Origin: Vibrio alfacsensis
GTDB taxonomy: Bacteria > Pseudomonadota > Gammaproteobacteria > Enterobacterales > Vibrionaceae
NCBI RefSeq assembly: GCF_003544875.1
Contig: NZ_CP032093.1
Coordinates: 2,852,001 to 2,916,000 of the forward strand
DNA: 64,000 nt
Direction of reading: 5' to 3'
The notes under the pieces are model-generated. The model had not been told where the DNA came from. It ran no database searches and was given only the letters and a program-made list of their open reading frames with translations. Below are positions 1 through 64,000 of the stretch, piece by piece (the first letter of the stretch is position 1; the number at the start of each line of letters is the position of its first letter). The position numbers and the translations under genes were made by a program.

Positions 1-250
1 GGTAGCCTTCACGGATTTTGAAACCTGCAACAGATTTACGAGCTTTAGTGATAAGTGGCTTTTGACCAGAGATCGTTGCCATATCAGCAGCTGCGTTTTC
101 TAGCAGTTTCTTATCGTTGATTGCTTCACCAACACCCATGTTTAGGGTGATTTTCTCGATTCTAGGGACTTGCATGACGCTTGTGTAGCTAAACTGTTTG
201 GTCAGTTCAGCGACTACAGACGACTTGTAGTAATCATGCAGTTTCGCCAT
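1..250 (-). CDS. rplE: 50S ribosomal protein L5 (uL5), N-terminal part
   Basis: Large-subunit protein that binds 5S rRNA in the central protuberance. Only the first 83 codons are inside the window; the gene runs off the left edge. The start reads [13 protein letters not shown], and the conserved block [19 protein letters not shown] lies at about residues 34-52, nearly as in E. coli L5. It follows rplX by 23 bases in the spc operon order rplN-rplX-rplE, with a purine-rich ribosome site just upstream. Identification is secure; the C-terminal half is not visible. Confidence 0.96.
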
Positions 251-273
251 AGTAGAACTCCAAATTACTTCTA

Positions 274-591
274 TTAGTTAGAAACGGTTTCGCCGTTAGA
301 CTTGAAGAAACGAACTTTCTTGCCGTCTTCAATACGGAAACCGATACGGTCAGCTTTACCAGTAGCTGCGTTAAAGATTGCAACGTTAGAAGCATCAATT
401 GCTGCTTCTTGTTCAACGATGCCACCTTGTTGACCTAGAGCCGGAACCGGCTTTTGGTGCTTCTTAACAAGGTTGATACCTTCAACGATAACTTTACCAG
501 TTGCTAGGACCTTAGTTACTTTACCTTTCTTGCCTTTGTCTTTACCAGCAAGAACGATTACTTCGTCATTACGACGGATTTTAGCTGCCAT
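274..591 (-). CDS. rplX: 50S ribosomal protein L24 (uL24)
   Basis: Assembly-initiating large-subunit protein that binds the 5' end of 23S rRNA. It has 105 residues, the usual length. The N-terminal KOW motif is clear ([18 protein letters not shown], about residues 11-28). It sits 13 bases after rplN and 23 bases before rplE in the spc operon, so co-translation is likely. Nothing is unusual. Confidence 0.97.
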
Positions 592-604
592 TTCTACGTG
601 CTCC

Positions 605-976
605 TTACAGAACTTCTGGAGCCAGTGAAACGATCTTCATGAACTTATTGCCACGAAGTTCGCGCGTCACAGGACCAAAGATACGTGTACCGATTGGTTG
701 CTCAGTAGTGTTGTTCAACAGTACGCAAGCATTTCGGTCGAAGCGAATGACAGAACCGTCAGGACGACGTACGCCTTTACGGGTGCGCACTACAACCGCC
801 TTCAGAACGTCACCTTTTTTAACTTTACCGCGAGGAATTGCTTCCTTAACAGTAACTTTGATGACGTCACCGATATGTGCATAACGGCGGTGTGAGCCAC
901 CCAGAACCTTAATACACATTACGCTGCGTGCGCCTGAGTTATCAGCTGCGTCCAGCATACTTTGCATTTGGATCAT
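605..976 (-). CDS. rplN: 50S ribosomal protein L14 (uL14)
   Basis: Large-subunit protein at the subunit interface, where it helps form bridges with the small subunit. It has 123 residues, the standard bacterial length, starting [19 protein letters not shown] and containing the signature [20 protein letters not shown] near residues 36-55. It is the first gene of the spc operon here. It is separated from rpsQ by about 160 bases that hold a terminator and a promoter-like sequence. Confidence 0.97.
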
Positions 977-1045
977 GTTAGTGCTCCGCTAAATATTAAT
1001 AACTAGACCCATCACGGGTCGGGCTGCCTCTTAAAAGAGACGCGG

Positions 1046-1079
1046 ATTGTACCACCCTTTTTTGTGATTGGGTAGTCAA
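1046..1079 (-). promoter_or_regulatory. Candidate spc operon promoter
   Basis: On the minus strand an extended -10 box (TGGTACAAT, hexamer at 1051-1046) lies about 70 bases upstream of rplN, just after the S10 operon terminator. A TTGACT at 1079-1074 is 22 bases from the -10, which is too far for a standard -35, so the extended -10 probably does the work. This is inferred from motif and position only. Confidence 0.45.
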
Positions 1080-1112
1080 AAAATAAACGGCCCCAAAAAT
1101 TTTTTGGAGCCG
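1078..1112 (-). terminator. S10 operon intrinsic terminator
   Basis: A near-perfect inverted repeat (CGGCTCC...GGGGCCG with an A/T-rich centre) is followed on the minus strand by TTTATTTTTT. It lies 27 bases past the rpsQ stop and before the spc operon, as expected for the boundary of the two ribosomal operons. Confidence 0.75.
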
Positions 1113-1138
1113 CTTTCCTACCTATAGAATAGTGAAGA

Positions 1139-1393
1139 TTACATCTTCGCCTTTTCTACAACTTTTACCAAAGTCCAAGACTTAGTCTTAGACAGTGGAC
1201 GACACTCAGAAATTTCAACTTTGTCGCCTAGGCCACATTCGTTGTTCTCATCGTGTGCGTGTACTTTAGTTGTGCGTTTTACGAACTTACCGTAAATTGG
1301 GTGTTTTACGAAACGTTCGATAGCAACTACGATAGACTTGTCCATCTTGTCGCTAACTACACGACCTTGTTGAGTACGTTTTACTTCGCTCAT
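1139..1393 (-). CDS. rpsQ: 30S ribosomal protein S17 (uS17)
   Basis: Primary 16S rRNA-binding protein of the small subunit. It has 84 residues with the OB-fold signature ([20 protein letters not shown], about residues 11-30) and [16 protein letters not shown] near the end. The ATG overlaps the rpmC stop by one base (TAATG), so the two are translationally coupled. It is the last gene of the S10 operon. Confidence 0.97.
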
Positions 1394-1584
1394 TATGCGC
1401 CTGCCTTCTCAGTCAAAACAGTTTTCACACGTGCGATATCACGGCGTACAGCTTTCAGAGTATGAGTTTGCTGTAGTTGACCAGTTGCAGCTTGCATGCG
1501 CAAGTTGAACTGTTCACGTAGCAAATTCAATAGCTCAGCGTTAAGCTCTTCAACGCTCTTTTCGCGTAGATCTTGTGCTTTCAT
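1393..1584 (-). CDS. rpmC: 50S ribosomal protein L29 (uL29)
   Basis: Small helical protein at the ribosome exit tunnel, a docking site for trigger factor and SRP. The chosen ATG gives 63 residues ([19 protein letters not shown]), matching E. coli. A GTG one codon earlier is possible but overlaps the rplP stop. The reading starts inside the rplP stop (TGATG) and ends inside the rpsQ start. Confidence 0.96.
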
Positions 1585-1994
1585 CACATCACCTGCTTAA
1601 TTACAAATGTAGTCTTGAATGGCAGTTTGCGAGCCGCTAGACGGAACGCTTCACGTGCCAATTCTTCAGGTACACCACCCATTTCGTACATAACCTTACC
1701 AGGTTGGATTTGGGCTACCCAGTACTCAACGTTACCTTTACCCTTACCTTGACGAACTTCAAGTGGCTTTTCTGTGATTGGTTTGTCTGGGAACACACGG
1801 ATCCAGATTTTACCTTGACGCTTAACGTGACGTGTCATTGCACGACGTGCCGCTTCAATTTGACGAGCAGTTAGACGACCACGGCCAACAGCTTTAAGAC
1901 CGAATTCGCCGAAGCTTACATCAGTACCTTTAGCTAGACCACGGTTACGACCTGTCTGAACCTTACGGAACTTAGTACGTTTAGGTTGTAGCAT
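1584..1994 (-). CDS. rplP: 50S ribosomal protein L16 (uL16)
   Basis: Large-subunit protein near the A site and peptidyl-transferase centre, needed late in assembly. It has 136 residues, the usual length, starting [19 protein letters not shown]. The loop with the conserved arginine hydroxylated in many bacteria lies near residue 80 ([17 protein letters not shown]). It overlaps rpmC by one base and follows rpsC by 11 bases. Confidence 0.97.
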
Positions 1995-2005
1995 CTGTCG
2001 ACTCC

Positions 2006-2704
2006 TTACTTACGGCCTTTACGCTGCTTCTTAGGCTTGTCAGCCTTAGGCTCTACAGCGTTAGCTGCTGGCATACCACCTAGAATCTCACCTTTGAAGA
2101 TCCAAGTTTTAATGCCGATCACACCGTATTGAGTGTGAGCCGAAGAAGTTGCGTAATCAATGTCTGCACGTAGAGTGTGTAGAGGCACACGGCCTTCACG
2201 GTACCACTCAGAACGTGCGATTTCAGCGCCGCCTAGACGACCGCTTACTTCTACTTTGATGCCTTTAGCACCTAGACGCATTGCGTTTTGTACCGCGCGC
2301 TTCATAGCACGACGGAACATAACACGACGCTCTAGTTGAGACGCGATGCTGTCACCAACAAGCTGTGCATCAAGCTCAGGCTTGCGTACTTCAGCGATGT
2401 TAATTTGAGCTGGTACACCTGCAATTTTAGCTACAGCTGCACGTAGTTTCTCAACGTCTTCACCTTTCTTACCGATTACAACGCCTGGGCGAGCAGTGTG
2501 AATAGTCACACGGATGCTCTTAGCAGGACGCTCGATAACGATGCGTGAAAGAGATGCTTTTTGTAGTTCCTTAGTTAGGAACTGACGTACCTTGAAGTCG
2601 CCGTCTAGGTTGTCAGCGAAATCTTTGGTGTTAGCAAACCATGTAGCATTCCAAGGCTTAACGATGCCTAGACGAATACCATTAGGATGTACTTTTTGAC
2701 CCAT
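2006..2704 (-). CDS. rpsC: 30S ribosomal protein S3 (uS3)
   Basis: Small-subunit head protein lining the mRNA entry channel, with helicase-like function. It has 232 residues. The KH domain is visible ([15 protein letters not shown], about residues 74-88), and the C-terminal domain holds [20 protein letters not shown]. The C-terminus is lysine-rich. It sits 18 bases after rplV in the S10 operon. Confidence 0.97.
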
Positions 2705-2722
2705 TGCTTACTCTCCTAGTCT

Positions 2723-3055
2723 CTAGCGATCTGCTACAACAACAGTGATGTGGCTTGAACGCTTCAAGATACGATCCGCACGACCTTTAGCACGAGGCAT
2801 AATACGCTTCATGGTTGGGCCTTCATCTACAAAGATTTTTGCGACATTCAGATCGTCAATATCTGCACCTTCGTTGTGCTCCGCGTTAGCGATAGCAGAC
2901 TCAAGAACTTTCTTAACTAGTACAGCAGCTTTTTTGTTGCTGAACGTTAGGATTTCTAGAGCTTGGTCAACAGATTTACCACGGATTAGATCCGCAACTA
3001 AGCGAGCTTTCTGAGGCGAAATGCGAGCAAAGTTATGTTTAGCAATAGCTTCCAT
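2723..3055 (-). CDS. rplV: 50S ribosomal protein L22 (uL22)
   Basis: Binds several 23S domains; its beta-hairpin lines the peptide exit tunnel. It has 110 residues, as in E. coli. It begins [20 protein letters not shown], and the hairpin region [18 protein letters not shown] is at about residues 79-96. It follows rpsS by 10 bases. Confidence 0.97.
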
Positions 3056-3065
3056 TATTTACTCC

Positions 3066-3356
<291 letters not shown>

Positions 3357-3365
3357 TTATATAGA

Positions 3366-4190
3366 TTACTTGTTACGACGACGTACGATGTACTTGTCAG
3401 TGCGCTTGTTCTTACGGGTCTTAAAGCCTTTAGTTGGCATACCCCAAGGAGATACTGGGTGACGACCACCAGAAGTACGACCTTCACCACCACCGTGTGG
3501 GTGGTCAACCGGGTTCATTACTACACCACGTACGGTTGGACGTACGCCGCGCCAGCGTGAAGCACCAGCTTTACCTAGTTCACGTAGCATGTGCTCAGAG
3601 TTACCAACTTCACCGATTGTTGCACGGCCTTCAGAAAGTACTTTGCGCATCTCGCCAGAACGTAGACGGATAGTTACGTACGCACCGTCGCGAGCAACGA
3701 TTTGAGCGTATGCACCAGCCGAACGAGCTAGCTGACCACCTTTACCAGGTTTAAGTTCAACGTTATGTACTGTTGAACCTACAGGGATGTTACGCATTGG
3801 TAGAGTGTTACCAGTTTTGATAGCAGCATCTGGACCAGATTGTACAACATCACCCGCTACTAGACCTTTCGGTGCTAGGATGTAGCGACGCTCACCGTCT
3901 TTGTAAAGAACTAGAGCAATGTTTGCGCTACGGTTTGGATCGTATTCAAGACGCTCAACTTTCGCTGGGATGCCATCTTTAGTACGTTTGAAGTCAATTA
4001 CACGGTAGTGGTGCTTGTGACCACCGCCGATGTGACGTACTGTAATACGACCGTTGTTGTTACGACCACCGTTCTTAGAGTTTTTCTCTAGAAGAGGTGC
4101 GTATGGCTTGCCCTTGTGTAGGTCAGCGTTAACAACTTTAACAACGTGACGACGACCAGGGGAAGTCGGCTTACATTTAACAATAGCCAT
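3366..4190 (-). CDS. rplB: 50S ribosomal protein L2 (uL2)
   Basis: One of the most conserved ribosomal proteins, needed for subunit association and the peptidyl-transferase centre. It has 274 residues starting [19 protein letters not shown]. The C-terminal signature [14 protein letters not shown] near residues 225-238 contains the conserved histidine. It follows rplW by 15 bases. Confidence 0.97.
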
Positions 4191-4205
4191 TCTTAACTAC
4201 TCCTG

Positions 4206-4508
4206 TTATTCCGCGCCGCCAACGAAGTCAAGATCTTGACCTTCTTTCAAAGTAACGTACGCTTTCTTAACGTCGCTGCGGCGACCTTGGCGTAGACCTT
4301 GACGTTTGGTCTTACCCTTAGTGATAAGAGTATTTACAGACTTAACTTCAACTTCAAATAGCTTTTCTACAGCTGCTTTGATCTCTTTTTTAGTTGCATC
4401 TTTAGCTACTTTGAAAACGATAGTGTTCGCTTTCTCAGCTGCCATAGTTGCTTTTTCAGAGATGTGCGGAGCACGTAGAACTTTTAGGATACGCTCTTCA
4501 GTGATCAT
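4206..4508 (-). CDS. rplW: 50S ribosomal protein L23 (uL23)
   Basis: Exit-tunnel protein and main docking site for trigger factor and SRP. It has 100 residues starting [20 protein letters not shown]. The family loop appears as [20 protein letters not shown]. The start overlaps the end of rplD by four bases (ATGA type), a coupling also seen in E. coli. Confidence 0.97.
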
Positions 4509-5107
4509 GCTAGCATCTCCTCAACTTGCTTAACTGCAGCTGCAGTCATTACAACTTTGTCGAACGCGATTAGAGAAACTGGATCAATACCAGCTACGTC
4601 ACGTGCATCAACTTTGTATAGGTTACGAGCAGCTAGGAATAGATTCTCATCTACTTCGCTAGTCACGATAAGCGCGTCAGTTAGCTCAAGCTCTTTTAGC
4701 TTAGCAACTAGCTCTTTCGTTTTTGGTGCTTCTACTGAGAAGTTATCAACAACGATTAGACGCTCTTGACGAACAAGCTCAGAAAGAATGCTCTTCATAG
4801 CACCGCGGTACATTTTTTTGTTTACTTTTTGGCTGTGATCTTGTGGTTTCGCAGCAAAAGTAACACCACCTGTACGCCAGATTGGGCTACGAATTGTACC
4901 AGCGCGTGCGCGGCCAGTACCTTTTTGACGCCATGGCTTAGCGCCACCGCCAGAAACTTCTGAACGTGTTTTTTGAGCACGAGTACCTTGACGAGCACCT
5001 GCTGCAAATGCAACAACTACTTGGTGTACAAGAGCTTCGTTAAACTCACGTCCGAAAGTAGTTTCGGAAACAGTTAGTGCATCAGCACCTTTAACCATTA
5101 GTTCCAT
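4505..5107 (-). CDS. rplD: 50S ribosomal protein L4 (uL4)
   Basis: Tunnel-lining large-subunit protein; in E. coli it also represses its own operon through the S10 mRNA leader. It has 200 residues. The extended loop contains [20 protein letters not shown] at about residues 55-74. An L4-type leader is plausible upstream of rpsJ here, so autoregulation may be kept, but this is inferred from the family. Confidence 0.97.
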
Positions 5108-5124
5108 TACTTACTCCTGAGACG

Positions 5125-5754
5125 TTATGCTTTAACAGCTGGTTTAACGATCACGTTGCCACCTGTTGAGCCTGGTACTGCACCTTTAATAAGAAGCAGA
5201 TTGCGCTCAGCGTCAACACGTACGATCTCTAGGTTTTGAGTCGTTACACGCTCAGCACCCATGTGACCTGCCATTTTCTTGCCTTTGAACACGCGACCTG
5301 GAGTTTGACATTGGCCAATTGAACCCGGTGCACGGTGAGACAATGAGTTACCGTGAGTCATATCTTGAGTACGGAAGTTCCAACGCTTAACAGCGCCTTG
5401 GAAACCCTTACCTTTAGATGTACCAGTAACGTCTACTTTCTTAGTTTCGTTGAATAGTTCAACAGTTAGTTCAGCACCAACTTCGAACTCTTCACCGTTT
5501 TCCAAACGGAATTCCCAAAGACCGCGACCAGCTTCAACACCTGCTTTAGCAAAGTGACCAGCTTCTGGTTTAGTAACGCGGTTAGCTTTCTTAGCACCAG
5601 TTGTAACCTGGATTGCTGCGTAGCCATCTGTCTCAAGAGTTTTAACTTGAGAAACACGGTTAGCTTCAACCTCAACAACAGTTACTGGGATAGAAACGCC
5701 TTCTTCAGTAAATACGCGGGTCATGCCCACTTTACGACCGATTAGACCAATCAT
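5125..5754 (-). CDS. rplC: 50S ribosomal protein L3 (uL3)
   Basis: One of the two proteins that start 50S assembly; it reaches into the peptidyl-transferase centre. It has 209 residues starting [19 protein letters not shown]. The signature [20 protein letters not shown] is near residues 138-157 and includes the glutamine methylated by PrmB in relatives. It lies 14 bases after rpsJ. Confidence 0.97.
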
Positions 5755-5768
5755 TCTTCTAATCTCCC

Positions 5769-6377
<609 letters not shown>

Positions 6378-6383
6378 CGGTGC

Positions 6384-6411
6384 ATTATACAGATCACACT
6401 TTAGGATGCAA
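6384..6411 (-). promoter_or_regulatory. S10 operon promoter
   Basis: On the minus strand TTGCAT (6411-6406) and a perfect TATAAT (6389-6384) are separated by 16 bases. This is a strong sigma-70 pattern about 300 bases upstream of rpsJ, fitting a highly expressed ribosomal operon with a leader. Confidence 0.75.
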
Positions 6412-6503
6412 TACCTGCACGGAAAATAATCGAAGAAAATTTAACCGATCAGAACAGTATTATCATTTCCGAATAATACAAAGATGCCTGCTAAGCCAAA
6501 TAC

Positions 6504-6531
6504 AAAAAGGACGCCGAAGCGTCCTTTTTTA
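6504..6531 (-). terminator. rpmE intrinsic terminator
   Basis: A perfect hairpin (AGGACGC, CGAA loop, GCGTCCT) is flanked by runs of A and T, so it can work in both directions. It lies 27 bases past the rpmE stop. Confidence 0.85.
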
Positions 6532-6557
6532 AACTGTAATCGTAATAGCAGTTGCTA

Positions 6558-6779
6558 TTATTTCTTACCGCTTGATAGTGCACCGAAACGCTTGTTGAAA
6601 CGATCAACACGGCCGCCTGTATCAACGATACGTTGCTTACCAGTGTAGAATGGGTGACACTTGTCACATACGTCTAGGTGGATTGACTCTTTACCTAGAG
6701 TAGAGTTGAACTCAAAAGAGTTGCCGCAAGAACAAGTAGCAGATACTGCTTTGTATTCTGGGTGGATACCAGCTTTCAT
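6558..6779 (-). CDS. rpmE: 50S ribosomal protein L31 (bL31), zinc-binding form
   Basis: Protein of the bridge between subunit head and central protuberance. It has 73 residues. The C+ form is shown by four cysteines (CSCG near residues 16-19 and CDKC near 38-41), so it probably holds zinc. It is monocistronic, divergent from priA, with its own terminator. Confidence 0.96.
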
Positions 6780-7076
6780 GGGATAACCTCAATAGTAGGC
6801 CGTGTCGCTATACGAGTCTAAGCCGCACACCACACGTAATTAATGATAAACAGGGATACCGCATCGAGTTGTCATCGAAGCCATATCTCAAGGCGCAGTA
6901 TAGTAATGAATCACTCTACAGGGATCAACACATTTGGCAATTTTTTCGCCACTTTTTTCACCAGTACGAATGTACTGCCTCTGTTCTTGCTCTATAAAAC
7001 GTACAGTGCTCGAATTTCGAGTTGGGTTTTAATAGACTATACGCTCCTCTTCCCTCTTTTATATAGTTAATATTCT

Positions 7077-9278
7077 ATGCGTCCATCCATCGCCCGAGTG
7101 GCACTGCCGGTTCCTCTCGACAAACAATTTGACTATATCATTCCGGGTCACCTATTCCCGATTATCGGTGGACGCGTATCTGTGCCTTTTGGTCGGCAAA
7201 CCCTAGTGGGCATCGTCACGACAATGGTGAATCACTCAGATTTTCCAAAAGAGCAGCTTAAGCCAATCAAAGCGGTTTTAGACACTCAGCCAATATGGTC
7301 AGAAAAGCTCTATTCTTTGCTGACTTGGTGTAGCCACTTTTATCAATATCCCCTCGGCGACACACTGCACAATGCAATGCCAGTCGCGTTGCGTAAAGGT
7401 AAGCCAGCAGATTTTGCTACGCTGCAAGAGTGGCAAATCACCGCCTCTGGTAAAGATAAGCTCATGCAAGGTTTGGGGCGCGCAGTCAAACAGCAACACG
7501 CTTTACAAATGCTGATCAATGGGGCTATCCCACATCAAGAGTTTGTTGACCAAGAGATTGCGTCAACGGTGCTTAAGTCTTTAGAAGAAAAAGGCTGGAT
7601 AGAAAGTATTGAAAAAAAACCAACGATCATCAAATGGGGCCAGCAAGTAGAGTGCAACATTGAAAAACCTAAGCTAAATCATGAACAAGCACTCGCTATT
7701 GCCAGCGTGAATAGCCAAACGGGTTTTGCCTGCTATTTATTAGAGGGGGTAACGGGCTCAGGGAAAACTGAAGTCTACTTGAACCTCATTAAACCAATAC
7801 TAGAAAAAGGCAAACAAGCACTCGTATTAGTGCCAGAGATTGGCCTAACGCCGCAAACCATTAACCGCTTTAAACGTCGCTTTAATGTGCCAGTTGATGT
7901 GATTCACTCTGGCTTGAATGATACCGAACGGCTGAATGCATGGCTCTCTGCTCGAGACAAAGCGGCAGGAATTATCATCGGTACTCGCTCAGCCCTGCTT
8001 ACCCCTTTTGCCGATCTCGGCATCATTATTGTTGATGAAGAGCACGACGCCTCTTACAAACAACAAGACAGTTTGCGTTACCACGCACGCGATGTCGCCG
8101 TCATGCGTGCCCATAAAGAGCAAGTGCCGATCGTATTAGGCTCCGCTACCCCGGCTCTCGAAACACTGCACAATGCACTTTCAGGTAAGTATCACCATTT
8201 AACTCTGACAAAGCGAGCAGGCTCAGCCGTACCCACAACCAATAAAGTGCTCGACGTTAAAGGTCAGTTTTTAGAAAGTGGCTTATCCGCAACCTTAATT
8301 GCCGAGATGCGCAAGCACCTTAAAGCGGGCAATCAGGTCATGTTGTTCCTTAATCGTCGTGGTTTTTCTCCGGCATTAATGTGCCATGAGTGTGGCTGGA
8401 TTGCGGAATGTAAACGCTGTGATGCCTATTATACGTATCATCAGTACAGCAATGAGATACGTTGCCATCATTGTGGGTCACAACAACCTATCATCCATCA
8501 GTGTCAGGGGTGCGGTTCAACTCACCTAGTCACCGTGGGTGTTGGGACAGAACAGCTCGAACAACAACTGACGCAACTATTCCCAGAATATAAAGCTATT
8601 CGTATAGATAGAGACAGCACTCGTCGTAAAGGCAGCTTGGAAGATGCGCTTGAATCTATTCGTAAAGGGGAATATCAAATCCTCATTGGTACGCAGATGT
8701 TAGCGAAAGGCCATCACTTTCCTAATGTGACGCTGGTTGCCTTACTCGATGTCGACGGTTCTCTCTATAGCAGCGATTTTCGTGCATCTGAACGTTTAGC
8801 GCAGTTATTCATTCAAGTGGCAGGGCGTGCAGGACGAGCAAGCAAACCTGGTGAAGTTATCTTACAGACCCACCATCCCGAACACAGTTTGCTTCAAGCT
8901 CTTTTGCAAAAAGACTATCGTCACTTTGCGATGACGGCGCTAGAAGAGCGTAAATTGGCCCAACTTCCGCCTTATAGCTTTTTAACCTTATTCAAAGCGG
9001 AAGCCAATCAAAATGAGATCGTCGAAGACTTCCTGCGCCAAGTAAGATTTACGCTAGAATCGCATCCATTGTTCGACGAATCTTGCATGGTGTTAGGCCC
9101 AACGCCCTCACCACTGGCTAAACGTGCGGGTAAGTACCGTTGGCAATTGTTATTACAAACTCAACATCGTTCATTGATGCAAAAGTTATTGAGCAGTGCG
9201 AAACCTGCTATTGAGTTGTTGCCAAATGCCAAAAAGGTTCGCTGGAATTTAGACATTGAACCACAAGACCTCAGCTAG
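7077..9278 (+). CDS. priA: Primosomal protein N' (replication restart helicase PriA)
   Basis: 3'-5' DNA helicase that recognises stalled forks and reloads the replisome through PriB and DnaT. It has 733 residues, almost the E. coli length. The N-terminal DNA-binding domain (MRPSIARVALPVPLDKQFDY) is followed by Walker A GVTGSGKT at 224-231 and the DEEH box (IIVDEEHDASYK) near 320. A zinc module with cysteine pairs (CHECGWIAECKRCD, CHHCG, CQGCG) comes next, then helicase motifs VI (VAGRAGRASKPGEV). It is divergent from rpmE and upstream of cytR, the usual gammaproteobacterial order. Confidence 0.97.
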   Translation: MRPSIARVALPVPLDKQFDYIIPGHLFPIIGGRVSVPFGRQTLVGIVTTMVNHSDFPKEQLKPIKAVLDTQPIWSEKLYSLLTWCSHFYQYPLGDTLHNAMPVALRKGKPADFATLQEWQITASGKDKLMQGLGRAVKQQHALQMLINGAIPHQEFVDQEIASTVLKSLEEKGWIESIEKKPTIIKWGQQVECNIEKPKLNHEQALAIASVNSQTGFACYLLEGVTGSGKTEVYLNLIKPILEKGKQALVLVPEIGLTPQTINRFKRRFNVPVDVIHSGLNDTERLNAWLSARDKAAGIIIGTRSALLTPFADLGIIIVDEEHDASYKQQDSLRYHARDVAVMRAHKEQVPIVLGSATPALETLHNALSGKYHHLTLTKRAGSAVPTTNKVLDVKGQFLESGLSATLIAEMRKHLKAGNQVMLFLNRRGFSPALMCHECGWIAECKRCDAYYTYHQYSNEIRCHHCGSQQPIIHQCQGCGSTHLVTVGVGTEQLEQQLTQLFPEYKAIRIDRDSTRRKGSLEDALESIRKGEYQILIGTQMLAKGHHFPNVTLVALLDVDGSLYSSDFRASERLAQLFIQVAGRAGRASKPGEVILQTHHPEHSLLQALLQKDYRHFAMTALEERKLAQLPPYSFLTLFKAEANQNEIVEDFLRQVRFTLESHPLFDESCMVLGPTPSPLAKRAGKYRWQLLLQTQHRSLMQKLLSSAKPAIELLPNAKKVRWNLDIEPQDLS

Positions 9279-9312
9279 CAAACGTTTAACCATGAAATGA
9301 ATTACCGTTTAA

Positions 9313-9328
9313 TGTGATGAGAATCACA
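9313..9328. promoter_or_regulatory. CRP binding site upstream of cytR
   Basis: The sequence TGTGATGAGAATCACA has both perfect CRP half-sites (TGTGA and TCACA) separated by six bases, in an AA...AT context like the consensus. It lies 155 bases upstream of the cytR start. In E. coli cytR transcription depends on cAMP-CRP, so the site fits known biology. Confidence 0.8.
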
Positions 9329-9482
9329 ATAGGATTGTGTTTTTTGTTAATCAGCCCGTAACTTTCGCTTTAGAAATGAATAGACTATTCAAATTAGCAA
9401 AGTCTTACGCTGGAAAATAGCTTGGACTGACATTAAAACAACGACTAACGTCAATTTGGCAAAACTTTGAGAGGGTATAACT

Positions 9483-10487
9483 ATGGCGACAATGAAGGAT
9501 GTTGCCCAGCTTGCGGGGGTTTCGACAGCGACAGTTTCACGAGCGCTCATGAACCCAGAAAAAGTCTCATCTTCCACCAGACAACGTGTTGAAGATGCCG
9601 TACTTGAGGCTGGCTATTCTCCAAATTCATTAGCACGCAATTTACGTAGAAATGAATCAAAAACCATTGTCACTATAGTGCCGGACATTTGTGATCCTTA
9701 TTTTTCGGAGATCATTCGCGGTATCGAAGATGCCGCGATGGAGCATGGCTACTTAGTTCTACTTGGCGATAGCGGACAGCAGAAAAAACGTGAGAGCTCA
9801 TTCGTCAACTTAGTCTTTACCAAACAAGCCGACGGCATGTTATTACTAGGTACCGACCTGCCGTTTGATGTCAGCAAACCTGAACAGAAGAATTTGCCTC
9901 CTATGGTCATGGCATGTGAGTTCGCCCCTGAGCTTGAACTGCCAACCGTGCACATTGATAACCTCACCGCAGCTTTTGAAGCCGTCAACTATCTCACTCA
10001 CCTAGGACATAAGCGAATCGCACAAGTGTCTGGCCCAGAGACGGCTGTGCTTTGTCAGTTCCGCCAACAAGGTTATCAGCAAGCACTGCGCCGCGCTGGC
10101 ATTACTCAGAATGCACAATACAGCGTAGTTACCGACTTCTCTTTCGAGGGTGGCGCCCAAGCGGTGCGTAAGCTACTCGAACTTTCCGAGCCACCAACCG
10201 CCCTATTTTGTCATTGTGACACAATGGCGATTGGCGCGATCCAAGAAGCAAAACGGCTTGGTTGGCGAGTACCTCAAGATCTGTCTGTCGTCGGGTTTGA
10301 TGATATTCAGTTTGCTCAATACTGCGATCCACCGTTAACGACCGTTTCTCAGCCTCGTTATGAAATTGGCCGACAAGCCATGTTAATGATGTTAGAGCTC
10401 CTTAAAGGCCACGACGTACATTCTGGCTCTCGTCTACTTGATACCAAACTTGTCGTACGTGGCAGTGCTGCGCCACCGTTACGATAG
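9483..10487 (+). CDS. cytR: LacI-family repressor CytR
   Basis: Repressor of nucleoside uptake and catabolism genes that acts together with CRP. It has 334 residues. A LacI-type helix-turn-helix opens the protein (MKDVAQLAGVSTATVSRAL), the hinge follows near residue 50, and the periplasmic-binding-like effector domain contains FSEIIRGIEDAAMEHGYLV. The position priA-cytR-ftsN identifies it as CytR rather than another LacI member. A perfect CRP site lies upstream and a CTAG-rich inverted repeat directly downstream. Confidence 0.93.
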   Translation: MATMKDVAQLAGVSTATVSRALMNPEKVSSSTRQRVEDAVLEAGYSPNSLARNLRRNESKTIVTIVPDICDPYFSEIIRGIEDAAMEHGYLVLLGDSGQQKKRESSFVNLVFTKQADGMLLLGTDLPFDVSKPEQKNLPPMVMACEFAPELELPTVHIDNLTAAFEAVNYLTHLGHKRIAQVSGPETAVLCQFRQQGYQQALRRAGITQNAQYSVVTDFSFEGGAQAVRKLLELSEPPTALFCHCDTMAIGAIQEAKRLGWRVPQDLSVVGFDDIQFAQYCDPPLTTVSQPRYEIGRQAMLMMLELLKGHDVHSGSRLLDTKLVVRGSAAPPLR

Positions 10488-10495
10488 GGATGAGA

Positions 10496-10542
10496 AAGGG
10501 TCTAGGTTATTAGGCCTAGATCCTAGGACCTTTCCCTCAAAC
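10496..10542. repeat. CTAG-rich palindromic repeat, copy A
   Basis: A short copy of the intergenic element nine bases after the cytR stop. It has an AAAGGGTCTAGG arm and a CCTAGGACCTTT arm that can form an imperfect stem, with GCCTAGATCCTAGG in the centre. It could act as a cytR transcript end, but there is no clear run of T. Confidence 0.75.
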
Positions 10543-10626
10543 TCACAAGATTATGTGAATAGGGTGTTTTCTCATTGCGTTCTGGATTAACATATTTCGC
10601 AGAATCATCGATGACCTGAAGTAACC

Positions 10627-11169
10627 GTGGCAAATAAAGATTATGTAAGAAGAGGACGCGGCGCTCCGAAGAAAAGCGCGAAGAAACAACCCTCTCGAAA
10701 GAAACCTTGGCGTAGTGGTCTACTTGCTCTTTTGCTCGTGGGCGGCTTTGGCTATGGCCTTTACCTGCTGAACTCAGATCCTGAGCCAGAGCAACCTGTC
10801 GTTCAACAGCAAACCTCCACCAGCAAACCTAAACCTAAAAAAGATCTGCCTCCCCCTCCGGAAGAAAAGTGGGAATACGTCGAGTCTTTGCCGAATCGTG
10901 AAGTAGAAGTCATCGCGAAAGAAGTCGAAGTCTCTAAAATCCCATACGTGATGCAGTGCGGCGCCTACAAAAAGCAAAGCCAAGCAGAAGAGCGCAAACT
11001 GGCTATCGCTTTCCAAGGTATTAGCAGTAACGTCATCAAGAAAGATGGCAGCTCTTGGTATCGTGTGGTACTTGGTCCATACAAATTCAAACGAGATGCT
11101 GAAAAAGATCGCCACAAATTGCAACGCGCGAAAATAGAGCCGTGCGCAATTTGGAAAGAGAATTTTTAA
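10627..11169 (+). CDS. ftsN: Cell division protein FtsN
   Basis: Late division protein that triggers septal peptidoglycan synthesis through FtsA/FtsQLB and FtsWI. It starts at GTG (reads MANKDYVRRGRGAPKK, matching the E. coli cytoplasmic tail). A basic stretch is followed by one membrane segment at about 30-46 (SGLLALLLVGGFGYGLYLL), a proline/glutamate-rich periplasmic linker, and a C-terminal SPOR domain from about residue 107 with the YVMQCGAYKK and SWYRVVLGPY motifs. At 180 residues the linker is shorter than in E. coli (319 residues), as in other vibrios. Confidence 0.95.
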   Translation: MANKDYVRRGRGAPKKSAKKQPSRKKPWRSGLLALLLVGGFGYGLYLLNSDPEPEQPVVQQQTSTSKPKPKKDLPPPPEEKWEYVESLPNREVEVIAKEVEVSKIPYVMQCGAYKKQSQAEERKLAIAFQGISSNVIKKDGSSWYRVVLGPYKFKRDAEKDRHKLQRAKIEPCAIWKENF

Positions 11170-11192
11170 GACAAGATCCTTGGATAATCGGT

Positions 11193-11275
11193 CCTAGATT
11201 TTTAGGTTCTAGTTTTTTAGGGCCTAGAACCTAGGATCCTAGGACCTATCTCGTTTTCCCTAGAACCTTTGTTTT
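11193..11275. repeat. CTAG-rich palindromic repeat, copy B
   Basis: This copy between ftsN and hslV holds four to five CTAG tetramers, including the pair CCTAGGATCCTAGG, with TTTTTAGG spacers on the left and CCTATCTCGTTTTCCCTAG on the right. It ends a few bases before the hslV heat-shock-type promoter. Confidence 0.8.
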
Positions 11276-11281
11276 CGCCCC

Positions 11282-11310
11282 CTTGAATCCCTAAATCCTT
11301 TCCCCCTATA
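11282..11310 (+). promoter_or_regulatory. Sigma-32-type promoter of hslVU
   Basis: CTTGAA (11282-11287) and CCCCTATA (11303-11310) are 15 bases apart, close to the sigma-32 consensus (CTTGAAA, 13-17 bases, CCCCATNT). It lies 39 bases upstream of the hslV GTG. hslVU is a classic heat-shock operon, which supports the call. Confidence 0.75.
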
Positions 11311-11348
11311 CTTAATTAAATCCAAAAGAAATAATTAAGAGGTCGACT

Positions 11349-11900
11349 GTGACTACCATTGTATCTGTACGTCGAAACAACAAAGTTGTCATCGCGGGTG
11401 ATGGCCAAGTATCGCTAGGCAATACCGTTATGAAAGGTAATGCTCGTAAAGTACGTCGCCTATACAACAATCAAGTATTAGCAGGCTTCGCTGGCGGTAC
11501 TGCGGATGCATTTACCCTATTCGAACGCTTTGAAAGTAAGCTGCAAATGCACCAAGGCCACCTAACCAAAGCGGCTGTGGAACTGGCAAAAGACTGGCGC
11601 AGTGATCGCGCACTTCGCAAGCTAGAAGCATTATTAGCGGTAGCCGATGAAACCGCATCTCTTATCATCACAGGTAACGGTGACGTGGTTCAGCCAGAAA
11701 ACGATCTAATCGCTATCGGCTCTGGCGGCGCATACGCACAAGCCGCTGCAACCGCACTATTAGAAAACACAGACCTAGACGCGCGCGAAATCGCAGAAAA
11801 AGCGTTGAACATCGCTGGCGACATCTGTGTATTCACCAACCACAATCACACTGTAGAGGAACTAGAATCTACAGTAGAACTTCCTAAGCCAACGGCTTAA
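11349..11900 (+). CDS. hslV: ATP-dependent protease peptidase subunit HslV (ClpQ)
   Basis: Threonine protease that forms a double hexamer and degrades proteins unfolded by HslU. It has 183 residues and starts at GTG with the ribosome site AAGAGG. After removal of Met the active threonine is residue 2 ([19 protein letters not shown]). [15 protein letters not shown] and the C-terminal sodium-site region match E. coli closely. It lies 29 bases before hslU. Confidence 0.97.
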
Positions 11901-11929
11901 ACGTAATCGTAACGAAGTAAGGAAAAAAT

Positions 11930-13261
11930 ATGTCTGAAATGACTCCTCGCGAAATCGTTCATGAACTGAACCGCCACATTATTGGTCAAGATAAAGCAAA
12001 GCGTTCGGTTGCGATTGCATTGCGTAACCGCTGGCGTCGTATGCAGCTTGAAGAAAGCCTACGTGTCGAAGTAACACCAAAAAACATTCTAATGATTGGT
12101 CCAACTGGTGTAGGTAAAACCGAGATTGCTCGTCGTCTTGCTAAGCTGGCAAACGCACCATTTATTAAAGTAGAAGCAACCAAGTTCACTGAAGTCGGTT
12201 ATGTTGGTAAAGAAGTGGAAACCATCATCCGCGACCTAACCGATGTAGCCGTCAAGATGACGCATCAGCAAGCGATGGAAAAAGTAAAATTCCGCGCTGA
12301 AGAGCAAGCTGAAGAACGTGTTCTTGATGCCCTATTGCCACCAGCGCGTGATGCTTGGGGTCAAACAGAGCAAAAAGAAGACACATCGAACACGCGTCAA
12401 GTCTTCCGTAAGAAACTGCGTGAAGGTCAGCTAGACGATAAAGAAATCGAAATCGATGTGGCTACACCGCAAATGGGCGTGGAGATCATGGCGCCTCCTG
12501 GTATGGAAGAGATGACTAACCAGCTACAAGGCATGTTCCAAAACCTTGCGGGTGACACCAAGAAAAAACGCAAACTGAAAATCAAAGACGCCATGAAAGC
12601 ATTGGCAGAAGAAGAAGCAGCAAAACTGGTTAACCATGAAGAGCTAAAAGAATCTGCGATTTTCAACGTAGAAAACAATGGTATCGTCTTCATCGATGAA
12701 ATCGACAAGATTTGTAAGCGTGGCGAAAGTTCAGGCCCTGACGTTTCTCGTGAAGGTGTTCAGCGTGACCTACTGCCACTTATCGAGGGCAGCACGGTCT
12801 CTACTAAGCACGGCATGGTGAAAACCGACCACATCCTGTTTGTAGCATCGGGCGCATTCCAAGTCGCGAGGCCATCTGATTTGATCCCTGAACTGCAAGG
12901 TCGTCTGCCTATTCGTGTCGAACTTGAAGCGCTCACCAGCAATGACTTCAAACGCATTCTGACTGAGCCTAAGGCGTCTTTAACCGAGCAGTACATCGCG
13001 CTGATGAAAACCGAAAGCGTGGATGTCGAATTCACAGAAGACGGCATCACTCAAATTGCAGAAGCAGCGTGGACAGTAAACGAAACCACAGAAAACATTG
13101 GTGCGCGTCGTCTGCATACGGTGATGGAACGTCTAATGGATGAAATCTCTTACGACGCAACAGAGAAAGCTGGCGAAAAGTTCGTGATTAATGCCGCTTA
13201 CGTGAAAGATCGTCTTGGTGACACCATCGAGAACGAAGACCTAAGTCGCTTTATTCTTTAG
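11930..13261 (+). CDS. hslU: ATP-dependent protease ATPase subunit HslU (ClpY)
   Basis: AAA+ unfoldase partner of HslV. It has 443 residues, the E. coli length. Walker A GPTGVGKT is at 57-64, Walker B FIDEID is near 256, and the intermediate domain lies between. The C-terminal tail DLSRFIL inserts into HslV to activate it. The spacing from hslV and a strong terminator 25 bases downstream define a two-gene operon. Confidence 0.97.
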
Positions 13262-13285
13262 TCGACCATCCGCAAAAATGTTAGA

Positions 13286-13320
13286 AAGCCCAGAATGTCA
13301 CTCGTTCTGGGCTTTTTTTT
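13286..13320 (+). terminator. hslVU terminator
   Basis: An 11-base perfect stem (AAAGCCCAGAA / TTCTGGGCTTT) with a nine-base loop and eight T residues, 25 bases after the hslU stop. Confidence 0.92.
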
Positions 13321-13331
13321 GTCTAAATCAA

Positions 13332-13365
13332 AGATCCTCGATTCCTAGGTCCTAGGGGAAGTTTT
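13332..13365. repeat. CTAG-rich repeat, copy C (left-end fragment)
   Basis: Contains CCTAGGTCCTAGGGG followed by AAGTTTTTGCA. This matches the left end of the larger element copies (pair of CCTAGG, then GGAAGTTTNTGNA) and then stops. It is probably a decayed or 5'-only copy, directly after the hslU terminator. Confidence 0.65.
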
Positions 13366-13541
13366 TGCAATCTTAGTTTGCAATGCTAAACCTCTAAGTT
13401 CTCAACCCCTTTGCTTGCGTTATGCTTTTGTTTTACATGGTTGATTTGCACATCGACTCAAGAGTGAGTTGCTTTAAGTCAATAGCGCATTGGTGACTTT
13501 GTGCTTATACTGGGCACATTGGTTACTAGCACGAAATATCC

Positions 13542-14458
13542 ATGAAACAATCATTGCAAATTTGGCTCGACGCCGCACGCCCGAAAACATTACCTCTCGC
13601 TCTGGTCTCTATTCTCACCGGTAGCGTGCTCGCCTATTCAACCGGGCAATTTTCAATGACCATTGCGATCATGGCATTTGTCACCGCCACCTTATTGCAA
13701 ATCCTATCCAATCTTGCCAATGATTATGGTGACGCGGTCAAAGGCACTGACAACGAAAATCGTTTAGGCCCTCAGCGTGCGATGCAATCTGGCGCGGTAA
13801 CCGCTGAGCAAATGAAAAGAGCGATCATCTTTAATGTTGTGCTGACGATCATTGCTGGCCTTATCTTAGTTTTTACTCACTCAGCTCGTTTGAAAGTATC
13901 ATCACTTTTATCGGTTTGGGCGTACTTGCCATCTTAGCAGCCATCGCTTACACCATGGGCAGCAAACCATATGGCTATGTCGGCTTGGGCGATCTCTCCG
14001 TGTTCCTATTCTTTGGTCTGCTTGGCGTTTCTGGCACTTATTTTCTGCATACCGGTCACGTCGATGCGGCGCTGTTTTTACCTGCACTAGGTTGTGGTTT
14101 ACTGGCGGTTGCCGTTCTTAATATCAACAACATGCGTGATATCGAAAACGACACGGAATGTGGAAAACGCACGGTTGCCGTTCGCCTCGGGCAACGAAAA
14201 GCAAAACAATACCACTTCATTTTGCTTACTGGCGCACTGCTTGCGTTTGCCGCTTACTTATTAATCCAAGATAAACCCGTTTGGATCAGCCTGCCCTTTT
14301 TGCTCAGTATTTATGTTGTCGCGCATCATGGTAAAGCGGTTTGGGAAACCAAAGCTCCTGCACAAATCGCACCAATGATGCCTGTTATTGTGAAATGCTC
14401 ACTGGTAACGAACGTTCTGTTTGCAACAATTGTGGTAGCTCAAACTCTGATAAGTTAA
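13542..14458 (+). pseudogene. menA: 1,4-dihydroxy-2-naphthoate octaprenyltransferase MenA, frameshifted
   Basis: Inner-membrane prenyltransferase that attaches the polyprenyl chain to DHNA in menaquinone synthesis. The first part (to about 13890) holds the aspartate motif NDYGDAVKGTD. The second part, one frame off, resumes with FESIITFIGLGVLAIL and carries the second motif DIENDTECGKRT. Adding one T to the TTT at 13889-13891 restores a protein of about 305 residues, close to E. coli MenA. A one-base sequencing deletion is more likely than true loss, because many genes here show the same kind of error. Confidence 0.9.
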
Positions 14459-14534
14459 ACAAGGAATCTCGTTGCATTGACTTAATGCCTAGATATACTC
14501 AAAGACAACGTTTTCTGTTTAAGAAAGGTACGCC

Positions 14535-15041
14535 ATGGAATACAACACTTCAGCACTTTGCGATATTTACCTCGATCAGGTAGATGTTGTCGAACCGATG
14601 TTCAGTAACTTTGGTGGTCGCGCATCGTTTGCAGGCCAGATCACGACAATAAAATGCTTTGAAGACAATGCATTGATCCGTGAAACTCTCGAACAAGACG
14701 GCATCGGGCGTGTACTGCTGATTGACGGTGGCGGTTCCTTACGTAAAGCGCTAATTGATGCAGAAATTGCAGCGCTAGCCGAAGAAAATGAATGGGAAGG
14801 CATTATTGTTTATGGCTGCGTTCGCGAAGTTGACGTACTCGAAGACATGAACTTAGGCATTCAAGCCCTTGCTTCTATTCCTGTAGGCGCAGCAAGCCAA
14901 GGTATTGGTGAGCATGATGTACCAGTAAACTTTGGCAGCGTCAGCTTCTTGCCGGAAGATTACGTCTACGCCGACAGCACAGGCATTATCCTATCTCCTG
15001 AACCACTGAATGTGGATCTTGAATTGGGTGAAGAAGAATAG
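14535..15041 (+). CDS. rraA: Ribonuclease E activity regulator RraA
   Basis: Trimeric ring protein that binds RNase E and slows mRNA decay. It has 168 residues starting [20 protein letters not shown]. The motif [16 protein letters not shown] and a C-terminal acidic tail (LELGEEE) match the family. It lies 76 bases after menA in the E. coli order menA-rraA. Copy D of the CTAG repeat and a terminator follow. Confidence 0.95.
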
Positions 15042-15044
15042 GAG

Positions 15045-15097
15045 CTTAGGTGTTAGAGCCTAGGCTCCTAGGAACTGTCTTTCCCTAGGACCTTTCT
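15045..15097. repeat. CTAG-rich palindromic repeat, copy D
   Basis: Starts four bases after the rraA stop. It holds GCCTAGGCTCCTAGGAAC and CCCTAGGACC separated by a pyrimidine stretch. It corresponds to the right end of larger copies and lies just before the rraA terminator. Confidence 0.78.
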
Positions 15098-15112
15098 TTT
15101 ACCCAAAAACAC

Positions 15113-15137
15113 AAACACCCGCCGAGGCGGGTGTTTT
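15113..15137. terminator. Bidirectional terminator between rraA and zapB
   Basis: Stem CACCCGC / GCGGGTG with a four-base loop, flanked by AAA and TTTT runs. It can end both the rraA transcript (+) and the zapB transcript (-). Confidence 0.85.
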
Positions 15138-15158
15138 AAATTCTATAGACAGTGTGGA

Positions 15159-15401
15159 TTATTCCACTTCGTCCATTTTGCCAAGTAGTGCACGAATGCG
15201 CTCTTGCCATTGAGCATGCTCTTGTTGAGCGTGTTGAGATTTCTGCTCTAGATCTTCACGCTGAGAGCGAAGCTCATTTGCTTCTGCTTCTAGCTTTACT
15301 TTGTCTTCTTTCAGCTCTTCAACTTCCATCTGAAGAAGAGTGATTGTATCAACTGCAGTTTGAATTTTTGCTTCTAGTTTTTCTAGTACTTCAAAAGACA
15401 T
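15159..15401 (-). CDS. zapB: Cell division protein ZapB
   Basis: Small coiled-coil protein that links the Z-ring (through ZapA) to the chromosome terminus (through MatP). It has 80 residues, starting MSFEVLEKLEAKIQTAVDTI. The rest is one continuous heptad-patterned coiled coil rich in Glu, Lys and Gln, as in E. coli ZapB (81 residues). It converges on rraA and is divergent from glpX. Confidence 0.93.
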   Translation of the reverse strand: MSFEVLEKLEAKIQTAVDTITLLQMEVEELKEDKVKLEAEANELRSQREDLEQKSQHAQQEHAQWQERIRALLGKMDEVE

Positions 15402-15746
15402 CTTGGCCTACCTTTATTGTTCCGTGGGGACGATACACGACAAATCGTCGGCACCTAACCTATAAGATTCATTCTACTCAGCGTAGCGACGAGAAACACT
15501 TACTATATTCGATATTTTGCATCATTCGGTCAAAAAATCAGCGCAATCTCACTAAACTCTGACTTTTCTGAACAGTGAAGTATTTTTGCGCTCTATTTTT
15601 GGCTTCTTCACATTAAAAACTCACCCGATAATTGATCGAATTCAAGTTAGTTAGAGTTAAAGCTCAGCAAAAAGGCAAACGTTTAACTTGCGATGTGGTA
15701 GAATCGCCGCGCAAATTTTTCTTCCCTCTTGTTACTTGGAGACATC
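15402..15746. other. Divergent intergenic region, zapB / glpX
   Basis: About 345 bases without a convincing gene. It must hold the promoters of zapB (-) and glpX (+). A TAGAAT at 15700-15705 could be the glpX -10, but I see no good -35. No repeat element is present. Confidence 0.5.
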
Positions 15747-16754
15747 ATGAAACGCGATTTAGCAATGGCATTTTCCCGTGTTACTGAAGGTGCCGCTCTG
15801 GCTGGCTACAAATGGCTTGGCCGCGGTGACAAAAACGCAGCTGACGGTGCTGCCGTTGAAGTGATGCGAACCCTACTAAACAAAACCGACATTAGCGGTG
15901 AAATCGTTATCGGTGAGGGTGAGATCGATGATGCTCCTATGCTTTTCATTGGTGAGCAAGTGGGTACGGGTGGTGATGCTGTCGATATCGCAGTAGATCC
16001 TATCGAGGGTACTCGCATGACGGCAATGGGCCAATCGAACGCATTAGCGGTGTTGGCGGCCGGTGAAAAAGGCAGCTTCTTGAAAGCGCCAGACATGTAC
16101 ATGGAAAAGTTAGTGGTAGGCCCTGGCGCGAAAGGCGCAATTGACCTCAATAAACCGCTAAAAGAAAACCTAGAAAACGTTGCGAAAGCATTAAACAAAT
16201 CACTTGATACGTTGGTTGTTATCACACTAGCAAAACCTCGTCATGATGACGTGATTGCAGAAATGCAAGCGATGGGTGTACGCGTATTCGCTGTGCCTGA
16301 TGGTGATGTCGCGGCTTCTATTCTAACTTGTATGCCTGACAGCGAAGTAGATTTAATGTACTGCATCGGTGGTGCGCCTGAGGGTGTGGTTTCTGCAGCA
16401 GTCATTCGCGCACTAGATGGTGATATGCATGGCCGACTTCTTCCTCGTCACGAAGTCAAAGGCGATACCGAAGAAAACCGCATTTACGGCACTGCTGAGC
16501 TTAAGCGTTGTGAAGAAATGGGCGTACAAGCGAACATCGTTCTTAAGATGGAAGACATGGCACGCAGCGACAATGTTATCTTCTCCGCGACGGGCATTAC
16601 CAAGGGTGACCTACTTGAGGGGATCACTCGCCAAGGCAACATCGCAACAACAGAAACTCTGCTTATCCGCGGCCGCTGTCGTACTATCCGCCGTATCAAG
16701 TCTACGCACTACCTAGAGCGTAAAGACCCTGAAGTACGCGATATTATTCTTTAA
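15747..16754 (+). CDS. glpX: Fructose-1,6-bisphosphatase, class II (GlpX)
   Basis: Metal-dependent FBPase of gluconeogenesis. The start is the ATG at 15747 (MKRDLAMAFSRVTEG) with the ribosome site TTGGAGAC; it gives 335 residues as in E. coli. Metal and substrate motifs GEGEIDDAP (about 56-64) and DPIEGTRMTA (about 84-93) are present. It stands alone here, without glpFK. Copy E of the repeat begins nine bases after the stop. Confidence 0.95.
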   Translation: MKRDLAMAFSRVTEGAALAGYKWLGRGDKNAADGAAVEVMRTLLNKTDISGEIVIGEGEIDDAPMLFIGEQVGTGGDAVDIAVDPIEGTRMTAMGQSNALAVLAAGEKGSFLKAPDMYMEKLVVGPGAKGAIDLNKPLKENLENVAKALNKSLDTLVVITLAKPRHDDVIAEMQAMGVRVFAVPDGDVAASILTCMPDSEVDLMYCIGGAPEGVVSAAVIRALDGDMHGRLLPRHEVKGDTEENRIYGTAELKRCEEMGVQANIVLKMEDMARSDNVIFSATGITKGDLLEGITRQGNIATTETLLIRGRCRTIRRIKSTHYLERKDPEVRDIIL

Positions 16755-16762
16755 ACAGATAC

Positions 16763-16848
16763 AAAGTTCCTAGGGCCTAGGATCCTAGGAACTTGCCTTT
16801 CTCCTAGGACCTCTCTCTTTTCTCTAGGATCTATCTTTTAAACCTTGT
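16763..16848. repeat. CTAG-rich palindromic repeat, copy E
   Basis: Contains CCTAGGGCCTAGGATCCTAGG, then two further CCTAGGACCT / TCTAGGATCT units spaced by CTTTCT-type pyrimidine tracts. It fills most of the space between glpX and the next gene. Confidence 0.8.
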
Positions 16849-16927
16849 TTCCCCCAAAACTAAGTCAACTCTTCTCTTTACTAATCCTATCGCGCATAAT
16901 ATGTACTGATGTATAGATGGTGGGTAT

Positions 16928-17554
16928 ATGAAGACCGTAGATAGGATTTTGCAAATCGTTAAGCGTGATGGCTCTGTCACTGCGAAACAACTCTCTTCCG
17001 AACTGAACATGACAACCATGGGGGCTCGTCAGCACCTACAAGGTTTAGAAGATGATGGCATCCTATCGATTCATGATGTAAAAGTGAAAGTGGGTCGCCC
17101 TACTCGTCATTGGTCATTAACTCAAAAAGGGCATGAGCAGTTTGCTGATCGCCATGGCGAATTGACCATCCAATTTATTGAAGCCGTTGAGCACATTTTC
17201 GGTAAAGACGGACTCGATAAAGTCACATCAGAGCGAGAAAAGCTCACGCTGAAACACTACCAATTACACCTTGCACAATGTGATTCATTGGAAGACAAAC
17301 TCAATAAGTTAGTTTCGCTTCGCGAGAAAGAGGGGTACATGGCAGAATTGGAGCAAGACGAACAAGGCTTCATCCTCATCGAGAACCACTGCCCTATTTG
17401 CAAAGCCGCAACTCGTTGCCCTAGCTTGTGTCAATCAGAGCTCAATGTATTTCAATCACTGTTAGGTAGCGACACGCTCATAGAGCGCACAGAACACATT
17501 ATCAACGGTCAGCGCCGCTGCGTTTATCGCATTCAAGACCCCATCTCTGACTGA
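16928..17554 (+). CDS. HTH transcriptional regulator with C-terminal cysteine cluster (SufR-like)
   Basis: The protein has 208 residues. A winged helix-turn-helix of DeoR/ArsR type occupies residues 5-60 (TAKQLSSELNMTTMGARQHL), and the recognition part ends with VGRPTRHWSLT. A helical middle region follows. Near residues 155-167 a cysteine cluster CPICKAATRCPSLC resembles the Fe-S-binding tail of SufR-type regulators. Fe-S binding and target genes are inferred, not shown. It is monocistronic, with a repeat upstream and a short spacer before the DUF3135 gene. Confidence 0.75.
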   Translation: MKTVDRILQIVKRDGSVTAKQLSSELNMTTMGARQHLQGLEDDGILSIHDVKVKVGRPTRHWSLTQKGHEQFADRHGELTIQFIEAVEHIFGKDGLDKVTSEREKLTLKHYQLHLAQCDSLEDKLNKLVSLREKEGYMAELEQDEQGFILIENHCPICKAATRCPSLCQSELNVFQSLLGSDTLIERTEHIINGQRRCVYRIQDPISD

Positions 17555-17742
17555 TTTAGCTACGGCTATCTGTACCGAATGGCCATCGTTAGCAAATAGC
17601 TATCAATGCCGAGAACTCTGCGCCAAAGACTCCACTCTAAGTTTCTCACAGATGAGACTGCAGCCAAATCCCCCTATCCTCCCTTTCCTAGTGGATTACG
17701 CTTCTATTAATGAAAGCAGCGTCCTATGGATTGGGAGACAAC

Positions 17743-18087
17743 ATGACTGCCCCTCACAAGCCACAAGTTTTACCCTCATTCGATGATATGGTCAAAATGG
17801 CCAAACGCGATCCTGAAGCCTTTGAGCGGTTCCGCCATGAAATGGCAAAAGAGATGATTGAAAGTGCCTCTGAAGAAATGCAACCACGCTTATGGGCGCA
17901 ACAAAGCCATATCGACCGAGTTATACATAATTGTAAGAACCCCAACCATACTAATGTGGTGCTAATGAACGAACTGCAAAAACAAGTCGCGAAGTTTAGA
18001 GAAGCGCTGCAAGGGGAAGCGGCACTGGCGCAAAAAGCGGATGTGGTGAGTTTAAAGACGTTTAAAGATAGGGATGGTTTTTATTGA
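17743..18087 (+). CDS. DUF3135 family protein
   Basis: The protein has 114 residues when started at the ATG at 17743, chosen because GGGAGA lies five bases upstream. It is soluble, acidic to neutral and helical, with PSFDDMVKMAKRDPEAFERF near the N-terminus, typical of the short DUF3135 proteins of vibrios. There is no signal peptide or membrane segment. Function is unknown. A composite repeat begins six bases after the stop. Confidence 0.75.
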   Translation: MTAPHKPQVLPSFDDMVKMAKRDPEAFERFRHEMAKEMIESASEEMQPRLWAQQSHIDRVIHNCKNPNHTNVVLMNELQKQVAKFREALQGEAALAQKADVVSLKTFKDRDGFY

Positions 18088-18092
18088 ACGTT

Positions 18093-18298
18093 CTTAGGCC
18101 ATAGGTTTTTAAGTCCTAGATCCTAGTTGGAGCGCGCTAGACGTTTATACGTTTCAATGAGTTATTGAGAAAGCTGTTGGAATACTGGGCGCTTCGCTTA
18201 CAGAATACAGAAAAGACCACGATTGCGCGTAATCAGTAACCCAAGATTTTAGGCCCTAGGCTCCTAGGACCTGCTTTTTACCTAGGGCCTTTCTTTTC
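18093..18298. repeat. Composite intergenic repeat, copy F
   Basis: A compact copy about 205 bases long. The left end has CCTAGATCCTAG and a GTTTCAATGAGTTATTGAGAAAGCTGT-like stretch. The middle has GGAATACTGGGCGCTTCGCTTACAGAATACAG, then ATTGCGCGTAATC. The right end has GGCCCTAGGCTCCTAGGACC and CTGCTTTTTACCTAGGGCC. It lacks the GTCATTC modules and has almost no heptamer array, so it may be the core form. Confidence 0.85.
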
Positions 18299-18302
18299 CT
18301 TA

Positions 18303-18725
18303 TTACTCCGGCTCTGGTCCGTACTGGTTCTGGCCTGCGGTTCCTTTCAAGAAACCACACTCTACCAAAATCCATACACCACAAATCAATGAGACAGAAG
18401 CAATCAACATTTGCGGTGTCGATGCTGCCTGAGCATCTGGGTTTGTCATTGGCGTAGCAATTCGACCAATAATCAAAGGAATGTTTAATGCCAGCCAGTA
18501 GATGGACTTATTACGGTCATGCCAGCGTTTGGTCGTTATCGCCAGATCAGGAATAAGTAAAATAAGCAGAAACACCGGCAGAATGATGTAAGAAAACGCC
18601 GGGAACAGTTTGTTGATACCTACGCCAAAGCCGAGTATCGAAATATAGTAAACAATATTCCATGCCCAATATGTTTTTCGGCCTATACGCCCTTGAAACG
18701 AAAATAATAACTCTTTAATCGACAT
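18303..18725 (-). CDS. DUF805 family membrane protein
   Basis: The protein has 140 residues. It begins MSIKELLFSFQGRIGRKTYW, the DUF805 signature (F-x-G-R-x-x-R-x-x-Y/F-W). About four membrane segments follow, with KRWHDRNKS between the second and third. Role unknown; DUF805 proteins are inner-membrane proteins. It is flanked on both sides by composite repeats (copies F and G). Confidence 0.85.
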   Translation of the reverse strand: MSIKELLFSFQGRIGRKTYWAWNIVYYISILGFGVGINKLFPAFSYIILPVFLLILLIPDLAITTKRWHDRNKSIYWLALNIPLIIGRIATPMTNPDAQAASTPQMLIASVSLICGVWILVECGFLKGTAGQNQYGPEPE

Positions 18726-18807
18726 CGACTTTTATCCAAAAACCAGAATGGGTATAGAGTAACGAAGAGCACAATAAAGGGCAAAGAAAAGGAATGAAAA
18801 AAGGTTG

Positions 18808-19316
18808 TAAGTCCTAGGGAGAGCTTGTTGGGCGTTCGGAGCGCATCAATAAGTTGTTGAGAAATTGATTGGAATACCGAATACGGAGCGCTTCGCTTAT
18901 GGAATACGGGAAAGCACGCATCAAGCTATCATATCATGCCAGCGAGACTAGGAATCTTACATAAACAAACCGTTGGCTCAAATTCGCACCTCCAACCAAC
19001 GATCTCTCTGTTAGTAGATTCTGAATCACGTTCGTTCCTCACTGTTAAGAATGACAGGATTTGTCTTCCAACCGGAAACAACGTTTGCGCGTAATTCGTA
19101 ATTCGTAATTCGTAATTCGTAATTCGTAATTCGTAATTCGTAATTCGTAATTCGTAATTCGTAATTCGTAATTCGTAATTCGTAATTCGTAATTCGTAAT
19201 TCGTAATTCGTAATCCGTAATCCGTAATCCGTAATCCGTAATCCGTAATCCAAAACATTAGGCCCTAGAACCTAGGATCTGTATTTTAAACCTAGAACCT
19301 ATCTTTTAAACCTCTA
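18808..19316. repeat. Composite intergenic repeat, copy G (full length)
   Basis: About 510 bases. In order: left CTAG end and TTGTTGGGCG stretch; GAATACCGAATACGGAGCGCTTCGCTTATGGAATACGG; a degenerate CATGCCAGCGAGACTAGGAATCT module; its inverted partner GTAGATTCTGAATCACGTTCG...GAATGAC; ACGTTTGCGC; a 23-unit heptamer array; CAAAACATTAGGCCCTAGAACCTAGG; and a right CTAG/pyrimidine end. It lies between the DUF805 gene (-) and the isomerase gene (-). Confidence 0.88.
19091..19251. repeat. Heptanucleotide array, 23 units
   Basis: Exactly 161 bases: 17 units of GTAATTC followed by six units of GTAATCC, with no interruption. The abrupt switch between the variants suggests separate expansion events. 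Read as protein on the minus strand it gives repeats of ITNYELR, which I take as fortuitous. Confidence 0.97.
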
Positions 19317-19323
19317 TGTTTCC

Positions 19324-19671
19324 CTAATTCACCACTTTCTGGAAGCAATCAATATCCATATCGCGAACATTCACCGTTAGGCTACGTACATGGCTGGCTT
19401 GCTCTTGCAGCACCGTCATTAATGCTCTCGACAGGTCTCGCTTTTGCTCTGGTGTTCGGCCTGAGAGTAAATCAAAGTTGATATGGATGAAATCAACGCT
19501 GTCGCCCTCATCGCCGACTAACCAATGATGACAGCGCAATGCTCTGGACTTAACCGATGCAACGTCGAACAATCCGGTTCCAATGGCCACTTTGTGTAAG
19601 TCTTCTAATAAACCTTGAACATTGACACGCTCATCCACCGAGTTGGAATATTCTAAAACTAAGTTTGGCAT
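19324..19671 (-). CDS. 5-carboxymethyl-2-hydroxymuconate isomerase family protein
   Basis: The protein has 115 residues and belongs to the tautomerase superfamily (CHMI/HpaF type). Pro2 directly follows the initiator Met (MPNLVLEYSNSVDE), giving the catalytic N-terminal proline. The pattern SRALRCHHWLVGD and GRTPEQKRDLSRALM match the family. The homoprotocatechuate pathway genes are not nearby, so the true substrate is uncertain. The gene starts 5' to the tpiA promoter region and is divergent from it. Confidence 0.85.
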   Translation of the reverse strand: MPNLVLEYSNSVDERVNVQGLLEDLHKVAIGTGLFDVASVKSRALRCHHWLVGDEGDSVDFIHINFDLLSGRTPEQKRDLSRALMTVLQEQASHVRSLTVNVRDMDIDCFQKVVN

Positions 19672-19942
19672 TGTGATTCCTTTCTGATTATGGCGAACTT
19701 TTCACCCTTAGTAATACCAACCTGAGCGGCAATTTCCGAGGATTGAGCTATCATTCTGTCTACGTGATCACCAATCGATTGCTTTTAACAAAAATAACAG
19801 AACACATTCCGCATTGAGCAGATAAAGAAAGCCGAATAAGACATGACACCAATCATGATCTGTTCGCATTATTCTGTTATATTCCTACGTAGATTTTTAC
19901 ATTAATTGATTATTTGACATTAAAGATAAGGGAGATATTCCT

Positions 19943-20713
19943 ATGCGTCGTCCTGTAGTGATGGGTAACTGGAAACTAAACGGTAGCAAAGCAATGGTAA
20001 CTGAGCTACTAGCGGGTATTAACGCTGAACTTGAAGGCGTTGAAGGCGTTGACGTAGCAGTAGCTCCACCAGCTCTTTACATCGGTCTAGCTGAGTGTGT
20101 CATCGCAGAAGGCGATAACAAAATTATCCTAGGTGCTCAAAACACTGACCTAAACAACAGCGGTGCATTCACTGGTGATATGTCTCCAGAAATGCTGAAA
20201 GACTTTGGTGCAACTCACATCATCATCGGTCACTCAGAGCGTCGTGAATACCACAACGAATCTGACGAGTTCATCGCGAAGAAATTCAACTTCCTAAAAG
20301 AAAACGGCCTAACGCCTGTTTTCTGTATCGGTGAATCTGAAGCTCAAAACGAAGCTGGCGAAACTGAAGCTGTATGTGCACGTCAAATCAACGCGGTTAT
20401 CGACACTTACGGTGTTGAAGCGCTAAACGGTGCGATCATCGCTTACGAACCAATCTGGGCTATCGGTACTGGTAAAGCAGCAACAGCTGAAGATGCACAA
20501 CGCATCCACGCTTCTATCCGCGCACTAATCGCAGCGAAAGACGAAGCAGTTGCAGAGCAAGTAATCATCCAATACGGCGGTTCTGTTAAACCAGAAAACG
20601 CTGAAGCTTACTTCTCACAACCAGACATCGACGGTGCTCTAGTTGGCGGCGCTTCTCTAGACGCTAAGAGCTTCGTCGCTATCGCTAAAGCAGCGGCTGC
20701 AGCTAAAGCTTAA
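19943..20713 (+). CDS. tpiA: Triosephosphate isomerase
   Basis: Glycolytic interconversion of DHAP and glyceraldehyde-3-phosphate. It has 256 residues. Catalytic motifs are present: GNWKLNG (Lys, about residues 8-14), [10 protein letters not shown] (His, near 95) and [11 protein letters not shown] (Glu, near 168), plus phosphate loop [11 protein letters not shown]. The ribosome site is AAGGGAGA. Codon use is strongly biased, as for highly expressed genes. A terminator follows 28 bases after the stop. Confidence 0.97.
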
Positions 20714-20741
20714 TTTATCTCGTAATAGACGATAGATAATC

Positions 20742-20774
20742 AAAAGGCCGATGTGAAAGCATCGGCCTTTTTGG
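20742..20774 (+). terminator. tpiA terminator
   Basis: A 12-base perfect stem (AAAAGGCCGATG / CATCGGCCTTTT) with a six-base loop and trailing T residues. Confidence 0.93.
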
Positions 20775-20789
20775 TTTTTGAAAAAGATT

Positions 20790-20935
20790 ATAGGTTTTAG
20801 GGCCTAGATCCTAGGTGGCGTGTACTGGAAGTTTTTGCATTTCATTAGTTCTTGAGAAAGCTGTCAGAATACTGAATACGGAGCGCTTCGCTTACAGAAT
20901 ACGGGAAAAGCAAGGACCTAGGTTTTAGGCCCCTA
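20790..20935. repeat. Composite intergenic repeat, copy H (left half)
   Basis: Starts with GGGCCTAGATCCTAGGTGG, then GTACTGGAAGTTTTTGCATTTC, GTTCTTGAGAAAGCTGTC, GAATACTGAATACGGAGCGC, TTCGCTTACAGAATACGGG and AAAGCA. It then runs straight into a second left end (copy I). It is thus a truncated copy joined in tandem to a full one. Confidence 0.85.
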
Positions 20936-21312
20936 GATCCTAGGTGGTGTACGCTAGAAGTTTGTGCACTTCATTAGTTCTTGAGAAAGCTGTTGGAATA
21001 CAGAATACAGAATACAGAATACAGAATACAGAAAGCTAACGATTGCGCGTAATCCGTAATCCGTAATCCGTAATCCGTAATCCGTAATCCGTAATCCGTA
21101 ATCCGTAATCCGTAATCCGTAATCCGTAATCCGTAATCCGTAATCCGTAATCCGTAATCCGTAATCCGTAATCCGTAATCCGTAATCCGTAATCCGTAAT
21201 CCGTAATCCGTAATCCGTAATCCGTAATCCGTAATCCGTAATCCGTAATCCGTAATCCGTAATCCAAAACATTAGGTCCTAGGCCCTAGGATCCTAAGAC
21301 CTATATCTTTCC
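20918..21312. repeat. Composite intergenic repeat, copy I
   Basis: Begins GGACCTAGGTTTTAGGCCCC and TAGATCCTAGGTGGTGTACG, repeats the left half seen in copy H, and has five GAATACA units (20996-21030). It passes through AACGATTGCGC to a 31-unit GTAATCC array and ends with CAAAACATTAGGTCCTAGGC and further CTAG units. The GTCATTC modules are missing. It lies between tpiA (+) and uge (-), at their 3' ends. Confidence 0.88.
21049..21265. repeat. Heptanucleotide array, 31 units of GTAATCC
   Basis: 217 bases, exactly 31 perfect copies of GTAATCC, the longest array in the window. It is a strong candidate for length variation by slippage. The minus-strand reading (ITDYGLR repeats) has no ribosome site and is probably not translated. 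Confidence 0.98.
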
Positions 21313-21323
21313 CTAAGCCCCAT

Positions 21324-22328
21324 CTATTTCCCATAAAAGTCTTTATACCAAGCGACAAACTCTGCTACGCCCTCTTTCACGCTGACTTGCGGTTTATAGC
21401 CTGTGGCGGCAAACAAATCCTCGGTATCGGCATAGGTTTGGTACACATCACCTGGCTGCATTTCTCGGAAATTTTTCTTGGCCTCAATGCCGAGCTCATC
21501 TTCAATCGCCTTTACAAAATCCATCAAATTGATTGGTGAACCGTGGCCGATGTTGTACACCGCATACGGGGCAGAGCTGCTTGCTGGCGTGCCCGTTTCA
21601 ACCGTCCAAGCCTCGTTTTTTTGAGGGATCACATCCGCGATACGCACTACGCCCTCGACGATATCATCGACGTGCGTGAAATCTCGCCACATGTCACCGT
21701 TGTTATTAATGTCGATGGTATCGCCATCCAGAATCTTCTTGGTAAAGATGAACGGTGCCATATCTGGGCGGCCCCAAGCGCCATAAACAGTGAAGAAACG
21801 GAGGCCTGTGGTCGGAATATCATAAAGGTGAGAATAGCTGTGAGCCATCAACTCATTGGATTTCTTTGTTGCGGCGTACAAGGAAACGGGGTGATCAACT
21901 GTGTCTGACGTGGCGAATGGCACTTTGGCGTTTAAACCGTACACAGAACTCGATGAGGCATACACCAAATGCCGCACTTGATTCTGGCGACATCCCTCAA
22001 GAATATTAAGGTGACCAACCAGGTTTGAATCAGCGTACGCGTGCGGGTTCTCTAATGAGTAACGCACGCCTGCTTGCGCGGCTAAATGAATGACTCGATC
22101 AAACTTTTCTGCAGCGAACAATTGCGCCATTGCTTCGCGATCTGCGATATCCACATTTACGAACTTAAACAATGGATTTTCAATGCGAGCTAGCCGTGCG
22201 TGTTTTAGGTTCACATCGTAGTAATCGTTAAGGTTATCGATACCAATAACCTCATGACCTGCTGCATTAAGCTTTTCTGCGGTCGCGCTTCCAATAAAGC
22301 CTGCCGCACCTGTTACGAGATACTTCAT
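21324..22328 (-). CDS. UDP-glucuronate 4-epimerase type NAD-dependent epimerase
   Basis: Extended short-chain dehydrogenase that probably converts UDP-glucuronate to UDP-galacturonate for capsule or LPS. The start at 22328 (MKYLVTGAAGFIGS) puts the NAD-binding GxxGxxG at the N-terminus and gives 334 residues; an upstream start would add 14 unlikely residues. The catalytic Tyr-x3-Lys is YAATK near 150. Ugd directly upstream supplies UDP-glucuronate. A palindromic terminator separates the two genes. Confidence 0.88.
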   Translation of the reverse strand: MKYLVTGAAGFIGSATAEKLNAAGHEVIGIDNLNDYYDVNLKHARLARIENPLFKFVNVDIADREAMAQLFAAEKFDRVIHLAAQAGVRYSLENPHAYADSNLVGHLNILEGCRQNQVRHLVYASSSSVYGLNAKVPFATSDTVDHPVSLYAATKKSNELMAHSYSHLYDIPTTGLRFFTVYGAWGRPDMAPFIFTKKILDGDTIDINNNGDMWRDFTHVDDIVEGVVRIADVIPQKNEAWTVETGTPASSSAPYAVYNIGHGSPINLMDFVKAIEDELGIEAKKNFREMQPGDVYQTYADTEDLFAATGYKPQVSVKEGVAEFVAWYKDFYGK

Positions 22329-22346
22329 AGCATTCCTTTCCTTGGA

Positions 22347-22379
22347 ATAAAAAAGCCAGTGAATATTCACTGGCTTTAT
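22347..22379 (-). terminator. ugd terminator / attenuator
   Basis: A perfect 13-base inverted repeat (AAAGCCAGTGAAT / ATTCACTGGCTTT) with further T residues on the minus strand, between ugd and the epimerase gene. As a perfect palindrome its loop must open by a few pairs. Confidence 0.75.
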
Positions 22380-22396
22380 GAAGTATAGGTGGGGAT

Positions 22397-23563
22397 TTAG
22401 TCACTACCAAATAAGTCACGGGTATAGATTTTTTCTGCAACGTCCGCTAACTCTTCAACCATACGGTTAGATACGATCACATCCGCCGTTTGTTTGAACT
22501 CGTTCAAATCTTGAATCACGCGTGAATTAAAGAACTCTTGCTCTTTAAGTACTGGCTCATACACCACCACTTCAATGCCTTTAGCCTTAATACGCTTCAT
22601 GATGCCTTGGATAGAAGAGGCGCGGAAGTTGTCTGACCCGGCTTTCATGATCAAGCGGTAAATACCAACCACTTTTGGCTGACGCTTAATAATCGATTCT
22701 GCGACAAAATCTTTGCGAGTACGGTTTGCTTCTACAATTGCACCAATGATGTTATTCGGCACACTTTGGTAGTTAGCAAGAAGCTGCTTCGTATCTTTCG
22801 GCAAACAGTAACCACCATAACCAAATGATGGGTTGTTGTAGTGATTGCCAATACGTGGGTCTAAACCAACCCCCTCAATGATTTGGCGAGCATCTAAGCC
22901 GTGTGCTTCTGCGTAAGAATCCAACTCATTAAAATAAGCCACACGCATCGCAAGGTACGTATTCGAGAACAGTTTTACGGCTTCCGCTTCTGTCGAATCG
23001 GTAAACAGGACTTGAATGTCTTCTTTAACTGCGCCAGTAACGAGCATACCAGCAAAGGTCTCCGCTCTTTCACTTCGTTCGCCGACAATAATGCGTGATG
23101 GGTAAAGGTTATCGTAAAGAGCCTTACCCTCTCGTAAAAACTCAGGGGAGAAGAGAATATTCTCGCAATTCAACTCTTGTTTGATACGCGTCGTATAACC
23201 AACTGGCACCGTTGATTTGATCACCATTACCGCATCAGGGTTAATCGCCATGACATCTCTGATCACCGCTTCTACAGAAGAGGTATTGAAGTAGTTGGTG
23301 ATAGGGTCATAATCAGTTGGGGTTGCAATAACAACATAATCAGCATTGAGGTATGCCAACTCTTTGTCTGTTGTTGCAACAAAGTTTAGCGACTTGTTTG
23401 CAAGAAAGTGTTCAATCTCTGCATCCACAATTGGCGATTGCTTGTTATTTAGCAATTCGACTTTTTCCGGGATGATATCAACCGCAACCACTTCATGATT
23501 TTGAGCTAACAACATAGCGTTAGAAAGCCCTACATAGCCGGTCCCCGCCACTGCGATTTTCAT
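22397..23563 (-). CDS. ugd: UDP-glucose 6-dehydrogenase
   Basis: Oxidises UDP-glucose to UDP-glucuronate with two NAD+. It has 388 residues. The NAD-binding motif GTGYVGLS is at 7-14. The catalytic cysteine lies in [14 protein letters not shown] near residues 248-261. [14 protein letters not shown] matches the central domain. It precedes the 4-epimerase, forming a short UDP-sugar operon beside the capsule locus. Confidence 0.95.
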
Positions 23564-23621
23564 GGGTGAATCCTTAAGTTCAACTTTTACAAAAGCATAG
23601 CAGAATCAAGAATACTGAACT

Positions 23622-24032
23622 AGATCTTAGGCTTTAGATTTTGGGTACTAGGGGAAGTTAGGTCCTAGGGTCCTAGGGTCCTAGGGTCCTAGGGTCCTAG
23701 AAAGAGTTTGTTGGACGTTCTGGGTATTTCAATGATCTTTGAGGAAGTTAATTTGAATACTGAATACCGAATACCGAAAAGCACATCATCACCAATTGTG
23801 TCATTCCAGCGAGCCTTAGCGAGACTAGGAATCTACTACCCACACGCAATTTAATCTCAAATTATCACCTTAACTCTTTCAAAAGCGGCCAGTAGATTTT
23901 GAATCACATTCGTCCCTCACTGTTCAGAATGACAAGTATTCTTCTTATAATTCAAGAGCAAAGTTTGTTCATAATCCAAAACATTAGGATCCTAGGACCT
24001 GCTTTTTACCTAGGCCCTTTCTTTTATCCCCC
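23622..24032. repeat. Composite intergenic repeat, copy J (full length)
   Basis: Fills the divergent space between ugd and rjg. It holds five perfect 8-base units GGTCCTAG (23661-23700), then the TTGTTGGACGTTCTGGG stretch and GAATACTGAATACCGAATACC. The module GTCATTCCAGCGAGCCTTAG (from about 23801) follows, with its inverted partner AGTAGATTTTGAATCACATT...GAATGAC (to about 23934). The right end is CCAAAACATTAGGATCCTAG and CTGCTTTTTACCTAGG. The heptamer array is reduced to about one unit (CATAATCC). Confidence 0.88.
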
Positions 24033-24112
24033 TCGCACGCTGGCTAAATTACCACCACATCAATGCACTAAATCAGTACCATATAAGTGACATAATTTCT
24101 CAAGGACGAACC

Positions 24113-25462
24113 ATGACAACCACCATCTGCGAACTTGCCAGTGTTATCCATCACGGTGGTAAACACACTGTGACGGGATCTTGCCATGAGCTAAAACTTT
24201 CTCTCGGAAGTATTTTGATTGATTGTGGTCTTTTCCAAGGAAAGGATATTCAATTTGGTGGACGCAATGCTTCACTGAATATTGAATTCTCAATCAAACA
24301 GTTAAAGGCTCTAATATTAACCCATGCACACATTGACCATATTGGGCGCTTGCCCTGGTTACTCGCTGCGGGTTTTAAAGGCTCTATCTATTGCACCAAA
24401 GCGACCGCAGAGTTAGTCCCACTAATGCTGGAAGATGGATTAAAGCTGCAGCTTGGGCTTAAGTACCATCAGCGCCAACAGGTACTCAATGTTATCAAAA
24501 AACAGCTTAAGCCCTGCCACTACCAACAATGGCTACCATTAGGTAAGCAGCACTATTTACGCTTTCAACCTGCTGGCCATATTCTTGGTTCTGCCTATGT
24601 GGAGTTCAAACTGCCCAACAGTGAAGTGATCGTCTTCTCGGGTGATCTTGGCCCTAGCAATACCCCTCTACTGCCCGATCCTAAATCACCAAAACAGGCG
24701 GACTATTTGTTTATTGAATCCACTTATGGAAATAAACAACATGAAGACGTTTCTACACGTACTGCGCGCTTAAACCACATCATTGATCATGCACTTAAAG
24801 ATGGTGGCGTGATCCTTATTCCTGCGTTCAGTGTAGGGAGAACTCAAGAACTGCTTTTTGATATCGAGCAGTTGATCCACCAACGTGACTTGCATTCCTC
24901 TCTGCCGATCATTTTAGACTCCCCTCTTGCTAAGCAAGTGACCAAAACCTATCGCCGCTTTAAAAAGCTTTGGAGCACAGAGGCGAAAAACAAGCTAAAC
25001 CATCAACGCCACCCACTGTCTTTTGAACAATGCATAACGGTAGATAACCACCGAGAACATCAAGCGTTGGTTAACCGCCTTGCCTCCACGGATGAGCCTG
25101 CCATTGTCGTTGCGGCATCGGGCATGTGTGAGGGCGGCCGTATCGTAAACTATTTAGAAGCGCTGCTACCCGATGAGAAAAATGATGTGTTATTTGCGGG
25201 CTACCAAGCGCAAGGTACATTGGGGCGAGCGATTCAACAGGGAGACTCGGAGATATCCATTGGAGAGCAGCGTGTTGAGGTTAATGCGCAAATACACACG
25301 ATGTCTGGTTACTCGGCCCATGCAGACCAAGCGGATTTACTACGCTTTATTACAGGCATACCAGCCAAGCCGAAAGCCGTGCATTTGATTCATGGTGAAA
25401 CGAACGCGAAGCGCGAGTTAGGGGAATTAATTGAACAGAATGGGGTTAAGGTTGTTGATTGA
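24113..25462 (+). CDS. rjg: Metallo-beta-lactamase-fold RNase (beta-CASP family)
   Basis: Probable RNA-processing hydrolase. It has 449 residues. The zinc-binding motif THAHIDHIGR is at about residues 63-72. Further metal motifs (AGHILGSAYVEF, FSGDLG) and the beta-CASP region (DSPLAKQVTK, ASGMCEGGRIVNYL, SGYSAHADQ) are in the expected order. In V. parahaemolyticus this gene marks one border of the K-antigen locus, and here too it borders the polysaccharide region. The substrate is unknown. Confidence 0.88.
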   Translation: MTTTICELASVIHHGGKHTVTGSCHELKLSLGSILIDCGLFQGKDIQFGGRNASLNIEFSIKQLKALILTHAHIDHIGRLPWLLAAGFKGSIYCTKATAELVPLMLEDGLKLQLGLKYHQRQQVLNVIKKQLKPCHYQQWLPLGKQHYLRFQPAGHILGSAYVEFKLPNSEVIVFSGDLGPSNTPLLPDPKSPKQADYLFIESTYGNKQHEDVSTRTARLNHIIDHALKDGGVILIPAFSVGRTQELLFDIEQLIHQRDLHSSLPIILDSPLAKQVTKTYRRFKKLWSTEAKNKLNHQRHPLSFEQCITVDNHREHQALVNRLASTDEPAIVVAASGMCEGGRIVNYLEALLPDEKNDVLFAGYQAQGTLGRAIQQGDSEISIGEQRVEVNAQIHTMSGYSAHADQADLLRFITGIPAKPKAVHLIHGETNAKRELGELIEQNGVKVVD

Positions 25463-25469
25463 TGGGATT

Positions 25470-25812
25470 TTAGGTTTTTAGAGTCCTAGGTCCTAGGTCC
25501 TAGAGGGAGTTTGTTGGTCACTCTGTGTATTTCTATGGCTTTTTGAGGAAGTTATTTGAATACAGGACGCTTCGAATACAGAATACAGAAAAGCACATCA
25601 TCACCAACTGTGTCATTCCAGGGAGCCTTGGCGAGACTAGGAATCTATTACCCGCACGCCTTTTGTCTCAGTTCGTAGCCTTAACGCTTTCAAACTCGGC
25701 TCGTAGATTCTGAATCACGTTCGTGCCTCACTGTCCAGAATAACGGCTATTTTAGCGCCTCCTTAAATATGAGGAGGGGCGTCATTCCAACGAGCCTTGA
25801 CGAGATTAGGAA
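25470..25812. repeat. Composite intergenic repeat, copy K
   Basis: Begins eight bases after the rjg stop. It has three GTCCTAG heptamers (25483-25503), TTGTTGGTCACTC, GAATACAGGACGCTTCGAATAC, the module GTCATTCCAGGGAGCCTTGG, and its inverted partner CGTAGATTCTGAATCACGTT. A second GTCATTCCAACGAGCCTTGA module follows at about 25780. The right CTAG end and the heptamer array are missing, so the copy is truncated or rearranged. Confidence 0.82.
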
Positions 25813-25894
25813 TCTTATAACCACAAGCCCGGAAAGTGACTGTTTCCACCTTAGAGAACGTATACATATTGCAATATGTTTATGGCGATTGATG

Positions 25895-26218
25895 TTATTT
25901 AAGTTTTATTCCATGCGTTTCGATGTGGGCAAGTAGTTCAGTTGATGTGATTTTGTGCTTTACCACCAAATCCACTGTAAATGGCAGTGAAGACTGCTCT
26001 AAACGATCTTGTAAACCTGCGAGTACGCTTAACGAAATATCCCTGCCCTCAAGGGCGATATCAATGTCAGAGTTATCTTTAAAGGTTCCTAACGCTCTAG
26101 AGCCAAATACCCAAGCACGGGTGACTAAGTCATGATTGAGCACAATATCTTTAATCAATTGATATTGGTGAGTCTTAAGGCCAATCAACGTTGGGTCAAC
26201 AAGACAACCGTTATCCAC
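25895..26218 (-). CDS. mntA: MntA-type nucleotidyltransferase antitoxin
   Basis: The protein has 107 residues with the minimal nucleotidyltransferase motif GSRALGTFKDNSDID, an exact GSX10DXD fit. MntA proteins adenylylate their partner HepT on the tyrosine of its RX4HXY motif and thereby silence the toxin. The start overlaps the hepT end by eight bases. It lies outside the polysaccharide terminator, between rjg and the operon end. The alternative name is HI0073-like protein. Confidence 0.88.
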   Translation of the reverse strand: MDNGCLVDPTLIGLKTHQYQLIKDIVLNHDLVTRAWVFGSRALGTFKDNSDIDIALEGRDISLSVLAGLQDRLEQSSLPFTVDLVVKHKITSTELLAHIETHGIKLK

Positions 26219-26618
26219 GCTTCACCTCTAGATATTGCGTGATCTGCTCAATCACTGGGGAAAATGACTCAAGGATCAACGCTTGGGCTTCTAGAACATT
26301 TTCTTCATCATACGTATGCGATAATAAATTACGTTTGATCAACGCTTCTAGCATAGTTTCACATTGCTCTGAGGAGATATGCTTGGCCTCTAATGCAGTA
26401 CGAAACACACTACGTGGTGAGGCGACATCAAAGCCTTCAAACTCAAGTAAGTCCTTTAATGTTTTCCATGTAAGCTCAAAGGAAAACTCAAACGTTTGAA
26501 CCAGACCTGCAAGTTCCAACTCGTTATAGCTCTCTTGATTACACGCTCTTTTGAGCCTTTGTTGGGCTTTAATTAAGTTCTGTAGCCGTTGCTTCCAGCG
26601 TTCTGGGTTTGCGTTCAT
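26211..26618 (-). CDS. hepT: HepT-type RNase toxin (HI0074 family)
   Basis: The protein has 135 residues and is all helical, resembling the nucleotidyltransferase-substrate-binding fold (FEFSFELTWKTLKDLLEFEG, about residues 49-68). It carries RNLLSHTY near residues 94-101, an exact match to the catalytic RX4HXY motif of HepT toxins (HEPN superfamily). It pairs with the overlapping mntA gene. RNase activity is inferred from the motif. Confidence 0.87.
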   Translation of the reverse strand: MNANPERWKQRLQNLIKAQQRLKRACNQESYNELELAGLVQTFEFSFELTWKTLKDLLEFEGFDVASPRSVFRTALEAKHISSEQCETMLEALIKRNLLSHTYDEENVLEAQALILESFSPVIEQITQYLEVKRG

Positions 26619-26724
26619 AATAACCGCCTAATTGTAGGGAGAGGCCCCGCTTAACATGGGAGTTTAAACTACCTAAACACGAACAAAATGTCATGCTTTC
26701 ATTCGCAGCGACCTCTCGCATATA

Positions 26725-26751
26725 CAAAAAAGGGCACCATACTAGGTGCCC
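26725..26751 (-). terminator. Terminator of the polysaccharide operon
   Basis: On the minus strand GGGCACC and GGTGCCC form a perfect stem with a six-base loop, followed by TTTTTT. It begins six bases after the stop of the last gene of the operon and separates it from hepT-mntA. Confidence 0.9.
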
Positions 26752-26756
26752 ATCGT

Positions 26757-28706
26757 TTACTCATTGACCGCTTGATGAATATTTATTACGTCGTCATCAA
26801 TATGATTATGTTTCCAAACCAAATCGCCAATGCCATCAGTTGGATTAAAACCTGTTGGTGCACTTAGCAGTAATGAACGAATTTTTTCATGATCCATTCC
26901 GTGACAAGCTAAATCAAGTTCATTGATGAGCGATTCATAATCTGACAAAGATAAGTGGACTTCATGCGCCGTCATAATACGCTCATGAGCGGTTTGCTTA
27001 ACGTTATCGCCAATCAGCAACTCTTCATACAATTTTTCACCCGGGCGAAGGCCTGCAAATTGAATTTCAATATCGCCATAAGGGTTTGTCTCTGCTTTCA
27101 CCTCTAAGCCAGAAAGCTGGATCAGATTACGAGCCAAATCAGTGATTTTTACGGATTCACCCATATCCAAAACAAACACATCCCCGCCCTTGCCCATTGC
27201 CCCCGCTTGAATCACAAGTTGGGCCGCCTCTGGAATGGTCATAAAGTAACGGGTGATATCAGGATGCGTTACCGTTACCGGGCCGCCTGCCGCAATTTGC
27301 TTTTTAAATAATGGGATCACAGAACCGGACGAGCCAAGCACGTTACCAAAGCGCACCATGCAAAAACGGGTGCCATTCGCCTTTTCATTCTCTTGCTCAG
27401 CCAGCGCTTGCAAGCCAAGCTCTGCCATTCGCTTCGTCGTGCCCATCACATTGGTGGGGCGCACCGCTTTATCAGTAGAGATCAATACAAATGACTCGAC
27501 GCCAGCTTTAATGGCTGCAGTCGCCGTGTAGTAGGTACCGTAAACATTGTTACGCACGCCTTCGATGACATTGTATTCCACCAATGGGACGTGCTTGTAA
27601 GCGGCTGCATGATACACCGTTTGTACTTTAAACGACGCCATGATGGTTTCTAGACGGTGCTGTCTTTGTACCGAGCCTAACAACGGAATAATATCGCAGC
27701 TCAGCCCTTTTTGTTGCTTAAGTAGATTAAGCTCACGATCAATTTGGTACAAACCGAACTCTGACAGCTCAAACAAAATAATCGCGGTTGGATTTTGTTC
27801 CACAATCTGGCGACAAAGCTCGGAGCCGATAGAACCGCCTGCGCCAGTTACCATGACCACTTTATCTTTGATATTGGCCTCAAGCAGCACTTGTTGTGGC
27901 GCAACAGGATCTCGCCCTAGCAGATCTTCAATCGCGACATCTTTGAGCTCATCAATTTTTGCCTTACCAGATACAATATCCGTCATATCTGGCACAGTTA
28001 GGACCTCTACTGGTAACTTAGCAAGATCATCCAAAATCAACTTTCTGCGAGACCGCTTCGCGCTAGGTACTGCTAGCAATATCTGAGAGATGTCGTATTT
28101 ATTGATGACAGGCATAACATCTTCTATTGCAAACACGGGCAAGCCTAAGATCATGGTATTGCACAGTGTTGGATCGCCATCAACGAAAGCACGAACGCGA
28201 TATTCACCGGAGCTTCTCAAAGCCATAGCGAGCTGACGACCACCAGACCCAGCACCGTAAATAAGCACCTCTTTGTTCTGGTTATTCGCATAACTTTGCG
28301 CGACAAGGGAGCGAACGACTACACGAGGGCCGCCACAGAACAATGCCAAGAATGCGCCATAAATAATCGGTACCGTTCTTGGGAACGGATCACTCATGTA
28401 AAAGCTCAATGCTGCAACAACAGTAGCTGAGACTACTGCACCAGCGGTGACAACAAACAGCGCTTGAAAGGTGAGATACCGCAGTACCGCACGATAGAGC
28501 CCTAATCGCGCAAATACTACGACGGTGATCAGCGTGACAACAACTTGTATTCCCCATACTGCAGGGTAAGAAAAGTAATTGGTTTCGCCTGAACGCACCA
28601 AAATTGCAAGATGAAAAGCAAGAAAAATCAGCACTGTATCAACCAAGACACTGACTATTCGCTTATTTGTTCGAGAAAGCTGCCATAAAAATTGTAGACG
28701 TTGCAT
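26757..28706 (-). CDS. WbpM/FlaA1-type nucleotide-sugar 4,6-dehydratase, membrane form
   Basis: The protein has 649 residues. Four hydrophobic membrane segments fill roughly residues 15-125. A CoA-binding-like domain follows (GAGSGGRQLAMALRSSGEYR), then an extended SDR domain with VTGAGGSIGSELC near 284 and the catalytic M-x3-K pattern (VMGTTKRMAE) near 410. Such enzymes turn UDP-GlcNAc into the 4-keto-6-deoxy sugar, the precursor of QuiNAc, FucNAc or bacillosamine-type sugars. It is the last gene of the operon. With the SDR and sugar transferase upstream it likely makes and loads the first sugar. Confidence 0.88.
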   Translation of the reverse strand: MQRLQFLWQLSRTNKRIVSVLVDTVLIFLAFHLAILVRSGETNYFSYPAVWGIQVVVTLITVVVFARLGLYRAVLRYLTFQALFVVTAGAVVSATVVAALSFYMSDPFPRTVPIIYGAFLALFCGGPRVVVRSLVAQSYANNQNKEVLIYGAGSGGRQLAMALRSSGEYRVRAFVDGDPTLCNTMILGLPVFAIEDVMPVINKYDISQILLAVPSAKRSRRKLILDDLAKLPVEVLTVPDMTDIVSGKAKIDELKDVAIEDLLGRDPVAPQQVLLEANIKDKVVMVTGAGGSIGSELCRQIVEQNPTAIILFELSEFGLYQIDRELNLLKQQKGLSCDIIPLLGSVQRQHRLETIMASFKVQTVYHAAAYKHVPLVEYNVIEGVRNNVYGTYYTATAAIKAGVESFVLISTDKAVRPTNVMGTTKRMAELGLQALAEQENEKANGTRFCMVRFGNVLGSSGSVIPLFKKQIAAGGPVTVTHPDITRYFMTIPEAAQLVIQAGAMGKGGDVFVLDMGESVKITDLARNLIQLSGLEVKAETNPYGDIEIQFAGLRPGEKLYEELLIGDNVKQTAHERIMTAHEVHLSLSDYESLINELDLACHGMDHEKIRSLLLSAPTGFNPTDGIGDLVWKHNHIDDDVINIHQAVNE

Positions 28707-28919
28707 AGTATTATTAGTTTTAGTAAGTATCAGCGATAAACCTAGTAAGTTTAGATCTGCAATTCATATTGTTTTGAATTTTAGAGCGTCGTAACTAGGA
28801 AAGTTTTCAGTGAAGCGTAATGCACGAGCACGGTAGATTGCAAATTGATGTCGTGAATTCTTAGAAAGATATAGAAAAGAGTGGTAGAGATACCACTCAA
28901 TGTTGAATAGCTTAAGAGG

Positions 28920-29467
28920 TTATTTAACCGCGTCCCCAGAGCCACTTCCTGTTACCGTCATCATGATGTATTTGAAGTAGTCTTTGACTGTGAGCGTATC
29001 AATCATTTGCTTGTCTATTTTTGCAAGTAGTGCTGGCGTCGACATATCAATATTTTGCACTTGCGCTAAACCTGTAATGCCTGGCAATACATCATAAACA
29101 CCCTGCGCGTCACGCTCTTTTATCAAATCTTCTTGGTTAAAAGGTTTGGACGTGGGCCAACTAAACTCATTTCACCTTTTACCACATTGATCAATTGTGG
29201 GAGCTCATCAATCTTAGTTTTACGCAAAAAACCGCCAAGTTTAGTTATAGAAGCATTACTCGCTAAGTGGCTCGCCACTGACTTGGTTTCTACCGACATG
29301 GTGCGGAACTTGATCAGTTTAAACGGTTTTTTATTACGGCCAACACGCTCTTGAACAAAAATTGGTGAGCCTGTATCAAACAGACCAATGATGGTAACAA
29401 TGAGTAATACTGGCCATAAAAGCAGCAAACCGAAAAAGGCTGCTAAAAAATCAATTAAACGTATCAT
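28920..29467 (-). pseudogene. Initiating undecaprenyl-phosphate sugar transferase, frameshifted
   Basis: Membrane phosphoglycosyl transferase of the bacterial sugar transferase family (WcaJ/PglC fold). The N-terminal part has the re-entrant helix (FFGLLLLWPVLLIVTIIGLF), the motif KFRTM and the [15 protein letters not shown] and LVGPRP blocks. The C-terminal part resumes one frame off with [20 protein letters not shown]. One extra base in the run of four at 29139-29142 restores a continuous protein of about 182 residues, so a sequencing deletion is likely. The start overlaps the upstream SDR gene by four bases. Confidence 0.88.
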
Positions 29468-30423
29468 GCTTTACCACTATTTTTCTTGGATTGTAGAAAG
29501 GCTTCGGCGGTTTGCTTGAAACCCTCTTGTAGAGATTGAGGCGGCGCCCAACCTAACGTTTCTTTCGTATGAGAGATATCGACTTGTAAAGAGCCAGTTA
29601 ATCTATCTACGACATCCGACTTATTGAATACTTTACCAGCCAACTTGTAACACCAAACAGGAACAGGCAACTGCCAAGTGGGTTTACCTAATGCTTTTGC
29701 CATATGGCGCACCATTTCATAGGTGGAGACATCATGATCATCTGACACCAAAAAAACTTCATTGGCTGCATTCGGGTGGTCAATACAGGTGACAATTAAA
29801 TCCACTAAATTATCTACCGAGACCAAACTGCGCTTGTTATTTTTGAAACATCCAAACGGTAGTGGGATACCTTTTGATACCAGATTCATTAACGAAGCAA
29901 AATTGGCTTTAACTCCGGGACCGTAAACCAATGTTGGTCTGATGATGACAACATCCATACCAGAGCCCTTCGCTAAATCCAATAACTGAAACTCGGCCTC
30001 GGACTTAGACAAACCATAATCATCCTGAGAGGCATGAACATCACTCGAAGTAAAAGGGATGCCGAGTTGACTACTTTCACCATTAACTTTGATACTGCTA
30101 ATGAAGATAAACTTCTTTACACCCGCTGCAATTGCCTGTTTGGCAAGATTAATCGTCCCCGCAGTATTCGCCTCTCGATAAAGTTCTAAAGGGTTTTCAA
30201 CCTTGTCATCCATAATATGTACACGCGCTGCGCAATGGATAACGGCATTGCAACCAGCTAATGCTTGTGCATAATCGTCACGACTGTTGATTTCACATTG
30301 GAAAAATGGGTAGTGGCGGTGCTTGTTATCAACCCCTCGATCTAAGAGGTTGATATCCTTTCCCTGGATTCGCTCTATTAGGCGACTACCTAAGAAGCCA
30401 TTTGCACCTGTAATTAAAATCAT
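29464..30423 (-). CDS. NAD-dependent epimerase/reductase (WbpV-like SDR)
   Basis: The protein has 319 residues and is an extended SDR with an N-terminal MILITGANGFLGSRLIERI nucleotide motif and a YGLSK catalytic pair near 140-144. RPTLVYGPGVKANFASLMNL is characteristic. It resembles the 4-reductases that finish UDP-FucNAc or UDP-QuiNAc after a WbpM-type dehydratase. That pairing occurs here: dehydratase, sugar transferase and SDR are adjacent. The exact stereochemical product is not determinable. Confidence 0.8.
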   Translation of the reverse strand: MILITGANGFLGSRLIERIQGKDINLLDRGVDNKHRHYPFFQCEINSRDDYAQALAGCNAVIHCAARVHIMDDKVENPLELYREANTAGTINLAKQAIAAGVKKFIFISSIKVNGESSQLGIPFTSSDVHASQDDYGLSKSEAEFQLLDLAKGSGMDVVIIRPTLVYGPGVKANFASLMNLVSKGIPLPFGCFKNNKRSLVSVDNLVDLIVTCIDHPNAANEVFLVSDDHDVSTYEMVRHMAKALGKPTWQLPVPVWCYKLAGKVFNKSDVVDRLTGSLQVDISHTKETLGWAPPQSLQEGFKQTAEAFLQSKKNSGKA

Positions 30424-30459
30424 TTAAGGATTAACCCCACTATTTTTCAGGATATTTAC

Positions 30460-31154
30460 TCAAGACAGATAACCAAGAACAAGGGAGACCATTGTTTTAC
30501 ACGACTGAATGATCTCTTTGTTCAGCAAAATATTCGCAGAAAAACCGGAGGTGCTGATCCCCTCCCTCATCTTTACAATTTCTTCTGGTAAATAACAAAA
30601 TGAAGAATTCGGAACGGCAAACGCACGGACCAAAAGTCAAAATCGGCTGCGATCTTAAAATCGAGGCTATATAAGCCAACCAGTTCGATTAGCGATTTTT
30701 TAAAATAACAAGATGGATGAGCCGGCATGAAGCCTCTAGAAAACTTCGCCTTATGAAATCCTTTCGATGAGTAGTGACGAGATTTTTTCGTTAATGTTGC
30801 ATCATAAAAACCAACATCTCCATAAACACCATCGACGCTCTCTGTCTTACTAACCACTCGCTCAATAGTGCGACTCTCGGCAAGGATATCATCTGAATTC
30901 AAGATACCAATAAGGTCACCTGTCGCTCGTTTAAGCCCTTTATTCATCGCATCATAAAGGCCTTTATCTTTTTCCGACACCAACACATCAATAGAATCAG
31001 AATAAGCCTTGAGAATATCTAACGTATTATCAGTTGAACCACCATCAATAACTATATATTCAATGTCTGAATACGTTTGGTGCTTAACCGATTCAATCGT
31101 ATCTTTGATGGTCTTTGCTGAGTTATAACAAACTGTGATTATTGAGACTTTCAT
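30460..31154 (-). pseudogene. Glycosyltransferase family 2, frameshifted near the C-terminus
   Basis: GT-A glycosyltransferase starting MKVSIITVCYNSAKTIKDTI. It has the metal-binding region LNSDD near 96-100 and the acceptor-side motif AADFDF near 178. After AADFDF the frame is lost. One extra base in the four-A run (plus strand 30632-30635) continues the protein as LVRAFAV...FCYLPEEIVKMREG to a TGA at 30460, giving about 231 residues. Donor and acceptor are unknown. The start at 31154 is favoured because it opens directly on the GT2 motif. Confidence 0.8.
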
Positions 31155-31167
31155 ATTATCAATTCTT

Positions 31168-32349
31168 TTAACAATATGTCCTGGCAACTAAGCCCTGACA
31201 ACATAACGTATAACCTGAAGTTGATGCAGGTATCACAACCGACTCCCCTGTCTTAATTGTGGTGATGTTCTGCTCAAGTTTGATCTTAACCTCGCCTTTG
31301 ACGCACAGCAGTATTTCAGCTGATGACACCTCTATATCCATCACACCACCATTAATAATATCAAATTTGAAATCATCGACAGGAATTGGATAAGACAATC
31401 GATCACCATGATTGATTGGTGTCATCCTTAAATCGCACGCTTTGATTGGCTTAAATTGCGTGTTCGCAAGTAACTCTGGCGCATCAATGTACTTTGGTGT
31501 TAAGCCAGCACGAAGCACGTTATCTGAGTTCGCCATCACCTCAACCCCGACACCTTTTAAATAAGCATGCGGTGTTTCAGCGTACAAAAACATCGCTTCA
31601 CCAGGCTGGAGCTCAATAACATTAAGAAACAGCGGAGCAAATAAGCCCACATCGCTCGGATACAACTTGGCTAATTCTGCGATTAGCTGAAGTGTCTCAG
31701 CGACTTCGGTACATTCTTCACTCGCATCAACGCTTAATAACTCAATCACAGCCTGCTGTTTTGCTGATTCATCAAGCTGCAAAATAGCACCAAACAGCTG
31801 TGCTAAAGAATCCTCATTTGGAGCAGAAAGAAATGGCTCAAGGAGTTTCGCTATCGATGGTAACGCGAGGGTTGAGAACAACCGATGAATGGCTTGAAAT
31901 TCACGAAACCCATTCATCGCGAGATAAGGGGTAACGGCATAAACGAGCTCAGGCTTGTGATTGGCGTCTTTATAGTTTCGCTTAGGGTCATCAATGGCAA
32001 TCCCCTGAGCATTTTCTCTTTCAAACCCTTTTTCTGCTGCGTTTTTATTGGGATGAACTTGAATAGACAACGGTTGGCTAGCAGCTAAGATTTTCACCAA
32101 AAATGGTAACTTGCTATTAAATTGTTGGTGATTTACTCCTAGCCAGTGACTCGGAGCCGCATCGATCACATCAACCAACTCGGTCTCTGTTCCCTCATGA
32201 ATGATGGTAGAACTGCCGTTAGGATGAGAGCCCATCCAAAGTTCGGCTTGTGGTTGTCGTTCGGGGTTTGCAATTTGGAATAAATCGGAGAAAGATCGCT
32301 TGCACCCCCAAGCGTAATGTTTAATTGGGTTGTTTAATCTAAATATCAT
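31168..32349 (-). CDS. manA: Mannose-6-phosphate isomerase, class I
   Basis: Zinc enzyme interconverting fructose-6-P and mannose-6-P, the entry to GDP-mannose. The start at 32349 gives 393 residues (MIFRLNNPIKHYAWG). Metal-site motifs QIQVHPNK-like (SIQVHPNKNAAEKGFERE), and the later HAYLKGVGVEVMANSDNVLR match the family. It lies downstream of manB in the GDP-mannose block. Confidence 0.93.
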   Translation of the reverse strand: MIFRLNNPIKHYAWGCKRSFSDLFQIANPERQPQAELWMGSHPNGSSTIIHEGTETELVDVIDAAPSHWLGVNHQQFNSKLPFLVKILAASQPLSIQVHPNKNAAEKGFERENAQGIAIDDPKRNYKDANHKPELVYAVTPYLAMNGFREFQAIHRLFSTLALPSIAKLLEPFLSAPNEDSLAQLFGAILQLDESAKQQAVIELLSVDASEECTEVAETLQLIAELAKLYPSDVGLFAPLFLNVIELQPGEAMFLYAETPHAYLKGVGVEVMANSDNVLRAGLTPKYIDAPELLANTQFKPIKACDLRMTPINHGDRLSYPIPVDDFKFDIINGGVMDIEVSSAEILLCVKGEVKIKLEQNITTIKTGESVVIPASTSGYTLCCQGLVARTYC

Positions 32350-32403
32350 CGTACTACTTATACCAACTGCTTGGATTGTACCCATTCCCTGAGTTATCAA
32401 ATG

Positions 32404-32434
32404 AAAATGCTGGAGTAAACTTCCAGCATTTTTC
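32404..32434 (-). terminator. Hairpin between manB and manA
   Basis: An eight-base perfect stem (AATGCTGG / CCAGCATT) with a nine-base loop and a short T run on the minus strand. It is probably a partial terminator inside the operon that an RfaH-modified polymerase could read through. Confidence 0.55.
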
Positions 32435-32460
32435 TTATAAATTCATTAATTCAATCGTTC

Positions 32461-33879
32461 TTAGTTTTCTAACGTCTTCTTCACGATTTGGTTTGCGTTG
32501 TCCACCGAGTTTGACTCAGCGTAACAACGAAGCTCTGGCGCATTACCTGATGGGCGTAAGTGAACGATATCATTTGACTCTAGCGCCAACCTCAGCCCAT
32601 CCGTTGTGTCAACACTGACAACATTGACGCATTCAAAACCAAGTAGTTTAAGCAAACCAGTTGGTTGCAACGTTGCTTTTGCAATGATCTGTTGGCTTTT
32701 TTCTGTCGCAAAATTCTGGATGCGATCACTGTCAGTGTATCGTGGAGGCAAAGCACTTACGAGATCAGCAATCTTGGTATCTCGCGATTTAGCCAATGCC
32801 AACAACATCAATGCAGGTAATACCGCATCACGAGTAGGAAGCGATTTTAAGCACTTGCTATTAATCGTGACATCGCTGCCTAGCAGAAAACCGCCATTCG
32901 CTTCAAAGCCAGCAAAGGTGGTGTAATCAGATGCTAAATTATCAAACTCAGCAATCACATAAGGAGAACCAATTTTGGTTTTTGAAACGGCCTTAAATAC
33001 ACCAGAACGTTCAATCACTGTGTTGCAACTGACCGGAATCGCAAGGGCTTCTACTTGCAGCGCTTCTGCACACAGTAAGCCTAAAATGTCGCCACGTAGC
33101 CATTCACCGTTCTCATCGGCAACTAGTGGTCTGTCACCATCACCGTCGGTCGAGAAGATAAAATCCAGATCGTGCTTTTGTGACCAAGCGCGCGCTTTGA
33201 CCTTATCTGACTCTGCTACCGCTTCAGTATCGATCGGCACAAACTCATCGGTTCTTTCCAACGAGATCGTTTCTGCGCCTAGCGATTCGAAAAGGCCTTG
33301 GTATAGATCACGACCTGCACTCGAGTGCTCATAAATACCAATACGTTTACCTAGAAGCATCGCTGCATCAAATAAGCCGGTATAACGTTCTACGTATTGT
33401 TGAGCGGCTTTAGGCGCGACAGTGAGTTCGCGTACGTTTAAATGGCTGTCAAAATCAACGTCTGCATTGAGGATCGCCTGTTCATCGACTTTGGTGATCT
33501 CACCATCTGGGCGATAAAACTTTAAGCCATTGCGGTCAAAAGGAATGTGACTCCCCGTCACCATGATACAAGGAATGTCATCTTGCATGGCTGAGTATGC
33601 CAATGCAGGCGTTGGAAGCACACCATAATAGATCGCTTCTAAGCCTTGAGCTTCGATTGCGGCAATACACGCTTTCGCCATTTCTGGGCTGCTTGGACGA
33701 TTGTCAATCGCGATTGCGACTTGTTTGAACTCAAACCTGTCTGATAAGCCATGTAAAAAGGCATGTGCAAATGCTGCGCAGACCTCTGGGGCAAACTGTG
33801 TTACTAATCCGCGAGCACCGCTGGTACCAAATTGTACACCCGATTGTGCAATGATTTGTTTTGTATTTAACATCACCAT
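32461..33879 (-). CDS. manB: Phosphomannomutase
   Basis: Converts mannose-6-P to mannose-1-P. It has 472 residues from the ATG at 33879, which has GGAGTGGGG upstream; a second ATG two codons later is possible. The phosphoserine loop reads [14 protein letters not shown] instead of the more common TASHNP, a variant I recall in O-antigen ManB proteins of vibrios. The metal loop is [10 protein letters not shown] near 250. It overlaps neither neighbour and follows manC by four bases. Confidence 0.9.
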
Positions 33880-33883
33880 ACTT

Positions 33884-35290
33884 TTAATACCCCACTCCAT
33901 ATTCTTCCAAGCGTACGATGTCGTCTTCTTCTAAATAACTGCCTGAACGCACTTCAATCAGATGTAAATCTACTTTTCCTGGGTTTGAAATGCGATGCGC
34001 AGAACCAAGCGGAATATACGTCGATTCATTTTCACTGACTAAATAACTTTTATCACCATTGGTCACTTTCGCGGTGCCTTGGACCACTACCCAGTGCTCT
34101 GCTCGATGATGATGCATTTGAAGTGCGGTTTGCTCGCCTGGTTTTACTTGTAAATGCTTAACATGGTAACGCTCGCCTTCTGCGATTTCGTCATGCGATC
34201 CCCAAGGTCGATACACCTCTCGATGCTGTTCACATTCACGGCGTTGCTGGGCTTTTAACTGGTTTACAATATTTTTTACGTCTTGCACTTTGTCTTTATT
34301 TGCAACTAGCACCGCATCTTTGGTTTCAATGATCACCAAGTTATCGACACCCACGGTTGAAACCAGTTTATTTTGCGCGTAAATGTAGCTATTGCACGTT
34401 TGCTCGGCAATGACATCACCAACGGCAACGTTGCCGTCTTCATCTTTCTGTGAGACTTCCCACAATGCACTGAAAGAGCCTACATCACTCCAACCAGCAT
34501 CCATCGGTACCACGAGTGCATCTTGCGTTTTTTCCATCACGGCGTAATCAACTGAATCATCCGGACACTCTGCGAATGCCTCTTCTTCTAAGCGAATGAA
34601 ATCCAGATCCTGTCGAGAACCCTGCATGGACGCCTCGCATGCTAGTAAAATATCTGGGCGGTGAATTTTAAGCTCTTCAAGGAAGCGAGACGCTTTAAAC
34701 AAGAACATACCACTGTTCCAGTAGTATTCACCAGAAGCCAAGTATTGCTCTGCTGTGGTCAGGTTTGGTTTTTCTACAAATTGGGCCACGCGATAAGCGG
34801 TCTCACCTACGGCTTCACCTTGTTTAATATACCCATAGCCCGTCTCTGCAGCAGTTGGCACAATACCAAACGTAACTAACATGCCATCTTGCGCTGGTTT
34901 GATCGCATTGCTCACCGCTTGGCTAAATGCGGTTTGATTCTGGATCACATGATCGGCCGCTAATACTAATAGCAGAGGATCGTCACCATTTTTAATGGCA
35001 TGCAGTGCCGCTAGTGCAATAGCGGGAGCAGTATTACGACCAACAGGCTCTAATACGATGCCACCATGCTGGATACGTTGTTGCCTAAGTTGCTCTGCGA
35101 CAATAAAGCGATGCTCTTGGTTACAAATGAGCAAAGGCGCTTGGTGATCTAAGCCCGAAAGACGCGCAATGGTCTCTTGCAGCATAGACTTATCACTGGC
35201 CAAACTAATGAATTGTTTAGGGTATAAACTGCGAGACAAAGGCCACAAACGACTGCCAGAACCGCCGGCCATAATTACAGGAATAAGCAT
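33884..35290 (-). CDS. manC: Mannose-1-phosphate guanylyltransferase / mannose-6-phosphate isomerase
   Basis: Makes GDP-mannose from mannose-1-P and GTP. It has 468 residues. The N-terminal nucleotidyltransferase signature is [19 protein letters not shown] and the second motif is [14 protein letters not shown]. The C-terminal cupin domain ([20 protein letters not shown]) gives the isomerase half. The ATG at 35290 is used rather than the TTG two codons upstream. The product feeds Gmd and Fcl. Confidence 0.95.
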
Positions 35291-35328
35291 AGTCAACTCG
35301 TTGTCTTTTTATTAGGAGATAGTTTTCG

Positions 35329-35784
35329 TTATGTTTGAAAATACCATTTGGTATGAATGTGTACTTTATCACTGGTCAATAGTTCATTTTTATCATACCA
35401 ACGGTAACGAGAATGCTGTACATCCATAGGTAAATTCAATTTGGAGCGAATGACAACGAGTTTATAAGCAATGGCGACATAATGCGTCGTAAACTCATTG
35501 CCAAAGACGTTGTCATCATAAAGGTGGGTATAAGGGCCAAGCAGTTTAGCTTGAGAAAGCACAAACTCGTGGCCAAGTTCTTCTTGCGTTAATCTGACAA
35601 AAGCATCTTCAAGCTTTTCATTCTTTAGGATACGGCCACCTGGAACGAACCAAAAGCCTTGTGCTGGCCGATTTAAACGCTCTCCGAGCAGTACCTGACC
35701 ACTTTCATCTTCAATAATTAAATCAATGGAGACTAATGGCGTACTTTCAATGACTTGAGAAAAACGTTGTTTGCTTAAAAACAT
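35329..35784 (-). CDS. gmm: GDP-mannose mannosyl hydrolase (Nudix)
   Basis: Hydrolyses GDP-mannose (and GDP-glucose) to GDP and the sugar, tuning the GDP-mannose pool. It has 151 residues. It matches E. coli Gmm in TPLVSIDLIIEDESGQVLLG and NRPAQGFWFVPGGRILKNE. As in known Gmm, the Nudix box is degenerate (GG...LEDAFVRLTQEELG). It lies between fcl and manC, the usual place in GDP-fucose clusters. Confidence 0.93.
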   Translation of the reverse strand: MFLSKQRFSQVIESTPLVSIDLIIEDESGQVLLGERLNRPAQGFWFVPGGRILKNEKLEDAFVRLTQEELGHEFVLSQAKLLGPYTHLYDDNVFGNEFTTHYVAIAYKLVVIRSKLNLPMDVQHSRYRWYDKNELLTSDKVHIHTKWYFQT

Positions 35785-35822
35785 AGGCTTTGAATCCTTA
35801 TACTAACCTTACATTTGTCCCT

Positions 35823-36782
35823 TTAACCACGATAAGTTTCTTGATTGTCTAGGAACCATTGGTACGTCATTGCCAAACCATCTTCCAACGTCGTTTTTGC
35901 TTCCCAACCAAGGCTCTTTAGGCGTGTAACGTCCATCAACTTACGTGGTGTGCCGTCTGGTTTTGTTGCATCAAATTCGATTTCCCCTTCAAAACCTACG
36001 ACTTTTGCAACCGTCTCAACAAGTTCACGAATAGTGCAATCCACGCCAGTGCCTACATTGATATGGCTAAGCATCTCTTGTGTGTTTTCTTGGTAAAGAT
36101 CTTGAGCAAGGTTCATCACATAGATAGAGGCCGCTGCCATGTCATCCACATGTAAGAACTCACGCATTGGTTTGCCACTGCCCCACGCGACGACTTTGTT
36201 ATCACCATTTAATTTCGCCTCATGGAAGCGACGTAACAATGCAGGAATAACATGAGAATTTTGAGGGTGGAAATTATCGTTTTCACCGTACAAATTGGTT
36301 GGCATTACCGAGCGGTAATTACGACCATATTGGCGATTATAGGACTCGCACATTTTGATCCCTGCAATCTTAGCGATTGCATAAGGCTCGTTAGTTTCTT
36401 CTAATGTACCTGTCAACAAAGAGTCTTCGCGCATCGGTTGCTGAGCGAATTTAGGATAGATACAAGATGACCCCAAAAATAGCAAATCTTGAACACCATG
36501 AAGATGAGCAGAGTGAATAATATTGTTTTGAATCGTCAGGTTTTGGTAAATAAACTCAGCTGGGTAAGTGTTGTTAGCCACGATCCCGCCGACTTTAGCG
36601 GCTGCGAGGTAAACTTGGTCAATGCGGTGAGTAGCAAAAAACTGCTCAACTGCTAGAACATCTAATAGGTTAAGCTCACTGCGATCTTTGGTAATAACTT
36701 CTACTGAGCTGTCTTTAGATAGTTGACGAACAATCGCCGAGCCAACCATACCCTTATGACCCGCGACAAATACTCTTTTCAT
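35823..36782 (-). CDS. fcl: GDP-L-fucose synthase
   Basis: Epimerase-reductase that turns GDP-4-keto-6-deoxymannose into GDP-L-fucose. The start at 36782 ([17 protein letters not shown]) gives 319 residues. [20 protein letters not shown] holds the Cys and Ser region, YAIAK the catalytic pair, and [15 protein letters not shown] the C-terminal part. It acts directly after Gmd, encoded just upstream. Confidence 0.95.
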
Positions 36783-36803
36783 AATGATACCGATAATATA
36801 AAC

Positions 36804-36836
36804 AGAAAAAGCAGAGCCCAAGAGAAAGAGCCCTGC
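36804..36836 (-). terminator. Hairpin between gmd and fcl
   Basis: On the minus strand GCAGGGC and GCTCTGC pair (one G-T pair) over a 12-base loop, followed by TTTTTC. It is a weak intrinsic terminator or attenuator inside the operon. Confidence 0.45.
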
Positions 36837-36879
36837 GATATAAACTAGTCAGTTATAAAACTTAAGCTACAATGCTTAA

Positions 36880-39190
<2,311 letters not shown>

Positions 39191-39209
<19 letters not shown>

Positions 39210-40227
39210 ACGACAGTACTTGCTGCTGAACCAATTCGTCATATGGGAGGCGGTCGCATGCCGACTTATAAAATGACAAGTTAAAAAGTAATAAATCCAG
39301 TTTACGTCTAAAGTCAGCATGATTTCCGCAAGAAAACACTTCTCCAACCTCGAACTTTTTAACTAGATCTTCGGAACATCCAACCCTATCAGAAACAAGA
39401 ACTGGCGTTCCAATGGCCACTGACTCATCGATGACTAGCCCCCATGTTTCAGATAGGGAGGGCAATACAAGTATATCGCTTGATGCCATAACTTTCTGTG
39501 CCTTATCATTTGACAAATAGCCATGAAATATGACATTTTCAGGAGAATTTTTCATTAAAGTAGTTTTAAGAGGTCCATCACCTACAATATGAAACTCAAC
39601 ACCCTCTACGCCATCAATGGCTTCTAAGATAAATCCAACATTCTTTTCTTCCGACAAACGCCCAACGTACACTAATTTAGATCGTTTCTTTTGCGCATCA
39701 GCGCCAACGCTGCGTACCGATGGCTTATTAATAAGCCCGACACCACCAGATATAATCACGCTTTTTTGATAGCCGAATCTCTCCACCAGTTGCTTATGTG
39801 GTCGACCACTGACTACTGCACCAGTAGTAAGGCTGAGAAATAGCTTTTTTATGGTATTTTTAATAGTACTGTTCTCGTCATGCTCATATACAGACGATTC
39901 AACAACCACCATCTTTTCCTTAAACTTCCAGTTCAAAAGAGCGAGCCAAAACTCGAGGTAATCCCACCCTCCAACTAAGACTGCTCTAGCTTCTGTTTTT
40001 CGAATTGCACGTAAAAGATTAAATGCTGACCCTAATTTATTCCTTTCCTCATAGGTGCTTTCTTCATTTACGATCTCATAATCAAAGAGTACTTTATCTA
40101 AATCGCCAGTAAAATCACCCTGTCTTATAACTGAACCGCCAGAAATAAACAAGACTTTAACTTTAAAGCCGAACCTGGACAATTCATTATAAAGATTCAC
40201 CTTATAAAATGAAGGAAGATGAGTCAA
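39191..40227 (-). CDS. Glycosyltransferase family 4 (first of two adjacent)
   Basis: GT-B enzyme starting MTHLPSFYKVNLYNELSRFG, with LVYVGRLSEEKNVGFILEAI near 180 and the EX7E motif in SETWGLVIDESVAIGTPV. As the sequence stands, the reading continues to 38842 and fuses with the next glycosyltransferase (461 residues). Restoring one base in the run at 39202-39206 ends it at LSYEKIFN and a TGA at 39191, giving about 345 residues. I treat the fusion as an error. The ATG overlaps the acyltransferase stop by four bases. Confidence 0.8.
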
Positions 40228-41180
40228 AATAAAAAATCATACATATTTAAAACCACCCAATTACTCTTTCGTTCTTTTACAAAACAAAGAACAGAAAGGA
40301 AAGCCACACTCAAAGCAAATTTCCAAACCCAATAATTATTACCTGTCACATTTAATAAAACATGAGCGATATTATTGGTATACGGATGGAAAACAAAAAA
40401 GAGCATTGAAAAACTCCCAAAAAGCGCGAGAATTTTGCGGGGAAATGTAGCTTTACGCTAACAACCTGAAAACGAAAAGAACGAAATTGCCAAAAATACT
40501 GGAAACAAAATAGACAAACCATTGTAAATAACTTTTGAACTTCCAATATCGAAATATGGTATAGCGTTATATCCAGCGCAAAGAACCACGAAAAGCGAAG
40601 AAGCAAAGAACAAAAGCCTATCATCTTTTGGCTTTACTTCTCTAAAAGCAAAGCCAAGCATTAGAAATGGAACAGTAACAAAAAGTTTATCAACACCTGC
40701 CGCTGAAGGTAGAACATATTGATAATCTTTATAGAAAAACAGCACCACTGACGATAAAATTGCTGGGATTAATACACTTTCCACACGACTCAATAAAACA
40801 CGAGTGATAAACTTAGCTAAAAACAGTACAGGTAGAAACCAAAGCACAAACCCGTAATAAGGGACTGTAGACTCATACGCGATATAGATGCTATAGAGCA
40901 TAGGCCCAAAATCTGGAAAATCTCTCCCCAGAGCGAATCGTTTTGATAATTCAATTGCTATTCCAAGCGCCGAGAAAATAAAAAATGGAACAACAAGCCT
41001 TACAAAGTCGCTTCCAGTTTCGCTTAGGCTTTTCCTTTTCATTAGAAATCCAGACAAAAAGAAAAATGCCGGAATGTGGAATGCAAAAATATAGTGATGA
41101 AAAGGTGTATTGATATGCCCAAGTACTACAGACAAAAAAAGAACTACTTTAAGCGCGTCCACCGATAATGATCTTTCCAT
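40224..41180 (-). pseudogene. Acyltransferase family 3 membrane protein, interrupted
   Basis: Multi-pass membrane acyltransferase (probably sugar O-acetylation). It starts MERSLSVDALKVVLFLSVVL, with HIPAFFFLSGFLMKRKS typical of the family, and about nine to ten hydrophobic segments. An in-frame TAG at 40458-40460 interrupts it; the same frame continues to 40224 with SMLFFVFHPYTNN. Either this is a nonsense codon or two compensating indels. The alternative frame between them reads FQVVSVKLHFPAKFSRFLG, which looks more natural. Full length would be about 318 residues. Confidence 0.75.
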
Positions 41181-41928
41181 ATTTCCTCACGTAGTAGGCT
41201 GATAAGTTCTTCATATATATAAACCAAAGATAACCATTTGAGGCCACTTTATTCTCTTTCTTTATCCGATAATATTCAGCTAAAACCCCGGGAGTATTAT
41301 TTGCGCCTACACCGCCCGACATCCAGTTGGCGACAATAACGTCTTTGACGATAACGCTAGGGAATTCATGAGATGCTCTAAGAAGGAGTTCATAGTCCAT
41401 CGCATACGTACAATTTTCCTTAAAATTACCATACTTCTCGAAATAAACCGTCGACATCAACAAACCTTGGTGAGGCAACGACATCATCTTGAGAAGACTT
41501 TCTTTTTGGAAGCAAGAAGAGCGTGGAACCGTGTGAAACACCTGGTTTGTTTCTACACATACTACATTAACTTTCCCGCAAAGCAGTAGTTCAGTCTTAA
41601 AGCATGCGAACTCGGTAAGGGTATTGAATGCATTAACATCCACAAATTCATCCCCTGCACCGATAAAGTAGACATAACCTGGGATGGTATGCTTCAAGCC
41701 TTTATTAAAGGCATCGGAAATTCCATTATCTCTCTCAGAAACAAATACGTCGACTAAGTCTTGATGTTTTTCAACTACGACTTTTGTACAGTCCTTACTT
41801 CCACCATCAATAACTATGACCCTAAGGTTGTCGTACTTAAGCCCTTTAATCGACTTGATAGTTTTTTCCAATTCGTGCCCTGCTTCATAAGTAGCACAAA
41901 TTACATTAATGACGTTATCACTTAGCAT
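41149..41928 (-). CDS. Glycosyltransferase family 2
   Basis: The protein has 259 residues from the ATG at 41928. The GT-A start is MLSDNVINVICATYEAGHEL; the donor site contains VIVIDGGSKDCT, then FVSERDNGISDAFNKGLKH, GAGDEF as the metal motif region and AMDYELLLRASHEFP as the acceptor side. It overlaps wzx by 11 bases and the acyltransferase by 32. It is intact, unlike its neighbours. Donor and acceptor are unknown. Confidence 0.85.
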   Translation of the reverse strand: MLSDNVINVICATYEAGHELEKTIKSIKGLKYDNLRVIVIDGGSKDCTKVVVEKHQDLVDVFVSERDNGISDAFNKGLKHTIPGYVYFIGAGDEFVDVNAFNTLTEFACFKTELLLCGKVNVVCVETNQVFHTVPRSSCFQKESLLKMMSLPHQGLLMSTVYFEKYGNFKENCTYAMDYELLLRASHEFPSVIVKDVIVANWMSGGVGANNTPGVLAEYYRIKKENKVASNGYLWFIYMKNLSAYYVRKYGKIIIGGRA

Positions 41929-43189
41929 AAGAATTCCAACGAACAAGAAACATGGACATTTTAAGTTTGAAATGGTTTGACAATTTTGGTGATAAGAAGT
42001 CAAACACCACATAGGCACATAAATAGGACATTAAAGAAGCTACCGCAGCGCCAACAACGCCATGTGTACCGATTAAAATTGCATTCAAGAGTACATTGAT
42101 AATTAAGCCAAACAAATTTCGATACATAGATAGAACTTGCATCCCCTCGATTACCAACATTTTACTGCTCAGCACACCTATAAAGACTATAGGTAGAGAC
42201 AATATATGTATGCTAAACACTTGAGAAGAAACCTGGTACTTGTCTCCTATAAGGGTGACGATAAGGTAGCCACCCAAAATATAAAATAGCACTAACACTC
42301 AGTAAAGCATAGAAACCAGTGGTTCCAATAATTAACAATGTTTTATTGTACTTACTTTTACACTCTTTAAACAAAGAGTCTAAATAAGGAAACAGTGCAT
42401 TACAAACAACTGTTGGTATGATAAATAACACTTCGGAAAATTTTAAACCTGCACTGTAGTAGCCTACATCTTCCATCCCTTTTATGTGGGATATCATCAA
42501 TGCATCTATTTTTACATATAGGCCAAAAACAACATTAGCTACCAGTAGGGGGATTGACTCTTTCAATATCCATTTAATATACTTTGTAGACACCAAAGAT
42601 AGATCAAACTTCCCACCATCTAACAAAAACATCACTGACAGCAATAAAAAATACAGGGCTATTTCAATAACAAATACAATACAGAATAGCGTTTGATCTA
42701 GAGCCCCATAATAAATTAGCGCCAACTTTATAGCGAAAAAAAACAAGGCCAGTGATGTACTAGCCAAGCTAATTCTTTTACCCTTTTCTATAGCTATATT
42801 GTAGAGTTCAACTGCGCTAAACCCATTAGCAAATAGTGAGCAACTTAAAATCACAAATAGTATAAAGTTTTCACTTACTAGGCCTAATAACATCAACATC
42901 ACGCTGACCAGAAATATCAATGCAGATATCGACAACCGAAGAAAAATAGCATTAACAATAACTTTTTCAGTATTATTTTTATCTCTAGCTATTTCCCGAA
43001 GGATGATATTTTCAAGACCAAAAGAAACAAATGCAACCAAAATAAAAATAATACTTTGATAATATGCTATTTCCCCATATTCTTCCGGGGTAAAATATCG
43101 AATTACGTAGATGGATACTAAAATGACAGACCCATTTTCACAAACTTATCAGTTAGCATCCAAAGAATGTTGAAAACTCTACTTTTCAT
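41918..43189 (-). pseudogene. wzx: O-antigen/capsule flippase Wzx, frameshifted
   Basis: Polytopic flippase that moves undecaprenyl-linked repeat units across the inner membrane. The reconstruction starts at 43189 (MKSRVFNILWMLTDKFVKMG). One base is missing from the CCC at 43131-43133 and one is extra near 42273-42275. The repaired joins read GSVILVSIYVIRYFTPEEYG and AILYFGGYLIVTLIGDKY. About 12 hydrophobic segments and 423 residues fit the family. It overlaps both neighbours by 11 bases. Confidence 0.82.
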
Positions 43190-44045
43190 TCTCTACAATT
43201 TCCGCCCACGCTTTAAGACTGAGAGCAACATCTTTGGTGAAGTAACTATCAAAATCGATTTTGCATCTGTATCACTATAAAGCCGTTAATTACATTAGGC
43301 CATATTTTATAGTCATCTCTATATACGATTTTCCAGACTTTAATTTTAACTTTTGATGACCTAACGCGCATAGCGCGGCAATTCTATGTTGCCCACCCCA
43401 ATCTACGCACCACTTCCAATCGTCTTTATTGATAAGAACAAATGCTCCGATATCGCCATCGTTATTAAAGTTTCTCACATAGCCATGCGATTTAATGGAC
43501 TCATAAACTTTTACAAGTCTTGATACTTCAAGTTGCAATAGCTCATCTGATATTGGTCCAAAGTTTCTCCAGCCATGCTCTAAACCTACTTTATCGCCGG
43601 AGTTCGCTAGACTATCATGTACTGCACACTCACTTACATGAGTTTCTTTTTCCTCGATTGATATACTATCCCAAGGAAACAATCCTGCAATTGCTGACAC
43701 TTTATCTGCATTTGGACTGTTAGAAACGCTAAACCACTTTGCCAAGTTATCTGGCTGTACCGTCTTGTAGTATTTTTTAAGCACAACTACAGCATCAGAT
43801 TGACTTCCTGTTTTCGCATACGCCTTAAGTGCTATGACAAAGGGATGAATTGAATTTTCATTAAGTGAAAACCGCTCCATTCCCCACCCATCTTCCATCT
43901 CGGCATCCAATATAATCTTTCGCTTAAAATCGCTTCTATAGAGTATATCCTGAGGATGCTTTATCCCGTCTTCTAGCTCTGTTCTGTAGACTTTTTTTTC
44001 TACTACAAGACCAAATCTATCAAATAGCCGTTTTATAAAATTCAA
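43179..44045 (-). pseudogene. Hypothetical protein with a GQHR (ParB/sulfiredoxin-like) motif, frameshifted end
   Basis: I do not recognise this gene. It opens MNFIKRLFDRFGLVVEKKVY and is soluble. Near residues 218-233 it has CVDWGGQHRIAALCALG, which resembles the G-x-H-R box of ParB/sulfiredoxin-like domains often found in cell-envelope clusters. The frame fails after KLKLK; restored bases in A runs give WKIVYRDDYKIWPNVINGF and FDSYFTKDVALSLKAWAEI to a TAG at 43179, about 288 residues. The end overlaps the wzx start by 11 bases, which supports the repaired reading. Confidence 0.6.
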
Positions 44046-44107
44046 CGAAGAGTTCTCCTAAGTGAAGAATAGAGAGTAAATACACTGTGAGGATTTTAAT
44101 TTACTTT

Positions 44108-45259
44108 TCATTCTTCTAAAGTAATAGCGGAACTTAGAGGAAAACTTGCGCCTAGATGAAATAAATCCGGAAAATTTATTTTGAGGGTATATTTCTTTAA
44201 GGTTTTAACGTTAAGATAGACACTACTATCAATCGGCAATTGAAATGAGTAATTGTTTGCCAGCAAGTACCCCTTTAGTAGCGATAGCGCTTTGGAGCTA
44301 CCCACACGTCCGTTTTCAACAAGATATTCTTCTACACCAATTTCTCTTGCAAGATTTTTCAATCTCGGATAATACTTATCTGGGATTGATTCTTTATTAC
44401 AAGAGCATAGTAAAGATGTGAAAGAAGTAATCATCTTTACTTGGGAAAGTAAAAACTAACGTCATTGTGACTAGCATTATTAAGAATATTATCTATCCAA
44501 CGTTCATCCAAATAGCACTCACCACGCTCTCTTACATCAAATAGAACTTTTTCACCGCCTATTGTTACATGATAAAAGTTGTCGCTTTCCCATATTGGAA
44601 CACCGTTCGCCAAAGACATCAACTTCTTTCTGTCCTCACACAACAAGTCGACGTCACCTTTATCATGCTCAAAACCTTCTAAGAGTTCATGAGGGTTTCT
44701 GAGAACAACATATTTCGTGGTATAATTTAAATAACTAAACAATTGCTCAAAGTTTTCCCAACCATTTTCTCCCGCAGCTGTAGCGTTTAGGTATCGAGAA
44801 TCTACCTCATCCTCTTGTTTAAAAATCTCATTTTCAAAATCATAGCCAAAAATCATTGCACAGTTATGAATAAACTCACTTTTGAGTCTGAGCAATGCAC
44901 GCCGTAATTACATCTGCCGACTTTCTGAACTTTGCCTTTGAGTCAATAATATTACTGTTGACTTTTTCAAACGTCCTGAAGCGTCCTTACGATAAGAGTA
45001 GTAAGGTGTAGGGTCTTTTACTATATAATAACTAAATGTCCCACCACCTACTTCTTTCACTTTATCTGAAGTTCCGACACTCAATTCACTATAGAATCTT
45101 AGAAAGTTGGCGTGTACCCATTTTTGTCCCACTTAGCTTGTCCAAACTTGATGATTTCAAATTTTTAGATAGCTCTTCTTTGACGAGGTTATTTATATTT
45201 ACCGCTTTCTCCCAAACTATAAATATATAGAACTCTTCGAGGTTATTGCTCTGAAGCAT
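44108..45259 (-). pseudogene. Two-domain hypothetical protein, nucleotidyltransferase-like C-terminal half, heavily frameshifted
   Basis: The sequence shows several short overlapping readings, but repairing about six to seven homopolymer slips gives one protein of about 380 residues. The first domain begins MLQSNNLEEFYIFIVWEKA and runs through TFLRFYSELSVGTSDKVKEV and CNYGVHCSDSKSEFIHNCAM. I recall similar small proteins in capsule loci with HxN-type motifs. The second domain has LEGFEHDKGDVDLLCEDRKK (an aspartate pair like a nucleotidyltransferase) and ends with a helical region. Overlap with wzy (17 bases) supports the start. Function unknown. Confidence 0.5.
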
Positions 45260-46431
45260 AATTAAACTTATATCTCCATGATACAAATGAATAAACAATC
45301 AAAACATTAAATATAAGTTGGTATGTAAAGTTTTGAGTATTGAATGTTATAAGAATTGCCAATGCAATGGCGACTCTTCCCATTTTGCTCAGCTTTATAG
45401 TTCCATAATTAGGAAATAGTAAAAGTAGCACAAATGGCAACCCAAGCAGCCCGACTTGGGCAATAAACATTGTAATTCCGTCAGCACCTGTTGGCTTAGC
45501 AAGTGAGAAATAACTATTGTAACCGATTAACTCAATGCCAAATGGAATTGCTTTTTCTATTTGCGTTCCATATCCATATCCAAATATTGGATCTTCAAGA
45601 AACATATTATAACTAATAATAAAATCATGATATCGAGATATAAGTGACACAGAATTTTCCAAATCAAACTTAGCCAGTACATTACTATTAATTACTATAA
45701 CCGCTGCCATTATTGAAATAACAATCAAGTACAACACATTCTTAACACTTAACTTTGACAACTGGTTAGACACTAGTATAAGGAAGATTGAAATAAGTCC
45801 TGTTGTTGATCCAATCAAAAGTGAAACCGCCAAATAATAACAAGTGAGCACTTTATTTAACCTTTATACAAGTAATCAAACAAAATGATAGTGTAAAAAC
45901 AAGTGAAAAGCACCAGGTTCCCACCATAACCCATTTATTCTATATACTTGATGTTCTAAATGATTATTGGTAACTGAAAACAGTATAAAATTCGAGTGAG
46001 TTCTTTCATCTAAAGAAACGAAGTCAAAAGAGGGCTATTTATTTGTAGGAAAATTATTGGGTAAGTTATCAATGATACTAATGATATTAGCTTAACTATT
46101 TTGCTAAAGTAAAGAGTAAAATCATTTACTTTGACCAGTGATACGATTAGTAGCGCAAGAAAAATCTTTATTACCATTAAACCTGCGGATGAAATTTTGA
46201 ACTCAAGGCTAAGAAAATAGCCAGAACAAATAAATAACTAAACAATACAACTTTTTCATTTATTCTTGCATTTCTACGCATGAATAGAGCCAAAGTAAAT
46301 CCCAATGTAAAACCACGAGCAAATTCGTCCCAAACATTTCATAGTACAATGTTTTAGAAGACATTATGACAAGAAAGACTAGCAAAAATTAGCAGCACCA
46401 AATAACTTTTGCTACTTTCTGCTGATGACAT
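45243..46431 (-). pseudogene. wzy: O-antigen/capsule polymerase Wzy, frameshifted N-terminal half
   Basis: Polytopic protein joining repeat units. The C-terminal half (from about 45851) is intact, with STTGLISIFLILVSNQLS, a large polar loop (SRYHDFIISYNMFLEDPIFG, GYGTQIEK) and more membrane segments: the O-antigen ligase/polymerase pattern. The N-terminal half must be pieced together: MSSAESSKSYLVLLIFASLS, then GDEFARGFTLGFTLALFMRR, SAGLMVIKIFLALLIVSLV and LWWEPGAFHF. The total is about 395 residues and 11 membrane segments. It is the only Wzy candidate in the operon. Confidence 0.75.
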
Positions 46432-47651
46432 AATTGTATATATCCTTGTATTTACTTGATATTTTTCGTAGGAGAAATTTTTCGTTATGGTTTCTCGACA
46501 TTTTTCCTTTTCTATAAATTTTCCACTTAGCACTTCTAAAACGCCTTGAAGTAAGTCTTTTCTATCAAAATCATTAGCCAAGTACCCATTAACTCCATGT
46601 AACACAATATCTTTTAGGCCTGAAGTGTTATAACAAACAACTGGCGTGCCACAACTCAATGACTCGGATGCAACTTGGCCAAATGATTCTTGTTTAGAAG
46701 GAATAATAACACAGTCTGCTCTATTGTATTCTGCAATTATCGCACTTGCATCACCCAAATACCCCATATACTCCACGTTTGCATTTCCAATTTTTTCTTT
46801 CCCAACACGCCCACTTCCAACTATTTTCAACTCAACTTGTTCAGATATATTCTCTGCAACAAATATCACATCAGAAAAGCCCTTATTTTTATCATCATCA
46901 GCACCAATAGCTATAAATAAAATTATTTTATTTTTATTTTTATTTTTATTATAAATTGAACTATCTACAATGTATTTACTAGTATCTATGGGATTCCCTA
47001 CAGTAAAGTGCTCATATCGTGAAAGTAACTGGGATGATTTGCTTCTATTTGTAATCCAATTGCTGACACCTACTATATAAATATCATTTTATTACTATAA
47101 ACACTTTTCTTTCTCTTGAAATTTCTACTCGAAATATCAACACCGCTTATATATGCTGTGCCAATTTTCGGACAGTTATTGCATCCCTCCGGCTCTTGAT
47201 AGAGCTTACAACCGTCAGCAATTAAATGACAACCACCTGTAAATGCCCATGAATCATGCAAAGTCCAAACGATAGGTTTCTCAATTTTTTGAATATCTTC
47301 GACTGATAGTAATCCCGCGTTAACCCAGTGAAGATGAACAATATCAAAATCACTTCCATTAATCGCTTTAACAAGATAATAATTAGCACATATAGCACTT
47401 GAGAATAATTCAGAGCTCTTTCTTGGATATAAAACCAATGGCAACCTATCTAAATATGGTTTTATTTTCCTCACCACACCTTTTTATTAACTTTATATCA
47501 TCATGCCTATGATACTTAGTACCTCCTTGCACCCATAGTTTTGAATTAAAATCTTCAGATACATTTAAACTTTCGCATATTCTTAGTGCAGCGTTAGCCG
47601 CACCACCTCCACAATCGAATGTGTTTATATGAAGGACTTTAACTTTATCAT
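46412..47651 (-). pseudogene. Glycosyltransferase family 4, multiply frameshifted
   Basis: Reconstructed GT-B glycosyltransferase. The start is placed at the ATG at 47651, which overlaps an upstream stop (TAATG); it needs one extra A to read MIKVKVLHINTFDCGGGAAN. Next come IVHLHWVNAGLLSVEDIQKI, WTLHDSWAFTGGCHLI and CNNCPKIGTAY. The joined middle reads VGVSNWITNRSKSSQLLSRY, and the C-terminal domain holds the EX7E motif SKQESFGQVASESLSCG. The end reads YNYVISRK to a TAG at 46412. It is the same subfamily as the gene at 37986-39209. Confidence 0.72.
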
Positions 47652-47900
47652 TACAACTCAACTTGCTTGCTCTCATATACACGCTCAAAGATTAAATTAG
47701 CGTCAACATCAAAACCAACAATCTCATTTAAATTCATAGGAGTATTGGGCACTTTAATTTAAAGTATTAACACTGTATCAATAGCACTTACCAACAGGTG
47801 CATTTGGCATATTTTTCACATCATCCAATAATGTAACTTCAACATTCCTAAACATCGCTATTCCATATTGGACTTAGCTTTAGAGTTCAACGAGATGTAC
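47651..47900 (-). pseudogene. Short unidentified coding remnant downstream of wzz
   Basis: About 250 bases between wzz and the next glycosyltransferase hold a degraded reading. It starts near MFRNVEVTLLDDVKNMPNAP and ends IVGFDVDANLIFERVYESKQ to a TAA that overlaps the next ATG. Two frame slips separate the halves. It could be a small real gene or the tail of a lost one. I cannot name it. Confidence 0.25.
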
Positions 47901-47914
47901 GCTTATTATCATAA

Positions 47915-48879
47915 TTACTTGCGTAAAGTATAACGCATTAAAACAAACCCAATACCAATCATCCCACCAAGTAAAGTACCGAGTATACATATCATTGCCC
48001 GTCCTGGGCGCTCTTTCAGTTCAGGTGCAATTGCCGAGTCTATAACTTTAAACACGAACTCCTCTTGTACCTCAGCTAGCATCAAGCTTTTTGTTTGCTC
48101 TTCAATCAATTTGTAAAAGGTGCTTTGCATATCAGTAATAGATGTTTTTGTAACTGAGTATTTAGGTAACGAAGATTCTGAGACGTTTCTCCGATGACAC
48201 GTTCACGCATCACTTTATTAATATCATCTATCAACCAATTTACCCACTGCTGGGCAACGTAGGGTGAAAAGTGTTCTACCGATACGGTGTATAGTCCACT
48301 GTCTTTATTTTGACTTATATTAAAAAATTCGGTTCTAAATTTGCTAAATGCTTCTTGTGTGCTTGGTTTAGCACCTCGCAAGCCTTGGGGCTTACGTACC
48401 CATTTCCCGGTAGCTGTATCATAGAGTTCTTCATTTATAATTAACTCATTGTTCTTAGGATCCCAGCCTTTTGAAGCCATCAAAGGCACAAGTAAATCAT
48501 GTTTGTTGATAAATACCTCAACAAACTGGCGAGACTTCATTACTTGTACAGCAAGATCCGTTTGAGAAGACTCTCCAGCACCAAGGTTAACGCCAGCTAG
48601 TGCCGCTAGTCCGCCAAGTTGACCTGCCATTTTTGAAAGGCCACCGCCACTAGAGCTTTCTGCAGGCGCAAGCAACGCATCAGATTTGTAGATGTTTGGC
48701 AGGCTTAGTGCGTAAAGTACTGCACCGACTGCAAAGATAAATGTGGTTGCTATGATGATCCACTTACCTTTCCACAATGCGCCGAACAGTTCCCGCAAGT
48801 CGATTTCATCATCCGCAGGTTGTTGGCTGTGTGGAGGATACGGTAGGTAATGTTGTGGGTGTTCTTTTTGTGGTTCCAT
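47915..48879 (-). pseudogene. wzz: Polysaccharide chain-length regulator Wzz (OtnB-like), frameshifted
   Basis: Inner-membrane PCP protein controlling chain length. The N-terminus is cytoplasmic and proline-rich, then DEIDLRELFGALWKGKWIII leads into the first membrane segment (about 37-58). A long periplasmic domain follows. The C-terminal part (FKVIDSAIAPELKERPGRAM and a second membrane segment) is one frame off. One base added to the TTTTT at 48145-48149 joins them as LQKTSITDMQSTFYKLIEEQ, 321 residues. It lies below wbfF as in vibrio otnA-otnB pairs. Confidence 0.88.
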
Positions 48880-48925
48880 TGGATTAATTAGGTCCTAGGA
48901 TCCTAGGGGCTAGGATCGAAAAAAA

Positions 48926-48981
48926 TGATTACGGATTACGGATTACGGATTACGGATTACGGATTACGGATTACGGATTAC
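48926..48981. repeat. Heptanucleotide array, eight units of GGATTAC
   Basis: One TGATTAC unit followed by seven perfect GGATTAC units (the complement of GTAATCC). It supplies the last codons (Arg-Asn-Pro) and the stop of the S23-type gene. Confidence 0.96.
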
Positions 48982-49354
48982 GGACATCGTACTCTGCAGC
49001 ATCTTCATTTAAACGGTTTCTCTTTGTTTTACTCAACCGTCCAAGAGTCGCTGCGATGGATTCAGCCTCTTGAATGAGACCCAAACCGGACGCTTTCTCG
49101 ATGTATCCAACTTCAATGCCGATATAGACTTGAGTAATGAACTCTGCCGTTGACGACTTTGCAATATTTAAAAACCGAATTTGGTCTTTAATTGATTCCC
49201 GTTCTTCTCCCTCAGCAATATTCGATGGGATTGATAATCCAGAACGGGTGATTTGATCTTTAAAACCAAAGTCTCGGCATGTTTCCATCATCTTGTATAT
49301 ATCACAAGACAGTCGGCAAGCTTGTTGCCATACTCTAAGTTGCTTAAACCTCAA
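48971..49354 (-). CDS. Four-helix-bundle protein (S23 / 23S rRNA intervening-sequence protein family)
   Basis: The protein has 127 residues with the family pattern: MRFKQLRVWQQACRLSCDIY, FGFKDQITRSGLSIPSNIAE, GEERESIKDQIRFLNIAKSS and VGYIEKASGL. The start is TTG with AAGGA six bases upstream. The last three residues and the TAA stop come from a heptamer array. Relatives occur inside intervening sequences of 23S rRNA genes and, more distantly, as Avd of diversity-generating retroelements; a molecular function is not established. It is enclosed by arrays of the composite repeat and looks like cargo. Confidence 0.85.
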   Translation of the reverse strand: MRFKQLRVWQQACRLSCDIYKMMETCRDFGFKDQITRSGLSIPSNIAEGEERESIKDQIRFLNIAKSSTAEFITQVYIGIEVGYIEKASGLGLIQEAESIAATLGRLSKTKRNRLNEDAAEYDVRNP

Positions 49355-49378
49355 CAGATATCCTTATCTAAAGGTTGC

Positions 49379-49441
49379 AGAATACGGAATACGGAATACG
49401 GAATACGGAATACGGAATACGGAATACGGAATACGGAATAC
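49379..49441. repeat. Heptanucleotide array, nine units of GGAATAC
   Basis: One AGAATAC unit and eight perfect GGAATAC units. It lies 24 bases upstream of the S23-type gene start. GGAATAC differs from GGATTAC at one position. Confidence 0.96.
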
Positions 49442-49741
49442 GGAATTTTATGATTTCGATATTCCAAATCTACATTTCTGTAATCTGTCAGCGAAGCACT
49501 CGGTATTCCTACTTAACTGAGTACCCACTGTAAGTAGATTCCTAGTCTCGCTTTGCTCGCTGGAATGACGTGCAAGAGCCTGTATTCCGTAAGCGAAGCG
49601 TTCTGTATTCATACTTAACTAAGTACTCGCTGCAAGCTGATTCCTAGTCTCGCTTCTGCTCGCTGGAATGACGTTTAAAATCCCGTATTCCAAAAATTCT
49701 AGGCCCTAGAACCTGTGTTTTCCTAGGACCTTTCTTTTCCG

Positions 49742-52396
49742 TTATTTCAACGCGTTAATCGCTACACCAGTTTGGTATAGGATCTGTGTCGCCGCGGTCC
49801 AAGTACTTAGCGCATCACGGTAATCGGTGTCGATTGGCACAACGATTGTGTCGCCAGCTTGGAGTTCTTGATTGTTGTTACCGAACCAATAACCAGAGGT
49901 TGGTTTGTAAACCGAGCCATCTGCGCGCACGACAAATATGCGGTCTTCATCGGCTTGCTTCTTCGCGCCGCCGGCTTTGTTTAGGTAATCATCCACCTCT
50001 AACTTGTTATCAAGCAAGTAAGTGATCGGTACTTGTACCTCCCCCATGACGGATACCGTATTGCGGAACGTTGGTACAAACAGGAAGTCACCGTCTTCCA
50101 GCATAAAGTCCGCTGAGCGATCATGCTTCAAGATGCGGTTAAGTTGTACCACCATGCGGCCAAGGGCTTTACTGCGGCTTGCCTCTTCAATAAAGGCTAA
50201 CGTTTTTTCCGGATCCGAGACAACAGAACCAAGGTTGCTGTCTGCTCGGAATGTCTTCTTCGCCGTTTCTGCTCGCATGTCTGCGGCGTATTGGTTTAGC
50301 AGTTTTTGCTCTTGTAGGCGCAAAGCCTCACGAGTAAAGATTGCGCCCATTGGGTGAGCAAATTCGGTTAAGCCACCAGCACGTTCTAGTAGCTCACTCA
50401 TTGTCTCGCCTTGGCGAACGGTGTATGAACCAGGGAAGCGAACTTCACCTTGTAGCATAACCGTGCTTTGCAACTTCACGTTCGGCTTTTGCAATACGTT
50501 CAGTCTGTCGCGGCCAACAATGATCACATCATTATTCACATCACCTTGAATCGCTTTGCGAAGATCGATACGCTCGATATCAATAGACGCACGCTCATCG
50601 ATGTTATTAATCACCGAGCGTGCAAGTTCTGCGTTAATCGTAAATGCACCGTAAGTTAACCCCCCCGCAGCCTCTAACAAATCAGACACTTTCATACGCG
50701 GCGTAATTGGGTAACGGCCAGGGTATTTCACCTCACCTGTGACTTCAGCAATTTGTGGCGCCAAGCCTAAACGAGATTGTTGCTGAAGTTTAAGCAGTAC
50801 AGGTGCCAGTAATGAAGAACGAGTATTCTGCTTAAGATCTTGGATTTGCTCAGGAGTCACCTCTTCGCCTTGCCACATCATACGGACTTCTTTGCCAGTT
50901 ACCGTGCTGGTTGCTGCGCTTAGGTCTTGCTCTTCTTGCTGAATTTGCTCTTGTGCTTGTTGCTGTGCTTGCTCAAAGCTTTTGGCTTTTTCATCCACTT
51001 CTAGTAACGAGTCGATGCCTTTATTGCTTAAGCGGTTAAACACCAACACTCGGTCACGAGAATGCAGCTGTAAGTTATCTTCACTGTTTGGCGCTAAAAT
51101 CGCTTTCGCCAAGTTAAGTTGGAAAACTTCAATGTCACGCTGAGCATTGATCTCACGTACCACAACCGCGTAATTGACATCTGCAGTCGATTTAAACGCG
51201 GTATCAACCGATTGGAATAGATCCGCAATGCGTAAGCCTGGTTTCCACTCTAAAAAGCCTGAATGACGAACATCACCCTCAACTTGAACAAAGCGCGTTA
51301 ACTCTTCACTCTTCGTTGGTACGCTCACCGTATCACCATCTTTGACTTTAATTTGTTGGTCATGAGATTGAGTGAAGTTAAGCGTCACTAAATCACGTCC
51401 GCCTTTTGCTGCGTAACGTTTTACTTCAATTTGATCGCGGTAAGCATTGGCGGTAAAGCCACCCGCTAGCTGAAATGCTTGCTTGTAGGTCTCGCCTGAT
51501 TTGATTTCATAAATCGCAGGGCGGTTCACTTCACCATCAATCGAAATGGTATTACCGACCGCGCCAATGAACACCACATCACCCGGTAATAGACGAACAT
51601 CATTACGGGCATCGCCACGCAGCAGTAAGTCATACATGTCTAACTTGCGAATTACTTGGCCATTTCGTTTTAGCTGTACATTACGCAGTGCGCCACTTTC
51701 ACTAAAGCCGCCGCTGTAGTAGATTGCTTGAGAAATAGTGGTTAACGCACTCACCGTGTAAGCACCTGGCTTGTATGCATCACCCATAACAAAAATTTGC
51801 ATGGTGCGCATTTCACCCAGTGAGATATCACTGCGCACGCCAATCATTTGTTCTCTCACGCGTTGGTTTAAAGAATCACGCACTTCTGAGAACGTCATAC
51901 CCGCCACTTGAACTGGACCAAGTGATGGGAAGTTAATCACACCCTCACGACTTACTCGTAAGCGGTTAGTGGTATTTTCTTTACCAAACAGCTGAATAAC
52001 AATCTCATCCCCTGGGCCTACCGTGTAATCTGCAGGAACAGGCACATCACTGATCGGAGCAAACGTACTAGGCGAGCCGGCAAACAAGTCTAAACCAAAG
52101 CGTTTCAAGCCTGTTTGAGCTTGTGCATCGTCCTCAGGGCCTCTGGTACTTTGTTCTGTTTCGTTCGTTGCAGGGCGAGCATCCACTACTTTTGGATTTT
52201 CAAAACTGCTTGGCTGAGAAGCGCCTGATGGCAAAGACACACCGTACTGATTTGCCAACGCTTGTTGTTGATCAGCTGGTAAGCTCTTAAACATTTGGAT
52301 CTGAGCGGGAGTGGGAGTTTGCGCATACGAGAATGGCGCAAACATACTTGCCAGTGCAAAAGCGGCAATGGAAAAAGTTCCTTTAAGCATGGTCAT
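49742..52396 (-). CDS. wbfF: Polysaccharide export outer-membrane protein with SLBB domains (WbfF/OtnA type)
   Basis: The protein has 884 residues. A signal peptide (MLKGTFSIAAFALASMFAPF, cleavage after SYAQ) is followed by a Poly_export domain with DYTVGPGDEIVIQLFGKEN near 125. A series of SLBB domains follows (for example MGDAYKPGAYTVSALTTISQ, EVKYPGRYPITPRMKVSDLL, EVRFPGSYTVRQGETMSELL), each with a following GGL/GGF motif. A Gln/Glu-rich segment near 490 may be a coiled coil. It is Wza-like but more than twice as long, as in V. cholerae O139 WbfF. It works with Wzz in export. Confidence 0.88.
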   Translation of the reverse strand: MTMLKGTFSIAAFALASMFAPFSYAQTPTPAQIQMFKSLPADQQQALANQYGVSLPSGASQPSSFENPKVVDARPATNETEQSTRGPEDDAQAQTGLKRFGLDLFAGSPSTFAPISDVPVPADYTVGPGDEIVIQLFGKENTTNRLRVSREGVINFPSLGPVQVAGMTFSEVRDSLNQRVREQMIGVRSDISLGEMRTMQIFVMGDAYKPGAYTVSALTTISQAIYYSGGFSESGALRNVQLKRNGQVIRKLDMYDLLLRGDARNDVRLLPGDVVFIGAVGNTISIDGEVNRPAIYEIKSGETYKQAFQLAGGFTANAYRDQIEVKRYAAKGGRDLVTLNFTQSHDQQIKVKDGDTVSVPTKSEELTRFVQVEGDVRHSGFLEWKPGLRIADLFQSVDTAFKSTADVNYAVVVREINAQRDIEVFQLNLAKAILAPNSEDNLQLHSRDRVLVFNRLSNKGIDSLLEVDEKAKSFEQAQQQAQEQIQQEEQDLSAATSTVTGKEVRMMWQGEEVTPEQIQDLKQNTRSSLLAPVLLKLQQQSRLGLAPQIAEVTGEVKYPGRYPITPRMKVSDLLEAAGGLTYGAFTINAELARSVINNIDERASIDIERIDLRKAIQGDVNNDVIIVGRDRLNVLQKPNVKLQSTVMLQGEVRFPGSYTVRQGETMSELLERAGGLTEFAHPMGAIFTREALRLQEQKLLNQYAADMRAETAKKTFRADSNLGSVVSDPEKTLAFIEEASRSKALGRMVVQLNRILKHDRSADFMLEDGDFLFVPTFRNTVSVMGEVQVPITYLLDNKLEVDDYLNKAGGAKKQADEDRIFVVRADGSVYKPTSGYWFGNNNQELQAGDTIVVPIDTDYRDALSTWTAATQILYQTGVAINALK

Positions 52397-52450
52397 TCGC
52401 TATAAAAAGAGTGAAGAGAAAAATCGTCGCGATTGCGCTCGATCTCGATG

Positions 52451-52981
52451 TTAGAAGCGGTGTTGGAAACCGATGGTAAGCGCGTTTAAACGAACTTGGT
52501 CTTCAGAGGCACTGTCAATAAATTCAAACACAACGGCATTGTGCTTATTAAGCGCATAGTGCATACCCAAGCCAAAACTAAAACCTTGCTCTTTGAGTGA
52601 GCCAACGCCTTGTTTATCGATCTGAACGCTAGAGTAACCCGCCAATCCATATAACGCGATACGCTCAGCAACTGGCATGTTTAGCTTAACAAAGCCGCTT
52701 GCTAGGCTGTCGACAGCAAGACCACTATCACGTTGGACAGAGGTGCCGTAGCGCGCTTCTAAAGCGAGGTAATCATTGAAGAAGTAACCAGCTTGTGCTT
52801 GCAATAAAAATGGATTGCCTTCACTTACTGTAGACTGGGTGTTTTGAGATGAGGTGTGGTGATATTCGGCGTTAGAGTAACTAACCAATGCGCCAGAATA
52901 GAAGTTTGCTGAAGCAGAAAATGAGCACAAGCTTACGCTTATCGCACTCAACGCCCCTAGCCATGGTCGTTTGTTGATCAC
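52451..52981 (-). CDS. Outer-membrane beta-barrel protein, first gene of the polysaccharide operon
   Basis: The protein has 176 residues. A signal peptide (GALSAISVSLCSFSASA) is followed by alternating amphipathic strands (LLQAQAGYFFNDYLALEARY, GFSFGLGMHYALNKHNAVVF) ending in the C-terminal aromatic FQHRF, typical of small eight-stranded OmpA/OmpX-like barrels. It is the first gene after the JUMPstart element and 54 bases upstream of wbfF, so it probably serves in or beside export. In V. cholerae O139 a comparable small gene precedes wbfF. Confidence 0.8.
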   Translation of the reverse strand: MINKRPWLGALSAISVSLCSFSASANFYSGALVSYSNAEYHHTSSQNTQSTVSEGNPFLLQAQAGYFFNDYLALEARYGTSVQRDSGLAVDSLASGFVKLNMPVAERIALYGLAGYSSVQIDKQGVGSLKEQGFSFGLGMHYALNKHNAVVFEFIDSASEDQVRLNALTIGFQHRF

Positions 52982-53062
52982 GAAATTATCCCTTGGGTAT
53001 CGACTGAACTATAATAGAGAAGACGCGTTCAGTGATTATTTGTTAACTTTCTTGTGCGTTCC

Positions 53063-53103
53063 CACGCTACCGCCCGGCGGCATTACGCGTTAGCCACTGT
53101 TCG
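53063..53103 (-). promoter_or_regulatory. JUMPstart sequence with perfect ops element (RfaH recruitment)
   Basis: On the minus strand GGCGGTAGCGTG (53074-53063) is an exact ops element, 82 bases upstream of the first gene. The preceding bases (AACAGTGGCTAACGCG, GTAATGCCGCCG) follow the layout of JUMPstart. In enterobacteria RfaH loads here on a paused polymerase and prevents premature termination in long polysaccharide operons. The several hairpins within the 26-kb operon make such control sensible. Confidence 0.92.
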
Positions 53104-53299
53104 CTGGTTACCGATTAGTCGGTTTATTTTGAATATGTTTTATTAAGCCTAAATTTGATGACTCGATTCAAAAAACGGAACGAATAGAGTCAAAAAATTT
53201 GGCAAATTATGCATGGATTGACGCAAAACGGCAAGAGGCGGCTGATTTGAATTGTGTGAATGTGCGGTAAAACGCGCAGTTTTTGGGCGGAAGAAAATG

Positions 53300-53602
53300 T
53301 GAGGTTCTAGGTTATAGGGTCCTAGGTCCTAGGTCCTAGGTCCTAGGGGAGTTTGTTGGGACTTTAGTGTACCTCAATGACTATTTATGTACGTTGTTGA
53401 ATACGGAATACTTGAATAAAGGGCCTAGGTTTTAGGGCCTAGGTCCTAGGTGGTGTATGCTGGAAGTTTGTGGATTTCATTAGTTCTTGAGAAAGTATTT
53501 TTACACTGCATAAAACGTTTGTGCGTAATCCGTAATCCAAAACCTTAGGCCCTAGAACCTAGGACCTGCTTTTTACCTAGGACCTATCTCTTTTACCCTA
53601 CG
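53300..53602. repeat. Composite intergenic repeat, copy M (two in tandem)
   Basis: First part: GGTTCTAGGTTATAGG, four GTCCTAG heptamers (53319-53346), GGGGAGTTTGTTGGGAC and GAATACGGAATAC. Second part from about 53421: GGGCCTAGGTTTTAGGGCCT, AGGTCCTAGGTGGTGTATGC, TCATTAGTTCTTGAGAAAGT, then TTGTGCGTAATCCGTAATCC (two units), CAAAACCTTAGGCCCTAGAA and the right end. It lies between the JUMPstart region and the gfcA-like gene. Confidence 0.85.
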
Positions 53603-53746
53603 CCCTGCTTCTACCTTAGCGCTTTCTTTGGTCCCTTTTTCATACGAAACTATTTACATGCTGGTTGTTTTAACTAAAATGTTACGTGATGCACCTAAAA
53701 TGCATCAAACATCGATGTTTTAAAATTAGAAATACAAGGATTAATA

Positions 53747-53974
53747 ATGAAGAATACAGCTCTAGCTATTCTTATGGCGCTAAGCGCATCTACTGCATTT
53801 GCAGCAACTGAAGCTGGCACTACAGGTACAGCAGCAGCATCTGCAACAGGTACCACTGCAGTAGCAGTAGGCGCAGCAGCAGCAGTAACAGTAGTTGCAG
53901 TCGCAGCATCTGATAGCGATTCATCAACTACTTCAAACTCTGGTTCTGGTTCTGGTTCTGCACCTCAAAACTAA
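53747..53974 (+). CDS. Small Ala/Thr/Ser-rich secreted protein (GfcA-like)
   Basis: The protein has 75 residues. A signal peptide (MKNTALAILMALSASTAFAA) leads to a Thr/Ala-rich segment and a hydrophobic stretch (VAVGAAAAVTVVAVAA), ending in Ser/Gly repeats (SGSGSGSAPQN). The composition and the position before GfcB/GfcC/YjbH-type genes match the small GfcA/YmcD-like first gene of group 4 capsule operons. The ribosome site is AAGGA. Function unknown. Confidence 0.75.
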   Translation: MKNTALAILMALSASTAFAATEAGTTGTAAASATGTTAVAVGAAAAVTVVAVAASDSDSSTTSNSGSGSGSAPQN

Positions 53975-53998
53975 TCACTAGTAGTTAGATATAAGCTC

Positions 53999-54030
53999 AT
54001 CGCCCTGACTGATTCAGGGCGATTTTATTT
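53999..54030 (+). terminator. Hairpin between gfcA-like and gfcB-like genes
   Basis: Stem ATCGCCCTGA / TCAGGGCGAT with a five-base loop and TTTATTT. It probably reduces read-through, giving more transcript of the small first gene than of the following ones. Confidence 0.75.
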
Positions 54031-54043
54031 GTATGAGGGAATA

Positions 54044-54718
54044 ATGAATCATTTTCTACCACGCTCATGGATGCGTCTGCTCGTCGCCTTGCCCGTATTA
54101 AGCCTTGCTGTTGGTTGTACTCAAAAATTCAACGATGTTTCCGCGACAGTACAAGAAGCTTACAACAACTATGTGGATGTTGAATTAACAGCCGAAGAAA
54201 TCGATGCGGTACCTTACGCGAGCGCTTATTTAAAAATCGGCAACCAAAAACAAGTGTTTGTTGTATTAGCCTTTGCTGAACACAACCCTATTACGGGTAA
54301 TACTCAACTAAAATGGGTGAGTGCAGATAAAGCAATGGTCGTAACAGAAAACGGACACATCGTAAAAACAATTGGTTTGCAACACAATAATCTCGCGGGT
54401 GCGCATGGTGATGTGCCTAGTTTTGCCTTAGAAAATACAGAGTACTCTCTTTCTTACGATTGGGCCAAGCAGTACCGTTATGGTTTTCCTGCTCATGTGA
54501 AGCGCGTATATCAAGGCAAAGAGTCCGTCATTACGCCGCTCTCTAACTCCCCAGCAGATATCTATCGTGAAACGGTTCATTTTTCCACTCTGTCACAAAG
54601 TGTGGATAACTTTTACTGGGTTGACGCTAATGGCAAGGTCATTAAAACCGTTCAGTATTTAGGCCCGAATATGGTGCCGATTGAACTCACTATTTTGAAA
54701 GGGTACAGCAAATCATGA
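54044..54718 (+). CDS. YjbF/GfcB-family outer-membrane lipoprotein
   Basis: The start at 54044 (MNHFLPRSWMRLLVALPVLS) gives a lipoprotein signal with lipobox LAVGC (Cys about residue 25) and 224 residues. TAEEIDAVPYASAYLKIGN and YPF-like tail YLGPNMVPIELTILKGY match the YjbF family. It overlaps the next gene by four bases. It acts with GfcC- and YjbH-type proteins in polysaccharide secretion. Confidence 0.83.
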   Translation: MNHFLPRSWMRLLVALPVLSLAVGCTQKFNDVSATVQEAYNNYVDVELTAEEIDAVPYASAYLKIGNQKQVFVVLAFAEHNPITGNTQLKWVSADKAMVVTENGHIVKTIGLQHNNLAGAHGDVPSFALENTEYSLSYDWAKQYRYGFPAHVKRVYQGKESVITPLSNSPADIYRETVHFSTLSQSVDNFYWVDANGKVIKTVQYLGPNMVPIELTILKGYSKS

Positions 54719-55479
54719 ATTACCGACGTTCTGCCCTAATAAGCGGCCTATTATTTGCCGTTACTAGCTTAACTCCTGTGTCTGCTCAACCATCAGTCAA
54801 TACAGCCCCATCACTTCAAATAAAGTTGATAGGTATCGATAAACAGTTGCAGTCCGACCAAGGGTTGCGCCTGGCAGATGCACTCAAGCTTGCGCAGCAG
54901 CAGCGAATGGTTCTGCAATACCCGTTGGGTACTACCCTGTTTGATGAATCTGATGATGCGCTGCAAAACTCAATGGCACTGAAAAACTCTGTGCTCAACC
55001 AGATGATGCAACACAACTTAGTTTCTCACCCTTTGTATAAATTCATCCAAAAACAGCAATTTGCACCGCGCGTACTTTCTGGTATTGATGTAGACCAAGT
55101 GCGCCTAGATAAATTCGATAACCCGCTGCTTAACGGTAAATTTTCGTTAGCCTCTTCACCTCGAGATTCTCATGTAGTGTATCTAGGTAACGTCGAAAAA
55201 ATATGGCAAATCCGCTCACAAGCGGGAATTCCTCTGCACACGCAAATTGACCACCTAAACACAACCATCGGTGACTTGAGCCAATCTCCTGTTGTTATCT
55301 ATCCTGACGGAAGTGTGGTAAATCCTCACCATGGCTCTTGGCTCAATACACAATATTATCTGCCACCACTCACTATGGTTTACATTCCGTTTGCACCTTT
55401 TTCAGAATCTCAAATGGATCAGGATATTGTAAAACTACTCACTCAACTTAAGCCAATGCATTCGAAGACGCCACTATGA
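54715..55479 (+). CDS. GfcC/YjbG-family capsule biosynthesis protein
   Basis: The protein has 254 residues and a signal peptide (ISGLLFAVTSLTPVSAQ), so it is periplasmic. The GfcC domain shows LNGKFSLASSPRDSHVVYLG and VVNPHHGSWLNTQYYLPPLT near the C-terminus. GfcC contains a domain like part of Wza and is thought to assist export. It overlaps both neighbours by four bases, forming a tight operon. Confidence 0.83.
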   Translation: MNYRRSALISGLLFAVTSLTPVSAQPSVNTAPSLQIKLIGIDKQLQSDQGLRLADALKLAQQQRMVLQYPLGTTLFDESDDALQNSMALKNSVLNQMMQHNLVSHPLYKFIQKQQFAPRVLSGIDVDQVRLDKFDNPLLNGKFSLASSPRDSHVVYLGNVEKIWQIRSQAGIPLHTQIDHLNTTIGDLSQSPVVIYPDGSVVNPHHGSWLNTQYYLPPLTMVYIPFAPFSESQMDQDIVKLLTQLKPMHSKTPL

Positions 55480-57685
55480 AGCTAATTAAAACCAGTTTAA
55501 CCCTTTCCTTAATGGGTCCGGCATTCGTTTGGGCTCAAGAGATACCTTTTGAAGCGCCACCTCTACAGCCATCACAAATGGACTTTGGTGGCGTAGGCTT
55601 AATGCAAATGCCGACTGGACGTATGTCCCCAGAAGGTGAATTTAACTTTGCAATAACAAGTAGTAATGAGTACTTTTTTTACAATGTCACTCTACAAGTC
55701 ATGCCTTGGCTAGAAACAACGTTACGCTATACCATCGTTCACGACGTCCTTTACAGTGACCAACCAAGTTTTTCTGGTGACAGTGATTACACCGACAAAG
55801 GCATCGACTTTAAAATTCGTCTATTAGAAGAATCTGAATACTTACCTGAGTTATCTGTTGGTATTCGTGATTTTGCGGGCACTGGTTTATTTGATGCCGA
55901 ATTTATTGCAGCCACCAAACGTTACTCAAACCCAAACTTAGGTACATTTGATTTTACGCTTGGTATGGGCTGGGGTTACTTAGGTACGCGAGACAACATT
56001 ACCAACCCGGCTTGTAAAGTATCCGACAAATACTGTGAACGCCCATCAGACTTTAAAAACAATGGCGGTAGTGTAGACTTTGAGCGCATGTTTAAAGGCC
56101 CTGCTGCATTGTTTGGTGGTATTGAATATCAAACGTTACATGCCCCTCTTCGCTTTAAACTGGAATACGACAGTAATGATTACAGCGAAGATTTCCCAGT
56201 CAACTCCCCTTGGGCAAAAACGAAAGTAGACATGACACCGCACACACCTTGGAACATTGGTGTGCTGTACCGCTTAGGCCACATGGCAGATTTACGCGTG
56301 AGTTATGAGCGTGGGGATACTTTAGTTGCCGGTGTAAACCTTTATACCAACTTTAATGATATGCCATCATTCTGGCGAGATACTCCGACACCAGAGCTAG
56401 AAGAAAAACAACCAGAACAACTGTCGGATGTGGATTGGCAGCGTGTCACTGAAGATCTCGACAAAATTGCTGGCTATGAGAACACGCAAGTATTTGCAAA
56501 CGAGAACACCGTATCCATTGTTGGTGAGCAAAAGAAATATCGTGACCGCAATGAAGCGCACGAGAAAGCGGCGGCCGTACTCTACAACCAAGTACCGGAA
56601 AGCATCGACACGTTTACGATCAACGAACGTACTCGTGGTTTAATCGGTGATCAAACGGTTATTTCTAAAGATAAATATCAAGATGTTGCTCAAGTAAACT
56701 ATATTGAGCCAAAATTGAGGATGCTGTTTCTACATCAAGTCAAAAACCTGTTGGCGAAGCAACTTACGATGGGTTTGAACGTTTTGATTGGGGCTTTGCA
56801 CCAAAATTGGCTCAAACACTTGGCAACCCAGAAGAATTCTATTTATTCAGTGTTGGTTTAAGTGGCAGTGCTTCTTACTGGTTGACCGATAACCTAGAGA
56901 TCGGCGGTTCACTCTACTGGGATTGGTACAATAATTACGATAAGTTTAATTACGTCACCCCACCCGATGGCACAACGATCCCTCGCGTTCGTACCATGTT
57001 CCGTGCATACCAAAATGAACATGCGGTTACGATGTCTAACTTGCAGTTAACTTGGTTCCAAGAATACTCAGACACGATGGACCAACAATTTTATGCTGGC
57101 TACTTAGAAAGTATGTTTGCTGGTATCGGTACTGAGTTTTTGTATCGTCCACAAGGAGCAAACTGGGCCATAGGTGCAGATGTTAACCTCATTTCTCAGC
57201 GTGACCCACAAAGCTACTTCGGCGTTTATGATGAGAAATGGCAGTATGTCCCTGAGTACGGTCGCCCATTCCAAGTGGTCGACAAAGGCTTTACTGGTTT
57301 TGTTTCTGGTTATTACTACCCTCAATGGACGTTTTTGTCTGATCTGATGGTTCAAGTTGACGTAGGCCAGTTCCTAGGCGGAGATGTCGGTACTCAAGTC
57401 AATGTTTCTAAACAATTTAAGAGCGGTGTTATTGCCGGTGCGTTTGCCTCAATTTCCGACTTGTCTGCTGATGAATTTGGCGAGGGTAGCTTTACCAAAG
57501 GGTTCTATATTTCGATTCCATTCGACATCATGACCGTTAAGCCAAGTAATAACCGTGCTAACTTCTCTTGGCAGCCACTAACTCGCGATGGCGGCCAAAA
57601 ACTAGGGCGAAAATACAGCTTAATTGAGCTAACCGATGAGCGTAATCCTTGGTTCCAGAGACCAAATCACTCGGAAGTAAAATAA
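55476..57685 (+). pseudogene. YjbH/GfcD-family outer-membrane protein, frameshifted
   Basis: Large YjbH-type beta-barrel protein with signal peptide (LSLMGPAFVWAQ). GVGLMQMPTGRMSPEGEFNF is the N-terminal signature, and RDNITNPACKV lies mid-protein. The frame is lost at AAAA 56711-56714; one more A gives PKIEDAVSTSSQKPVGEATY and continues to DERNPWFQRPNHSEVK, 736 residues. YjbH-type proteins probably form the outer-membrane pore of a capsule export system with YjbF/YjbG partners. Confidence 0.87.
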
Positions 57686-57689
57686 GATC

Positions 57690-57718
57690 AATTAGGGGCT
57701 TCGGCTCCTTTTGTTTTT
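57690..57718 (+). terminator. Terminator after the YjbH-type gene
   Basis: Stem GGGGC / GCTCC with a TTCG tetraloop, followed by TTTTGTTTTT, directly after the stop. Confidence 0.7.
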
Positions 57719-57719
57719 A

Positions 57720-58255
57720 AAGGGCCTAGATTTTAGGGCATAGATCCTAGATGGCGCGTGCTGGAAGTTTGTGGATTTCATTAGCTTTTGAGAAAGTGGT
57801 TGGAATCCTGAATACGGAGCGCTTCGCTTACAGAATACAGAAAAGCACGCGTCAAGCTATCGTGTCATTCCAGCGAGCCATAGCGAGACTAGGGATCTAT
57901 TACCAGCATACTGGTTCATTTCGATTTATCACCTTAGTGAAATCACTCTCTTTCAGTAGATTCTGAATCACATTCGTCCCTCACTGTTCACAATAATGAA
58001 TATTTTCCTTATCACTCAAAAACAACGATTGCGTGTAATCCGTAATCCGTAATCCGTAATCCGTAATCCGTAATCCGTAATCCGTAATCCGTAATCCGTA
58101 ATCCGTAATCCGTAATCCGTAATCCGTAATCCGTAATCCGTAATCCGTAATCCGTAATCCGTAATCCGTAATCCAAAAGCTTAGGCCCTAGGAGCCTAGG
58201 ACCTTGTTTTTCTCTAGGACCTATCTCTTCTGCTTTTTACCTAGAAACTTGTTTT
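57720..58255. repeat. Composite intergenic repeat, copy N (full length)
   Basis: The most complete copy. In order: GGGCCTAGATTTTAGGGC and TAGATCCTAGATGGCGCGTG; GGAAGTTTGTGGATTTCATT; GAATACGGAGCGCTTCGCTT and ACAGAATACAGAAAAGCACG; GTCATTCCAGCGAGCCATAG...AGGGATCTATTACC; CAGTAGATTCTGAATCACAT...AATAATGA; AACGATTGCGTG; a 20-unit GTAATCC array; CAAAAGCTTAGGCCCTAGGA; right CTAG/pyrimidine end with TGCTTTTTACCTAG. It lies between the YjbH-type gene and hldD. Confidence 0.9.
58035..58174. repeat. Heptanucleotide array, 20 units of GTAATCC
   Basis: 140 bases, exactly 20 perfect copies of GTAATCC inside repeat copy N. Confidence 0.97.
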
Positions 58256-58329
58256 ATCCCCATCCATAGCGCTATTTTCTGTTTCTTGCTAAGATTCCTG
58301 AGAAAATTTTAATCTATGGTGGAAGTCTT

Positions 58330-59271
58330 ATGATCATCGTAACTGGTGGTGCTGGCATGATCGGCAGCAACATTGTTAAAGCGCTGAATGAAGCAGGTAT
58401 TAACGATATTCTGGTTGTCGACAACCTAAAAAATGGCAAGAAGTTTAAAAACTTAGTTGATCTTGATATCACTGATTACATGGATCGTGACGACTTCCTT
58501 ACCCAAATCATGGCTGGTGATGATTTCGGGCCTATCGAAGCGGTTTTCCACGAAGGTGCTTGCTCTGCAACAACTGAGTGGGACGGCAAATACATGATGC
58601 TAAACAACTATGAGTACTCTAAAGAGCTGCTTCACTACTGTTTAGATCGTGAAATTCCGTTCCTATACGCTTCATCTGCTGCGACTTACGGTGAGACAGA
58701 TACCTTTATCGAAGAGCGCGAGTACGAGGGTGCACTAAATGTGTACGGTTACTCAAAACAGCAATTTGATAACTATGTCCGTCGTCTATGGCAAGATGCC
58801 GAAGATCACGGCGAGAAGCTGTCGCAAATTACCGGATTCCGTTACTTTAACGTCTACGGCCCACGTGAAGATCACAAAGGCAGCATGGCATCAGTTGCAT
58901 TCCACTTAAACAACCAAATCAATGCGGGCGAAAACCCAAAATTGTTCGCTGGCAGTGAATCATTCAAGCGTGACTTTGTGTACGTGGGTGACGTAAGTAA
59001 AGTTAACCTATGGTTCCTAGAAAACGGCGTATCAGGCATCTTTAACTGTGGTACTGGTAATGCAGAATCATTTGAAGAAGTGGCGAAAGCGGTGATCACT
59101 CACCACGGTAAAGGTGAAATCCAAACCATTCCTTTCCCTGAACACCTAAAAGGCGCATACCAAGAGTTTACTCAAGCAGACCTGACTAAGCTTCGTGCTG
59201 CTGGCTGTGATGTGATATTTAAAACCGTTGCCGAGGGTGTGGCGGAATACCTAGCCATTCAAAACCGCTAA
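58330..59271 (+). CDS. hldD: ADP-L-glycero-D-manno-heptose 6-epimerase
   Basis: Last step of ADP-heptose synthesis for the LPS core (also called gmhD or rfaD). It has 313 residues. NADP-binding motif [15 protein letters not shown] is at the N-terminus, and catalytic Tyr-x3-Lys is YGYSK near 140. [20 protein letters not shown] is diagnostic. It marks the second border of the polysaccharide locus, opposite rjg. A terminator follows at once. Confidence 0.97.
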
Positions 59272-59279
59272 TGCCTTTC

Positions 59280-59306
59280 AAAGGCGGTAGGAAATCTACC
59301 GCCTTT
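59280..59306 (+). terminator. hldD terminator
   Basis: An 11-base perfect stem (AAAGGCGGTAG / CTACCGCCTTT) with a five-base loop, nine bases after the stop. The left arm includes GGCGGTAG but not the full ops sequence. Confidence 0.8.
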
Positions 59307-59380
59307 ACTCTGATACAATTACTAGTATCATTCCTAACATCTTCTTTTGCCTCTATCCAAACCATAGGTGCTTAAATTTC

Positions 59381-60366
59381 ATGACTGAACAACGTGATGA
59401 TTTCGATCCTAAAGCTTATAACCCTGAGTTTGAGCGTCACTTTCTTGCGCCAAAATATTGGGGAACATGGTTAGGTGTAGTGCTTTCTTTACCGCTTGCG
59501 ATATTGCCTTTAAGAGCTCAACAATGGCTTGCAAAAACCATCGCAAAAAAGCTGGCAAAATCCCACAAAGGGCCTGCTCATCGTGCTCGTGTGAACTTTG
59601 AATTATGCTTTCCTGAAAGACTTTCGAAGAACGTGAAGCCCTTATTGAGAAAACCCTTTATACAGCAGCCCTATTCTTTTTCCGCTTTAGTTTACTCAGC
59701 TTACGTTCGCCAAAGTGGTTACAGCAACGTTGTCAGATCCGTGGCCTTGATATTTTGCAACAACACATCGACAACAATGAAAACGTCATCCTTATGGTGC
59801 CCCACTCTTGGGCAATCGACATTCCTGCAATTTTGCTGGCTTCGATGGGTATGCCCGTCTCTGCAATGGCAAAAAAACAGAAAAATGAAGTAGCGGACTG
59901 GTTGATGCACAGACAACGCGTGCAATATGGTGGTCGAGTCTATGAACGCTCCGGTGGTATCAAACCGTTTTTGAAATCCATTCGAGATGGCTACATCGGT
60001 TACTACCTACCGGACCAAGATCACGGCCCGGAGCACAGTGTGTTTGTCGACTTTTTTGCGACAAGAAAAGCTACGTTACCGGGTTTAGGTAAAATAGCTA
60101 AGTTATCACGCGCGAAAGTGTTACCTATGTTCGCTTCAATGAATACCGAAGATGGGTCATTTGATATTGAGATCCTACCTGCATTTGAGCTAGACCAAGG
60201 TGAAGAGCAAGATGCGCGCACGTGCAATCAAGCCATTGAGTATTTTGTCGGCAATAAGCCTGAACAATACATGTGGGTACTGCAACTGCTGCATTCTCAA
60301 GAAGATGGTAGTAACTATTACAATTTGTTTAAACCAAGATATAACAACGACTGGAAAGTGCAGTGA
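59381..60366 (+). pseudogene. lpxM: Lipid A myristoyl/acyl transferase LpxM (MsbB), frameshifted
   Basis: Adds the last secondary acyl chain to Kdo2-lipid A. The catalytic HX4D motif is HSWAID, and GYYLPDQDHGPEHSVFVDFF is almost identical to E. coli LpxM. The N-terminal part is in another frame; one more A in the run at 59616-59618 joins them as CFPEKTFEEREALIEKTLYT, giving about 328 residues. The loss is probably a sequencing indel. It overlaps the next gene by four bases. Confidence 0.9.
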
Positions 60367-61081
60367 AAGTATTTGTCGTAAGTTTGGCTCGATCGCAAGA
60401 TCGCCGAGAACGTATTGAAAAAATTAAAACAAGAAAATATCGAGTTTGAATTTTTGATGCCATCGATGGCTCTGTGGACGGATTTTACATGCAGAAAAAT
60501 GTCGCCCAACAATAACCCAGCAACGCAAGGGCTATCAGCTAAAAACAAGTGAAATTGCTTGCTTCTCAAGCCATTATGAATTGTGGGTGCGCTGCGTTAA
60601 TCTTGATGAACCTATCGTTATTTTAGAGGATAACGTGGATCCAATTGAAGGGTTGAAAAGCATCCTGCAAAACACTTTCCCTCTAACAAAAAAGTATGAC
60701 TATATTAAGCTTTCTGCGACTCAAAAGCGTACATTTACCCCAATTTCCGCGATCGACAGTAAACACTTTTTGGGCGGCTACTCTGGTGGAACCTGTGGCA
60801 CAACAGCCTACATTGTGACTCCAACAGCTGCCACTAAATTTGTTAAGCATGCTCAAGAGTTTATTGAACCAGTAGATGACTACATGGAAAAGCCGTGGCG
60901 TCATAATGTTCAAACTTACAGTGTTGCCCCAGATCTTTTCACTAGAGCTCAAATCGCTTCAACCATTGGCGCCAAAAGAAAAGACAAGTCGAAGATGACC
61001 GTACTTAATAAGATCTACGCAGAACTTTTCAGAACCTACGAATCCATTCTTAAGTTTATGTACTGGAAGAACAAAGCATGA
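60363..61081 (+). pseudogene. Glycosyltransferase family 25 (LPS core), frameshifted 5' part
   Basis: The start is GTG at 60363 (reads MKVFVVSLARSQDRRERIEK), overlapping lpxM by four bases. The first 70 codons need about three to four one-base corrections (the joins read EFEFFDAIDGSVDGFY and YQLKTSEIACFSSHYELW). From 60581 it is intact: PIVILEDNVDP is the GT25 metal-site region, then YSGGTCGTTAYIVTPTAATK and VDDYMEKPWRHNVQTYSVAP. About 238 residues. It probably adds a core sugar, donor unknown. Confidence 0.8.
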
Positions 61082-62151
61082 AAATACTCATCATCGGACC
61101 ATCTTGGGTTGGCGATATGGTGATGTCACAATCACTCTATATCGTGTTAAAGCAACTTCATCCAGAAAGCCAAATTGATGTGATTGCCCCAGGTTGGTGT
61201 AAACCTATTCTTGAGCGAATGCCAGAAATTCACCAAGCCATTGAAATGCCAATTGGGCATGGGGAGTTCAACTTCCTTGGTCGTCGTGAAATCGGTAAAT
61301 CATTACGAGAAAAACAGTATGACCACGCCTACATCCTGCCGAAGTCTGCAAAGTCAGCTTTGATTCCTTGGTTTGCTAATATCCCACGTCGTACTGGCTG
61401 GAAAGGTGAAATGCGCTACGGTTTGCTTAATGACTTGCGCCCAAATATGAAATCGTTCCAGTTCATGGTTGAACGTTATGTGGCACTTGCGTACGCCGAA
61501 GCTGAAATGATCGACTCTTCTTCGTTAGGTGGTCTAGAGACCCTACCTCGCCCTAGTCTGTTTATTGATAAACAAGAACAAGGCGCTACGATTTCTAAGT
61601 TTAATCTCAATCAAGAATCTCCTGTTGTTGGTCTATGTCCAGGTGCGGAATTTGGTCCAGCCAAAAAATGGCCAGAAGTGCACTATGCAGAAGTCGCTAC
61701 TCAAATGGCAAAATCCGGGCATCAAGTCTGGCTGTTTGGCTCACAGAAAGATCTCGATACTTGTAATAACATTAAGCAACTCGTGCCGGCTGAGCTTCAA
61801 CAGAGAATTCATGTTCTCGCAGGGCAAACAAGCTTGATTGAAGCGGTGGACCTGCTCGCGGCTTGCCAGACCGTTGTTGCGAACGACTCGGGTCTTATGC
61901 ACGTAGCGGCGGCTGTTGGGTGTAACGTTGTGGCTGTGTATGGATCAACATCACCTAAGTACACCCCTCCGTTAGCGGAAAAAGTCGAGATTGTTCATAC
62001 CGACATCAACTGCCGTCCATGCTTTAAACGCGAGTGTCAGTTTAAGCACTTAAAGTGTTTGACGGACTTATCACCTGAGAAAGTCCTAAGCTGTATTCAG
62101 AAACTCGAGTCAGACTTAACAAACAATAATTCAAAACTAGAAAGGAATTGA
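61078..62151 (+). CDS. waaF: ADP-heptose:LPS heptosyltransferase II
   Basis: GT9 enzyme that adds the second heptose to the inner core. It has 357 residues. The N-terminus is MKILIIGPSWVGDMVMSQSL. PGAEFGPAKKWPEVHYAEV and TVVANDSGLMHVAAAVG with AVYGSTSPKYTPPL are the typical GT9 motifs. HldD nearby supplies the donor precursor. It overlaps the GT25 gene by four bases and runs slightly past the expected start of the next gene. Confidence 0.96.
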   Translation: MKILIIGPSWVGDMVMSQSLYIVLKQLHPESQIDVIAPGWCKPILERMPEIHQAIEMPIGHGEFNFLGRREIGKSLREKQYDHAYILPKSAKSALIPWFANIPRRTGWKGEMRYGLLNDLRPNMKSFQFMVERYVALAYAEAEMIDSSSLGGLETLPRPSLFIDKQEQGATISKFNLNQESPVVGLCPGAEFGPAKKWPEVHYAEVATQMAKSGHQVWLFGSQKDLDTCNNIKQLVPAELQQRIHVLAGQTSLIEAVDLLAACQTVVANDSGLMHVAAAVGCNVVAVYGSTSPKYTPPLAEKVEIVHTDINCRPCFKRECQFKHLKCLTDLSPEKVLSCIQKLESDLTNNNSKLERN

Positions 62152-62153
62152 TC

Positions 62154-63018
62154 TTGAAAATAGTCAACGTTGTTGGTGGCTTAGGCAGCCAAATGTTTGC
62201 ATATGCACTCTACCTTAGTTTAAAGGAACGCTTCAGCGATCAAGAATCTATCCACTTAGATACTTCTTTCTACCGAAAGAACAAGCAACATAATGGGTAT
62301 GAACTCGAAAGATTATTTGATGTAAAAGAACAACCTGCTAACGTATTTATCAAAGGCCTATTACGTAATAGGGATTTTTTCAAAAGTTACGTAAACTCTT
62401 ACTCAAACGTTTAGATGCGGCAGATAACAACTACAACTTCGACCCGAACGTGTTTAACAATGAAAATACTCTCTATATCCAAGCATGGACCTCTTGGAAA
62501 TACTTCTCCGAATGTACTGATTTAGTCAAATCTGTGTTTACTTTTAAGCCATTAAATGATGATAAAATATTGAAATATCGAACATCATAACCAGCTCTAA
62601 CTCTGTATCTATTCACGTTCGTCGAGGGGACTACCTAAACTCGCCTGCGTTATCAGGCCTAGCCCCACTTTGGTACTATCATAACGCAATTAAATATATC
62701 GAAGAAAACACAGAGCATCCGACGTTCTTTGTTTTTTCTGATGATATTCAGTGGTGCCGAGATAACCTAGCCCTATCAAATGTTCATTACATTGACTGGA
62801 ATACCAAAAACGATAGCTACAAAGACATTCAACTAATGAGCTTATGCAAACACAATATCATTCCAAATAGTAGTTTTAGTTGGTGGGGAGCATTTTTAAA
62901 TGAGAACACCGACAAAATTGTTATTGCACCTGAAACGTGGGGCAATAAGTCAGTTGGAGTTGAATTAAACGACATGAATTACCCTGGATGGTTGGTAATC
63001 CCAAATACTGAAAAGTAG
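62154..63018 (+). pseudogene. Alpha-1,2-fucosyltransferase family protein (GT11), frameshifted
   Basis: The start is probably TTG at 62154 (MKIVNVVGGLGSQMFAYALY) with AAAGGA seven to eight bases upstream. N-terminal GGLGxQMFxYAxxL and the motif SVSIHVRRGDYLN (HxRRGDY) place it in GT11. The C-terminal part has PNSSFSWWGAFLNENTDK. Two one-base losses split it: in AAAA at 62382-62385 (join FFKKLRKLLLKRLDAADNN) and near 62579 (join NIITSSNSVSIHVRR). Restored length is about 288 residues. The GDP-L-fucose donor could come from gmd/fcl in the capsule operon. Confidence 0.82.
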
Positions 63019-63032
63019 TTATCATTATATAA

Positions 63033-63058
63033 ATGCGACTCTCTAAGAAGAGTCGCAT
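63033..63058. terminator. Hairpin after the fucosyltransferase gene
   Basis: A ten-base perfect stem (ATGCGACTCT / AGAGTCGCAT) with a six-base loop, 15 bases past the stop. There is no T run on the plus strand, so it may be a weak terminator or an mRNA 3' stabiliser. Confidence 0.5.
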
Positions 63059-63148
63059 GTAAGACCGCTGCTTCAGCATGAATGATAAATTAATAAAACT
63101 ATCTTAAATTGCAAACGAACTTAACTCGCTAAACACTACGGTCATAAG

Positions 63149-64000
63149 ATGCTCACCAGAATTGCATACAGTCTAATACTCACACTTATATCACCTGTTT
63201 TTATTAGGTTTATACAAAAAACCAAATAAGCCTACGTTTGGTAAGCGTTGGAAAGAACACTTCGGTATAACACCAAGATTAGAGTCGGTAGATAAACCAA
63301 TTTGGGTGCATGCTGTATCCGTGGGAGAGTGTATTGCTGCAACTCCCCTTATCAAAGCTTTAAAAGAGCGAAATCCAAAACAAACTATTTTAGTAACAAC
63401 TACTACTAGCACTGGTGCTGAACAAATCTCCAAGCTAGGTGAGCTCGTTGTACATCGCTATATGCCCATCGACTTTAGCTTCGCTGTCAAAAGATTTTTA
63501 GAGAAAACTCAACCAAAACAGATGTTAATCATCGAAACCGAGCTTTGGCCAAATACCTTAGATGAAGTTTATCGAGCAGGAATACCAATTATCATAGTTA
63601 ATGCTCGCTTATCTGAGAAATCATGTAATAACTATGCCAAAGTTCAACCACTGTTCAACTTGATGTTGCCGTGCATAACCAAAGTACTTTGCCAAACAGA
63701 ATCAGATGCAAATCGATTTGAACGCTTGGGAGTAGAGAAAAAAAAGTTGGCGGTAACAGGTTCTATCAAGTTTGACATTCAAATCTCTAATGAGGTCAGA
63801 GAAAAAAGTAAACGACTGAGAGAAGAACTTGGCCAACATCGCCCAGTTTGGATCGCAGCAAGTACCCATAAAGGTGAAGATGAACAAGTCTTAGCTGCAC
63901 ATCAACAAATGTTAAAGTCACATCCAAATGCACTATTGATCCTTGTACCTCGCCACCCTGAGCGCTTTGACAGCATATATGATCTATGCCAACAGCTAAA
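63149..64000 (+). pseudogene. waaA: 3-deoxy-D-manno-octulosonic acid (Kdo) transferase WaaA, N-terminal part, frameshifted
   Basis: Transfers Kdo to lipid A precursor at the inner membrane (also kdtA). The start at 63149 reads MLTRIAYSLILTLISPVF (membrane anchor). One more T in the run at 63198-63202 gives LLGLYKKPNKPTFGKRWKEH. The catalytic region is WVHAVSVGECIAATPL (Glu), followed by VTTTTSTGAEQ, IIETELWPNTL and VTGSIKFDIQ. It runs off the right edge. Since WaaA is normally essential, the break is best explained as a sequencing error. Confidence 0.9.

Follow-up and report, generated by a model that had tools for sequence, protein, structure and literature searches.

The CCTAGG repeats of the window

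The 64-kb stretch of the Vibrio alfacsensis genome analysed here (the window) contains 50 CCTAGG hexamers where 6.80 were expected (sd 2.72; maximum of 100 shuffles 14), and repeat copies built on them occupy about 14 sites. Which kind of element these copies represent was the question studied. With modest confidence we propose that the CTAG repeats, built of 7-base words, are relatives of an S23/IVS-type element that have multiplied locally, and that they are not ordinary terminators.

All the CCTAGG clusters that the initial annotation had assigned to named intergenic places were located there (Table 1). The copies form a family whose relationship goes beyond the CTAG core: the left parts of nine copies aligned with a mean column identity of 70% and the right ends of ten copies with 63%, and the nearest neighbours of the modules were mostly found in the same genome. 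Copy K has no right end, and copy L is mixed and partly inverted. All nine left parts read on the + strand, and the neighbouring genes vary in strand. A relation between copy orientation and replication strand was unsupported; the remote copy at 1.19 Mb, a single case, has the same strand.

The copies are built from tandem words of 7 (sometimes 8) bases, with CCTAGGT-type words outside and GGAATAC/GGATTAC-type words inside, and in the full copies a module of about 64 bp lies between the outer and the inner words. All 12 arrays of period 7/8 among the 30 TRF rows listed for 9–60 kb fell inside elements. This 7-base period (CCTAGGT, GAATACG and GTAATCC words) is the striking regularity of the repeats, more than the palindrome alone. 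The initial annotation had considered the concentration striking on the grounds that CTAG is usually rare in gammaproteobacteria, which is not the case here, as observed and expected CTAG numbers were about equal at 79 orthologous loci. At gathering scores, Rfam identified only the L31 leader and no rRNA in the window, and the plasmid records searched with copy O gave no match.

Table 1. Repeat copies, arrays and the S23p gene in the window
Feature	Position	Strand	Evidence
Copy A, simple, after cytR	10491..10536	+	
Copy B, simple, after ftsN	11190..11283	+	right-end alignment, right-end model match
Copy C, left end only, after hslU	13343..13400	+	
Copy D, simple, after rraA	15039..15102	+	right-end alignment, right-end model match
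Copy E, simple, after glpX	16764..16841	+	right-end alignment, right-end model match
Copy F, full, DUF3135-DUF805 gap	18096..18301	+	left and right alignments
Copy G, full, DUF805-19324 gap, CGTAATT x22.9 array (19090-19249)	18806..19313	+	left alignment, TRF
Copies H and I, tandem pair, after tpiA	20785..21316	+	left alignment, TRF
Arrays in H/I: GAATACA x5.4; CGTAATC x31.1	20996-21033; 21048-21265		TRF
Copy J, full, divergent gap before rjg, GGTCCTAG x5 (23661-23700)	23619..24030	+	left alignment, TRF
Copy K, left part and GTCATTC modules, without right CTAG end, after rjg	25474..25830	+	left alignment
Copy L, gene-bearing, mixed, partly inverted, wbfF-wzz gap	48892..49741	-	
Arrays in copy L: GATTACG x8.3; GAATACG x9.6	48927-48984; 49380-49446		TRF
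ORF of 127 aa in copy L, PF05635 23S_rRNA_IVP / TIGR02436 four helix bundle protein (S23p)	48971..49354	-	
Copies M and N, tandem pair, divergent gap upstream of gfcA-like gene	53302..53600	+	alignments, TRF
Copy O, full, yjbH-gmhD gap, GTAATCC x20 (58035-58174)	57719..58262	+	left alignment, TRF, BLAST query

Genome distribution and variation between species

The copies are clustered locally. When the whole genome was searched by BLAST with copy O, 15 of the 20 matches fell inside the window, as did 12 of the 15 matches of the right-end model (E 1e-3) and 44 of the 62 CCTAGN{1,4}CCTAG doublets, the reversed control pattern of the doublet giving 28. The other clear places in the genome were at 0.77, 1.19 and 2.94 Mb of C1. 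In nine Vibrio genomes (at most 5 contigs and at least 5 matches each), 32 of the 53 sites among the matches listed, down to E of about 8e-5, were within 60 kb of gmhD, with 1.3 expected.

Comparison of orthologous intergenic regions revealed sites that are filled in some species and empty in others. The DUF805 gap, for instance, measures 598 bp here, 429 bp in Vibrio sp. PID17_43, which has a matching element, and 1689 bp in V. mytili, and it does not exceed 111 bp in 70 of the 78 measured loci. The copies are also homogenised within genomes. The nearest neighbour of a module was in its own genome in 61 of 68 cases (shuffled mean 21, maximum 37), in a set where 35 of the 69 modules came from V. 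mytili and which comprised 66 of 132 automatic modules, kept by hand, plus three window copies. Filled and empty sites together with homogenisation support mobility or local copying. Of the roles that the initial annotation had left open (terminator, nuclease processing, mobility), a terminator fits a few simple copies at most.

PF05635 genes and heptamer arrays

An S23p gene lies inside copy L, and the array words of this copy are those of the gene-less window copies; the module of about 64 bp was not seen in it. The gene was absent from the initial annotation. An array of period 5–9 was present in 25 of 30 Vibrio PF05635 loci vs 69 of 397 control windows, and the period was 7 in 47 of the 58 PF05635 loci obtained by class and phylum searches. 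PF13366, considered as a second cargo and dismissed, served as control family, with a period-7 array in 0 of 28 cases. Beside the gene, no period-7 array was present in six of 20 Vibrio S23 loci, and the profile search gave no PF05635 match in the CTAG-rich genomes G010, G043, G091 and G110. The PF05635 matches of genome G796 were weak (34 bits or less) and were left out of every count, and an ORF pattern search found no S23-like ORF in the five loci fetched from it.

Outside Vibrio, PF05635 elements sit between cistrons and also inside 23S rRNA, and the gene lies between two arrays of a private heptamer, the left one being the reverse complement of the right one. This relation held at 6/7 or better in 24 of 33 loci, with a mean of 5.94 of 7 between the left and the reverse-complemented right unit (n = 33; shuffled 3.87, maximum 4.45), and in 12 of 12 comparable loci of viral contigs. 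In the Vibrio arms, direct and inverted similarity were equal (4.79/7 both; n = 14). For this comparison nine of the 88 PF05635 loci, which gave no ORF by motif, were omitted, and among the loci that had an ORF the array score was passed by 39 of 51 outside Vibrio (33 after subtracting orthologous sites) and by 14 of 28 in Vibrio.

Gene-less arrays of the same heptamer are found near S23 genes. In Vibrio, 21 of 34 further arrays near S23 genes share the word of the S23 copy (shuffled 4.1, maximum 15). Outside Vibrio the word is shared by 13 of 27 satellite arrays (shuffled 1.7, maximum 11), 10 of these 13 coming from two genomes and the 20 loci compared having been chosen by hand, most of them with clear arrays. 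At nuoC-nuoD an insert of about 475 bp was identified in 14 of 61 genomes and a clean empty site in 39; the S23 gene at this place is, judging by its median dN/dS of 0.066 (25 pairs), under purifying selection.

Proposed origin and alternative explanations

The ends of S23 elements outside Vibrio are complementary. In the window, eight gene-less copies were compared with shuffled arms, and their end pairing exceeded the shuffled mean in 7 cases but the shuffled maximum in only 2. Arm-specific complementarity was not found in 488 CTAG clusters, coding ones included, and for the 175 clusters that contain at least three CTAG the complementarity sum was lower than the shuffled mean.

By analogy, the S23 element probably, if by a small measure, follows the IVS design, in which complementary arms enclose a short ORF at a transcribed site. 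The arms of its transcript would fold into a predicted stem which RNase III may cleave, as in the 23S IVS, and such a cut would make an insertion between cistrons tolerable. Copies would have spread over short distances from an S23-bearing copy by recombination-type copying, together with slippage of the arrays; those without the gene would last as nearly neutral passengers and could, as substrates, give rise to deletions and inversions in the surroundings of the locus. The divergent gaps of copies J and M/N, in which a co-transcribed stem would hardly be meaningful, count against this interpretation, as do the equal direct and inverted similarity of the Vibrio arms, the end pairing of the gene-less copies hardly above the controls, the CTAG-rich genomes with no PF05635 match, the Vibrio S23 loci with no adjoining period-7 array and the module of about 64 bp not seen in copy L. 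More speculatively, the PF05635 protein may help to make or copy the 7-base arrays, seed the gene-less clouds near its own gene and re-create the complementary arms at every site, 23S IVSs and the Vibrio CTAG repeats being special cases.

If the repeats were instead CTAG-stem bidirectional terminators or 3'-end hairpins that have been copied around, the simple copies at cytR, ftsN and glpX would be in their expected place, as by eye they occupy the positions of terminator-like hairpins in relatives. The ftsN form of V. jasicida consists, also by eye, of stem, loop and T-rich tail, the remote copies are located between convergent ORFs, and a terminator pattern scan listed CTAG stems at some copies. 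However, the genes on either side of J and of M/N diverge, hslU and tpiA retain separate terminator-like hairpins, the ends of copy D were unpaired in its fold, and arrays of up to 220 bp are of no use to a terminator; the pairing result for the 488 clusters argues in the same direction, and we regard this explanation as unlikely. A MITE that a transposase recognising CTAG-rich ends mobilises in trans would account for the presence and absence of sites and for the inverted module copies and roughly inverted ends of V. mytili. Such a non-autonomous transposon is nevertheless doubtful: constant terminal inverted repeats were not encountered, the ends being variable CTAG arrays, and the heptamer words differ between genomes even at nuoC-nuoD, where no target duplication was seen by eye.

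The clustering near gmhD in several species would agree with repeats selected for raising recombination at the capsule/LPS locus, comparable to neisserial arrays near surface genes, as would a published deletion model for wzb in V. vulnificus (PMC7247339). Gene-order inversions in V. mytili and V. sagamiensis/G131 run between positions that are occupied by elements in the window. These breakpoints are consistent with recombination at the elements and not decisive: about 8 of 13 V. mytili gaps contain elements, so that three breakpoints at them are unsurprising, and the glpX-rraA junction of G131 holds no CTAG. Moreover, the satellites of other Vibrio genomes surround S23 genes beside CysD-, BirA- or RadC-type genes and not a capsule operon. 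We regard such selection as improbable. If the whole region had been imported once from a donor rich in repeats, with the repeats as passengers, their near confinement to one region would be explained; this is very improbable in view of the several species whose clusters are their own and contain genome-specific modules.

Comparison with known systems

As one class, which we propose only tentatively, PF05635 proteins and inverted arrays of private heptamers were not found in print. Intergenic tandem heptamers are known as the TAACTGA repeats of Beggiatoaceae, Cyanobacteria and Bacteroidetes (PMC4679880). These resemble the window family in that respect and differ from it in having a single word, direct and mostly before start codons; in the text of that paper as available, neither 's23' nor 'four helix' occurs. 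The neisserial intergenic mosaic elements (dRS3/RS arrays) are located near surface-antigen genes (PMC3898611), and the GTCATTC...GAATGAC modules of the window recall dRS3, ATTCCC(N8)GGGAAT, as a resemblance only, heptamers and an S23 gene being unmentioned in the accessible sections of the source.

The initial annotation recognised no described family. CTAG-type repeats are, however, in print for the V. vulnificus capsule operon, where [A/C]CTAG[G/A]A[A/C] and ACAGGACC repeats flank wzb (PMC7247339), so the family is not wholly undescribed. Both systems have CTAG words and a capsule operon, and octamers also lie beside S23 in loci L085 and L087. In the part of that report at hand the repeats are given only for wza-wzb-wzc, whereas the window family extends over 48 kb and also occupies gaps between housekeeping genes. 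Between export genes, S23 has CTAG words on both sides, but the words of the window copies are of the CCTAGGT kind and no wzb adjoins them.

The IVS of Coxiella 23S rRNA, of about 430 nt, contains an S23p ORF between complementary ends, with 2–3 tandem GACAGAT heptamers before the ORF, and a solved relative of S23p is a pentameric ring (PMC4990558). The 23S rRNA copies of genome G330 share this layout with an S23p ORF. The window element is similar in the S23p (PF05635) ORF inside it, at one of about 14 sites, and differs in that copy L, like the operon elements, is outside rRNA, most window copies are gene-less and their arms are not clearly inverted. By analogy copy L would work like an IVS, and we do not file it as a 23S IVS. 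Neither 23S rRNA IVSs nor 'four helix bundle' proteins have a settled role; a shared design of private inverted heptamer arms with local gene-less copies, if true, would bring the IVSs of rRNA, the insertions in operons and the repeats of the Vibrio capsule region together as one testable class, and the recombination-prone repeats of Vibrio capsule loci would thereby gain a basis in sequence.

CTAG repeats in the window and their clustering

The hexamer CCTAGG occurs 50 times in the window against 6.8 expected, and its clusters were found at the intergenic places listed in the initial annotation. The likeness claimed there between copies was also confirmed, as nine left parts and 10 right ends align well past the CTAG core. 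Copy C consists of a left end only, and copy K has no right end. The premise that CTAG is usually rare in gammaproteobacteria was not borne out in related loci, where CTAG as such is not depleted. All 12 period-7 or -8 rows listed by TRF between 9 and 60 kb fall inside CTAG elements.

Coordinates of features in the window
Feature	Position	Strand	Description
L31-Gammaproteobacteria ribosomal protein leader	6786-6836	-	Rfam RF03157
Words of period 7 or 8 (TRF)	9-60 kb		GGTCCTAG, GTCCTAG, AGGTCCT, TAGGACC, GAATACA/C/G, CGTAATC/T, GTAATCC, GATTACG; in elements
Two small ORFs adjoining copy K	25895-26618	-	Nucleotidyltransferase (Polbeta) and NTase_sub_bind/HI0074
S23p ORF	48971-49354	-	PF05635, four helix bundle protein; wzz-wbfF copy (copy L)
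YjbH	55476-57685	+	Read as two ORFs that overlap in different frames

The ORF pair beside copy K is possibly toxin-antitoxin-like; its Polbeta ORF matches the MntA_antitoxin model below the cut-off of that model. The first YjbH ORF spans just positions 1-368 of the 658 of PF06082.

In the whole V. alfacsensis genome (4.91 Mb), BLAST with copy O, a full copy, placed 15 of 20 matches inside the window, and the right-end model, a profile built from window copies, 12 of 15 (E 1e-3). CTAG doublets fell there in 44 of 62 cases, the reversed control pattern giving 28; three further doublets lie at 2.94 Mb, and the remote element places at 0.77 and 1.19 Mb are both between convergent ORFs. By model search the CTAG family is present in 28 of 148 Vibrio genomes. 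In nine of these with at most five contigs and at least five model matches each, 32 of 53 distinct sites among the matches listed were no more than 60 kb from gmhD, where 1.3 would be expected, and 22 of 41 when the window's own genome was left out. Training on window copies biases the model toward close kin, not toward any position. Far from the capsule locus, at 6438-6939 and 13674-14364 of locus L035 (genome G131), there are 61 CTAG in 500 bp and CTAG modules repeated six times in tandem.

Across 79 named orthologous loci, a given gap can be long and rich in CTAG in one species and short in another. For DUF805 the gap measures 598 bp in the window, 429 bp in Vibrio sp. PID17_43, with a matching element, and 1689 bp in V. 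mytili; of the 78 loci measured, 70 have no more than 111 bp. The module that separates the CTAG array from the GGAATAC words, about 64 bp long, was collected in 69 copies from six genomes (35 from V. mytili, where it occurs inverted at both element ends). For 61 of 68 modules the closest relative lies in the same genome; with the labels shuffled, the mean is 21 and the maximum 37.

Rearrangements were also seen. Compared with the window, loci L152 and L034 (G131) have the zapB-glpX segment, which runs between the copy D and copy E sites, in inverted order, and V. mytili (L104/L051) has tpiA, the 19324 gene and DUF805 rearranged, with CTAG elements at the junctions. The DUF3135-DUF805 gap of five loci (L101, L102, L103, L110 and L115) holds a different insert, with a GIY-YIG-type ORF by eye and GTCATTCT...AGAATGAC repeats; modules of similar repeats occur nested within the full CTAG copies.

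Heptamer arrays around S23 genes

Copy L carries an S23 gene between genes encoding a polysaccharide-export protein and a Wzz protein; solved relatives of its product are 2gsc and 2rld. PF05635 was found in 39 of 148 Vibrio genomes. Among 30 fetched Vibrio loci, 11 lie between homologues of these same two flanking genes, and others beside CysD-, BirA- or RadC-type genes. A period 5-9 array was detected by TRF at 25 of the 30 loci and in 69 of 397 controls, windows roughly matched in length, with 33 period-7 and nine period-8 arrays at the former and 18 period-7 arrays in the latter. Phylum and class searches gave 58 loci, 51 with a period 6-9 array and 47 with period 7. At 20 hand-chosen loci, the 19.2 kb adjoining the gene contained 37 period-7 arrays and the remaining 372.6 kb 27. 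In viral contigs a period-7/8 array lay within 330 bp of the gene at 18 of 28 PF05635 loci, whereas the control family of small proteins PF13366 gave no period-7 array at 28 loci and period-8 arrays at three.

Outside Vibrio, the left unit matched the reverse complement of the right one at a mean of 5.94 of 7 bases (n = 33; 24 at 6 or 7), compared with 3.87 for shuffled partners (maximum 4.45 in 1000) and 3.42 in direct orientation. All 12 comparable viral loci, near duplicates counted, matched as reverse complements at 6/7 or better. Vibrio arms share a word, yet show no inverted excess, inverted and direct similarity being equal (4.79 of 7, n = 14). At the 33 non-Vibrio loci, stop triplets are present in 23 left units and 7 right units, about 31% being expected. 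The words beside Vibrio S23 genes vary (CTAG-type, ACAGGACC, AAGGTTC, AGCGAGT, ACTCGCC and others); in L097, a locus of genome G105, the flanks are not short arrays but longer repeats that contain CTAG.

By crude ORF calls, both neighbours are co-directional with S23 at 29 of the 47 loci outside Vibrio and at 15 of the 28 in Vibrio; at six Vibrio loci both are opposed. Settings recognised by Pfam include the nuoC-nuoD junction (30- and 49-kDa NADH dehydrogenase subunits), a position before ruvC, a dehydratase/nucleotidyl transferase gap and a gap between two epimerase-type genes. One genome (G330) has two copies within 23S rRNA (Rfam check on one). In the genus of G198, the nuoC-nuoD site is filled in 14 of 61 genomes by an insert of about 475 bp, and in 39 both flanks are listed at most 10 bp apart; the others comprise four with a larger gap, one in which the site is split over contigs, and three with a weak match or none. 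In the filled sites displayed, the array begins where the first gene ends, at its stop codon, and different lineages have different array words at this one site. Purifying selection acts on the S23 ORF at nuoC-nuoD, with a median dN/dS of 0.066 over 25 usable pairs; 9 of the 13 ORFs were recognised. RNA folds of the 23S element and of six non-Vibrio elements from other sites, made without a shuffled control, gave 24 to 47 nt of left-right array pairing.

Relationship between S23 genes and gene-less copies

Gene-less clouds of arrays with one local word recur around S23 genes. Around 20 Vibrio S23 genes, up to a distance of 10 kb, we found another 47 period-7 arrays in 376 kb, whereas control windows totalling about 1310 kb contained 18. 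A period-7 array stands beside the gene itself at 14 of these loci, where 21 of 34 further arrays share its word (at least 6/7; shuffled 4.1, maximum 15). Outside Vibrio 13 of 27 do so (shuffled 1.7, maximum 11), two genomes supplying 10 of the 13. Because the arrays of copy L (GATTACG and GAATACG) are words of the gene-less copies, on one strand or the other, the window's own cloud of CTAG, GAATACG and GTAATCC words appears to be an example of such clouds. Four genomes (G010, G043, G091 and G110) had many CTAG matches and no PF05635 match in the 148-genome Vibrio search; a resident S23 gene is therefore unnecessary for persistence.

As for the role of the gene-less CTAG copies, evidence for a stem is weak and some sit in divergent gaps, so they are better read as passengers and recombination substrates.

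Comparison with known repeats

STRR heptamers are repeats of cyanobacteria. In the open-licence literature we found no account of inverted heptamer arms at PF05635 genes outside rRNA, nor of the Vibrio CTAG family as a whole. CTAG-type and ACAGGACC repeats at wzb of V. vulnificus are already published, with recombination between them given as the likely origin of some acapsular variants (PMC7247339). The 23S IVS of Coxiella is described as having tandem heptamers upstream of its S23p ORF and complementary ends that form a stem, at which RNase III excises it (PMC4990558). S23 elements lying between cistrons may follow the same stem logic.
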